Shown here in pieces: positions 1-64,000 of a stretch of 64,000 bases of DNA. Numbering within the stretch: the first letter of the stretch is position 1; each line of letters begins with the position of its first letter. A program made the translations under genes and the position numbers. The notes below the pieces were generated by a model, which saw only the letters and a program-made list of their open reading frames with translations, did not search any database and was not told the DNA's origin. Origin of the DNA: Paramacrobiotus metropolitanus (taxonomy: Eukaryota > Tardigrada > Eutardigrada > Parachela > Macrobiotidae); NCBI RefSeq assembly GCF_019649055.1, contig NW_026570249.1, forward strand, positions 248,001 through 312,000, given 5' to 3'.

Positions 1-729
1 CCTCTGCACTAATGTTACCACTTGATAAATACTGGCAGTTGTGCACTAATGTTAGCACTTGCTAAATGTGGTCTACTCTGCACTATGCTCTACATGACCT
101 TTGTTACTAGTTTCGAAAATTTTAATCTGTTACTTGATGTATGATTTAGTAACAATGCTCTAAACCGTACTTTAATAAAAGCGGTACATTTGAGCTTTCG
201 TTCTTTTTTCAAAATCCCGTCTCCGGCACATTTAAAATTCCGAAAACAAGAATACATTCTGAAAGAACTTTCGGCTCCTGCTTTTTTCTCTCCATTGGCA
301 TGATTGAATTGACTAGCGGTGACATCTTCAAAATCAGCTTTCCAAGACAGAAATTCGTCAAACGTTTGAAATGCCTTCTCTTTCACGCTGAATTCAATCC
401 GATTATGAAAAACAGATAAATGTGAAATCAAAGACTCAAGATAATAAAAGGCAAATTGGCAGTCCGGCTCTTGACATTTTCCCGCTACGACACAAATACA
501 GTATTTCAGTTTTCACAAGTTTATCTCGCAGTCTTATTTTTAACCCACCAATTGTTGGAACCGCAAATTCTGGATGGTACTTTTTTACGTGACGGTTTAA
601 GTTTGACTTCGTCGAAAAGGATTTGTCTCCAACACAATGATCACAGCGCAGATCTGTAGACGACATATTTAAGATAAGCCGACAATATTTAACCAAAAAA
701 TACCGCTGGCCCAATGGATAACATTGCAA
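1..729 (-). pseudogene. Fragment of a zinc-finger, MULE-like transposase-type gene
   Basis: Two minus-strand reading frames follow each other. The upstream one (729-436) carries a C2H2-like finger, CDHC followed by STKSNLNRH and a second His (KKYH). The downstream one (about 431-90) holds FDEFLSWK, a spaced aromatic/Cys patch and a basic KERKLKC stretch. This order, a single finger followed by an 'F..F..WK' block, resembles the N-terminal part of animal proteins linked to MULE-type transposases; that assignment is from memory of the family and is tentative. No catalytic domain is visible and the gene runs off the left edge. The two frames are joined by no clear splice pair, so it looks decayed or is a partial gene with an unresolved intron. 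An ordinary zinc-finger gene is the alternative. Confidence 0.38.
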
Positions 730-1111
730 AATGATTTTGAATTTCTAGAAAGATTCGAGCATGTCTCACTATTTAAGACTAGGGTAATTCTTTCAAAGAT
801 TGCAATAAGAAAGTGTAAGAAATTTGATTACTGAATCTCATGGCATCATTATTTACCAATGCAGTTATCAACCGCATGTGCATTTTTTTTGTGCCGCATG
901 TTCATTTTATTGCAGTGTGCTTCGTACGCTCAGAAGCGCTATTACAGTTCCGAATTCCAACTTCCAGTGGATTTCGGGAGAGTTAGAGAGTGGATGGATG
1001 TGCAAAACGCTGCCACCGAGCAATACGTAGAGTCCATAAAATGAACTGAATTACACGAATATCACACATCCCAACCCTCCAGCAGGATCGGATCAGAGCA
1101 CAGACTCACGT
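730..1111. other. Unassigned spacer with one weak possible exon
   Basis: No recognisable gene. A plus-strand stretch at about 922-1044 follows a possible CAG acceptor and reads KRYYSSEFQLPVDFGRVREW... to a TGA stop at 1042-1044. It could be a terminal exon of an unseen gene, but no partner exon or similarity supports it. Confidence 0.3.
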
Positions 1112-1604
1112 GCACACACGGTAGGTTTTCCGGTAACCATAACAGTAGCCTACCGTCATAGTTTTCATCACCGTTAGAAGTTTGTGTGTTCGCTAAGCAC
1201 AACGATAACGCTCGATACACAGTTCGGCTCGGGCTCGGTCCGGTCTCACTAAATAAAAAATTGTGAAGTGAATTTGCAAGAGCGTGACCAACCGCTTGTG
1301 GGGAGGCAGTTTGAGTACACAGACGACTTCTGGTGTTTTAGTCCCCCACAAAATAAATTGTTTCTGGATGTTATTTCTCTTTTATGCTTGCTCAAAATAT
1401 TTATTAAATAGAGCGATGTTTTAAGTGCTTATCTGTTTTGACAAAACGGTAATCCACTAATTCCACGGCTCACAAGATTCTACCGGAGATGCCCAACGAT
1501 ACCAACGCTTTCTATCGTTATCTACGGTACGGTACAGGCAGAAAAACGGTAAATTTGTGGTGAGTCATACCGATACCGTCACCGGAAAACCTACCGTATG
1601 TGCC
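1112..1604. mobile_element. Inverted-repeat element (MITE candidate)
   Basis: Arms of about 26 bp at 1112-1137 and 1579-1604 are inverted copies of each other with two mismatches; the core is CGGTAGGTTTTCCGGT. The interior of about 440 bp has no coding capacity that I recognise. The TSD is not clear because the flanking GCACA sequence is shared inside both arms. Superfamily unknown. Confidence 0.5.
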
Positions 1605-2063
1605 CCGAACAGAGACTTTTATCACACGTTTTTTCCTTGTTTGCAGAGGATGGTTTTCTGTAAATTTTCATGTATCTGTCCAGTTAACAAACAGTACAGT
1701 TTGCGAACGCGCGCTGTTTAAGAAGTGCCGAAATAAGCACTAGTTTCTATGGGCCTACGACAACTTCCCGTCGCACCTGAGTCGCACGGCTCCCAACCGC
1801 CACTAGGCGCCATCCTGGCGAGAATCATCAATAAGTCTTCGTCAAGAGCATAAAATTTGTCTGAAGCCACGAAGAGCGTACGTCACGCTTTTCCAATTCC
1901 ACAATCCCAATACCATTTCCCAGTGGTATTGGCGCTCGCGCTCGTGCAATGATGTGGTTCGCAAACCACCGCTAGTTTATGTATGTATTGCTGTAAAGCG
2001 CGTGTTGGTAAAATTCATTAAAATGTGACATCCTATATTTTTATGTATTATGTAGACTGTACA

Positions 2064-2338
2064 TACAAGCCCGTTTTCAAACCTGTAGACCGCTGTAAGC
2101 GGGATATTTGAAAAACGTGGGCTTGAGCCATTCAAGGTGCTTCGGCACGTCACGGCGTTTTGGTCATTAACGCCACTGCGGTGTGAGGGGTGTGTGAGAG
2201 AGAGTGAGAGACAAGTATGAGACTGAGTGCTCTACGCCAATGCATCCAGTGTAGAACAGATAAAATCTAGCCTTTAACTGTGCGCTTATTCACTGCGTCG
2301 GGCTTACAGCGGTCTACAGGTTTGAAAACGGGCTTGTA
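2064..2338. mobile_element. Tc1/mariner-like MITE with TA target duplication
   Basis: Perfect terminal inverted repeats of 35 bp occupy 2066-2100 and 2302-2336 (outer end CAAGCCCGTTTTC). Both outer ends are flanked by TA (2064-2065 and 2337-2338), the target duplication expected for Tc1/mariner-type transposition. The 271-bp element has no ORF, so it is non-autonomous. The identical arms suggest recent activity or gene conversion. Confidence 0.8.
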
Positions 2339-3210
2339 CAAAGTACTTCTATAAATCTGACGTACGATTGTACAGTCACTGCCGTGTAAATTGAAAATTA
2401 TTATTATGAATATGGTCACTCAATCTGAATCGTGAAACGTTTTAATCAAATACATTTTGTATCTTACTCGTTATTCGATTTCGTCATCCGCTGTAGTGTG
2501 TACAGTGTGACCCTGTCAACTGTTCCTGTTTTCATTTTAAAATTTCAGAAGGTGTGCAATACTAAAATTTAATACTACAGTATAGTATATAGATATACGA
2601 ATAATCACAAGAAGTTTAATGGCTCTTCTACCTTTACATTTCAATATTTAAAGTACAAAAAGTTAAAAATACATATCTGTAAGACGGACACTGGGCACAG
2701 AATAAAGCAGCGAAATCCTCCGTTCGTTGCATGTGTCGCATCAGAATAAATACAAAGTAATAACCAATTGAACTTTACTTAGTGTTAATACTTAATAGTG
2801 TGAGACTGTGTGAGCAAGAGTTTCATTTACCAGTTAAGATCCAGTACAATAATAGAAATGCTTTCTACGAGAACTGTTGACAAAGAATCGTGGATCGACG
2901 ATCAAATATTAATATCTACCAAGAACACCTTTGCAATTAAATCGCGTTGCGCAAATTACAAAACTGTGAATACTTATGTACCAGCTTACGGATACCGGAA
3001 CAAAGAAGTCGCGCCACTAACGGTTGTACATACCGAGTAAAAACTACGAAGCATATTTGCGTTGCTAATTTGTACTTACTTGATTTACGAGCACGATAAA
3101 ACGGACGGATTTCGTTGATCAAATTTTTTTGTCAGTTTAATTTCGTGCGCAAAAGTTCGGCATATTTGATTCCAGTTTTTTGCGCAGCGTGGTGTGATAA
3201 CTACACAGCC
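2339..3210. promoter_or_regulatory. Upstream region of the mucin-like gene
   Basis: AT-rich sequence between the MITE and the mucin-like start codon. It probably holds the promoter and 5' UTR of that gene. I see no convincing TATA box or conserved site. Short plus-strand ORFs here have no recognisable similarity. Confidence 0.3.
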
Positions 3211-4326
3211 ATGGATCTTTTACGTTTTACGTTCTTGACCTTTTCAGTTTTTAGCTTGTCGGTGGTAAATTGTCAGATGTCTGATCTGAGTGATCTGGAT
3301 CCCTTTGATGGTGACTTTAACAATGATTTGAACGATGACGCCATTACCACCGACGCCACCACAACTACAGAGGTAAGCGCAACATCAGCGACGTCTATCA
3401 TGACCACTACCGATGCGCCCGTATCAGTTGTGACCTGCGCCGATGATACACCGTCTAACATGCCGCAACCGTTCCAGCAGTCGTCCAACGGTTCTGTTAT
3501 GCCGGAAACGGTGACCCCAACCACCGGAGGCGGCGGTGGAGCGACGCCTTTCCAATCAGAAGGAGTGGTGACCTCATCGACCGGCATGCCGGGTCAGAGC
3601 GGGACCACAGCATCTCGAGGGACGCCACCGACACCGGCAACACCAGAGCCGACCGGGACGTCCGAGGAGACCTCCACCAACGCGTCCGAGTCCACGCAGG
3701 GGACCACAGAAGGTACCACGTCGATGCCGGTGGAAACCACGGTAACGTCTACCACCATGGTCACCGCCACGAGTGCCTCGTCCACGCCGGCAAACACCGC
3801 TGAGACCACTACGGTGACCTCTGCCACCGGTCAAACTGTCACCACTGCCACGCCACCTATGCCCACCACAGCAATGCCGCCGATGCCCACTACAATGCCT
3901 TCCGCAGCGCCTCAATGCCGGGTTGAATGTGAGAAAGTCGAGGTGACACCGAAGGAACCCGAGAACACTCAGAACATGCAGCAGCCGGCGCCGGTTGTGA
4001 CCGAGGAGACCAATGAACCGGACACGTTTGTGATCGATCACACCGATCCGGATCTGTATGACGGACCCTACCCGGCCTTCTTCCCACCGTTTCCTTTCGG
4101 ACCATTCCGGCGACCGTTTGGACCCTTTGGTTACGGGCCCTTTGGTTATGGACCGTTCTTCGGTCCGCGGCCATTCCGCTTTGGACCCTTCGGTTTCCGG
4201 CGTGGACCGTTCTTCGGTTTCGGCCCGCGAGGACGTTTCCGGGACGAATCCGTCGATACTAACTCGCAGATGCCGGCATCTGCGGATAACCAGGGAATGT
4301 ATAAATGTAAGATGGTTTGTAAATGA
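3211..4326 (+). CDS. Secreted mucin-like protein with Gly-Pro-Phe repeats
   Basis: An intronless 371-residue protein from ATG 3211. This start gives a clean signal peptide (hydrophobic FTFLTFSVFSLSVV ending near NCQ); the frame is open further upstream to 3115 but that extension would bury the signal. An acidic stretch follows (SDLSDLDPFDGDFNND). Next comes a Thr/Ser/Pro-rich region, roughly residues 40-230, a likely O-glycosylated mucin domain. A CRVECEKVEV segment precedes an aromatic repeat built on F-G-P-F/Y (GPFGYGPFGYGPFF and variants) with Arg. The C-terminus is CKMVCK, so paired cysteines flank the GPF block. An extracellular matrix, cuticle or secretion role is inferred from composition only; I recognise no family. 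A poly(A) signal lies 91 bp after the stop. Confidence 0.8.
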   Translation: MDLLRFTFLTFSVFSLSVVNCQMSDLSDLDPFDGDFNNDLNDDAITTDATTTTEVSATSATSIMTTTDAPVSVVTCADDTPSNMPQPFQQSSNGSVMPETVTPTTGGGGGATPFQSEGVVTSSTGMPGQSGTTASRGTPPTPATPEPTGTSEETSTNASESTQGTTEGTTSMPVETTVTSTTMVTATSASSTPANTAETTTVTSATGQTVTTATPPMPTTAMPPMPTTMPSAAPQCRVECEKVEVTPKEPENTQNMQQPAPVVTEETNEPDTFVIDHTDPDLYDGPYPAFFPPFPFGPFRRPFGPFGYGPFGYGPFFGPRPFRFGPFGFRRGPFFGFGPRGRFRDESVDTNSQMPASADNQGMYKCKMVCK

Positions 4327-4416
4327 GTCAACAGAATCTGCAACATGCTTTTTGGTTGTTTTTTTGTTAATGCTGTGATGATGACACTGTACCAATTAAT
4401 GCTTTATTAGCCTGCT

Positions 4417-4422
4417 AATAAA
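4417..4422 (+). terminator. Poly(A) signal AATAAA of the mucin-like gene
   Basis: A canonical AATAAA 91 bp downstream of the mucin-like stop codon, in the 3' UTR position expected for a eukaryotic gene. Confidence 0.6.
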
Positions 4423-4918
4423 TATGGATCGTTTAACACGGTTGTTGCACTGCGGTATGGAAACGCACATTTGTTGCTCGCTCACTGCTATGAAACAAAA
4501 AAATACTTCTATGTCAAATCTGTTCTTGTTTTTACCATAAATTCATAATTCTGTCAATATCATGCGAGAATAAATTTTTTAGGATATTAATTTGAGTAGC
4601 TTATGCACCAATCAAACCATGCGCACTGCCGAATTCGCCGCACATACAAAAAATCACAAAATTAAGCCACTACTGTAGAAACCGGTACAACGTCCATCAC
4701 AACCCTACTACTAAACAAAACACCTGCTCACAGACATTCCTAAACCAAAACACCACCATTCTAGAAACGGGTACCGATTGTGCCAAACCTGGACCTAACC
4801 ACCAAAATAATAATAATATTCAAAAATAAAATAGTGCATTCTGTAAAAAAAGCAAAAAGCGGCAATTAGGAAAGCTCTTGTCTGATATAAAAACACTGAA
4901 GCAGATGCAGGTTGTCCC
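4423..4918. other. Convergent intergenic region
   Basis: About 500 bp between the mucin-like gene (plus) and the COBL stop (minus). It should contain the COBL 3' UTR. I could not pick a convincing minus-strand poly(A) signal here. Confidence 0.4.
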
Positions 4919-7900
4919 TCATCGAATCTTTGGAACCCAACTCTTCTGCGTCGATGCAGGCACCTAACAGAAAACAACACGTCAAACAAAAAATAACGTT
5001 ATTTGGATTTTTTTAAAAATAACCTGACCATCTATTACGCTGGCCAATCCATCTCTCACATAAAAAGGATAAAATACTCAAAAACGGTGCAAAAAATAAT
5101 ACTAACGTAAGCAAGATGTTACTCAGATGTTACTCTGAGTGTGTTATGTTACTCAGATGTACTCACCTTTCCGGTTATGGAAAAAGTTCACTTTTATTTT
5201 GAGAAAATTTTTGCGTACTTTAGCTATGCAGCTGATATGCAAAATGTTGCATACTGCAAACGCCAAATATTAGAAAAACCAGAATCGACATACCTTTCGT
5301 AAAGAATTCACAGAAAAATTCTTAATTTCATCCATCAACTCCGACTTCATGTCCTGCTGCGACTTGGCAGCTGAAATATTCTCACTGCTTTTCTTGATAG
5401 GCATCGAAACACTTCGCGTCATTTCCGGCAACTTTGGCGGAAGCGGAGGCGCCGGTGGCGGCAAGGGTACTTTATTTTCATCGCGAACGACCACCGGGTC
5501 CTTCCTCAACGTCCCAGCACGGCTCGGACTAACGTTCACATGATGGTACGGTGTGGGTGTTCCACTTTTCCAGCTGCGCACAATACTGTCAATCGGATCC
5601 TCTTTATATTCCGTATTCAGTGTACTGGTGCTCCCGATGGTCGACTGTTCGGGGGTATTGACCGCCCGCAACGGGCCGGTATTCTTCCGCGGTGCACCGC
5701 CTTCGTGATAACTGAAGCGGTTGCTTTTGACCGTCGGCTCTTCGACAGGCGGTGTTTCCACTGAATCCTCCACGGCCCGGCTACGGACGCCGCTGGTCAG
5801 TGTATCTGTCTTCCAATCGCGCTGATTCGTCGCACCGTGGTAGGATAAGCGGTTGGCGGTGTTCTGTGCCGGGGGGCGGACTGCCGGTTGCACCGGGGTG
5901 GGTTTGACGGAAGCCACAACGGACGGCATGCCGGCAAATTGCTGGGAGGTCCGGCGGTTTACCGGGATGTTAGCGAAATTACGGGAATATTCTACAGAGG
6001 ACGAAGGGGAGTGTTTGTTCTCTCTCGCCTCCGATTCGGATGCAGACGGAGCGCGAGTGGTGGAGAAGGAGAATGTGGGATTCATATCCGATTGCGTCGG
6101 TTGGGTGCCCGTTGAGATGTTGATGCGGGTTGTCATCGTGTGGCCATCTTGCGAGGATTGAGCGGCATCGAAGCTGCGATTGGGAGACTCAAACCTAAGA
6201 AATCAGATTGATAATATAACATTAAATTTACATGAGAAAATATAATAATATAAAATTTGCTGGTTAATAAAAGTGGGATAATAGAATGTGATTAATAAAT
6301 CTTGTGAATTAAGTAAAGATTAAATTAATGTATTCTATCGCAAGTAAACGATTTAAATCCTGAATACAGGCTACTACTGTAGTTCCTTTAGGTGTTTAAA
6401 GTTGACACGGCATTCTGTTGCTGAACATATTCTGCATTTATTTGGTTTACTGACCTTCTCGATGTGTCTGTCACCCAGCTATCTCGCAGTCGGGACCGGC
6501 TCTCCCGAATCTCATCCCCAGCACCGCGACCTTTTCGTTCCATATCATCCGCCATAACCGATGAATATACCGGGGTATGGGGATTCTTTCGCGGTAACGC
6601 GACAATCTCAGAATAAGGCACGCCGCCCACCGTTTTCGGCATGGGAAGCGCGGGGTTAGGCACCACCGATCGATGAACGGGACGCGTCGGGCTGGGTGGG
6701 CGTTTAAATTTGCTGTCTTTAGTGGTCTTCTCATCTTGCTCCAGTAACTGCTGAGTCAAAACAATCTGACGCTGCATATGCTCCTGCAGAAGACGCTGTT
6801 TATCAGCGATGAGAACCAAGTTCTCTGGGGTGATGGTGCCGCCCAACTGGATAGTAGCCATTTGGGTGTTGATGTCGCTGATCCACTGCTGGACGGTTCT
6901 CATCTCTCTCATCAGCTCTTCCCGAGACAAGGCCCGAGAGATGTCGGATTCCACATTCTTAGGTTCCGATTTTATATAACTCGCACTGGGTAGCACTTCC
7001 GATCTTGTCAAGTTGGAGACAAGTGGTGGAGCACTAAAAACAATGAACACTGTTAGCTCCAAATATGCGCAAACCATTAAACTGAAAATGCACTTTCATT
7101 CTATAAAATGCCAAAATCAAGCATCAAGTTACCAGTATTTATTACATACTGCTAACTCTATAACATTCTCAAAAATTAAAAGTTCGATTCAAAAGATTTG
7201 CATGTATGAATTATAAAATCAAAGCCAGTACTTATAACTTGAATCATTTTAATTTGCGTCTATTAGCGCAGCCTTTCATAATTGGATTTTAATAATTTAC
7301 GCGATAAATTATATAATAAGGCCAGTAAACGACTATTAAAAGTATACAGTATTAACTAATCAATTACCTGTTAGCTTGACCCAAAGATGGCATAGTACTG
7401 AATCGTCCAAAATCCACAGTCTTTCTGTTCAGTAAATCATCACGTTTCAAGAGCACCGCAGCCGATGATTCGGAAGACGCTGTGCTGGGCAAATCCACTG
7501 CCGACTCATACGGTGTTTGAGACTGCTGCGCAATGATCTCCTTGTACCTATTCGGCTGCTGATCTTTGAAGGAGGAAATACTGACATGTGCCGGAGACCG
7601 CGGCGGGAAGACCATAACCGGTTTAGAAGACGGCACCGGCGGCGGGGTGCTTTCCGGCAACGTCGGCGCATTGCTGACGACCGATGATACCGAAGGCGAC
7701 GGGGAGGGTGGTTCACTTAGCCGGTCACCTACCGGTATGGGTGTCGGAGCCAAATGCAGTGGCGTCGGCTTGGGAGTGACTGACTTGGGCGGGGAATCCG
7801 TCCGCACAGCGTCCACTGTGATTTCCGGCTTCGGAGACGGGGACGGAATATTGGTGGGTGTTGCTGCGGTTGATATTATTAACGGGGGAGAGAGGGGTTT

Positions 7901-10900
7901 GGGGCTGGAAGGTTTCGAAGTGTCCGGCGAGGGCGTCTTGGACACCGGCGAAGATGGAACTGAATCAGGTTTGGGTGTCGAAGGCGGCACGTCTACCACC
8001 AGTTTCGGGGAGGTTGGAGGTGTTTCAGTTTTATATACAGATGGCTTCGGAGAATGAATGACTTCCGTATCCAGATTATCGGGAACTCGTTCTTTTAGAG
8101 ACGCCCGTTGGGAATGGATTCCCGAGTCTGGTGTCGAGTTACCGGAAATAAGCCGCCGCATCGGTGACGCCGCCTGCACCACCACCGTCTCTGGTTCGTC
8201 CTTCTCCGGCTCCAGACTGGACGTGTCATCGTTCTTGGGAGAATGTACGGGAAGCGACATGGTATCGCGATCCACCTCCACCATTGTGGTGGTGGTCTCC
8301 CCGGCCCAATTCGATCCCGACTCTTCCGACGAAGTGGATGCGGCATAGGAACGTCGCAGTTCCGCCAACGAATTACTGCGGAATTTCCCGTCCATGCCCT
8401 CCCAGTTTCCAAGGTGACTGGCGTGGGGACTGTGGGATTCCGCGTCGCGTTCCGCTTCGGCCACCGCAATCTGGTGAATCTCATTGTGGATATCCATCGA
8501 GCCGTCCACGGAGCTCTCATCGAAATCGTGCCCGTTGTCGCGGCCGTGCTCGAAGGAGAAACTCGTGGTGCTCAGGTCATCGCCCAATGATTGCCCATCC
8601 GACACTGCAACGAGGCATTGCAATGATCAGCATTGTACTAGCAGCGCACAACGTCATTAATTGAAAAATCGTACATTTGTTTTCCGCGGTAACAACCGCC
8701 GTTGACACGGCATCACTGACTGTTTTGTGACTGCTATCGGACGAACGCCGACTATCCACGCCGACAGCGTCAGCTTTTATCGACGCACTGGTTGCAGCAT
8801 CCATCGGCGGCAGCGCCGGCGCCGGCACGCTGTGCACACTGGCCTGACTGGTCGAACGGCTCCGGCCTGCACACAAACACCGTCTTTTATGCATTGGCGC
8901 TGTGTTGATTTAATCGCACACCATTCACCACAATCTCGTATAACATAATCCCCCAGTGGAATATTGTGCAATCGTAACCCGTACCCGACATAATCAAGGA
9001 CTGTACAAACTATACCATGACGTACCTTGGTCAATAACAACGGCGCTATCCTTCGCCGTAACGCTTTCCTTCGGTGGCTCGTCATGAGGCGGGGGCGGCG
9101 GCGCGGGCGCCTTCTTTTTCGAAATTTGGGTACCGACTTTGACCACCGTCTCGCTGGCGCTCTTTAGTCCGGAGTCCGGCGTGGACGTCGAGCTGCGGGC
9201 GGACACCGGCATTTTGGCGATGATGATGCTCTTATCCGGTAGATCGTCGGCGATCTGTACCGGAGGGGAAATCATGTGATCGTCGCGTTCCGGCGAATTG
9301 CTGAGAACGAGCGATTCATCGTAGCCGCTGGATTCCGAGTGGTGCCGCGTACGGACAGGGATTTCGGTGGTCAGCGGAACGGGTCCGGGAGGGGGCGGTG
9401 CGGGAGCGTGGCGTTTACTGCTGCGGGTAGGTTTTGATGGTTCCCGCACTACCGGTGGAGCTATCTCCGCAAGGGTTGATATGGATTTACTGATGTGTTT
9501 ACTGGATTTTAAGGGGTTGCCGGATGGCGGGACATTGGCAGCGGTCAACTGACTGGTTACCTGAAAAATACTGGGTTTTTATCAAGCGCTTTTGAAAAGT
9601 GGGGCACAAACTGCTAAGAACGTAAAAAAATAAACAAATTTTACACGCTACAGGACACGCTATTCTATACCACTGTCAGTTTTGCAAAATCAGAAAATTT
9701 CGTAGTTCAATGGCTGGCAAATCTTCTAGAAATTCGACTAAATCTGCCAGTGGCAATATCAAATCTGCCAAGTATGGAGCTGTCGTTCTCGCCGAAATAC
9801 AAACATACAAAAACCTTTCATATTTTCGACCATTATTTCACAACATTTTGTACACTTACCGCTCCTTGACGGCAGGATTATTGACTAGAAGGCTTTCACA
9901 ACGTGTAACGCACTCGAAAATATTTAAAGAATTAGTCTGGGATTAAAGGGAGTATAATTTACGCTGCCAACGAAAGGGGTAATCGGATCAGTGTCAGCTC
10001 ATTTTCAGCGTCCGTTATACATTCTCAAGTGGAGGTGTTCAAGGTCAGCTCGAGTAGACACAGACATATGGAAATGAGCTTCAGTTATTTTTTGAGAGAC
10101 TGGAGATTGTATAAACACTTAAAGGGAGAATCGATCAAGTGGATCAGATCACCCCTCGGTAGACAAATGTTATTCTAAACTTTGTCAATCAGTTAACACC
10201 AATAAACGATTTAATTGTTCCCAATGAAGCGATGACCAATTGAAATTCAATTACTAATACTACACGCATCGTAACGCTCATTAGATTTGGAGCATGTTAC
10301 CGCAAAAATTTTATGTCCCAAAGCGGATACGATAGACCATGCAAGCGTGAACTTACCACGCGTTTCTTGCGGCATAATCGGAATAAATCAAATCCGCGCT
10401 TTTTCTCCTGCTTTTCTGGCACTTCCATATCGATGCCGGAGTTTGGTGTAAAGCGTTTGCTATGCCGGGCAATCGTATCTGCACAAGCAAATCCAATAAT
10501 TTAATACTTTAAACATCAAACTCAAATATTCCATCGATAATATTATTATGAATCTTTATGTAACAGAATTAACCAGAAAATTTAATAGATTGCAGAAATC
10601 CCATTCAAATTAGCTTCGCATTAGAAGCAATCCAATGACTGTGACAGCAATGTCCAGTAGATAAACTTCACATCCGCTAAACTCGTCAACGTGACATTGA
10701 AAACTCGCGCAAAATGCACGACAATTAAAAAACGGCATTGCGTAAAAATACGTAACACTGCAACTGGTTACAGTATAAAACACAAAGCCCGATCAGCAAT
10801 GGCGAGAATGTTGTCTTACCTTGAAAGGACGGGACCAGATTTATCTCATTGATCCGATCCTCAGCTAGCTGCCGGTACATATCCAGCGGCTGTTGGGGAT

Positions 10901-13900
10901 TGTTCGGATGCCGCAACGTATAGGCCGTCGGATTGAAGCCTTTTTCACGGCAGATATCCGCCAGTACATCATTGTAGGTCTGCTTACCGCTCACACGTAG
11001 GACCATCATTTGTTTATGTGGGAGGTTAATTTGTAAACGGAAGGTTTTCTGTAAATGACACTCAACTTGGGGGCTTTTTTCATTAGCGGCCACAGCTAAA
11101 TCACTAAATGACTGCTTAACCGGCTACCCCAATAAATGCACAAACAGGTGACCAATGCACCTTTTGCACCGCTGTACTGTACAGTGTATACACTACCGTA
11201 GTGCGGGGTTGACGAGACCTCAACACCACCAATGGGTACGCGTGCGCCTCGTGGAAACAACAGAGAGACGATGAAACTTGAATGCAAATTTGCCCAACCT
11301 TAACCATCAATCTCAAGTAAACGAGTTTTGACAGATTTCCAATAATGATGGCTGGACAGCTGACGGTGTTCGATAACGGTGTAGGGCTCCCTCTCTCTCA
11401 CAAACACATACTGAATATATGATAGTTCCCCCTACGTTTGAATGTAGATCCACATCGCTTTTTTGTCTACAACAAGAGCGATGCTCGCAAGAGTCGACAC
11501 CCCGAACGAGATTTGCGATGTCGCTCGAGATCGAGAGGATGGGAAATCGTTTGCGATAACGACTAGTCAGGTAAACTGCTTCGTCTCGTAATGCGGCAGC
11601 TTCCAGTGCGGAAACGGAAGTGTGAACGGGAATTTGGTCAACAATGTACGCAACACTGCCAGCGTAATAGGGGTAAATATGGACAGTTAGCGGTTGTAGT
11701 CAGTTTACTTAGATTGTCGCTGTAAGGAATCCCATGAGAACACCTCAAGTTACTAATTAAACTTTTGAAGAACATATACTGCAGACCGGCGAAAAAATCG
11801 CACTATACATGAAATGATGAATGTATGCCTCTAATACTTATGGTTAGTCAGTAAGACTAGCTGCCCAAAATTCGAAGTGCACGAGGAGTACTTTGTCTTA
11901 AAAATTTTCTGTACTTCGTAATTGAAGCATCTTCAGTAATCTCAGAAAAAAAGAAGTTGTACGGTAGCAAGAACAGGAAAGCAAAAAATCCAATATTCAC
12001 GCATTCAGATGCGCCTTTAATCAAAGCCACCAGAACCGCAGTCAAAATGTACTGTGCGTATCCACTTTTACGTATAAAAAAGACTACTATCATTATTTAA
12101 TAACACGTCCATTTGTCACTATCTTTACCACTGTTTTGTCCTTTAATATTCGCGCATCTTCCTAAACCTTCGATAATTTATAGAACCACCTTCGAACTAC
12201 GGCTTTTTCAGTCTTTGCGAATTAGTGCCGTATTCCATGCACAAACAAGGTGGTGCCTAAACCCTTCTGGTTCAAGATTAACTATGCTTATTGTTATCAT
12301 ACCTCGAATGGTTCTTCGCGATTGGATCGCATACTGCTCTTCGTCGATGCCGGCTTGGATTTGCTGAGAGTATGCAACAGTGGGCTACTCTTGGGGACGA
12401 TCTGTACGGCGTCCGTATTGAGTTCGCCGACCGGAATGTTGGGCGTCAGTGCGGTGGGATATTTGGCGTTGGGGTTATACACAGCGTAATCCGATGGGTT
12501 GAAATGCCGAGTGGACGCCACATGTATCAAAAGGTCCATCAACGGCATTCTGTTAACCAGGTACACACTCAAGTGCTGTTATGAAATGAACGAGATATAA
12601 TAATTGTGGGGATCGATCAAACGGTACAATACAAACATCAAATAACAATAATTACTTGTAATTTACACACTTGGGGTTATGTCACTATGGTCAAACTTCA
12701 ATGGGAAATACAGATTAATTTCACCCAATTAAACTCCAAATGTTTCCGCATTATCAATCAACCTGTCCATAAAACTGCACACTGCGATAGTGCGATTAGT
12801 CGTATTATGATCAAAACTTTTTTCGCAGGAAATACCGGTACATAACTACATATTACTCGTACATATTGACTCAACAGTTCGAACAATCTACAACCGATAG
12901 TTATGAATCTTATGATACTGACATTAGAAATGTGCAACGGACAAAGCTATTTATCCAAAAAACAAACTTTACTTCAAAGCATTTAAGAACGCACATGTAA
13001 AAATGCATTGACAATAAGCAACAGAAGCCAAAATTACGAATTAAATATTTGCAAACAGCAAAAATTTCTAATTGATCAGTACCGAATTAGATATAGACGA
13101 ACGAAGATATCAAATAAAAATTCTAAACAATGCCACACATTATTATAACGACACACAATACAGAAATGCGAACCCAAGATTCAAATACAATTATAGAAAT
13201 ATTCGAACTTGTTGCTTACCAAATCAGATAATACACCGCACATCTTCTGTAAATGCCTATAACATTCCGCTTTTCATATAAAATTTTATCTCTACATTGA
13301 GTCTACAAGCTCGTATTACACGGACAGGCTTTTTACAGGGATGACGGCACTGTGGTAACGCAATCCAGTGTAAAATCCCAACCTGACGCTAAAATATTGT
13401 TAGTACTAGAAAGATTATACCGCGCGAAAAACTATATACTATACTGACCAAAATCTGAATGTGCCACGAATGCTGCTTAAAGCGGTAAGGTTCCTGAAGT
13501 TTCAAATATTATATTTTTTGTTGTTACTTGCTCAAATTTCAGACGGTAATCGTCCGGAAATCTCATTAATCCGAACGGGGTTTTCGTAATACAACAAAAA
13601 TAAGCCAATTCCGACATATTACAGCTGAATGTCATAACCACATTAACGTTAGCATTATTAGCACAATATCGCGAAGCTCTCAAGTGTCACCGATGCTCTT
13701 CACCATGCATAAAGCAGCTTTGCATAAATAAACGCTCATCGAATTACACCAATATGCGATGTTTGCACAGTTTTTGAGCGCTTTTCCACGGGATGCTACG
13801 CACAACGGACAATACACGGCATACTCACACGATAGACACACCGTGCACAATTTTGTAATCAGCATTTTAAAACAGAAGCAATCGCCCATAACGCAAGCAG

Positions 13901-15017
13901 GAAAATTTACACGCTGCATGCAAATCGATTGGAACAACAATGCACATTACACCCATTACACTGCGTTCAAATGCGCTGAGGTGGTTAATAATAAAATAGG
14001 CTAAGCTGGAGTTAAGTTTTCACAGCAACATTCTTTTTGCATCTCCGCATATAATCATAAACTACCTGTACCACTGATTAAAGATTATTATTCTTTGGCT
14101 GTACTTATCGGTTTCAGATACACTGTTTTAAAAAACCAGTGTTTTTGTTTAGTATTTACAACTAATAAAAATTTTGTCAAGGTAATCCTTTCCAGGAGAC
14201 TGTGGCTCAATTTCAAATAAGTCTTCAGAAAAGTAGTTAATTCTTAACAACAAGAATCGAACGCGAGAAATGGGGTAAACTCTACGTTTTAACCTAAGAA
14301 TCCGAGAAAATTCCGAAAGTGACAAAGCTTTATGACATACATAACTTCCGCAAATATGCTTGAAGATGCTACGAATTACGATTAATTTCATAATTCCTTG
14401 GTCCTTCAGTAATTAGTCCAAATTAGCAGTTTTATTGCAGTTCGGGTGAGTAAAAAAATTTAAGAAGAGCGTTACTTAATTTCACAGTAAATTCAAATAA
14501 AGGTAGAATAAACAGCGGAGAAAGGATCACCGAATCGGCTTGGGATGACGCTTGTATTAAGGACCAATTTATTAGTTTATTGTAATTTAATAACAGAAAA
14601 AATTTTAAAAATGCAGCAATTAATAACTCACCGCTTATTGACCTGGAACGGCACCGTTTCCTTGCTGGGCAGCATGACATTGAGCGTCAGCGTGTCATCC
14701 CTCTCGGAGCCACTGGACCGGCGACTGCTGAGCCCACTGACCACCACCCCGCTGTTCTCCCGTTCCAGCATCATCCTGGCCGTCTGTTCTTCATGCACGG
14801 ATGTGTCGGAGGGAGTGTAATCGGAATGCGTGTCCGGTGACTGCGCGATAATATGCCCGTTGCGTTCGACGGGAGGCTGATGCTGTGCGGCGTAGATGCG
14901 GCGAGGCGCTACCTGGGGCGGAGCTGCACCACCGCCGCCGTGACGCGGCTGCAGCATTTCCGGCGGAGTGGGCGCCGCACGCTTCAGCGAGGATGTTGTG
15001 CCGGCATGCATCTCCAT
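4919..15017 (-). CDS. COBL: Cordon-bleu (COBL/COBLL1) homologue, WH2 actin regulator
   Basis: Ten coding exons on the minus strand: 15017-14632, 12549-12303, 11048-10820, 10478-10357, 9560-9026, 8866-8675, 8604-7368, 7033-6455, 6194-5294, 4963-4919; phases agree at every junction and give 1490 residues (human COBL is about 1260). Exons 1-3 encode the paired ubiquitin-like Cordon-bleu domain: LTLNVMLPSKETVPFQV, then PLMDLLIHVASTRHFNPS, then a second unit starting KTFRLQINLPHKQMM. Exon 4 has the basic KKRGFDLFRLCRKKR patch. Exon 5 has two KRAP-type motifs (KRHAPAPPPP, KKKAPAPPPPP). Exons 5-9 are long, Ser/Pro-rich and disordered; exon 8 has a helical segment. The C-terminus is one WH2 motif (SELMDEIKNFSVNSLRKV), split so that Val begins the 15-codon last exon. 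WH2 domains bind G-actin; the family promotes filament assembly or reshapes membranes. A 3' splice acceptor just before the ATG implies an upstream untranslated exon. A single WH2 is closer to COBLL1 than to the three in vertebrate COBL. Confidence 0.88.
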
Positions 15018-15021
15018 CAAC

Positions 15022-18000
15022 CTGTTCAACAGATTTTAATACAGAAAAATGTCGCCAGATCGATGTGGTTCCATTGATAAATCGCCAGTAAAGCGTTAAT
15101 AGTCTCCACAATCTGCTGCGAAATGCTTTCTGATCAGTGAACTGGAGTGTGCGAAAATACGTACTGCGTAATCAATTTGTTAACGAACGCTCACAAAATC
15201 GAATATTATAAAAAGAAATAATGTAAAGGCAGCAAAGCTAGTTCGTTTTGCTTTCGTTAAATACCTTCAAGAAATAATACAGATATTCGCAGAATTCCAA
15301 CAGCCAATAATTTTGAATACGAGCTTTAGGTACACGAAAGAAAAATAGTCCCAATAATTAGTAAGTTACAGCAAAGGCAAGTTTAACACTGGAAGTTACA
15401 CCGAAATGTTTCCAAGGCCTAAAGTAAACTGACTATCAATATAAAAACTTACACGAAATCCACAAGAGAAAAAATGTTATTTTGATGAGCACTACAGCAG
15501 AGTTAAAAACATCAAGGAATTGGTCTGCTAGATTATCGATTTTAAAAAGTCTTCCTACATAAAACGATAAAAATGACCAAAACAACCTGTTTAGTGGTAA
15601 ACAAATGTACACACCGAAGTCTGAAGACCAGTCTCGCGAATCGCAACGCACTGTTTTGAACAACATTACAACTTACGTTACAAGAACCTAGGTTCTCAAT
15701 AAAAGTGCGCTGATTTATAGCACGGAGACGGCAGACAGGAAATTGGAAGCACTATCGCGATAGTAAACTTTCAAGTCCGCAAAATACAGATACTCAACAG
15801 AAACCACGCATCAACGGCGCTCAACGTACTTACAACCCAGTGAACACACAGCATCCGCTGATTGTTCACGGACCCAACAGGCAGCAGAACTATTCAAGGT
15901 TAACTGCAGTCAGTCCACACTGCAATAATCCCGATAACGGATCATAAAGATTAAGCTTATTAGTCTACTCGGATACACTGGACTTATAAATCCGTAGCGT
16001 AAATTGGAAGGGAATCCAAGATCATCAAAAATATGAAGACAAGGTGACATTCTGATCAATAAAAATGCAAACCAGCCACTACTACAAGCTGGCATCAACG
16101 GCACAGTGCATGGACATGTGTCACTGTCCAGTTCGAGTGAACAGTTGGTGCTCTTCCGGGCGGCAGCTTGCGTGATTAAAATCGTTGAACACAAAAGGAA
16201 ATCAATCGCTCATCGTATTTGTTGAATTAACAGTAAGTATATTCCTACGCAGTTTGCATTATCGTTTATCTGTATAAGCTGCAAATTTTTCTTTATCTAT
16301 AAAAAGACGGTCAATTAAGTTAGTTATAAGGTTAATTTTCCTTGTCCCACTAACTGTTTTTACAAAGATTTTAAAGGCGGCAAAGCCATTATTAAATAAG
16401 CACTCTGAAATTGAAACGAGTATTAATACAAGCAGAAGTATAGCGATTATTGTATACCGGGATCAGTTAACTCATTTACTGTGTTATAATATTAAATCAG
16501 AGTACAGAAGTTACTATTTGTAATAACAATTATCGAAGAAAATACAATGTCGCATAGGTGCAAACAAACTTCGTTAATTAGTATTGCACAGTACAATACA
16601 TAGTAGCCATTTACACATGAGTTCAAACAGTACCTGTTATGCACTCATTTTAATGGTACAAAATTGTGTGAATGAATGTGTGTACAAGTAGCAGTACAAT
16701 AATGCGTCAATTATGCTAACTACATATCAGAATCCCACGCGCTTGTATCTGACTGTTATGTAATTGCAACATGTTTCAGTAAAAAAAAACCTCAGCCGCA
16801 TCTAATCAGCGCCGCACGGCCACACGAGTTAGTTTGCTATTTGCTTTGCAAATAAACTGACCTCATCTGTTGGCCTCGCACGACTACGGTTAGAGCAAAC
16901 AGTTTCATTTTGTAAATGAACGAACATTTGCAACCGACCGTAATAAAAAAATATAAATTAACATGTTAGCTAAGAAAATCTTTACGTTTGCCTTTTGCGG
17001 AAGCATCTAGTGCTATAATAGCATTTCGAAAGTAATTTTCGACTACGCACGGACAATAATCATAACACCTGCGCCACTACCATTTTCTGTCGAAACTGCA
17101 CATTACTCCGGAAAAGTGTGTGGCGTATATTATATGTACAGACAAATCATCAAGCGTTTCGAAAGCAATATTTTCTCAAAAAAAGTACTGTTGTGCATTT
17201 TTCGTTCAGGTTAGCTTACCCTTCGCCATCGACAACGTCCACCATTTTAAATCAGTCTGTAGATTACTAGATATCTAGATTACTAGATATCTTTCCGTTG
17301 CGGTTATTGGGGATTCCTGAATTAACCGTAAAAAGTATTCTCAGCTACTATGACACCATGAATCACAAAAGTTTCATGCGAATATATGGCAAAGATCCAC
17401 AGTTATTGTCGCATGCTAAGGGTATACAGTATTTTGCGCTTTAGTGGAATACCATATAACCATGGAGGGACTTCCGGTTGCGGTGCCGATAATACTGTCA
17501 CGCTGAATTTTGGCCGCAACGTCTATAGATTCGGAATGCCGTTGTTCCAGTAATATTTAGTACAATTGTGATAACATTTGAAGCTCTAAATCGGTTAAAA
17601 TATTTAGTTTCGCGGCTGCTGATAAGAACCATGCGCTTTCCACTTGTAGCAGCAGCAATACTATGCCATTCCTGTGGCGGTGTGTTCGATCGGAAAGTTG
17701 GCTATTGGCCCTTGGGCGCAATATTGCCGATAAGTGTAATATGACATGTACAATTGTACATATAAATATTAAAAAAGTGTTTGTAAGCTGTAGTTGTTAA
17801 CGCATATCGACAGCTACTATAGATAGTCTTATCTCCTAGCTACTTAAATATCACGCTCGTAAAGAAAGCTTTATCAGCTCTTAATTAGTTAACAAGTCAA
17901 GGTTGCAGTTAATCAACAACAATTTGTGCCACTTTACTTGGCTCCCACATGGCGGCTGTTGTACTCCTCTATATTTCGAAATTTAGAAAGCGTTGCGAAA

Positions 18001-21000
18001 GACGTTTTAATTATCTTCGACTACACTAATCATGAAAATATGTAGAGTATGTAATACGAAAGGTTTCGGGCACTGTTCACTTTCATCCACTAAAATACAT
18101 TTGCAAAATGGAAGACGATAAGAAGCGGTACTTTTATTCATAAAATCATGTTCGCTACAGAAGAACTTCGATACCGTAATAAACCTTAGCCTAGAATATA
18201 CAGTACTACTCGTAGGAGTAAAGAATGCATCTATCAATCAGTACGGGTACGTTATTCTACATAACTGCTATCACTAAACATATAATCAAAGCAAATTTTA
18301 TTAATCGCCGAAACGGTTAACAAGGGAAGATTGTATACATACACGAAAGATTCACGTGGGCCATCGCAATAAACGATCACATGTTGCTTATGATAACGAA
18401 CAATTATGCCGATTTTATGGATCGAATCACAAAATATCCTACGGAATGGCCTTTTTCAAGATAATTGGTGCACTTTAGTTCTGGGGTACAGCTGGTCCAG
18501 ATTATACTTTTGTGTTAACGAACGTTCCCGGTGTCTATTGTGGCAAAAACAAATGCCGTTTCTGTGGCCAAAAGCAACCGAAGTACTGTATTATAAACAT
18601 ACGACGAGTTATTACGCTAAGCACAATCCGAGTTGCACATGCACATGTATACAACTCCGTACATAAGAGTATTTTTCGGTCGGATACCAAAATATTACGA
18701 TAATGCACATCACACATTTTTTGACATCACCTGAGTTTTACAAATAATTCAATTTATCATTTATCAAAAAGCACTTTTAAGTGGTCCGGCATCGCTCGGC
18801 AAAATTTAAAACAGTTAAGGGATGATCCGGTGTGTTAATCCAAACGTGTCATGTTCCGCCACATGGCTTAACAGATTCTAGCTTATAAAAACTGATAAAA
18901 ATCTGCGCCGCACAAAATTTTAATTAGCCGGTCTCGTAACACTTGTAACACTGGAATAATGAACGCACATGTAACTGTTTAAGTTTATTGTGCTTGCAAC
19001 AAACAATTTAGGTTTTTAAATTTAACAAGGGAAAGCGCGTGAGAACTTTCTGCCGGCGTCTCTTGGCCAATTATGACATGAATCATGATAAGTGCAAAAA
19101 GACCACAAGCTGTCTGCAATTCCCCCGTCAGTTTCGAGCACTCTCATAAATTCCGCGTTCGTATTAATTTTCTACTTTACAGACCAGTGTTACTAACATG
19201 CGATCAAACGAGGGCGCATCACACGACATTTTGCCAAAATTTACATGGAGCTGCTTCGAGCCTCGTATAGCTGTACATAAATATTGCTTAAAATTTAAAA
19301 ATTGTTTAAAAGGATGTATTTCCATAGTAGCAGGGTTTATGGCAAAAGAACGAATCTGATAAGTTTGCTCAGCGCAGTTGTGCGTAATGGCAAATTATCA
19401 CCGGCTCGAGTGCTGCTGCTGTATCGAAACCAGTCGTATCGTGATCAGCTTATGCATCTGAATTATTAACTCTACTGACAAAAATAATTTGCAACATTTC
19501 ATTATGGAAAGAAAATTTTTTTCAGCATAGAAGTACAATAATTACGAATTTCAGTTGCTACAGACACTGCCAAATAGTAAAATATACTTATTTTGTTTCC
19601 AAATGCACTTACGTTTCCGTACGTTGTAGCTACATGTCGAATAACCGAAATTACATAATTCAAAAAACCAGAACATGACAGACGGCGAAAACCGCAAACA
19701 ACAGCGAAACGGATTAACTCACAGCACCAATGACCATTCAGGTGTAATTTAAACAACCTTGCAGTTGCAATGGTCCGTTACTAATCATTCACCTGTCAAA
19801 GAGTCGCTACGAGATGATGTGGGGGATTATAGCGCTATTTCTGCAGCTAGAAATCGTCGTACTCTGTACATTGTCCGTCGTAGGAAGCCATATAATACAT
19901 ACATTCACAATTCGTTTTAATCGGCATTATCATATATACTTATAAATTTTTTTATTTTTATCATCCAGAAATTATATACATAGGGGTTAGAAACATCTCA
20001 TTCCGGTGAGTGACAGTTTCTGGTTAAGTAGCACACACCGACCCTTCGAATTCCAAGTCGAATCGACGTTCTCGAGCGCTACACCGCAACTCTCAAGTGT
20101 AAAGAAACTGAAAGTCAAGTGCAAAAACTTTTTGCAATGAAACAGCAAAATTTTTCTGTGGAAATGGCAGGAAGTATATAGTAGTCAGATATCCTTCCAA
20201 TGGTTGTGGTCGTTAAAGTGTAAGACTAATTTGCACCTGTGTAGCAGTCTGCATGGTGACCTTTTTATGGGCAAATTTTGTACTTATATTAACACCTGGT
20301 TAATTTTGTATGTCTACACTAAGTTAAATGTGAAATTAACGCTCTTTAGTACAAACCCGAAACCATTTCAGAAATTTAGGAAATCTGTTTCCTCAAAATG
20401 CATTTAAACCATGGCTCAACAAGTCAATAATCATTTCCATTAAGTTTTATCGTTGATCCAATACTGTAACTGGCTAATTTTAAAGATGAAATGACAATTT
20501 ACCTAGTTAATGGCGTATGAAGTCTGATACAGCCGGATATCAATATAGGATTATGGCATATTAAATTCTACTGGTGTCCTGACCGATTTAATATGCTGCT
20601 TTTTTATATTAGACAAAGTTCACGACCGCGCTCTCGTGTTTTGCACCAGCGCATCAGGGATCAATTTTCGTCGCCGAATTTATCTTGTCCTTTGAGCTGT
20701 CTGACAGAACGTTACGAGAAACTTTACCCAAGCACGTTACCACTGTGTGTCACCTATGCCAGTGTTTGTATTGGACAATCGTTAGTCTAACTGGAATATC
20801 ATTTTCCTCTCCTAGCACTAGCAACACTACGCAAATCGATGCTGATCAGCTGCAATTGCATTTCCGGTTGTCAAACAACTCACATCTTACGTTTCCCAAT
20901 AGTCAACTGTCAACGATCAATAATGCGGAATACAGTTTTCTTGCAGTTACGTACATCAATCGGTATCAGCTAATCGATTTATTTGTAATCTTAATTTATC

Positions 21001-22866
21001 TAACATTTGCAAAACATTAACAATTACAGTGTAATGACCAACTAACGCTTAAATTATGCTGACTTTATATATGGCGCTTTGCCAAATAACTTAAATTTCC
21101 GAAATATTTTAGCAACAGTTTACTACATCGTTGATCAATAATTGCACATAGCAAAATGCATATTTTCTACCTTGTATTGCGAGAAAAGGTTGTCTTCGCT
21201 ACTTTTTCAAACACACAGACAGTGACAGACTGCGTTGTTGATCGCCATGTTGACATTAATAACATAATATTCGGTGAATGGAAATAATTCTTTAACCCAG
21301 TTACTCGCAATAACAATTTACATCCTAATCCAGCGCCACTGGTTTGGTAATATTATTTACTCCCAGGTATTTTTTCAAACGGCTACTTAAGCATCGAAAC
21401 CAGATTTTCATGTAACAGTGGAGATCGCTTGTTCAAAAATAAATAAAACAATTACGCCTGTTCAAGATGAGCTCACTATACATAATACAATCCAGCACTA
21501 TCTAGATCTGTGCTGTATACACACTCCGTCTACAGCATGTTCTTGCTTTTAATTGTATAGGTAACAGTACAGAGTATGTGAAAATGAAAGATTTCTTGAA
21601 TTACTGAAAATTCGTTTTTGCGGTATACGGTAGAACGAAAGCAAGCGCGATACATAACTACCTATCTGTACATGGGCAAAGCTTAAAATTTTTGGCAGAA
21701 TTTGCATAATACATACAAGTTGATTTAATAGCACTTTCGAGAAAAAGATGTTGTCGTTTGAGCATATTTGTTAAAATAAACCAAGAAATGAAATCGAAAT
21801 TGGATATTATTAAGATATTTTGCATGCATGTGCGCAAAGTTTACCTTGAAACATTATCATCCAGCGCAATGCGTTTGTATTGTCGAATAGTAAAATATGT
21901 CCGTGTTGATTATAAACCAGCATAATTGAACGGCAGCACGGTCTAACATGGAAGTGAAAACAGATTATCCCGGAGAAGGTCGTTGTGGTTAAATCAATCA
22001 AACAAGTTTAATAATAGTGATGCAACACCATGAAGGTCGGCGTTAAAGCGCGCGGCACCTGCAGACTAGCGCTGTTGGCAACACTCGCAAACTCGCATCC
22101 TTTGGGAGCGCTTAATGGTCAGACTGCGGCGCTACCGGTACCCATACAACAATCACAATGCAATATTTCCGTACCGACAATCGACAGCTGAATACATCAC
22201 TTCCGTTGCGCAGCGAAACAGGCTTGTTGAAGTGTGATTGATGATATCCCAACCCTCGTACAATTACGCATTTATCCCACCAGGTTCCAGATAAAGATTA
22301 CATTTATTCCAATCCCGAGGTTCTCTTACGTAGGAGCCGGATAACATTAATGAATGAGAAACATCTATAACAAACGGTGTAATCAAATTAGGGCATGTAC
22401 TACGCACGAATATACCTGAATGCGAGCAATATTATTAAAATGCTGTTGTACATGTCCAGTTTAACGAACAGCTTGATGTGTATATCGAAAGTCAAACGGC
22501 AATTGTCCATAATCTCCGGACTATGATTACCAAATTCACCATGAGTCGGAAAAAAAGCAAGCTTGGGTTGTGGTCAAACTTCAAAGATAGCGCTCACCGG
22601 CGACCCGGCGAGTATATGGTAAGTGCCCACTGAAGTACTTATTTGCGCTGCTCAATGATTTGTTGCCCATGCGATCAATGGGCAGTACATCCGGTGGCCA
22701 AACAGTGCCCACTACCGAAATAAGCGCAGCGTGTAGTTAAGGAAGTACCTACGGTCTACGGATGACTTTCTGCATGCTGCAGCTTTGCAACGGCGTCCCG
22801 AAACGAACAATCGATGCTACAAAACAGGACGCAAAACAATAGAGAAAATGCACTAGAAGTATCGAA
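15022..22866. other. Long stretch without recognisable genes
   Basis: AT-rich, with only short unsupported ORFs. Part is probably the first intron, 5' UTR exon and promoter of the COBL gene. A cysteine-containing minus-strand ORF at 16194-15910 has no recognisable similarity. At 17264-17295 a 16-bp unit (TAGATTACTAGATATC) is repeated twice in tandem. Nothing else is called. Confidence 0.4.
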
Positions 22867-24494
22867 TATTTTGGCCAAGGTCAAAAAGAGGAAGGAGTAA
22901 ATAAAGGAAGGAATGTTTTTTGGTCAAAAAGAGGAAGGAATAAATGAAGGAAGGAAATTCAGTGGTCAAAAAGAGGAAGGAATAATTAAAGGAAGGAATG
23001 TTTTTTGGTCAAAAAGAGGAAGGAATAAATGAAGGAAGAAAATTCAGTGGTCAAAAAGAGGAAGGAATAATTAAAGGAAGGAATATTTTTTGGTCAAAAA
23101 GAGGAAGGAAATTTCGGTGGTCAAAAAAGGATGGTCAGAAAAAGGAAGCAAATTTGTGTGCGGTGAAAAAATAGGAAGCAGAAAACACACAGAGTTTTTT
23201 TAAATGTTTTTTTTTAGTTTTTTTAAAGCTTTCACTAATTAAATAGCATTTATTTAGATTTATTTAGTAGCACATCACTAAATTGTTTTCACGATCCACG
23301 AGGGTAGCTCCTGTGTCGGCTCTTTTTTAACGGCATGGTCCGCTAAAGCCGATGCCGGTGCTGATCTATTGAATTATTCGAGCAACTCATTAGATGACGC
23401 TGTTTTAAGTACAAAATAACGGCATTAATACACATACATAATTTGTGTTTGAAGTCCCCGGTATCTTAACATAAACCGTAACTATATTATGGTAAAAAAA
23501 GGATAATAATAAAGCAATATTAATCAGCTGCATAATAAAAACTACATAGTGTTGTAAAATGAAAAAGTGCATATGTACATGCTGGAACCATACTTGTACT
23601 TTGTGGGCATTGTTACGGATGCATCACTTACCTGTTAGCTTCGCTCAACGTTGGTGCCGGTGTCCCTTTATTATAATCGTAAGGATATGTTCCTATGTAC
23701 TCAACGTCATCATCGGGAGCAACAATATCTTAGAAGGTTCCATACTGGGTACTAATTAGTATTTGCATCTGCGTCAAATGAATTATCGGTTTTTTTGCGA
23801 GTATTTCCGTAAATCCACGCACGATCCACGAGTTCGCTACAGGTACGCAAGACTAAGCCATTATGCTGCACTTCGGTAAGATGAGTGAAGGAAGAATAAC
23901 CCTGGCCAACATGGCAAACTTTCTTAACCAGTAATACCCACTCTACCACTGAGATTTCATTGCAGTATGTAGAAAAAGCAGACGCCTTACTTCTACTGAT
24001 AAGTCACGTATCATTACATGAACGCAGACTCGGAGACTATCAAATCATAGTTCCCGCCAAAACGGTGCAGGCGTTTTCTATGTTGTGTGTGATTTACATT
24101 GTAAATGGGGAATGGTAATGTCGAGCCGGATTTAATTTTTTGAATGGGGGCTGCCCAGTCGGACTGCCTTGCCCAGTGGTACTGTATTTCTACAAAATGC
24201 AGTAAACCGGCAGCCTACTTACGATGATCATCGCTGCCACATAAGAACATTTAAAAAAACTCTGTGCGTTTTCTGCTTCCTATTTTTTCACCATTTGCTT
24301 CCTTTTTCTGACCATCCTTTTTTGACCACCGAAATTTCCTTCCTCTTTTTGACAAAAAAATATTCCTTCCTTTAATTATTCCTTCCTCTTTTTGACCACT
24401 GAATTTCCTTCCTTCATTTATTCCTTCCTCTTTTTGACCAAAAAACATTCCTTCCTTTATTTATTCCTTCCTCTTTTTGACCTTGGCCAATATT
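22867..24494. mobile_element. Fold-back DNA element with minisatellite arms
   Basis: Long inverted arms, 22871-23205 and 24249-24490, end in TTGGCCAAGG and are flanked by TATT (22867-22870 and 24491-24494), a likely 4-bp target duplication. Each arm consists of a GGTCAAAAAGAGGAAGGA-based repeat. In the left arm copies start at 22921, 22963, 23006, 23048 and 23091, an alternating 42/43-bp spacing, so the true unit is an 85-bp dimer. The right arm has fewer copies. The interior, about 1.04 kb, has no recognisable transposase. This matches the structure of Foldback-type non-autonomous transposons; the family is not identified. Confidence 0.75.
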
Positions 24495-24671
24495 TTAAAC
24501 CACATGCTGGCTGCGTACTGTGCACAACCAAGTCAACCAGCATATATCAATTGCGCGTGGGATGCAGTTAAATGAGAGAACAGGTACAAAAGGACGTTAG
24601 ACACCCGCTAACGTTGGACATTTTAAATACGTACCTAGCTGGATTGATAACGTATTTTGTTGTTACTCATA

Positions 24672-24677
24672 TTTATT
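24672..24677 (-). terminator. Candidate poly(A) signal of the peptidoglycan-peptidase gene
   Basis: TTTATT on the plus strand (AATAAA on the minus strand), about 160 bp downstream of the stop codon of the peptidoglycan-binding gene. A eukaryotic 3' processing signal here would support a functional nuclear copy. Confidence 0.45.
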
Positions 24678-24834
24678 AATGATTAGTGGCTATGTGTAAA
24701 AATGTCCGAGTTTGTTTATCGCAAAGGCCACAGACTGGTCAAATTTAGCACGGTAGCACAGTACTTAAATTATTTCAGTGAAGCCGAAAACACAGACGAG
24801 TAGAAATAAGGCGAATGCGGAAAATCCATGTGTA

Positions 24835-25506
24835 TTACAAGCTAAAGTTTTTAGCGCCGCATTTGTTCAGTCCCACATGAACGTGATTGGTGTGTGGATT
24901 GACACCGTGGTACGCTTGCAGACCGTTGCTCTGCGTCCAGATCTTTCGGTTAAAGATGACCTCCTGTATGCCATTCTTACACGCAATGGAGATCAGATGC
25001 TGGAATATGCTTTCTCCCCGCGATCTTTCCACATAGTGATCAATCGCTCGTCCTTCCCCGTGCAGCGATAAGTTCTTCCCACCGCGCACCGGACGGCACT
25101 CGTAGATTTCCTGTCGGCTTCCGTAATTTCGTTTCAGATAGGCCGCCAATTTCGTTGCACCCGGTGTGGGTCCACCGCTGCATTTAGAAGCGTAATCATA
25201 CGAACACCCACATCCCAAACTAGAGGGTTTGGTCCCTCCGGATGAGGTTCCGCTTGTGCCGTATATAGCCGCCCAGGTATTTCGTCCCACGATTCCGTCA
25301 ACCTCCAAACCGCGCTGGCGCTGGTAGGCCATAACGGCGGCTTTGGTGTTTTTACCGAAAATTCCATCCGCGGTGGTGCCGACGGCGCGCTGCACAGCCT
25401 TGACGCACTCGCCGCGAGATCCTTGCTGCAGGGTGTCCGAGCACCGGGCAAATGAGATTCCGGTAGGATACAGCGAGAGCAGCGAAATGATAACGATCAC
25501 CCACAT
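24835..25506 (-). CDS. Secreted peptidoglycan-binding / M15-like zinc peptidase, bacterial type
   Basis: An intronless 223-residue protein. Residues 1-20 form a signal peptide (WVIVIISLLSLYPTGISF). Residues about 25-82 are a PG_binding_1 domain with all its landmarks: LQQGSRGECVKAVQ, DGIFGKNTKAAV, GLEVDGIVGRNTWAAI. A Gly/Ser/Thr linker with GCGCS follows. The C-terminal domain has SLHGEGRAID, matching the SxHxxGxAxD zinc motif of M15/LAS D-Ala-D-Ala peptidases, and later NHVHVGLN, giving the HxH ligand. So the three zinc ligands (His, Asp, His) are present. Expected action: binding and cutting bacterial cell-wall peptides outside the cell, in digestion or defence. This architecture is typical of bacteria, especially actinobacteria, so horizontal transfer is inferred. 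The signal peptide, poly(A) signal and flanking eukaryotic repeats argue against contamination. Confidence 0.87.
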   Translation of the reverse strand: MWVIVIISLLSLYPTGISFARCSDTLQQGSRGECVKAVQRAVGTTADGIFGKNTKAAVMAYQRQRGLEVDGIVGRNTWAAIYGTSGTSSGGTKPSSLGCGCSYDYASKCSGGPTPGATKLAAYLKRNYGSRQEIYECRPVRGGKNLSLHGEGRAIDHYVERSRGESIFQHLISIACKNGIQEVIFNRKIWTQSNGLQAYHGVNPHTNHVHVGLNKCGAKNFSL

Positions 25507-25926
25507 GTTGAAATTGTCCCAGGATTATTCGTATAATATTGTGCTGCAAGATTTTACTTGCAACTGCACAGAAATTGCAATAATAATGGTAAATAGGATT
25601 TGGGAGAAGGATAACAAAAATCAATTTATGTCGCCAACAATTCAGAGGACGGAAAACACATGCGCTAAGTACAAAATATTCCGTCCTTAATTAAAAAATT
25701 ATACAGATCTACCTAACAAGGATTGCACTGGAATCAAGGAGTTATACCGTCAAATTGTTTTGCCCTGTCCAACGATATAATGCTCCCGGTTGAAGGTCAC
25801 GTAAAACTGCCGGCTTTGGTTTGCGTAAGCTTCCGTGTACTGTATACGTACAGTGATCCAGTCCCACACGGTACTCAGTAGCAACCAACAGAGATTTATT
25901 AGACTGGGACTGACAGAGAAAAATAT
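25507..25926. promoter_or_regulatory. Upstream region of the peptidoglycan-peptidase gene
   Basis: About 420 bp between the start codon and the LTR element. It should contain the promoter of the minus-strand gene. No clear TATA box or operator-like site was seen. The LTR element lies directly upstream and could influence transcription. Confidence 0.3.
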
Positions 25927-27360
25927 ACCATATCAGATGGCGCCGGTTAAGCGCGCATCGTCCATCGACGGAGGAGCAAAACGAACCCGGATGTAGGCTT
26001 TAATGCCGAAATCTGAACACACACCGCGCTTGCGCGCAAGCCAAAAACCAACTGGTCTCTGTAGGCAGCGCAGCTGCCTTATAGAGCCATCAAAACGCAT
26101 GCAAATGCCCAGACAGGAAAAAACCCAAAACCAACCAATGAGAGAAGGGCTGAATCATAAGCCCGCCCTGACATCCCTGTACGGTCTAACACTGAGCTCC
26201 TGCGAAGTGCAGGTAAATGGCGTGATGCGCCGTAAAAGAACAGTGGATACAGGGACCGGTACGGTCCCTGTACTATGTCTAATAGACTGTACTACCGGGT
26301 GGCTCGGTTCCAGTTCGGTCGGCTCACGTGGTCCGGTATGGGATCTGGTTCAGTCAGGTTTCGTCCGGCTCGGTCCAGGTTTGGTCGGCTCGGATCAGGT
26401 TCGGTTTAGGAGTGGTTCTCGGTCGGTTTGGCTCGGGTTCGGTCGGTCTGGTTCGGCTTCACGCGGTCCAGTGCCTAGGTCAACGCACTGTCGCGACAGA
26501 ATCCAGGGTCGGATGCGGAAATCGGTAGATTCCGCATTTTATCCGTCTGGAGAAAGGTCACCGTCTGGGGAAAATCGCGCAGGGGTTTGGGGCACAGGTA
26601 CGGCCATGACCCTGCAAACACAAAATTACGCTGCTCCGGTGGGGCAATTCCACTGCTCCGCCGGGGGAAAGGTCGCTGTCCCAGGTAAGGCGGGCAGGGT
26701 TTGGTGGGGTGAATTTCTCGGCGTGGTAATGGTGGTCGATCCGGCCGTGGGGATCGGGGTTGGCGTGGCTGTTGGTGGTGGTGAAGGGTCCGCAGGTTTC
26801 CTGCTGGTCCGGGTTCCGTCCACCGTCGGCATCCGTCATCGGTACGGTGTGGCTGTGGGTTTGTCCGTCCATCGCTGCACTTCTGGCTTGGCGATATCTC
26901 CATCCCCTTGTGGGAGAGGCAGTTTCCTCCGCGTTCTGCGGGAGTGACGGCACAGCTCCGGCGACTGACGGGAAATCCGGAGGAGCGGGATGAGCTCCGT
27001 ACCCGGGGGTGGCACAGGACGCGATCACGCGATCTGGTCCACAACTCAGAGGTGGCCCGTGAGCGGGGCAAGCCCGCTGTGTAACACACGATCGGCACCG
27101 TGGTCTGCTACCATATCAGATGGCGCCGGTTAAGCGCGCATCGTCCATCGACGGAGGAGCAAAACGAACCCGGATGTAGGCTTTAATGCCGAAATCTGAA
27201 CACACACCGCGCTTGCGCGCAAGCCAAAAACCAACTGGTCTCTGTAGGCAGCGCAGCTGCCTTATAGAGCCATCAAAACGCATGCAAATGCCCAGACAGG
27301 AAAAAACCCAAAACCAACCAATGAGAGAAGGGCTGAATCATAAGCCCGCCCTGACAACCA
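25927..27360 (-). mobile_element. TRIM-like short LTR retroelement
   Basis: Two direct repeats (25931-26173 and 27114-27356, 243 bp, apparently identical) flank about 940 bp. Read on the minus strand, the repeat starts TGTCAG, has a TATA-like CTATAAGG and later an ATTAAA signal, an LTR-like order. Immediately inside the minus-strand 5' LTR is TGGTAGCAGA (27113-27104), matching the primer-binding site for initiator tRNA-Met. ACCA lies at both outer ends (25927-25930, 27357-27360), a likely 4-bp TSD. The interior has ORFs of up to 207 (minus) and 314 (plus, crossing the LTR) codons, but no recognisable gag, protease, reverse transcriptase or integrase. So it is non-autonomous, and the identical LTRs suggest a young insertion. 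Confidence 0.75.
26285..26470. repeat. GGTTCGGTC-type simple repeat inside the LTR element
   Basis: A degenerate low-complexity run built on GGTTCGGTCGGCTC-like units within the internal region. It explains the long plus-strand ORF here, which has biased composition (Gly, Ser, Val, Arg) and is not considered a gene. Confidence 0.6.
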
Positions 27361-28975
27361 AAAACTGAGGGTTTTTTATACTTATTCGAAACGTTAACAG
27401 CTCCTTTTTCTGCTAAAATGAGCTTAGACGTACCATGATGCACAATAGTAAAAGTTCGTTCCCTGTGATCAACATCCGGTTTTGGTAATTCCTACGTAGA
27501 CTACTCGTAGTTAGAATTAATTAATTGCGATAATGTCATAAATTAATTGTGCCATTAATTCCCTGCGGGCAGCGGATGTATTTTATTACACTGTATTTTG
27601 TCTGTAACATCATAATTACAGTATATGAGGTCACTATCATTGTATCGTTTTACACAAAGTACTTGTATGATCAATGTCTAGTGTTGATGATATTATTTTT
27701 CATCGTACGTCAGAGCTACGCTGCTTAATTATATATTATTAATTAATATGGAAAACTTAACAACCGTTACTCTACTAGTAGAGCTTGAGCCAAGCGTTGC
27801 AAGGAGAATGCGAGTACACGCCACACGTAAGTACTTCAGCACAGGTCTGGTACCTACAGAGGACAGAATGATACGTAAGACATGGAACAGCATAAACTAA
27901 AAGAATCTGATATTACTCGTACTTCCGGCTGTCTGCATGCTGGCAGAATGGAATATGGATAATTAAAAGTCGTATGTACTGTGATTTTATGTTTTGTTTT
28001 TTACTTTTTTGTAGTAATAAAATATTTTATGTTTCACTGCTTCAGCGTAAATGTTTCCCGTTTTGGAGCGCTCGATGATCCTTATACGTGCATCGATAAA
28101 TTCGGCAAGCCAGAACAAGTGAAATTTTGAGGAGACGTTATTACTAATTACGCATTTATATAATTTTCGTGTTTCCATAAGTAGAAGTACAGATGCTTTC
28201 CAGTTTTTGTGTAGTAAATTGCAATCTTGGTATGTATTGTGCATGGATTTGCAGAAACATCCAAGCGGGATTAACACCCAAGGTCAAAATGGGAATAAGA
28301 ACATCAAGAGAATGCTTGTACAATCCCATATTTTACTCGCCCATTCCCCGTACCGTATAATCCCAATTGTACGCGGTAATAGAATGTAATTACGTATGTG
28401 CAATACTAATACAATATCTGTACGAGTACATTTTACCAAAAGCGGAAAAGAAAAAGCTGTCGTGCAGTATAGCAAATTAAACCATACATGTACTCTGTAC
28501 AGATACAATTCAACAAAAGCCTGCGACTGATGGTGAGTTCTCGTTGTGGTTGTGAAAGCGCTGTCGTTTACTCCCCGGGTAACGCCAAAAGAACGAAATA
28601 TTATAGTACAAATATTAAAGTGATTTTCCCTCAGAAGATTTGTTTAGAATCGCCATGAGCAGGATATTCAAAAGGTACTAGAAATCAATGTGATTTAACA
28701 CCGAAAAGCTTTCCCAAAAAATGAAATCTAGAAGGACAGATAAACTTACTGGACACCGTTTTTGCTGATGAGTGGTAACGCGCATCGCGATGGGCCAAAG
28801 GCCGAGATACAATACATAGCGAGAAACAGTTTCTACATTGTAAACCTAACTACGTTTATTTCCGTCATTGTGGTGGCATTATTCTCATTAAATAATATAC
28901 TGTAGATACATGATTGATGCGAAAACGATTTACAATACATACATTTTACAGTGCATGATGGCTACTAATACAATG
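27361..28975. other. AT-rich stretch, nothing recognised
   Basis: Only short ORFs without recognisable similarity. A region near 27720-27760 is very rich in TTAATTAT. No gene is called. Confidence 0.4.
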
Positions 28976-29132
28976 TAGGACTAAATGGTCGCATAGCCCC
29001 ATACCCAGCATTCTTTACGCAAGCGGTGCAGTGCACTTGTACGAAACGGATATTTTGAACTCAGTCGTACAGTGCACTGTGCTGCATTCGTACTGAATGT
29101 GGAGATGTTGGGTATGCGACCATTTTGTCCTA
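28976..29132. mobile_element. TA-flanked MITE with long imperfect arms
   Basis: Outer ends GGACTAAATGGTCGCATA (28978 onward) and its inverted copy with one mismatch (ending 29130) are each flanked by TA (28976-28977, 29131-29132). Similarity between the arms continues inward for about 60 bp (CAGTGCACTGTAC-type core), leaving a short loop. The 153-bp element is non-coding. TA duplication suggests Tc1/mariner-type mobilisation. Its TIR differs from that of the 2066-2336 element. Confidence 0.7.
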
Positions 29133-32100
29133 AGCTGTATGCTACTACTTTGTGTGATGGAGAAAGCGCGGATTTTTGTGGTCGGATTTTACGGGTGTTA
29201 AGGCTGTCATAAAAAGTTACAACTGGCGCAGCTGATAATTTAACAGCGCGCGATTCATTGTTTGTCTGTTTCTGTCGAGCAGTCAAACTTAATTAGTCCC
29301 CCTTAACCGGTGAGCTCGTTGGTGTGGTACCTGTGGATTCTGGTTGTCTGCTTCTATCGTTTTTTTGCCGGTCTTTTGTTTGCTAGGTTCGCGAATGTCG
29401 TAAAATCATCTTAATTGTCAGTTGTTTTTATTTATGTTGGTCTGAAAACGTTCATCGTACCGTGTAGATTGGAATAAAGTCCGATATGCTACTTTATTTA
29501 CCAACAGTCAATAAACGTACTGCGTGACATACAATACATACCGTATATGCCTGTTATTCTGGACACCAATTAAAATGATTCAGATTCAAACAATGAAAAT
29601 AACCAAAATCGGCATTCGGGATCTTAGGGCGCGTATACAGTAATCTGAGAACGTCTGCTGCATTTCCTTTAACTACAGTACCGGCTGTCTCCAAAACGCA
29701 CTGTAATTGGAAAATATGCCGTATAATCATGGTGTCTCTACTGTATATCGACCAGTGACTTCCGTAACGTTACGGCATTGATCGATTGTAACGGCATACG
29801 CATCATCATTTCAAAAACGATAGGGAAAACTATTTCTGTGGCGTCCTTTCAATGATCGACGCCGCTGGTTATTCAAGGAACTTTAAGGAAGCAACAGAAA
29901 CCATCGGTTCGAAGTTCGAACTATTCAGCAGATCCAAACCGCTTCCTCCGCGGCCGCGCAGTCCTTATGAGTTTTGTTTATGTTTACTGTGTTGTCGAGT
30001 CAACATGGCACCTCTTTTTTCAGTGAGTCGTATCCGCTTAGCGTATAACTAAAATACTGTACTGTATAACTAAAATACTGTTTACTAAAATACTGTACAT
30101 CAATGAGTGGTTTAATTCAACGTTCTAGTGTTGCAATTAAGGGGACCAGACAATAATCTTGGCATACTTACATGTAATATGTGATCGATTAAGAAATTTC
30201 GCATACGTATCTACCGATTACTTTACCGGAAGAAGGCAGAAGCTTAGATTACAGAATTATGTACATGCATGAACAGATTTACAGCAGCTTTGGACTGCGT
30301 TGACTGGAAGTCTGTCGGTTCGCTGAAAAAGTTTTACCATGCTGATTACAGAATGATATGTTGAGAGTACTTGAAAGTTTAATATAGATATAATCATATA
30401 GATAGGACTTGGGATTTTGTTGAACGTTCTGATACCTTTTGTTCCTATGTTCCTTTTATGACGTGACTGCTGCCTTGAATTGGACCTCAATCTAGAATAT
30501 TATGTGGAGACGTAGAATTAATTAACGATAAACATTACACCGACACAAACATTACACAAGGTCGCAAGGAAAATTAATAGTTAATTCGCGGCACTATTTA
30601 GTAGTCGCGATGGTTATATTTAGGCATTGTTTAGACTGTTCTCGGTGCGTATGCGCTAAGTTTTTATTAAAATCTCATGGAAAGAACTGGAACCTTTGGA
30701 ATTGGGGAAGAGGGCTGTTGCTATATCATATATCCGACTCCCCGCTTTCCATATCAACGTTGTACGGCCGTATGCACATCCACGTTAACGTTAAATTTTC
30801 CTTGACGGCGAGGACAAGGTTCTTGCCCTTGAATTTTCTCGAGCCCTTCAGAATCTATCTGCATCGCATCCATCAAGCATCTTATTTCTAAAAAACATTA
30901 AAGATGATGATAACAAGGATGAATGTAAACATTGAAGACGATCATTAGCCATAACTAAATGGTGGCATTATATTCTGTAAATTTCTTATAGGAAAATTAT
31001 AATTATGGTGCAGATGGTAAATAAAAATAACAAATTTACCAGGCGGCAGATGAGAAAGTTACAGTAGTCAGTTAATAGTACCTAGCCTCACTATAAAACA
31101 GAATGTCATGCCGAGTTATACAGTTCAAAAAAACGGATCGTGCTAGACGGTGACGTAATGGTACCAATGGCGTTTGGGAACGTATTCAGGAACCTGTCGA
31201 TTTTCAAGGTTAGTACGGCGCTTATAACCCTCATATGTTTTTATCGCTTACCTTTGGACTTTTGGTGTCATTTTATGCGTTTGATTCCGTTTAAATCAGC
31301 GTCACAAATCCTAATATTGTAATGGCTAATAATTTTCCTACCGAAAAACTGTGCTTAAATGCTTCTAACAATAAGTTAATTTTACTGATGTTATAGCTTA
31401 CGATGGAGATCATGGAGCACTACAGACCTGTATCTTGCTTGCTGCTGCTGTGTTTCCTAATCGAAACAGTACGAAGGCGAAAGAATACAGTAGTACAAGT
31501 ACTCAAGCATAGCCCATGTGCCACAGTTGATTCAACTTGGACAACGTCCGCTGCTGAATGTACGCTACCAAAATTTAAAATAGCTACCGTGTCCAGACAA
31601 GAAAATCAGAAACGGCCTACATACATACCGAAAACATTGTTAAGGAACCATGCTCAAATGTGATTGAGTCATTGTAATAGCCCAGACGGGTAGGGCTACT
31701 CTAGCCAATAACCAGCTAATAAAAGAACCGGTCGACAGTCGGGAGATAAGCAAAATTTATAGTACATACTTACCTTACTGCATTCGGCCGACGGCAGCTA
31801 TCGAGCGGATCGAGCACTGTTATGTCGAATCGCCGAACTTCACATTAATTTTTGTCTGTAAATGCCGTATATCTGTAGAAGTATTTAAGATACACATATA
31901 CTACATATTGTTTGTATTATATATTTTTGCTTGTATATTTTATTGTCTTGATCACGATTAATGTTGATGTTAATTGTCTCCAGCTCCTGTTTTTAGTGTA
32001 CAATAATAGTACTGCGATCAGCCGATGGAACTGCAGGCGGGTATATTTCTCGCTTAATTGGGAATCCTTGTACTGGAATCTTCGTTGGCGTATGGTACAT

Positions 32101-32326
32101 CTGGAAAAACGTTTTACATTTTTTTACCAAAACTCGAGCAAATATATTGCGAGTCAGGCTTCAGCGTGATTTGTTTGGAAGAGCTGCAAACTACCCTTGC
32201 CATATAATCCTCACAACTGCAGCGTTTTGTCATAAGTGCAGCAGCAATAAAATTTTGCTTTACATTAGATTAGCGCCGTCGTGCTTGCTGAATATCCAAC
32301 TCACCGTCAGTGGATCGCTAAAGAAC
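29133..32326. other. Gene-poor stretch upstream of coiled-coil gene A
   Basis: No gene recognised. One plus-strand ORF around 29852-30052 begins with a hydrophilic stretch and then degenerates. Others at 30610-30891 and 31403-31663 are unsupported. The last part should hold the promoter and 5' UTR of gene A. Confidence 0.35.
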
Positions 32327-35300
32327 ATGGAAAGCTCGACATTTCCTTCCACGACGAACAGATTATATTTGAGTAAGCATATTTGGCTTTGAGTTTTTTA
32401 CCGACATACATAATTAAATTATAAATTAAACAGTACCTGCACGTTTGTAACAACAACCGTTATCACAATAGCGTAATTCTTCACCTCTACCGGCTGTACA
32501 TAACAATAGAATGCATATTGTGACATTTTGTTAAGCCATTATTGTATTTTACACGTCTTAATTTAACGCCGTTCACTTACTTTTTATGTGATGCACTTAT
32601 TTATATCACAGTTTGCCTGCATATAAATGTAAACAACATATTCGGTGGGTTCCATTATTCTACATATATTACGACATTGTAAACCGCAGCATTAGTTAAT
32701 TAAGATTTGCTTCCATTGTGGGTTTGTTACGTGCGCTTATTTTTTGCAAATATAGTAAAAGTGATAATTGCGCAGGCCTGTGCCAAAATATTATCTGGAA
32801 TGTGTGTGAACGTTACGAGGACATCATCCGACAGCAGCCAGACAACTACAGCGACCAGAATGGAACTCAAGCGGAAGCATTTGGTAATTAGCACAGCAGC
32901 TGCATGACATCTGCATTAATTTTGAGACGCTCACTGTATATTACAGTACGTGCGACTGCACGAGTACAAATAGCTAGTGCTTCGCTTTAATAGACAAGCC
33001 TTCCTCTGGCCTCACGTTGTTTGAATTTCCCTGTCGCAACTCCTCCGAAGTAACCGGAGCCTTGGCTGTTACAAACTCGGTAAAGCAGACAATATTCGCA
33101 ATACCTACTTAATTATCATGTATGTAACAGCATTATTATGCATAAGCCATAATATAATCGTATATCATATGACTAATGTTTCACTTCTCACAAGTGCAGC
33201 CTACCACCTACCTAGACTAATTTTAACGTATTCCACGATGCATTTGACAGGATGGAGCAGCAGATCAGCACGATGATGTTGTCCAGCTATTGAGGGAATC
33301 ATATGCAAATCAAGAAAAAATAGCAGGTACAAGCACCGCTTGTAAATATCGGAAACAAATCAGAAACGTTTTACGGCATATCTACAGATGCAGTTTACTG
33401 CATAATTGTGCACTTCTACGGAACATTTTCTCAGTTATCTGAGTACCAGCAAAAGGGTTTGCACCGAAATGCGCGCGGTTCAGAACAATTAAAAATGCAT
33501 CGGCCGGTATCCCGTATGCGGTAAAAGATATTAGTTATGTGCCCGCACATTTAAAGATCCCGCTTTGAGCGGTAAAGGAAGGTTCAGTCAAAGCAATGCT
33601 CAGTGTGAGTAGTAGTCATACGAAAATTTTTAAAATTGGATATGCTCCGTACGTACTACGTAGTGCCTACCGGTATTAGGTATTATATGTAAGTACTGCA
33701 TTAAAATCTCCGTTAACAACGGCTTGAAAGTATTCAGCGCAACCACATTAATTTTAATGCTTATTTTATTACTTTCTGATAGAAGACGCAGCCAGGGATG
33801 AATCGACAAATTGGCGTTACAACTACCTTGAACAACAAGGTGTCCTGATTGGTGCTATGGAATATAATGCAAAGTTGTGCTGTGAACTGGCATCTGCAAA
33901 AAGCGAAAACAGCATTCTAAAGCTGGAAATCGAAAACGCTAGAAAACGTTTATGTGAACTTTCGGAGGAAAACGCCACAACTCGTAATGGAAATGCGACC
34001 GGTCAGCTTTCCCAAGGAAATAAATCATCAAAGCCGAAAGTAGGTACATTAATACAGTCATAAATGGACGAAGTTAATTACGAAATAGCAACAAAACTGA
34101 GAAACGAACCCTGACTATTTGGCAGTGAAATGTGAGATTTTGCTTATTTTATCGGGCAAAAATCTCGAGAACACAGCAATACTCGTATTTAATATGTTTC
34201 AGCCTGACATACAGATATACTCGTACGCAATTTTTATTTCATAAAATACAGGTACAATACATTGAACATAGAACAAAAGCAGTTAATCACAGTAACTAAA
34301 TCTCATTTAACGTACTGTTTTATTGAATAGAAAGACATGGAGACCCTTAAGAATGAACTGGCGAAAAGTAAGAGAAAGGCCAAGCTCTTCATTAAACGCT
34401 CGGAAGAACTGAACGCGGAAAACTTGGAACTCTTGGAGACGGATCGAAAGCGCTTGAAAGACCAGTTAATGTTGGATTCCTTGTTATCGCAGCACAAAGC
34501 GGAAAATGACTCTTTAAAACATCGGGTTACGGAATTGGACACGTTCCTTTCTGGATGGAAGCAAACTTGTAAACAGTTGCGGGCTAAGCTTGAGGACTTG
34601 AAGACTAAATTAGCTGCCCAGACAATCGAGGTCGCGCATTTCCACCGTGTAAAAAAAACGAAGGCTGCCGAAATCGCAAAGCTGAACGGAAGATGCGCGG
34701 TAAGCCTGCTCGAGCAACCTTAATGTTTAAAACATATTCTAGAAAATTTAACACGCGTACATCGTACGGTAATTGCAGGACACCGAGAAAGCCAGAGCCC
34801 ACTTGGAATGCCAGATCAACCATTTAAACGAACAATTGGAAAAACTGCGACAGAGTGACAGCGAACAAAAGGTCGAACTTGACGAGGTAAAACGAAAGTT
34901 AGCCGAAGCGGAGATGAGTGTGACTGCAGAAAGGTTAGAATGGACGGCCAAACTGGAAATGTTGGAGGCGATCAATGGAAAATTAGCGGAAGAAATAAAC
35001 AACTTAACCGCACAGAAAGAGATTATTTCGGAAGGCACCAACAAATTAGAACGGGCAGAGTTGGCCTTACCACCGGAAAAACAGCAACAGCTTTTGGAGA
35101 CACAGTTGCCGAATCAGGCATTCGTTGACGAAATAACAGAAAGATGCGTGGTAAAATTCCCAGCTTGACTCAGTTGGTGGGGAAACAAATTCTTTAATTA
35201 ATATTTTTTTCTCTCCTCTCTAAATAGACATTATCAGAGGAGCTGGCATTGGCCCGGCGAGAGACTGGAGCAAAACTTTTAGAAATTGCCCGACTGAGGG

Positions 35301-35731
35301 GATTGCTAGCTGAGCCGCACAACGACACGGCTAACCAGCATTCAGAAGTTTCTATTGAACAACACCAGGTGCGGCTTCGCAGTTCGGAACGGAAAACACC
35401 TTCTGTGGAGCCGGCTGCCTGCTTGGTGGAGGAAGCTGATAAACAGCCCACATCCAGTAGCCGTTCTACAGCATCAGTATCGTTAACGGCGGAGACTGGA
35501 GCATCACAACAGGCTACACCCAACCAGGAAGGAGGCTTTTCAACACTGCTTATTATCAGGCCTCCGGAACCTTCGAAACCCGGTTACCCTGCCGTGGGTG
35601 CTCCACTGCACCCACAGTCTATCGCCGCCAATTCGGCGTCAATGAGGGCTGCCGTGGCACGACACTGGCAAGCAGTTCGTTCTCGTGGTGGCGGTTCTCG
35701 CCCCGACCACAGACAAAGGGCAATGCGATAA
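32327..35731 (+). CDS. Coiled-coil protein, tandem family copy A
   Basis: Eight exons: 32327-32372, 32776-32883, 32994-33079, 33251-33326, 33783-34039, 34331-34699, 34779-35150, 35228-35731; phases join to 605 residues. The N-terminus has STTNRLYL then LCQNIIWNVCERYEDII, shared with copies B-D. Exon 4 gives DGAADQHDDVVQLL. Exon 5 gives NWRYNYLEQQGVLIGAMEYNAKLC, the most conserved block. Exons 5-7 are Lys/Glu/Leu-rich heptad-like coiled coil; exon 6 ends KAAEIAKLNGRCA. The last exon is a Ser/Thr/Pro-rich linker ending in a basic SRGGGSRPDHRQRAMR tail. No signal peptide or membrane segment is seen, so it is probably a cytoplasmic or nuclear scaffold. Family not recognised; function unknown. Confidence 0.82.
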
Positions 35732-37862
35732 AACCCAGTGCACAGCATATACCAGAAATAAGAAGTATACGTAATTATTGATCATGAACGATATCTGTGG
35801 CGAGCAGCTGGATGTAATTAATTGTTGCTTGATTGTGCATATACTATAAGTATGCCGGTGCATACATAAATTTTATTAGTAATCTGTCTTTGATAGCCAA
35901 ATCATATGGATATAAGGTGCAAGCGTTGGGAAGCTTTCTCACAGTCAGAATTATAATTCCTGTTTACCTATGTCAGGCGCAGTATTGCGTTTGTTTTTTT
36001 GTTGTTGCTGCTGTTTCTTAATAAGAAAATATTGCTTATCTAGTTATTTGACTTACTCCTGGTAACAACTAACAAGCTGTTTCAAATGACAACAAGGCAT
36101 GACAGCGCATTATCCCATACGGCATACAATATTTACATACTTGTATTATGAATTGTTCTGGGACTTGTTTAAAGATTTTGTCTTACATTACGTACGCAGC
36201 ACATGTGCAGCAAGAAAAACAAAAAACGGTAGCGCGAAAGCCTGAACTTTCTTATTATTGAATATCCCTTTACCAATTGATGTTTCCTTATTAATGAATG
36301 AAAAATTACAGTAACAGAAACCAATTTCTGTGCCGATGCAGCAGGGTGATTTGAATGCGGACCCAGCGTAGTTGATTTGAATATGCACATGCACCGGCTT
36401 CTGAATTTCTACCGCACCTATCAATTTCTGAATTTCTATCGGTATATTGCGTAATTACGTATATTGTAGTGTACAATTAACTGACTGACTGACAATTGAC
36501 TATCCGGTAGCTGCAAGGACAAGCATACGAAACATGACCTTTCTAATAAGTTTAATCACAAAAAAACCTGTAAAGCTATTAGAAATAAGTGCAGCTGTCA
36601 ATACAGCATAACTGATGATGAAATCAGGTGATGAATTACAAGATTATAAAATTATGGCGCTGGAATCTCCCAGCTATCGCTCCTTCAAAAAGGGCAAAAT
36701 GTTTGCAGTTAAAATAACTTCAAAGTCCTATTGAGTAACTACTATTAATTATAATTATTGCACGGACCGAGTGCTGTTTTAAGCGGTATTAATTTCCTCG
36801 ACATTTAAAGGGGCTGTATTTGATATTATTCTGCAAGACAATTGCACTTGCCTCTTTATAACGCCACTAATAACTATTTTGTCATTAACAACTAAACAAA
36901 GTAAGTAATAACTTTACGAGAATACAGAACGCTAAGACAAAGGCGGCTCCAGTTTATTTACTTCTCGCGCTTCATACGACTAATACGAATATATAAGAAG
37001 TGATAGAGAAACGCGGTAGTTCAGCAAGTTTTTCTGTTGCCCATTATTCTGTATTTATGCCAGCGAATATTGTTTCCTGCCATAATCCGTAGCATGGCGC
37101 TGTTCGGTTAGAGTGTTCCTGTTTGTACAGTAATGCTATCCGGCCGTAGACGGCGTAAAGTAAATTTTTTATGTACCGTATAATCAAAGTCTGTAGTTTG
37201 TACAGAACAACGCTTGAATGATTTATAGCCCACCGTGCTGCGGCATAGTGGAATATAATACCTGTACCGCGCATCCTCAAATCAGCTGACATACGTGTTA
37301 AACTGTGTGAAATTGTGATGGACATGAGAACATAAACTACAAACTTCGAATGGGCTACCGCCACAATCTCGCACGCTTAATACGCAGTTATACAGCCCTA
37401 ACTCTGTGCCGTACAGACTTTGGTACGCATGCAGAAGCTACATACTCTACAATTATTTCTTGCCAAGTTGTCCGATGCTTATGAAAATCTTTCCGATTTT
37501 CAGTGCTTCACCAGTCAGGACGTCACGATGCAAGGAGCTAATATTATATAAAGATGATCGTTACTTACAGTTAGAGAAAAGTGTACTAGACACTTTCCTG
37601 GGTTTCAGAGTATAGTTAAGTATTTTAATTGCCTAAAATTTCTGCAAATTTCTTCGGCCGTTTGCAGTTTTTAACATCATTGCACTTCAGGCCAACGGTT
37701 GCTCCGGATATCACTGGCAAGGGAAATAGCGTGCAAGAAATTCTTATACGAGTATCTATAATTATTATCAATTATACGCATATACGTTTATGGGAGTACA
37801 TCCACATTCGTATACTGCGCATCCTACCAAAACTTAATTTTATCGGAAATTTATCAAATACC
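35732..37862. other. Spacer between coiled-coil genes A and B
   Basis: About 2.1 kb, AT-rich, without recognisable genes. It should contain the 3' end of gene A and the promoter of gene B. Short ORFs at 36169-36424 and 37044-37364 (minus) have no support. Confidence 0.4.
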
Positions 37863-40800
37863 ATGGAAATGTCAGAAATAACGGCACATCGCAATAACGA
37901 CAAGGACGTCACGAAATGTTTGGAACAAGTTGATCTGCAAAAACGGCAGCCGTGCTCCACAGCTAACAGGATGTTGCAAAGTAAGTTGCGTAGTTGCGTA
38001 AACTGTAGAAGTACGAGTACTTACTGAAACGCGCAAGCCACAATTACGCCTTTTTAATTCCCACCGTGCAGTACTATTCAAGAAGTTTCACAGGAGACCA
38101 TTGCTATATTAATTCACGTTTTGCATCTGCACAGCTCTCTGCGAAAATATCGTTTGGAATATATGTGAACACTATCATGGGATCCTCAAGCAGAATCAGA
38201 CTCGCTCATCCGGCACAGCGCCGGTGCCGGTGATGGCAGTTGGTGAGTAGTCTCTATATAGATATAACTTAAGTAGTACTACTAGTAGAATAACAATGCA
38301 CTATGCAGAGCGATACATATAGAAGCATGCAGAGCAAATCTCAAAATGAAAGAGTGATCTCATTTTGAACCAGGCGTTCATGTTACTTACAGTACAACAT
38401 GGTGATACAAATGCTGCAGAAGTTTGCCATGTTAGGACCCTTACCAATGAATCGATAACAGCACAGCTGCTTGCAGACGCGGAGGCTTCGGTACGAGATG
38501 GCGCGCGGAGATGCTATCCATTCTATTCATATTCTACGCCGGTCTGCAGTACTACGTACTGTAGTTGTCTAGTACCGTACGGCGTATGCTATATAATTTT
38601 ATACCTGTAGTGATATTTTTATATAAATATTATAGGTATAAATCATATATTATACTTTATACATAAATCATACACACGGTATAAATCATACGTAATTATA
38701 ATTATTACATACAATGTTTTGAGGCGGTAGACGGTGGTATGGTCACTCGCCCATTTATCTTACAGAATCTTCGTAACTATGATTTACGAACATATTGTAG
38801 AAGTCTCTTATTAAAATATTCGAATCCCACACATTTCGTCTTCAAAAATTATAATATTGCTTTTCCTGTATTTTAAGCATTCGATTGAACACATTACTTT
38901 GTAATTTGGCTTTGCTGTGTTATGAACTTATCAAATAGACATACCGAAATACATATGTATTGAAGGGTTATTGGCGGCTTGTAGACAGTACACGTACAGT
39001 ATTTTATTTAATTCATTCAGTTTTCCAGGTTGCCGACCAGGCCCGACAGTACAATGAAATTATGGATCTTTTTAAGAAAAAGGAAGACGTGCAAGGTTGT
39101 CACTGCAACTGGTTTACACAACAAATTTTCACTTGTATTTGTAATCTATTACTGTACCTGTACAAGTACCTGTACCTATTACTGTACAATTGGTTTATAA
39201 TTTCTATATTGCCATAATTATAATCGCGAGCGGGTGTATTATAATAATAACTGTTGCAAACTGTAATATTGTATCAAAATACCTATCTGCATTTATAATA
39301 TCAATGTGATACACCTACTTACGGCAGTAGTAGTCTAACTTGTACAGAGTAGGTATCTGTACAGTACTCGTACGACTGTATGTACAATATGTTGGTCAAT
39401 TTTGGAGAACCGCTGCTCCTCATTTGCTTCGTCCAGTTGGATAAAGTTGTATATCGATTTTTGTTTAAAGTGTATAATCTTTGTCTATAGTGTATTGTAA
39501 ATTTATCATGTCCTGTTTGCAGATCCCACATCTGCGAATGAAATAATCGACTGGCGCGGCAACTATCTCGAACAACATGAAGTTCTCGCGGTGACGATGG
39601 AATATAACGCAAAATTACAGATGGCGCTTGTATCCGCCAACGGACACATCGCAAACCTGAAGAAACAACTAGATAAAGTAGAGCAGAGTCAGCAAACTCT
39701 TACCTATGAAACCATGCAGGAAGGCAAGGACAAACCGTCTTTATTCTCTACACAATGGGCCGATAGGGGTATTTTAAAAGGTCACGAAAGGGCCATTGAC
39801 CGAGAATCCCAAACGGATCCAGTTTTACCCGTCAAGGTTCGTATAGCCGATATTCACATAAAACCGAAGAAAACGAAGCTTGAAAAACAGTTAAAAGAGA
39901 AAGAAAAGAGAACTGCCAAAACCATAAACGATATGAAAAAAAAGCTAACCGCCAAAGAAAGGGAACGAAGGATTCTGGTGGATGCATTAGAAAGAAGCAA
40001 CGCGGAAATTGCTGTTATAAAAAAGCAGAGCACGGTACGAAACTTGCTTAATCGTAGTTGTACACAAATAAACTGATGTACAACTTTTTTTTATATGTTA
40101 ATAATTAACAGTTGCCATAATATACCTTTATTCACCTGTACATGTGGTACAACGTAGTGTGCATTAATAAAAACATCACAATTTTTACAACATAAAACCT
40201 TTATTAAACTATTGCCATAATTATATTATTAACATGTACTGTAGGTTGCCGATAGCGAGATTAGCGGACTGAAGAGCGCCTTAGCCAATGTAGAACGAAA
40301 GGTATGTGGTATTTTACACTGCTTTAACATTAATTTTGTAATTTAGGAAGCCGTTGCTTAATCCCCATAAGAACTTAATAATTTTGCAGGGACAACTAAT
40401 GAATGAATCGACAAGCCCAGAATCCACTAAGAAAATAAATTTACTGGAAGAACAAGTGGCTAAATTGCAGAATATGCTGAAGACTGAACGGGACAACAAA
40501 CAATTTCGAGAAACCATTTCAAAGCCGTTAGAGACGGGAGTTCGAGTGGAAGAACTAAAAAGGAACTCGATGCCAAAAAGTCCAAGATTGATGACCTCAA
40601 AAATGTTATAGACGAGAAAACCGTTGAAATTACTAGAATAAACGGACAATACGGGGTACGAGAGTAGAATTTGAAATCTGAAATATAAATATAAATATGG
40701 CATGCTAAAGTTCTGGTTTTCATTGGCAGATTGCTCGGCATGACATCGATGTGCTGAAGCTCGCTCTACAGGAGAAGGAGGAACAGTTAGCACCGGCATC

Positions 40801-41630
40801 TGAGCGTATCCGGGATTTGGAGAAGTCAATCAAAGCGGTGGAAGCAAAAAATCAGCATCTACAGGAAGAGATTAAACTAGCACAAGAACGTCTCAAAGAA
40901 CGGATTGCCACTTGCTACAAACAGAAAACAGAATTTGACGCTCTTCAAAACCGATTTTCTGATCTAACCAAAAGTACCAAGAAACAAAAAACTCCAGCTG
41001 ATGAACTTAATCGTTTGCAGGCACAATGTGAGGTGAGGCAAAAGATCAACAGACGGAGAAAAACTTTGCTGATCCAGTCGTTAACAACGTCCTATGCAGT
41101 TGCACAGTAGGATACGTAAACTTGAGTATTGATTTTTTACCGATGCTGCGTACACTTTACAGGCGCTCTCGAATGAGTTGAGCAGCACTCAGCGTGATTT
41201 CCAAGAGAAGGCCTGCGAGGTTGTGACCCTTCGCGACGAAAATGCGCAGCTGCACAATCAGCTTGTCGTGCAACGAGAGAAGATGATGAATTTGTTTGTG
41301 CACAAAAAACTACCGGATTGTGGCAATCTTTTCGCGAAGTCATCAAGCCGCGCAAGAGAGGTTCGTGATAGTAGAAGCCCAGGCTCGGATATTCAAGGTA
41401 ATCTGCACCCGGAACCGGCTCGCGAACAAGATGGGAATACTCGGGCGGGTGCCGCACCAGTTCGCCGGCAAATTCCATCAACCCGAGATATTGCCAGACC
41501 GTATCCGCTGCATGCGTTTCCCCGAGTCGAAAATGATGCTACGACCTCTTTTCCACGCCGTGGTGGAATGGAATACGATGATCCGGACACCCACGCGTAT
41601 CACAGTAATTTCCGCGACGATCGGCCATAA
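37863..41630 (+). CDS. Coiled-coil protein, tandem family copy B
   Basis: Nine exons: 37863-37980, 38135-38242, 38393-38490, 39029-39095, 39523-40034, 40245-40301, 40390-40655, 40730-41032, 41163-41630; about 665 residues. Family blocks: STANRMLQ then LCENIVWNICEHYHGIL; VADQARQYNEIMDLF; IDWRGNYLEQHEVLAVTMEYNAKLQ. Exon 2 is exactly as long as in copy A (108 bp). Exons 5-9 are coiled coil. The tail has RDIARPYP, a motif shared with copy C, then Arg/Asp/His-rich sequence. Exon 7 is 266 bp where all neighbours imply a multiple of three; the frame breaks at a five-A run (40557-40561), after which KKELDAKKSKIDDLKN continues in another frame. It is either an assembly error or a disabling mutation. 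Function unknown. Confidence 0.8.
40557..40561 (+). other. Apparent frameshift in an A-run of copy B
   Basis: Exon 7 reads ...GVRVEELK up to the AAAAA run. Downstream coiled-coil sequence (ELDAKKSKIDDL) lies one base out of frame and runs open to the splice donor at 40656. One more A would restore both the frame and the phase-0 exon length. Confidence 0.7.
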
Positions 41631-43939
41631 GACGACTCCATTGCGTTTACGGGTGGTGTTCGTTTTGTTTTGTTGCTCGTGGTTGCAAGCATTGTACGTT
41701 CTGTATAACTTACTGATGAAATCATGAAAGTGATGTTGAAAAGCAGATGAAAGGTCAACAGACTTCAGACTTCCAAATGTTTTTATGAAGTATTTCTAAC
41801 TGCATTGGTTTCTATGTATAGAGAACAAATTTTGTATAGACTTTAATTTTTTGTTCCCGGGAAAAGGTTGCACATATTACGTATACATTTTGTGGTAATT
41901 TTACGAGTCATGCCACTCTGTTAATTTTACCATTAGCTCTGCTGTCTGCGACTCTGCAGCCAAAATAAAAGGCGGAAAACTTAACGCAACGGCTGTGCTG
42001 CATGCTGAGGAAAGTCCAGGAAACTACAATTCTATGTCGTAATATGGGTGTTTGGTATGGGGTACATGTTGCACACAACTACAAGTATACGGGCGCTATT
42101 TACTATCTGTATTTCTATTTAAGAACTGACAAGTGAAAAATTAGACTTATGTACAAGTATATACGCTTAATGGTAATATCCGAGTCCGACTGCCATCTAG
42201 AATTCTAGATCACCGCTGTTGTTGCTGCACTAGATACTTATATTATTTCCTGGTAAAATCATGACATGGTAGATGACGAATAGGGAAAAGGTACTTACGT
42301 ACTTAATTTATACAGTCAACGTATGTACTTATGTACATGTAATACTTCCCTTTCGACGAAGGAAGCAGCTTTATCGACCGCAAGATAATATGCAGTGTAC
42401 AAGTGCTCCCAGGCGCAGTTTGGTGGAAGTTGGTATTTCGCTTTCCAGAATGTTTTTGATGCACTTGTAGTGAATCATTTCTTTGGATGGCCTAATTTGC
42501 AAAGCAGACAAATGAAAAACAATAAACTGTATGCCGGAAATAAACTTTGGATGAATCAAACGTGCTGCTGCTGCATGAACGCAATTTTATGCCTAATCAC
42601 AAATGCAGTTAGGCGGTTGTCCCTGGTTGAACTGAAGTCCCTCCTAGAGTAGCAATTAACATAGATAGATGCCAGAACCAAGAAAATTAGATATCCAGCG
42701 TCCTTGAACCTTTGCGTTTGGCTGTACCATCTGCTTGTTTGTTATGTACACTCAAGAGAATTCCAGTGTCTCACGGGTCAGGGCAAAACCATAATCGCAA
42801 ATCCATAATCTTTCTGTCACATGTTTTCATTGTTTTGTCTGGTGTTCAAACCATTCATTGCTACAACTATAAGGCTAACTGGTCATCGGCTGAGAACTGG
42901 CCGGCTGCAAGCGCCCGCTTTTAACGCGTTTGACGCCTGTCCCGAAGGATCGAAGATAGATAATAATGTTTTATGACTGTGAGCGTTCAGCGTACCTTGA
43001 GCGCAATCTTAATATGCGCCTTCACGTTCACTAATACCGACAGAATAGCAAGGCAATTATGACAGGCAGGATGAGCATCAAGAAGACATCTTGCAGCTGC
43101 GGTGCTGCCAAATAAATCTGGCTCGGCGTCATAATTTTATTGGTACCCGCGCGTCAAGTTGATTGAGAGAGGATATCGCTCGCTCCTGATTAACCGACCT
43201 TATCTCCGATAAGTTAATAAGCCCATGATGCGACACGAGCACATGAATCTTACCGGCAAGGTTGCAACTTGTTAAATTTACCATAATTATACCGTCTCTA
43301 TGTTTTTATGATGCAACGGGCAATACGTGCAATTAATACCGTTTTTTCAAGTAAGCATATTTTCTCCTCATTATTAATTTTGGAAAAATAAGAGTAAGGA
43401 AGTACAGTGTAATACCTGATAGAATTAAAGCACTGTATAACACATACCTTTTGATCGGTACGAACTGTCGGTAGGAGTACTACGCAAGTCACGGTGCGCT
43501 CGAGGCCGATAGGCCTGATTGTATATAAAAATGACAAAAAGTAGGCGGTCCAGTGGTGACGCATTGTTTTATGTTGTATTTGATTATTGCAAGTACTGTA
43601 CTGTGCATGTGTCTCCTTTATTCGGCATCTGTGCATTGAAGTGGGCATTTTAACAAGCGGTCTCTGGTGTACAGGCAAATCCGCCAGCCAAACTGGCACT
43701 ACTCTATTGACGTAAGTAAATACCACATTATTTTGATGATTTGAATGGCGCTGCGGTACTGTACTTACTTTTTCTACGGCGTGTTAAGAAATACAGTACT
43801 TACTGGGTTTTTTCGCAGTGGCTTTACGATGCCACTCGAAACTGACCAGTTTTGAGCACCAAAACGTTTGATGCTGGAAACCGTTCCACCTCATTCTGGT
43901 CTGCATTTAAACAGTCAGTATTACGGGAAGTAACGAGAT
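41631..43939. other. Spacer between coiled-coil genes B and C
   Basis: About 2.3 kb without recognisable genes. AATAAA at 41963-41968 may serve as the gene B poly(A) signal. Short ORFs at 42395-42652 and 43298-43726 are unsupported. The right part should hold the promoter of gene C. Confidence 0.4.
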
Positions 43940-46900
43940 ATGGATGCAGATGGCAGTTCATCGGAGACTCTGGACTCCTGTGAGGATCAGCGGAAGAAGA
44001 ATGCATACTGTTCTACCACAAACAGACTCTACTTAAGTAAGTCAAAGCATTAATATTCTGATTAAGTTTTGTGGTTATCGTATTTTTATTGGTTCAGAAT
44101 ATTCACTGTAAAGGCCATGGATATAAAAGTTGTTTAGTAACCGGTTTGGTGACAGTTAATTTTGCTTGCATTTTCTACGAGTAGTTCGTTTATATACTTT
44201 ATTCCTTGGGCAGACAAACGCACGAGTCAAACAAGTCTGATGTCATGGCCATTTGTGCAGAATATCGATATAGTGATACAGAATTATAAAATGAGCAATA
44301 TCATAGCACGAATGAAGGCGCATAGATTCATAATATAAAAGACCTTCATTAGTGCTATGGCAATACAAGAGTGAGGTTCGAATGGTTTGTATTGGATTTA
44401 AACCCGCGCTAATGTTGCGCGAACGAATCTACCGAACGAATTTGCTAGCACCGTGGTTCGTCTGCCGAGTGCCGACTAGAGCATTTTGCCTGTGTACCTG
44501 TACTGTGAAGTGATGATCTACGGTAGATTATGCAAATAAAAAACACGTTATCTATTTATCAGTATCTGCATGTGTATAAATATCAGTGTTTACCGCAAGG
44601 GGCGGGTCAACGTCTTAATCTTGATTCTAGTTTTGATTCTTTACGTCTGTCTTGATCTTGGTTCTTGATCATTGTTGCTGTGTTATCTCACTTATCTGAT
44701 GTTCAGGTCTGTGCCACAGTATCGTCTGGAATGTGTGCGAGCATTACGAGAACAAAATCCGCGAGAAGCAGGCTGCAGTCGCTGCACGGTTTCCCGGCAC
44801 ACCGGTTACGTCATCCGGTGCGAAAGTCAATAGAGACGTGCCGGGCTCATTTTACAGTAATAATTTTTTGCTCTTTTAGGCGCAGATGCATCGATAGTGC
44901 GTGGTGGTGCGAATGTTAACGGTGAATGTGCAGTTCCCGTGCATTCGGAAACGGTCGAAAAAGCGGGAATTGTGACTTCTGCTGAACCGGTAATATAAAT
45001 TCTCCGTTGCCTGCGCTTATTGTTAACTGTATCCGGAAACATATCCAGTTTCATTGCTCAATATTTTCCAGGATGTGGGAGAGCATCAGTATGAAGATTT
45101 TGTGGGATTATTGAACGACGCTTTTTCGAAACACGAGGAACTAAGAAGTACGTGCGTTATGTATGGAACGTAAAGACATAGGAGAGCAAAAGTGTCAAAA
45201 AAGTAGTGCAATAAAGTAGCGCGAAAGTGCTGGTACATAACTGTACACGATAATCAATATATATTGATTATCATGTACAGTTATTTGACTAGCACTTTCG
45301 CGCTACTAATATATTTGTATTACTAGTACGAGTTCGGAATTGTTTTTTATTGTTGCATAGATCATAGATGTGATGCTCTAATACTCTAATAACAATAGAG
45401 ACATAATATTGCGAGTAGAAAGATGTACAAGTACTTACATGCATTCCTCGTGAGGAAATATAAAATAATATGAGAAAGTTAAATTAATGTTAATAAATTT
45501 TGTTATTGTGTTGTTTCATTGTACGAAACAAAAATGTTTCGTACAACTATTCGTTTATATATGCAGTTTTCATTATCCAAGTTTCAGATCTTAGTTATCA
45601 GAATTATTTTAGATATTTTAATGTAAATTAATTTTATTTAGATTGACTATGTAATACTGTATCTTAATGTAGACGATGCAACGGACCAAAAGGAATTATC
45701 CAACTGGCGCGCGAATTATGTGGAACAACACGGTGTTCTTACCGGTGCCATGGAAATCAACGCACAGTTATGTCGTGATCTTATCGCCGCCAAAAATCAG
45801 AATAACACTTTGAAGAAACAGCTGGTTAACGACGCACAAGCCGTCCAGTGCGCCGATGCCCAACAACGCCAGGAGCATACACCGTTATCTAAGCCCGACT
45901 CCGATGCTAATCTGTTGTCAGCTGGAGGTTCGAACGGTCATGTTGAGGATTGCGAGAAGGTCGAGCTTCGGAAAAAATCGCGTTGCTTGAGGAAACGCTG
46001 GTGAAAAAAGACCAATTACTTCATGCCGAGAAGAACAGGCTGAAAGAGACGTATATTAACTACCTGAAGACCAGCAAGGATAAAGTCGACAAAGAACTGA
46101 CCGCCAAAGATGCCGAAATTGCTCAGTTGAAATCGACGTTAAATGGGAGAGAAGCCGCCACTGCTGTACTGAGCGGAGCGTGTGATGTGAGTACTAGTAT
46201 TGATTATTCTAACAAATTGACTGATAAACTATGATTGAATGATTTACCGAAATTTTTTTAATTCTCTAATTTTCCCTGTTTTGTTTGGCAGAGGGCACAG
46301 GAAGAAATCAGCGCGGCGAGAACGAAAATCGTTATGTTGACGGAAAAGGCCCAATCCTTTGCTAAGCGGGCATCCGACTTGGAACAAGAACATTTATGTC
46401 TTTTGGAGAAGGATAAGAAACGTTTGGAAGAACAGTTAAAATGGGAATCTATTATTGCGCAACAGCAGCAAGAAATAGAATCCCTGCGACGGAAAGTGAC
46501 CGAATGCGATGGCTCGCTGGAGGTACAGGACAACAAGCTGAAAGATAAGATGATTCAGACCATGGCGACGAAACTGGAAGAAACCGCAAAAGAACTGGCC
46601 TCGAAGAATTTTGCCCTGGACAACTTGAAAGGCAGCCTTCAGAAGAAGGCTGCTGAAATTGCTAGCCTTAATGGACGCTGCGCGGTAATTATGTCATCTT
46701 CTGTGTGTGCTTTTTTTAGGACCTACTACAGAGTACGAGTATGCATTTTTTATTTTTAAAAATTATTATTTTTTACTCATTTTTTGTTTTTATACTGATT
46801 CTGTTTTCCTTTACGTTGTGCCTGCTTAGCGCTTTTCCGCTGAAGTGGAGGCGGCGGTAAAGCTAACCATCGACAAATTAGAAGACCGATTCGTTCCGGA

Positions 46901-48260
46901 ACGTGAGCGTTTCCAGCAGACTCAGAAGGCTTTGAACGAAGAATTAAAAAAATTGCGCGCTGCTTATGCGGATCAGAAAACCGAATTGGACTCGCTGAAG
47001 GATACACTGCTTGAGACTGGCGGAGCTCTTAGCGATGAGAAAGCTTGTGCGAAAAATTTGACCGCCGACAATGAGAAGCTGACGGTGAAGTTGAAACAAC
47101 GAGAAGAGCAAGTTTGGCAGGTCACTGCGAAGAAAGATAAGGAAATTGTTGAGCTCAATCTGAGATGTGAGGTATGCCGGTCTCTTCGGTTTTCGGTTTA
47201 GATGCCGGTTTACTTAAGAACAGTGAGTGGTGTTCGCATTAATTTTCATTTTTTTTCTTTTTCCATTTAGAATTCGGCCAACGAAGTTTTGCAAGTCACT
47301 GCGGAGAAAGATAAGGAAATTGCCGAGCTAAATCTGCGATTCGAGGTATGCCGGTCTTTTCGATTTAGATGACGCTTAAGAACATTACTGTGAGTGGTGT
47401 TCGCATTAATTTTTCATTTTTTTCCATTTAGAATTCGGCAAGCGAAGTTTTGCAAGTCACTGCGAAGAAAGATAAGGAAATTGCCGAGCTAAATATGCGC
47501 TGCATGGTATGCGGTCTGTTCGGTTTAAATACCGCTTGTTTAAGAACATTACTGTGAGTGGTGTTAGCTCATTATCATTTTTTCCATTTAGATTGCAGCA
47601 AACGATTTGGAGACCGCTCAAGGCACTATTGCTCAGCTGCGCGAGCAGCTAAACTGTTGCCAAAAAGCTCAAGCGGATAAGGATGAAAAAGTGTCTCGTC
47701 TCCAGGGCGTTCTGGAGCAACTCCGCCAGTCACGCGAACGATCTGAACCAAAGTCACTACCGGCCACCGACACGCGCACTGTGGATCCGGCTGTGAAATT
47801 GAACGACTCAGTTCCTCCGGTTGTCGAATCGGACGCCACGCATACTTTAAATAAGGATTTACCGAAGTCAGTATCAGGAACGGCGTCGGCAGAAACGACT
47901 TTACCTACTACATCTGCAGTTCAAACGAAAACTTCGTTTGTCCAACCTGTCGCTTCGAGTTCCGTAGAGGCAGTCCGACCGGCATCATTATCGAAACCCA
48001 CTTCTTCGGGTTCCGCGACGCCCACTGAGCCGGTACACCCCGTGGTACATCCATCCGCCAGGGATGCAGCGCGACCGTATCCAAAGCCGTCCCGTGGCAG
48101 AGGCGCGCGCCGACGAGGCAACCAACTCGTATATCGTGGTAATTCGAACCGTGGTATACCGCATCCGCCACATCACGGTGCGTATTTTGGCCATGGTCAT
48201 GGACTGCCTCAGGATTTTGCGGACGATTCTTTCTCCTGGGGAGACCGCACTTACTGGTGA
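43940..48260 (+). CDS. Coiled-coil protein, tandem family copy C
   Basis: Ten exons: 43940-44036, 44707-44817, 44880-44989, 45072-45147, 45673-46186, 46292-46684, 46830-47171, 47271-47345, 47432-47506, 47592-48260; about 820 residues, the longest copy. Blocks: CSTTNRLYL then LCHSIVWNVCEHYENKI; DVGEHQYEDFVGLL; NWRANYVEQHGVLTGAMEINAQLC. Exons 5-10 are Lys/Glu/Leu-rich coiled coil. Exons 8 and 9 are near-identical 25-codon units repeating the end of exon 7. The last exon is a Thr/Ser/Pro/Val-rich linker, then RDAARPYP and a basic Gly-Arg and His-rich tail (RGRGARRRG, HHGAYFGHGHG) that could contact nucleic acid; this is inference. Exon 2 uses a weak donor (gtgcga). Exon 5 has one apparent frameshift at an A-run. 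Function unknown. Confidence 0.8.
45216..45306. repeat. Long hairpin in intron 4 of copy C
   Basis: A 91-bp near-palindrome: outer arms GTAGCGCGAAAGTGCT and its inverted copy, inner arms CATAACTGTACA and GATAATCAATATA with their complements, with almost no loop. It is either a tiny fold-back MITE or an RNA hairpin formed in the intron. No clear TSD. Confidence 0.7.
45972..45977 (+). other. Apparent frameshift in an A-run of copy C
   Basis: Exon 5 reads ...EDCEKVELRKK to the six-A run. The continuing coiled coil (IALLEETLVKKDQLLHAEK) is one base out of frame and open to the donor at 46187. One extra A restores the frame and makes the exon length fit the flanking phases (514 to 515 bp). Confidence 0.7.
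47102..47591 (+). repeat. Tandem duplication of a coiled-coil exon plus intron in copy C
   Basis: Three consecutive units each carry a QVTA(K/E)KDKEI(V/A)ELN coding core, a GTATGC donor and a similar intron containing GTGAGTGGTGTTCGCATTAA and a T-rich CCATTTAG acceptor. Units 2 and 3 start at 47271 and 47432 (161 bp apart); exon 10 starts 160 bp later. Unit 1 is the end of exon 7. Each added exon is 75 bp and phase 0, so the duplication lengthens the coil by 25 residues without breaking the frame. Confidence 0.85.
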
Positions 48261-49420
48261 AATGACTGGTAATTGTCCTTCCTCTTCGGAATTTTCATGG
48301 ACGATCAGTGTTGTACAGTATTCTGAAGTTATGGTTGTCGATAAAATTGGATCCGTATTTCTAATAGTTTTCGCACGCTCTTTCGTAACTCACGTTCCGT
48401 ACTCATAACATGTCCTATTAATGCCGGTTCGAGCAGGTGTTCCCTGTTTGATGATAACAGTTCCTGCATTTTTCACAAAACATAACCACAAGGTCACAAC
48501 GTTTGGGATATGTCGTGGAGCTCATGAAATTTTATTACAGCCTACAAGTTTTAAATATTATTTCGAGTGGACAGCGGGGCGAGCTCCATGCGGTATGCTC
48601 AGACTGACCTTGAAGAATGCACGTGGGCTATTGCGATCTCCTTCTGATTTTGGTCGTTGAGTTTTGTTGTGCCATAACCTTAATGTTGTATTGTTTTGTT
48701 GCATTTAAATTTAGCTGGAGTTGACGCAACTTATGCATGAAAATTGATGTACATACATATTTTATTTCTGATGCTCATGTAACGATTTGATTAATTGTAA
48801 GCAACGTTCAGTCTTGGTGACATAAATCTGCATGCAAGCGGTACCGGTACATCGTAATAGTGAACATCATAATTGTTGTAAATGTTTATGTACAGTACGG
48901 TCAATACTTGCATGATACGAGTATTATACAAGTATGCCGAAGGATCTGGAGCATTTGATAATTTTATACTGGAATCTGCAGATAGGAAATGCAGTAAATT
49001 TCCACTACTGTGGAAAGAGTAGCACTAACCAGCGGTGTTGCTTGCACATTTCATTTTGAGGCTAGGTGTGTGCTACGATGGGTAGCTCTCAATCTATTAT
49101 GTCGATCACCATAATTCTTCGGCGCATTGAGTCGAAATTAGACTCTGAAAAAAACCGAGATAGTATATGAAAGTATCAAACTTTCAAATTCACTTTCCAG
49201 AGACCGTATTAAGCGTTCGAGAGCGCCGCTTCGGAAAAAAAAGTGCTTTGGCAAATGGTAACGATAGCATAGTTCTCGTATTATTCATGTGTTTGCTATG
49301 AAATGATATATTGGTATAAAAAATGAGTCTTTATTTCTTTTACAAGTTTTCCTACAGTTTCGATGAGTTCAAAATAAGGGCAGTATAAACCACTGCAAAA
49401 CTCGGCAAGAAAGCATAACT
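48261..49420. other. Spacer after coiled-coil gene C
   Basis: Contains the 3' UTR of gene C and no other recognisable gene. TTTATT at 49330-49335 (AATAAA on the minus strand) fits as the poly(A) signal of the lectin-like gene to the right. Confidence 0.4.
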
Positions 49421-50314
49421 TCAGTATACGGAGTTCATAATGTATGGGAAAGCGGGGCGTGCGTTTTTCTTACCTGGTATGCAGGACCATGCTAAGGTCA
49501 AAGGTCGGTGTTTGCATCCCGTATCATTCCCAGGATCCTTGGATGTGACGACACACGAAGGTTCACCTTGCTGGCAGGCTTTTTTGAAGTCACCAAGTGC
49601 ATTAAAATCCCGACAGCTTGTAGTTGAATTTGTCGGGGATGATGTTTTATATTTAGCTTGGGCCATTGTAACCCCATAATGCTGTTTCAGCTGTGCTTCG
49701 GCGGATAACGGTGGGTCATCCGCACGGGGACAGCTGATGTTATACCTCTGCCCGTCGGGAATCACCACCCTGGAATACAGGAATGATCCAAACAAAGTTT
49801 CTCTGGTGAATGTCGTTGGTATCGGATCTGTGGAATTCAATTTCGCTATGGCGACTGCACTGGTGCAGCGACCGATCCAACTCGGACAAGAAATTAGTGC
49901 CTGAAAAACTTTGGTTTACTGTATACGGTAGTGTCAGGTTAGCATTCGTCAAAAACTGCAGTTTATGGTCCCGTGATTATCGAAACATACTAAACAGTTG
50001 ACCAATCTACCGTAAAAACAAACAGTAAAACGACGTATCAAAGATAAACTATAAGCTTTAACAATAAGTAATCGTATTGGTTCACAATTATTAATATTAA
50101 GCGCTTATATCGAAGTTAATTTATACACTCCTATCGAGTTATATCAAAGTTAATGTAAACCATGAAATCCTGTTCTACGTGGCTTTCAGTTACAATTTAA
50201 TTTAGTTTAAACCACTTATAGACCACTTTTAATGATCAAGGACTTATCGCTTGACGAACTTACCAGTACGATGACAATGCGCAACCGCTCAGCACCGAAA
50301 AATAGGTTTCGCAT
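49421..50314 (-). CDS. Secreted SUEL/galactose-lectin-like protein, copy 1
   Basis: Two exons on the minus strand: 50314-50264 and 49900-49421, joined in phase 0 to about 176 residues. Exon 1 and the start of exon 2 make a signal peptide (LRIVIVLALISC). The mature part has the order of a sea-urchin-egg-lectin (Gal_lectin) domain: GQRYNISCP, then AQAKY, then spaced cysteines (SCRD, KACQQ, SCVV, GCKH) and a terminal PLTLAWSC. It is divergent and lacks an obvious YGR motif, so sugar binding is uncertain. It is paralogous to the gene at 52172-51699 (shared PTTFTR block). A possible donor (GTAAGA) lies just before the 3' end, so the last 18 residues are unsure. Confidence 0.6.
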
Positions 50315-51686
50315 CGTAACTTCCGGCAACAGTACTGTATCTACATGCAGTAGTGTAGCTATCTAGCGGATGTGTCAAAATCCAACAGATTAGCAAAAAT
50401 TGCTGAAACGGCTAGCTACAGTATGTATGTCTGCATATTTGACAGTTGATCTTGTATAAATTTGATCACTTTGTTTTGTATATCTATGCTAACAGCCAGC
50501 GGGTACGCTAACATTTACGTAACTTCGCGAAAAATTATGACGAAGTTTATTTTCTGAGTATATATAGTAGTTCTGCGGTTAATGTTAAACACCGAATTAG
50601 TGCAAAAAGTGTTATACTGCATTTGTAGGGGTCATGCGTATGCAGTGCTGCTGTGGTAGCCATGGTTCGGGCTTTGCAAAATTTTCAGCAAGCAGGCATA
50701 TTAATGGGAATATGGTTGTGCGGCCTTTACAAATACTTACCAGGGTTCGTTGTGAACCGTTGCAGGTAGTACAACACAGCTCGAAACCCACTCTACTCTA
50801 CTGATTACGCTTAAGCTTTGCGGAAATTATGTAATTAACCACCACTTATCGGTGATACACCGAATAGTCGGAGCGGCACATTCGTATTCGTAGCAGTGTG
50901 CCTGGATAGCAATTACAGTAGTGACCGGTATAACAGTAATAATGATTCGTACTAATTGTAAGCATGCGCAACAACGACATTTTATGCCTTCGGCATGATG
51001 TTTGGGATGCCTTGTGAAAATTCTGCCGCGTGCGGCAAGCGTATTACTTTGTTGACATAACTAGAACTGACTTTTAAATGCAGTAATACTACAGCTATTA
51101 ATGATTGCTACTCTGGTACCTTTCACTACATGTGCTAACTATAGCTTTGTATTACTAATAGAAAGTAATACCTGTAAAATTGAAATAACTTCGTAGCTGC
51201 ATCTTCGCTGCAGTGGCATGATTTCATCAAAAATAATTAACTACTGATTCTGGTCTTTCGAATTCATTGACAGCGAATATGATCGCGTTGGCATACGTAC
51301 TGGTTCTCTTTGAAAAAACACTTTTTAATTGCGACGAAATGCTATTTGCAACAACAACGTGTGACAAACAGAGACAGAAGTACCCATGAAATTGAGTTGC
51401 CCATTTTATTGTTTTTAGAGAATTATGCTAAAAGACTGCACAACCCAATCATTAATGCACAATCTCAACGACCGCTCGCTTTTTTGTCAATCATAAAGGA
51501 ATTAATCTCAATCAGTCCAGTATGTCAATCACCATAATTCTCCTGCATTCTCCTTCACATGAAGCTGAAAAATTAAAAATATCTAATAAATGCACAGATA
51601 GAATATAGCGGATAATGTTTCTGCTGGGCACAAATGTTTACTACAACCTGTAAACTGGTCTCGTACTTTCTCTTAGCATTAATATA
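50315..51686. other. Spacer between the two lectin-like genes
   Basis: Promoter side of lectin-like copy 1 and 3' side of copy 2. No other gene recognised. The ORF at 51310-51537 has no support. Confidence 0.4.
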
Positions 51687-51692
51687 TTTATT
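51687..51692 (-). terminator. Poly(A) signal of lectin-like copy 2
   Basis: AATAAA on the minus strand only seven bases beyond the stop codon, implying a very short 3' UTR. Confidence 0.5.
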
Positions 51693-51698
51693 TAAAGG

Positions 51699-52172
51699 TC
51701 AATTAATTTTCTCACTTTTTCGGCAGAACCAGGTAACGACTAGTGGGCGCTCCTTGCACTGTTCATCCTGCGAAGAATCATTGGCCGTTGTCCCACAAGC
51801 CTGACTTCCGGCTGGACAGTCGGCTTGCAGGGTGAAAAGGCTCTCTTCATCATCGCAGTCCTCACTGGGAGGATTTTTCTTGTATCTGGCTTGCGCGAGT
51901 ACGACTTCGTACTTGTCCTTCTTGGTTTGGTTACCGGCAACGGGCAATGGCGGATCAAAGGAGCGTGGACATGTCATATTGTAACTCTGCCCATGGGGAA
52001 TTGGCAGACGTGAATATGTTATTGTTGAGACATTTTTAGTATCGCCAGCTTGGGTCCGGGTGAATGTTGTAGGCACAGGACTTGGGGAATTTGAGTTTGC
52101 TGCTAGCTGGGCATCTGCATCGGCTGTATCAGCACCGTTAAGCAGAAAAAAGACGCTCTGTAAGAAAGCCAT
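51699..52172 (-). CDS. Secreted SUEL/galactose-lectin-like protein, copy 2
   Basis: A 157-residue reading frame. The N-terminus (AFLQSVFFLL) is a plausible signal peptide, although an upstream exon as in copy 1 may exist. Domain landmarks in order: HGQSYNMTCP, VVLAQARYKK, cysteines at DCDD, ADCPAG, QACG, EQCKERP and a final LVVTWFC. The spacing 'CP - A.Y - C - C - C - C - PL.V.W.C' fits the Gal_lectin/SUEL fold, which binds galactose or rhamnose on glycans; the assignment is by motif only. NPPSEDCDDEE is an acidic insertion. It is clearly paralogous to copy 1 2 kb away, both interrupting the coiled-coil gene array on the opposite strand. Confidence 0.62.
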   Translation of the reverse strand: MAFLQSVFFLLNGADTADADAQLAANSNSPSPVPTTFTRTQAGDTKNVSTITYSRLPIPHGQSYNMTCPRSFDPPLPVAGNQTKKDKYEVVLAQARYKKNPPSEDCDDEESLFTLQADCPAGSQACGTTANDSSQDEQCKERPLVVTWFCRKSEKIN

Positions 52173-54178
52173 GCAAAACTAATCACTCTGAAAATAAAAG
52201 TGTTTTACGCATGATTAGCATTCGCATGATAAAACACAAAACCTTCGCAGCGGATTTTGTAACAGATGAATTTACAGATGTACCAGACGTATTTTGCTAA
52301 GTCACAGTATCTTGAAAATCTGTCTATGGTGTAAGATACTGAAAATTCATGCTTAGTAGGGAATTACGTATTCACGTGTTCTCAAAATTTTGTATGTCGG
52401 TTGAGCTAGAATAATCACTACTACAGTGCAGGCTGTACAATACAGTATGGTGGCGCTCAACTTACCGCAATAATTAAGTAATTCATCGTTCGAGCTTAAT
52501 TCCGCGTCGTCAACGTTACATGCACAATACAATTCCCAAACTTCAGTAAGCTGGAACGATTGCTATACCGTCCGAATAATGTATTTACAGCTGACAGACA
52601 ATACAAATATAATATCACAATGGGTAGCAGCGCTGTAGCAGTGCTTCCTAATTTTATACGCTACTCGGTGGTATTGTATAAGTAAATCAATTCACCGATT
52701 TCAAAATATAATCCGTTTGATAAAATGTTTTTGCGAAGAATACATACACCGATTTCAAGTCATCATGTTATATGCAGGCATATGTCAGAAGTTTTTCAGA
52801 TGATTTTTGAGAATAACAGCGGACATTAAATGTATGCACGTTTAATTCCGAATGCCAAAGCAGACTACCTAGAACTTCCAGTCTGTTGCGTCTGACGGTG
52901 AGCTTGTCGGTGGAAATTCAAGGGTTGCTGTTTGAAAACTGCGATTTATTTTAGTATAGAGCTGTATTCGATTGCTAAATTTGGCACCTGATTTGACTGA
53001 TTATTTATTACGCCTGAAAAATTTATATTGCTGCGGGAATCAATTATGCGGTAATTGTACCGGTAGCAGAGCCACGAAGCAAGACGAGCTTGCACTTACC
53101 GGTTAGCTACAAAGTATAAGGCGCACAATAATGAGAAGCCATTCGCCTCCTATCCATTTAATATATAATGTCTCTATGATTGTATCGATATTATAAAAAT
53201 TTTGCTTTTACCCATATCACATACGGTAGCTGCTTAAAAATAAGCGAAAATGCAATAGCATCAATGAAATCTGCAAAACCATAATTTGTCGGAAAAGCTG
53301 AATTCTTTGAATGATAGGACTTGAAAAGATGATAAACGTTGGATCACAAAATAAAATTAAATAGTACATCTTATTGCCTTTTACCGATAACGAAGCAAAG
53401 ATGTTGCAGTACGTGCTAGCATATAGTTAGGTTTACTAGTATTGTATTGTATATATTTGTACCTGAGCCTTGCTCATATCGATTTTTAATGCTTTTTATT
53501 TCAAAGTCCTGCGGACTTAGTCTAACAAATATTTTAATGTAAATAACAATTAATATTGTTTTCGGTTTATCCGTCGCCCCTGTTTCAACCCTTGTTGATA
53601 AGTTGCTTAGATAGTTAGCTAAATAGACTATAAGAAACTTGCACTATATGTATCTGACGATGGGGTCTTACGGATGTGTATTTTACCGGGTTGAAGTGCG
53701 CGATTGATTCATTTTAATATTATCATTTATGCGCAAAAGATCGCTTTCTTTGTTTTAAAAGGACTCAAAGGGTTTAGACTACTTTACGTATAAAACTGCA
53801 TCTTATTACCAAGTTCTGTAGGCACGAAGGTGTTTCACAATAATTAGTAACATGTAAAATTTAGCTGATTAAGCGGCTAGCATATAATTAGATCGCATTT
53901 GTCTAATGTGATATTTAAAAACCTATCGGGAAGCCTGCTCGTGAGCAGTCTGTAATCGCCAGGCGGGAAATATTTTCAGGATGAGTATCATGAGTTCTAA
54001 AAGGACTGTTTCGGTTGAAAATGTTTTAGTGGATTACCAAACCAATATTGCACCAAAACATAACCAATAGTGCTAATGGAAAGGGGCAAAACACTATACT
54101 GTACCTTTGTACCGCCACCCGCGTGGAGTGTGACGTTACGGCAGTAGATATGGTTCAATGTAGTTATACATAAATGGT
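52173..54178. other. AT-rich stretch, nothing recognised
   Basis: Upstream of lectin-like copy 2. No ORF with recognisable similarity and no clear repeat. Confidence 0.4.
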
Positions 54179-54179
54179 A

Positions 54180-54840
54180 CTCTTTGCGAGCAATTAACTA
54201 TGGTGTAATCATGACTATGGTGTAATTAACTATGGTGTAATCATGACTATGGTGTAATTAAAAATTAATTAAATTTTTATTTTACAATAAATTAAAATCT
54301 GTGTATAATAAGTATTGTAAAATAAATAAAAGTATTATAATGAATGGAAGTAATATGATTATGCTGTGCGTTATATTAGTACTTTCTAACCAATACTTGA
54401 CTGCCAATTGGAAGATGGTGACAGAAAAAGTAAGGTATATGTTATAAATATGCGCCCAACTGCGCCCAACTGAATTACAAATAATTGCCATTTGGAAGTC
54501 GTATAATATCGTCATATACATAAGTCGTATAATATCATACAATAATGTGCTACCGCTAATATAAATATACGCTGTACTGCGCCCAACCAAGAACTTGGTG
54601 CCATCTGGAAGGCGGTGACATTAAGAGTAAGTTGTATGTTATAAATATGCGCCCAACTGCGCCCAACTAAACTAACAACTTACTGCCATATGGAGGGAGG
54701 TGACATGAAGAGTAACGTGTATGTTATAAATATGCGCCCAATTGCGCCCAACTAAACTAACAACTTACTGCCAACTGGAAGGAGGGGACATAAGAGTAAC
54801 GTGTATACTATAAATATGCGCGCTTCTCTTTGCGAGCGAT
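54180..54840. repeat. Tandem array of about 84 bp bounded by direct repeats
   Basis: The word ATAAATATGC (or a close form) recurs at 54444, 54561, 54641, 54726 and 54810, with spacings 117 (with an inserted ATA-rich piece), 80, 85 and 84 bp. Each unit carries GCGCCCAACTGCGCCCAACT, GCCATCTGGAAGG-type and GTGACAT-type blocks. To the left, 54192-54261 is a smaller repeat based on ACTATGGTGTAATCATG. The whole block is bounded by CTCTTTGCGAGCAAT (54180-54194) and CTCTTTGCGAGCGAT (54826-54840). Confidence 0.75.
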
Positions 54841-57800
54841 TTGAAGTTTAATATAAATTCTTATGATATGTAAAATTTTTAGTTGCGGATATTTGTCCAT
54901 GAATTGAGTGCGGAGGTTAAGCTTGTAAATCTACACAGGTTAGTGGTGAACTGACGAGTGATGAAAGAAATGGAATACTGAATAAAAACGTGCTGTTAGG
55001 TGTACTCCTGGTCTCTTACAGAACACATTTAACGAGCACATTGTAGGAGGACAGTCTTCAATGTGTTCTAAACTGTACTCGTACAATATGCTCCTTAAAT
55101 GTGTTCCTTAATTTTCAGATCAGTGTTCTTATCATGCACCGCCCAACCTTCCAGGAAGTCAAATTTATAAATACCAAACACGATAAAAACGAAAGAACTC
55201 GAAGCCAAGGAAATTAGAGTTGGTAATCAAACGGAAATTATTACTAAATAACTACCTGCAATAAACCATATAATAAAAACAATACGTGACATTTCCTGCG
55301 GAAATAGTAGCTCCGTCGGGCGTGGGTGGAAAAAAGAAATAATCGGGATAAACGGGAATGGGATACAAGCCACATGGAATACTACTATATTAGGCTGTTC
55401 GCCCAACCATTCCTCGTATTATAGCAACAGCTATGCAGTATGGCCGTGGCCGTATTAACAGGCATACATACCGCAAACCACACCCTTTAACTGTCCCAAT
55501 CACAGGCGTGTAACATTTTGGTTACAGATTTCCTATAGACCGTGCAGATACAAGCCGTCTAAGAAAGTCTACTTTCTACACTCATTGAGTATATAGGCCC
55601 TGCAACGGTGTGCAGGCCTGACGGAAAACTTAGCTAGGCTGAGAGCGTCTTTTCCATCACCGCTCGTTGCGTTTATACTATTTTCATTTAGGAAAAGAAA
55701 TATGATTTAATCAAGTGCACTTGCCAAAGTCATTAAGCATGAAACGATTAAAAAGTGTAAGGAGCAGTCTTTCGCAGTGATTTGAAAGGTTTGAAGTTGC
55801 AAAGCTTTCCATGGCGGGTGAAATTGTTTCTAAATTGCATCAATTGATTATCAGGTTGGAAACTTACGAAAGTAGTTCTAATTTGTTTTCAGTTGAAACA
55901 AACGCAAAAATGGTGGGGCGAAATCTACATTGTCCATATTCTGGTTTTTCGTTTACCTTTATTAGTGTAGCGAATCTCCCGCGAATTGCGTGTGGTAAAT
56001 TAGCGGCGAAAATGTAATAATTTGCAAACTGTGGTTGCCAACAATACTATTTTACTACCACGATCGCACGAAGTAGGCACTTATCAGCAATAACATCGAG
56101 TTAATAACTGAAAAGCAACAAAAAAGCGCGGGAATGCCGCATTTGTTCTGGGAACTGTTACCTGTTTAAAAGAGTTGTAATAGTTTGGATTTGAGTTTAA
56201 ATGTAAATGGCATTCGCTTGTAGAAGTTAAAACAAAGTATTATCATTCACAAAATGCCAACACCACTTAAAAACTTTAAAAACGGACTTAAATCTGTTAT
56301 CACGCACAGTAGAATTTCAAATTAATTTTTGCCATGAGAATGTGGCAAAGTAAGTGCTACTCTAGTGCCTGATATTCTGACTGAACGATATAATTTTTAA
56401 TTTAATCGGGAATTATTCGGGCGTCAATAGAACGCCAGCCAAAAATACAGCCGGCAAATCATACGGATCATTGAATCCAACTCTTCCCGGTGTTTCATTT
56501 TATTCAAAATCTTTCAATATTTCTTGGCAACATTAACATCAACTTTACAATTCATTAATTCTTTCAAAAATACACTTACGAAAGCATTTCACCAAACAAG
56601 CATTCCACACTCAGTATTCAAGCTCCAAATCTCGTAAAAGAATAGTAAATCTTTACAGCCACGGAAACGGTTCAATGACTCACTGAAACGGCTCATTGAA
56701 ACGATTTACTGAAACGCATGACTGCATCCACCTGTTTCTTATGTCAAATTTTCTTATGGCGAAATTTCGTTAAAAAGTTCCTGTAAGATTTTACGAAGAA
56801 AATCAGCAATCCGCAACAACTACGAATTAATGCCCAAACAGTTTCGCTTAATATCTTAAAGGAAAAACCAATCATGATAAAATGCCACATGGGCAATGTG
56901 ATATGCAATAAATTCCAACGCGACCCCCGAAGTCTCTAACATTCAAAACGTACGTCTAATTTCACTCTAAAACTGTACAAAAAATTTATTTTCATTTTTG
57001 ATTTATTTTAGTTGGAATATTACCGGTAAAATTAATCAGAAGGCCCCCCGATTAAATTGGCGCATAGATTTAGCTGTGCGCCCTGAGTGCTCGGGCGCAC
57101 AGCTGAATTCTATGCGCCCGGTTTGTCGGGGCGCAGTCACCAAAATTAATATCACTTTTACGAAAAGTGATTCAATATACAAGCAGAAAATTTGTCCGAA
57201 TTTGTTCAAATCGAATCAGCATATAATGTTTAATCCAACAAATATTTACTATCTTATCGAGTCAACTTGCCACCTTTTTGTAGAGTTTAGCCATATCCGA
57301 GTAAGTTATAACTCGCTATATGAAAAGGTGGCATTCAAGACGCTGGTAATTCTTTGTTTTCTAAGATATAAATTACGAATTTAACTGCAAAAAGTACGAT
57401 ACAATGGTTAATTATCCTCAAGGATCTGTAATATGAGGAGGGGGAGAGGGGCACTTTCTTATAAGAAGTGCGATAAATTCCTTACAAAGGTAACTGTTAA
57501 TTTGGTTCACCGAAATGACTCCTAAGGTGACAAAGCCGATCGAAGCAAAAAGATTTAGAAGGTACTGAAGCAAATGTATCAAATAATACGAAACAATGGT
57601 TTACGTGTTGTACCGTTATTCAGTTACCTTTTATCTGGACAATTTAAATTTATTTATCTAATTTAATAATTTTACACAACAAGTAGCGACAAAAAAATAA
57701 ATTAACAACAGATAATACGTACAACAACAACATTTTGTTTTAATAAAATCTTACATTTTGAAAAACAATACAAATAACAAATTTTTATTGATTAAAACAT

Positions 57801-58908
57801 AACAATATCGAAATACCATAAATACAGAAATAACAAAGTTACAAAAATAGCATTATCAATACAAACATACCTTTTTTCCAAAACCACTAGCTTCTGTTAT
57901 TATTTCAAATTTCCGCTATCTGTTCCCAACTTGAGCAGTTTTTGCACTAACCAGTAATATATAACAGTATGATTACTGGAAATTACTATTGAACTCTCAT
58001 TTCCTGATAACCAATATAACTAACAAGATTACTAGCTTTGAACGCATTTAAATCAGCACAATCGTATCTCACAACAAGACATTTTATAGACTAACTTCCA
58101 AACAACCAACTCACAAACTAATTTCCAACCGCACTCCGAATTCCTTTATATACCCAAACCACACTATGCTCGACAAGACCACCAATAAAAAAGAAATGTC
58201 AACCCACTGCATTCTCATTCTCCCAATCAAAAACCATTACGTCAGAAAACCGTAAAAGCGGGCCCATTTATAATAGCGAACCCAACTCGGCGATATACCT
58301 TACGGTAGTACTATATCTGAGTATATGCTAAGACTAGACAAGAAGTAAAATTACATATTGAGCCAGAGAACCCATGACTCATATAGTACTAACGACTGCA
58401 CAGCAGTCTTCCGTACACTCGTGCAGCAAGCAGCTCGCCTGGCGGAAAACACTTCCGCCAAATATTTGATTGTATGTTCAGTAAGTGAAATATGGATGTA
58501 CATCAAATGTGAGTAATAGACTGCATGCATAAGTATATGTGTACTTTGCTACTTAGTCATCGCCAGCATTTTATTTTAATCACTTTTCTCACATTCTGGA
58601 AATGGTTGTACAAAACATTTCACCATATCTTACTATTACCGGAAATATCACATTTGTTTTATCGCATAGTGATGTGCAGTAAGCTTTATTCCTGTTTTCA
58701 AGCTAAAAAAAGAGATCTCTTAATTAGGAAGTGCTAATAATCAGGAACTTTCACACATTTCTCGGTAGAACGAAAATAACAGCGCAAATACATTAAGGCT
58801 CAAAGTGTTAAATTACTTAATAAATCATAATTTACCAGATTTAATCAATCTACGAACAACATTTTTGGCAGATCTGCTGCACAGATACCCATTATAAATA
58901 GATAACCT
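54841..58908. other. Gene-poor region with hairpins
   Basis: No gene recognised. An inverted pair sits at 55021-55045 and 55082-55107 (GAACACATTTAA core), and a second hairpin at 57059-57118. The ORF at 56998-57384 runs through that hairpin and is not considered a gene. Confidence 0.4.
57059..57118. repeat. GC-rich hairpin in AT-rich DNA
   Basis: Arms 57059-57083 and 57093-57118 are inverted copies with small differences (core AGCTGTGCGCCC and GGCGCATAGA) around a 9-base loop. Flanks contain partly inverted ATTAAT and GGGGC blocks, so a larger MITE of about 130 bp is possible. Confidence 0.65.
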
Positions 58909-59762
58909 TTAGTAGTATCCGCTAGGTCCCCATGCAGTAATCTGTCCGAGATAGTTTGACTGATACGGATACGCTGGTTGGGAATACGCTTTCTTCAATC
59001 CACTGGACATGAAGGACATCCCGTGGCTACTGCTCTGATAGCCATCGCTGCTGCTGCCTGAACCACTCGATTGGGCAGATCCGCCGGCATGCGCACCTGG
59101 TCCGGAAGCACTGGCCCCGACGGATACGCCACTTCCGGCGCCGTTAGGCCCTTGGGCGGACGCCGAGTTATTCAGGACACTGACACCCGGTTGGTTGGGA
59201 ATCTGGACGCTGGGAACGTAGATCTGCGGGAAGTGGAGAGTGGGAAAGTTGGGATTGGGCTGCTGACCGGCAAAATCAAAGGTCATCGGCGGGTAGGACG
59301 TCATGCCGGGCAGAGGCTGCATGGGCTGCATTGGCTGGAAGCCATTCATGGGTTGCATCGGCTGCAGATAGTTGTTAGCTAAAAATAAGTACAAAGTTGA
59401 CAACTGAAATCCGCCAAAAGCAAAGACCATACTCGTACTCATAGGCAGTTTAAAAACCAACACGCCACCAAAATAATTTGGCTAAATACGTTAAACCCGC
59501 AGATATCACATGTTAACATGGCACACAGGAGATAACAAGATGTGAAGATTTAACAAACAATCTCAATTTTGTAAATACAGGTAGTCAACTCTCATACAAT
59601 TTATAAAAATGTACACGACCATAGTCGTAACTACCATATGTTGTATAATTAATACGAGTACGTACTATCACACTTACATCCATACGTGGGCAACATGAAA
59701 CTGTAAGCGCAGCGCAATACCACGCAAAGGAAAATCCCAGCGGAAACGAGACGGCTGTCCAT
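58909..59762 (-). CDS. Secreted Met/Gln/Pro- and Gly/Ser-rich protein
   Basis: Two exons on the minus strand: 59762-59678 and 59378-58909, joined in phase 1 to 184 residues. Exon 1 encodes a signal peptide (VSAGIFLCVVLRCAYS). The mature part begins with repeats of the type LQPMQPMNGFQPMQPMQP, then Pro/Asn/Phe-rich sequence, then low-complexity Gly/Ser/Ala (GSGVSVGASASGPGAHAGG) and an aromatic tail ending GPSGYY. The composition resembles structural extracellular proteins (cuticle, silk-like or adhesive), but no family is recognised. The exon choice rests on the signal peptide, the GTAAGT donor, a T-rich acceptor and phase match. Confidence 0.68.
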
Positions 59763-62690
59763 TTCGAAAGCTTGCAGCAAAACCTTTTGAAGACAAAAGG
59801 TACAAACAACGGGAACGTACGTAGTTCAACGAAAACCTTAATAATATTCAACGCTAAATACAAAATTGATTTGTAAAATTAGCTGGTTGCTGTTTAGTGC
59901 AAAGATGAATGATTATAAAACGGTTCATGTTCTTATATATGATTTTTCACCTTTACAAACAAGGTGCGATCCTTCAATTCGCAACAGGGACATAAAACCA
60001 CCACACCAAACATGCTCAGACCGGCGTGTAATGTGATACGGTTATGTATCGGAAGCATGTCATGATCAACACGAAGTACCTTGGATTTATCTGTTAGTTT
60101 ACGGATTGGCAAGTCAAGCGCTTCCCGGTAGAACATGAACAATACGCGTCACATAGTACACAGTTTAATTTCCGCACTATTATCGTTAAAAGTGTGTGGA
60201 CGAATACATGGTTAAATGTTTAATGTGTATTTGCTGACCATGCATCAGTAGCCTCAATAAAAAAGTGTACACTTAACATGAAAATTTTTATTCTGTGCAT
60301 TCAAATGTTGGTGATTCATGCATTCAGTTAAATGCCGGTAGTTTGTCGGTAAGCGCCGTGCAACGAACATTAACCAAAAATTTATTATTTTCCAACCCGG
60401 TGTGATTTATGAAACGGGATGAGTCGCCTGGTTGTAAGTTGTAACACATTATTCACAAAAAGGTGAAAACGTGTAAACAACGGGAAAACCTTTTATCCAC
60501 GTTTGGATCGTTTAGTGCGGCTTTTCTCAAGCACAGCAAAATGACAATGCATAATCCGTTGTCAAAAATTGTATATTAGTCATTTGTATAAACCAGTGGT
60601 TTTCCCTTGAAAATTTTTTCATATCGTGCGCATAATAAAAGTAAAAAGTCCCTGAAAAGTTAGCAAATTTACTGAATTTGATTATTGTTATATAGCTTGT
60701 ATGTTAAACGATGGTGCATTTTCCTTGTTAAAATTAGACTAATGACAGCATCTAGTATGAATAATTACGAACGTTTAACAGCTTCCACATTTTGTAGCCT
60801 TACCATTAGTTTATCAAAAAGTCAGTTGAATGGTATTTTAGTATTCTGCCCGTTGTAACTCTGCACATTCCATTAATATGCTGCAATATTTGCTTGCTTA
60901 TTTTTGTTAAACCACATTATGTAGAAGTACTACATAATGTGCGCAATAGATCTTTGTGCGCAATCAATGACAAGAACTCTGAAGTTAATTTTGCTTTCAT
61001 CTGAATAATTTAGTGCAGGGTCCTGACAAGTCGATAAGAAAGTCTCCTTGGCTTGGTTCCGTAGCACACATCTATATATGCAATTACTAGAAAGACCCTC
61101 CTTTGATCTGAACTGAAATAAAATCATAAGCGTAAAGATTTGGTTAGCCGCAAGGTTGTCCACTCGAATACTGCATAATCATTGGTGTAATACAGTTAAA
61201 GAGGAGCAATATACATTTACGGAAAAGCATACGGATATGGCAATGAATCATGTTTCGAAAAAAACTGTCAGTGTGTTTGTGTAAACACTACTGTTTACTA
61301 TAAGCAACTGCATACTGCGAGTATTGGCATAATATTCAACAACTGCGTAAAATTCCACATTAATAATACTATAGGAATAGATGTTACAGGTAAGTTACTA
61401 AAAGACGAAGATGTACAGATCTGTTTATGAATTATAGCTACTTAATGTTTTAAGGTTTCTACAAATATTTACATACAGGACGATAATATAAACCCTATCA
61501 TACAAAAAGGAGGTACAACTGACTGACCACTACGTACAATACACTAATCCAACAATTTTCTGCATAATAATACCATGTGTTCTTTTATACGAAGCATAAG
61601 CATAAGCGCAGTCAGATATGGCTCACTATATCAAATGCACAATACCGGTTTCAGTCATTTATGCAGATGAAAATTTCTTGCGAAAAGGTAATATTTTTTC
61701 GGAATAAAAACATTCAAATTCGCTAAAACTAAAGTAACACTATATAATTAGAAGGTAACACTATAGAAGGTAAAGGTGATATTGTATTGAAGTACTCGTA
61801 ACTCGTAAGTTCAATAACTACGTAACTGGCGCCGGTATAGAGAACAGCGGGAAAAACCAGATGGTCAAAATTTTCCGGCTAAATACAGTGCTTTTATTTC
61901 GGATACCGTCCTCATGGAACAGTTTTTGGATAAATAACAAAATTGTAAAAAATAATAGAGTAACCCAATAAAAATCTAACGTTTTTGTCTACGGCCTACG
62001 AGAGCAATATTATAATTATCATAGAGCACAATAATGGTACATAGTGGTAGCCGGTAGCCTCAAATCATTATTATAATATACGCAGTATACGTACTTTGTT
62101 ACTCCAGATTCCAGAATAATCGTATTAATTTTTGTTATTTTATAATCCTATTTGTACTTATTATTAAACTCTGCACATAATTGTACAGAATTAACGAAAA
62201 TTGAAAATTAACGATACAGAAATTAACGCAGTTGTTTTAACCTTCTTTCCTTCCGGCACCGGTACCGGCACTGTACGTGGTAGATCGGATGAAATGACGT
62301 CACGTCACCGCTTATGCGCAGTTGCACACAGCTGACAGACGTCGACTGACTCGGCTCAACGAAGGGATGAGCTTTGGAAACTGCACAGAGTGACCGGCTG
62401 ACCATGCTGGTTTTTTGTCCAAGCAGCCCGACAGAACCAGGCATGCTGACAGGCTGACAGTGCAGTTCTTGATCTTCTTCATTTGCAGGTTTGCAGCAGA
62501 TCCATAATGTAAGCGTCACTTTGCATGCATCAGTCTTCCGGGTTCAGCTGGAATTTGTTACCATTTTATTTGCAAATTTCTGCTTGAATATTTTTACTGT
62601 CCACTTCTTAAAGATCATCTACAAAATCTTTTGTTGGCTTTTTGAGAGAATTTCAGGCAGTCAGTAAGATTTTGTAGAACAGATCAGGAT
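59763..62690. other. Spacer upstream of coiled-coil gene D
   Basis: No gene recognised. The right end (about 62220-62690) is less AT-rich and probably the promoter and 5' UTR of gene D. An ORF there on the minus strand (62519-62223) has no support. Confidence 0.35.
62295..62302. promoter_or_regulatory. CRE-like palindrome TGACGTCA
   Basis: A perfect cAMP-response-element palindrome about 390 bp upstream of the gene D start, followed at once by a second half-site (CGTCA). CREB/ATF binding is inferred from the motif; chance occurrence is possible. Confidence 0.35.
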
Positions 62691-62691
62691 C

Positions 62692-64000
62692 ATGGAGGGA
62701 AAGACTTTGGAAGAACAGCTGATGCAGGAACGCGGAATCTTCATTCAAAATACTAGCAGAATCCTTGGTGGGTTACCTCTAACTGAGAATATCGCATCCC
62801 TAGAAAACTGGATTGGAAAGTTTTGACAACTTTATTGGGCTTCGTGGGCTTCCAACGTCCAGTGTTATTTATCCTGCACTGTGTATGACTTATCCTAATT
62901 GACAGGGCTGTGCGAAGCTGCTATACGATTCCAGCGAGATCATTATGAAAACCTTCTGCGGAATGCCAAAATGCAAGAATCTGGATCATCAGTGGTCATT
63001 CCCCAATCAGGTATAATTTTAGAGAAGTAAGAGGTCCGTTATTTTTTAGTTCCGTTATTACATCTGTTTTATGTGCTGCCTGTAGAATATGTACAGTAGT
63101 ACAGTAACAGTACATATTATTACTGCAGTAATTTGCTGGCAAGAATTCTGTAATGCCCTTTACACTGGTGCCACGCTATGAGGAAAGCCAAAAATTCAGT
63201 TTCTATGTGTTTATTTAGGAAGAACCTCCGAACCAGTGGATTTATCTCGGAATGAGCTTGGACCACAAATGTCGCCACACTCTGCGGAAGTTTACACCGT
63301 CGTTTCAGAAAAGGTACAATACATACAAAAACACATAAAGATGAAACTATAGTAATAATTACACTTGTGCAAGAACAGTTTGAGATGCAAAAATAATGAC
63401 AAACTTTATTTTTGTGACTAATACATGGAAATAATAAATTTTGCACATTTAATTAAGAGAGTGTGGAATTCGACGAATGTTTAGAGTGTAATTTGCTGTG
63501 TTTGTGAAGTAGCTAGTAAGGTCATCATGCATGTAGTGGATAAGTTTTATTCGAGTAACCTTTTGGAATTTATGTGTTAGGAACGAGCCGAACGACCCTG
63601 GATAAATGAGAAGAACCAGATGAAAGCCGAACCCCTTTCGCCATCCACTGACTGGGAGTCTGTCTGTGCCGATGCTTCGTCCATGTCGATTCTGGATATC
63701 ACTACAAGTATTTCTACGCAAATTGTCGAACACAAGCCTGATTGTGCCGATACGTCTTCGATGTCGATTCTGGATAAGACAGCGAGTATTGCTATGGGCG
63801 CGTCTGAAATGGTACTTTATCGTTTTCCCGTACAACACAGATTTAAAATTTAACCGATGCCGTTAAGACGGTTAAGTTCTGATTGTGAGTCATACTTGAT
63901 TTGCATTGTGTGATGCTGTCTTGTGTACCATGACGAATGATTATTTCCCAGCACTGAAATTGTGTTTTTTGTTAGGATGGTGTAAGCGATGTTGTGACTC
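62692..64000 (+). CDS. Coiled-coil protein, tandem family copy D (partial)
   Basis: The 5' part of a fourth family member, cut by the window end. Exons: 62692-62767, 62906-63010, 63219-63313, 63581-63811 and the start of another at 63976. Phases match copies A-C for the first three introns. Exon 2 carries the family block as LCEAAIRFQRDHYENLL. Exon 4 (77 codons) has no counterpart in A-C and contains two copies of CAD.SSMSILD, an acidic Ser-rich repeat. The last visible codons, DGVSDVVT, align with DGAADQHDDVVQ of copy A. The first exon (EEQLMQERGIFIQNTSRIL) differs from the other copies except for its last residues. The coiled-coil part would lie beyond the window. Confidence 0.72.

Follow-up and report, generated by a model that had tools for sequence, protein, structure and literature searches.

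A tandem family of predicted coiled-coil rod proteins, possibly undescribed, with rod length changing by whole exons

Introduction

Widely conserved coiled-coil families of animals include SSX2IP/Msd1 (ADIP), whose proteins are located at the centrosome or at adherens junctions, CCDC6 and CCDC149, and the synaptonemal complex proteins SYCP1, SYP-1 and C(3)G are built as a coil between two ends. Coil evolution has been addressed in several papers: in PMC5082667, coiled-coil spacers are described as drifting in sequence at constant length, PMC8598163 reports that synaptonemal complex proteins diverge fast with highly conserved length and coil structure, and PMC4350178 is on substitution patterns in coils. 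Here we describe a stretch of 64,000 nucleotides from the tardigrade Paramacrobiotus metropolitanus (the window), in which three complete genes and the beginning of a fourth belong to a family that, judging from the sequence, is possibly undescribed.

Results

Gene models and common descent

The exon models of the four genes were rebuilt from splice borders (GT-AG) and intron phases.

32327..35731, + strand: gene A, 8 exons with GT-AG borders and matching phases (32327-32372, 32776-32883, 32994-33079, 33251-33326, 33783-34039, 34331-34699, 34779-35150, 35228-35731), 605 aa, frame intact
37863..41630, + strand: gene B, 9 exons (37863-37980, 38135-38242, 38393-38490, 39029-39095, 39523-40034, 40245-40301, 40390-40655, 40730-41032, 41163-41630), frame break at an A-run, 40557-40561
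43940..48260, + strand: gene C, 10 exons (43940-44036, 44707-44817, 44880-44989, 45072-45147, 45673-46186, 46292-46684, 46830-47171, 47271-47345, 47432-47506, 47592-48260), frame break at an A-run, 45972-45977
62692..64000, + strand: gene D, first five exons (62692-62767, 62906-63010, 63219-63313, 63581-63811, 63976-), the fourth extra relative to A-C and the fifth cut by the window end

The first exon of gene C (43940-44036) was located via the STTNRLYL end common to the copies, which corrects the preliminary description. The common first introns with phases 1, 1, 0 noted there are present in all four rebuilt models, and A, B and C have the phases 1, 1, 0, 1 in common over the first four introns. 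With their equal orientation, common intron phases and homologous exons, A, B and C are related tandem genes of common descent, and so in part is D, which is joined to them only by E2 and the phases 1, 1, 0. When the E2 block of D was compared with those of A, B and C together, none of 20000 shuffles reached the score, and the E1 end of D was no better than shuffles (2352, 3568 and 1668 of 5000 reached the score). The extra exon of D (63581-63811) holds two repeats of about 26 aa; at the DNA level, two repeats 78 bp apart and 78% alike over 60 nt lie at 63657-63794. The NWR block and the coil of D would be located beyond the window end.

The family exons gave 129 tblastn rows in all against the 64-kb window, five of which lie outside the four genes with E<0.05. 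These are A6 at 1273-1437 (- strand, E 0.008), B2 at 26201-26281 (E 0.009) and 26239-26289 (- strand, E 0.047), and C10 at 3649-3888 (E 0.008) and 3322-3549 (E 0.019), both C10 rows being inside a Thr/Ser-rich ORF (3100-4326). All five were taken as chance or low complexity rather than as further family copies. The count of five is that of the first table; in a second run C1 was added as a query, as were B7 and C5 in their second frames.

Other features of the window

Several further features were found in the window.

10725-11123, - strand: ORF with a Cobl ubiquitin-like domain (28.4 bits, Pfam cut-off 25) and, in the same stretch, a Raf-like RBD match (29.5 against 25.7)
24835-25524, - strand: single-ORF protein, secreted-looking by eye, whose PG_binding_1 domain (53.1 bits against a cut-off of 23) is of bacterial type
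49421-49915 and 51699-52178, both - strand, between C and D: Cys-containing paralogs, 38% identical over 138 aa
54192-54821, between C and D: tandem arrays of 32-bp and 85-bp units

The Cobl domain and the introns point to a probably animal genome, and a scan of viral contigs with that domain gave 7 pattern matches, none of them confirmed. In a scan of prokaryote genomes reaching close relatives only, the PG_binding_1 protein gave 39 pattern matches and none was confirmed. The two Cys-containing paralogs have no Pfam match listed; they may be lectin-like (SUEL). Two short words are more frequent over the window as a whole than its base composition predicts, TGTACA (55 occurrences, 20.4 expected) and GTAC (334, 233.6 expected). 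With trinucleotide content taken into account, GTAC is outside the top eight tetramers. There was no Rfam match at gathering in the window, and no tRNA was found there by ARAGORN.

Conserved N-terminal blocks

Two blocks near the N-terminus are the best conserved part between the copies.

32778..32837, + strand: E2 block LCQNIIWNVCERYEDIIRQQ of A; in B from 38137, in C from 44709 and in D from 62908
33809..33931, + strand: E5 block of A, beginning NWRYNYLEQQGVLIGAMEYNAKL, with a predicted helix; in B from 39549 and in C from 45702

With the register of the E2 alignment fixed by the splice site, the scores were 81 (A-B), 78 (A-C) and 74 (B-C), shuffles averaging about -18 to -20, and in each of the six pairs among A-D none of 5000 shuffles reached the score. 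The LC..I.WN.CE.Y motif, which had been ascribed to all copies, is present as such in A, B and C, while D keeps only its L, C and Y and is missing WN.CE. The second motif described earlier, NWR.NYLEQ..VL..AMEYNA, is indeed common to A, B and C: within the window, the E5 match is 57% identical over 46 aa between A and C (tblastn E 2e-14) and 41% identical over 58 aa between A and B (E 8e-9). Moreover, pS exceeds pN in all nine pairs, with pS 0.73-1.0 against pN 0.22-0.31 for E5 (three pairs) and pS 0.46-0.93 against pN 0.15-0.46 for E2 (six pairs), and thus both blocks are constrained coding sequence. The AlphaFold monomer of A5, for which the alignment consisted of the three E5 sequences, has a helix at residues 2-70, confident to about residue 60 and of low confidence thereafter; the pLDDT block means are 88-98 in residues 1-60, and a helix is accordingly predicted over the E5 block. 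This model and that of A6 below are monomers of single exons, and long charged sequences readily come out helical.

Frame breaks in B and C

The shifts at the A-runs in B7 (40557-40561) and C5 (45972-45977) are absent from the preliminary description. Because of them, the full products of B and C are predicted only. The sequence is compatible alike with early decay, with an allele that is broken and with an error of assembly. Very short introns in place of the breaks (32 nt in C and 23 nt in B, by eye) are thought unlikely. If B and C were decaying duplicates, the family would be mostly one working gene here, and the single break in each, followed by stops in the old frame, would be expected. 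However, the remainder of B7 and C5 and all later exons of both genes are open in the shifted frame, their splice sites are kept, the two tails still have a motif in common (see below), and both breaks lie in A-runs, which are a common place of assembly errors; we regard such decay as very unlikely.

Rod exons and change of rod length

Downstream of the N-terminal blocks, each complete gene continues into rod exons, most of which are of phase 0-0.

34331..34699, + strand: rod exon A6, ending in EIAKLNGRCA; it matches C6 (46292-46684) and, less strongly, B7 in its open second part
34779..35150, + strand: rod exon A7, which matches C7 (46830-47171, z 4.4)
47271..47506, + strand: C8 and C9, a pair of mini-exons (75 nt each, phase 0-0) similar to the 3' end of C7

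Eleven rod and tail pieces were compared in 40 between-gene pairs, with shuffles preserving the heptad register, and ten of the 40 scored above z 3. Five of these are rod pairs at the same position (A6-C6, 18.7; second part of B7-C6, 8.5; A7-C7, 4.4; A6-B7, 3.8; B8-C7, 3.2), two are tail pairs at the same position (A8-C10, 4.9; A8-B9, 3.5), and three are across positions (A6-C7, 6.4; B7-C5b, 3.9; A7-C10, 3.8). Three expected counterparts are below z 3, namely B5b-C5b (z 2.3, 6 of 200 shuffles reaching the score), A7-B8 (z 1.4, 19 of 200) and B9-C10 (z 2.7, 4 of 200), and the rod of B is therefore only partly placed. The cross-position matches suggest that the rod exons also descend from one another, and that of A6 with C7 in particular would point to exon copying within an ancestral gene. 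In addition, Cys is next to last in seven of the 12 exon ends listed, and the pattern EI..(L/I)N occurs at six exon ends (A6, B7, C6, C7, C8 and C9).

C8 and C9 lie within a 161-bp tandem repeat (47110-47605) of 3.0 units with 81% matches. Over 20 codons they differ from each other with pS 0.08 and pN 0.06, and C7 differs from the two with pS 0.39-0.42 and pN 0.10-0.11, so that C8 and C9 are, by their sequence divergence, the more recent copies and too close to show constraint. The E5 exon is 257 nt in A against 512 nt in B and 514 nt in C, where it continues into a further coil piece, and B carries an extra exon of 57 nt. Summed over their exons, the rods come to about 247 residues in A, 272 in B and 367 in C; for these sums the coil starts in B5 and C5 were judged by eye, B7 was included in full despite its break, and the coil at the beginning of the tail exons was excluded. 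Since C has two 75-nt exons that are copies of each other in tandem, and several rod exons correspond between the genes, rod length changes by whole exons; this holds at least for C, through the copying, and at E5 for A in comparison with B and C. The local duplication with change of coil length that had been proposed for the locus is supported, and the sequence shows part of how it came about, namely the 75-nt exon copying in C, the shorter E5 exon in A and the extra 57-nt exon in B.

Coil periodicity and tails

The long coiled coil of the preliminary description holds for part of the rods. Power at the heptad period exceeds that of shuffles at p<0.01 in four of 13 pieces (A6, B8, C6 and joined C7-C9) and is marginal in C7 (p 0.02); it is not significant in the other eight (A5, A7, A8, B5, B9, C5a, C5b and C10), and the coil of D falls beyond the window. 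For A6, the AlphaFold monomer is predicted as one long helix (residues 2-122, mean pLDDT 96.4) from an alignment of six rod pieces.

47592..48257, + strand: tail exon of C (C10), with an Arg/Gly-rich stretch

The tails of A, B and C are low-complexity and Arg-containing. They had been called basic, which fits A and C (K+R against D+E in the last 70 residues: 10 against 3 and 11 against 5, respectively) but not B, which is neutral with 11 R against 11 D/E. C10 is matched by A8 (z 4.9) and less clearly by B9 (z 2.7); SARDAARPYP in the tail of C resembles STRDIARPYP in that of B, RD.ARPYP being common to both. No signal peptide is apparent by eye in the family proteins.

Comparison with known families

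The earlier statement that no described family is recognised stands as far as Pfam, NCBIfam and the PDB sequences go, with nothing at a curated cut-off. In Pfam, 17 queries (single exons, joined parts and full-length A, some of them overlapping, and not among them B6 by itself or the part of B7 in the first frame) matched no family at its cut-off, nor did five family pieces and three neighbours in NCBIfam. The E5 profile had no match at E<=10 among the PDB sequences, and gave 81 and 77 pattern matches, none confirmed, in scans of genome contigs and viral contigs, collections described as without animal genomes. The rod profile found 60 PDB sequences at E<=1, by name mostly coils, the best of which (E 0.00017) is a chain named Conserved membrane protein; a part of C found one sequence. 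These PDB matches are only weak and generic. A limited literature search, too small to show absence from print, found no published family of this build; PMC6371493 is on germ-line genes.

The genes could instead belong to an animal coiled-coil family that is widely conserved, such as SSX2IP/ADIP, CCDC6 or CCDC149, and have diverged too fast for profiles to recognise them. Against a cut-off of 34.3 bits, ADIP (PF11559) matches C7 alone at 28.4 bits (E 2e-6) and A6 alone at 19.8 bits (E 0.0009), over overlapping stretches of the profile. None of eight register-preserving shuffles of C7 matched any family at E<=0.01, a weak control, since a shuffle is no stand-in for a real, unrelated coil. The E5 helix of A also resembles CC149 (CCDC149; E 0.0023, 17.7 bits, cut-off 30; 12.5 bits for full-length A) and DUF2046 (CCDC6, PF09755; E 0.0063, 16.1 bits, cut-off 24.7), and the first 191 aa of A matched two CCDC6 chains in the PDB (E 0.28 and 0.39). 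However, the ADIP score falls to 22.0 bits when C6-C10 are joined, a query for which DUF5955 comes first (24.0 bits, cut-off 27.1), and ADIP is absent for full-length A at E<=0.1, for C6 at E<=1 and for A5 and B5, which carry the E5 block. Since A6 corresponds to C6, which has no ADIP match, the matches of C7 and A6 are not clearly collinear; DUF2046 is absent for B5, and the E5 profile found nothing in the PDB. We consider such an origin somewhat unlikely. On present sequence evidence we would not assign the family to any known one, with ADIP as the sole tempting lead.

Discussion

The reading that we favour, tentatively and at nearly but not quite an even chance, is that of a tandem family of rod proteins acting as dimeric coiled-coil spacers with two binding ends. 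In the three complete copies, A, B and C, a helical module with E2 and E5 would form the N-terminal part of the protein and be followed by a rod of some 250 to 370 residues, encoded by mostly phase 0-0 exons, and by the low-complexity, Arg-containing tail. We infer that each protein may dimerise through its rod, as homo- or hetero-oligomers, and serve as a spacer. The N-terminal module may dock onto a partner common to the copies, because it is the part best conserved between them, and the tail may bind another partner, which might be an acidic surface or a nucleic acid. The distance between the two would be set by the rod, and the copies would differ in reach, because rod exons have been shortened, added or copied without frame disruption. 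A bolder version is quite unlikely as a whole: the family would be undescribed and restricted to a single animal lineage, and its coil length would be tuned through symmetric exons that are added, trimmed or copied in tandem, giving spacers of graded reach with a common N-terminal docking module; the 75-nt cassettes of C8 and C9 could then be spliced in or out.

At present the family is a modest lead. As a tandem family with whole-exon length change, in which exon copies are still visible, it may offer a compact case for the evolution of spacer length.

Among the described systems, SSX2IP/Msd1 is similar in the sub-threshold coil matches of C7 and A6, and differs in that these are below cut-off, not clearly collinear and weaker in longer context; CCDC6 is similar in that the E5 helix of A matches it weakly, far below cut-off. 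Synaptonemal complex proteins, with an N-terminal head, a coil and a C-terminal tail, have the same general anatomy, and their fast divergence (PMC8598163) is similar too. However, that paper reports highly conserved length and coil structure, while the rods here differ among A, B and C, a comparison of paralogs set against a signature that concerns orthologs. Furthermore, no synaptonemal protein was matched in the PDB by the E5 profile or by parts of A and C, nor at the Pfam cut-off (SYCE1 against C7: E 0.017, 15.6 bits against 27). That the genes encode meiotic filament proteins of this type is highly improbable, even more so than decay of B and C. For the favoured reading of dimeric spacers, the kind of protein is already known and this mode of evolving is ordinary for long rod-like proteins; the paralogs A to C depart from the pattern of conserved length described for coiled-coil spacers.
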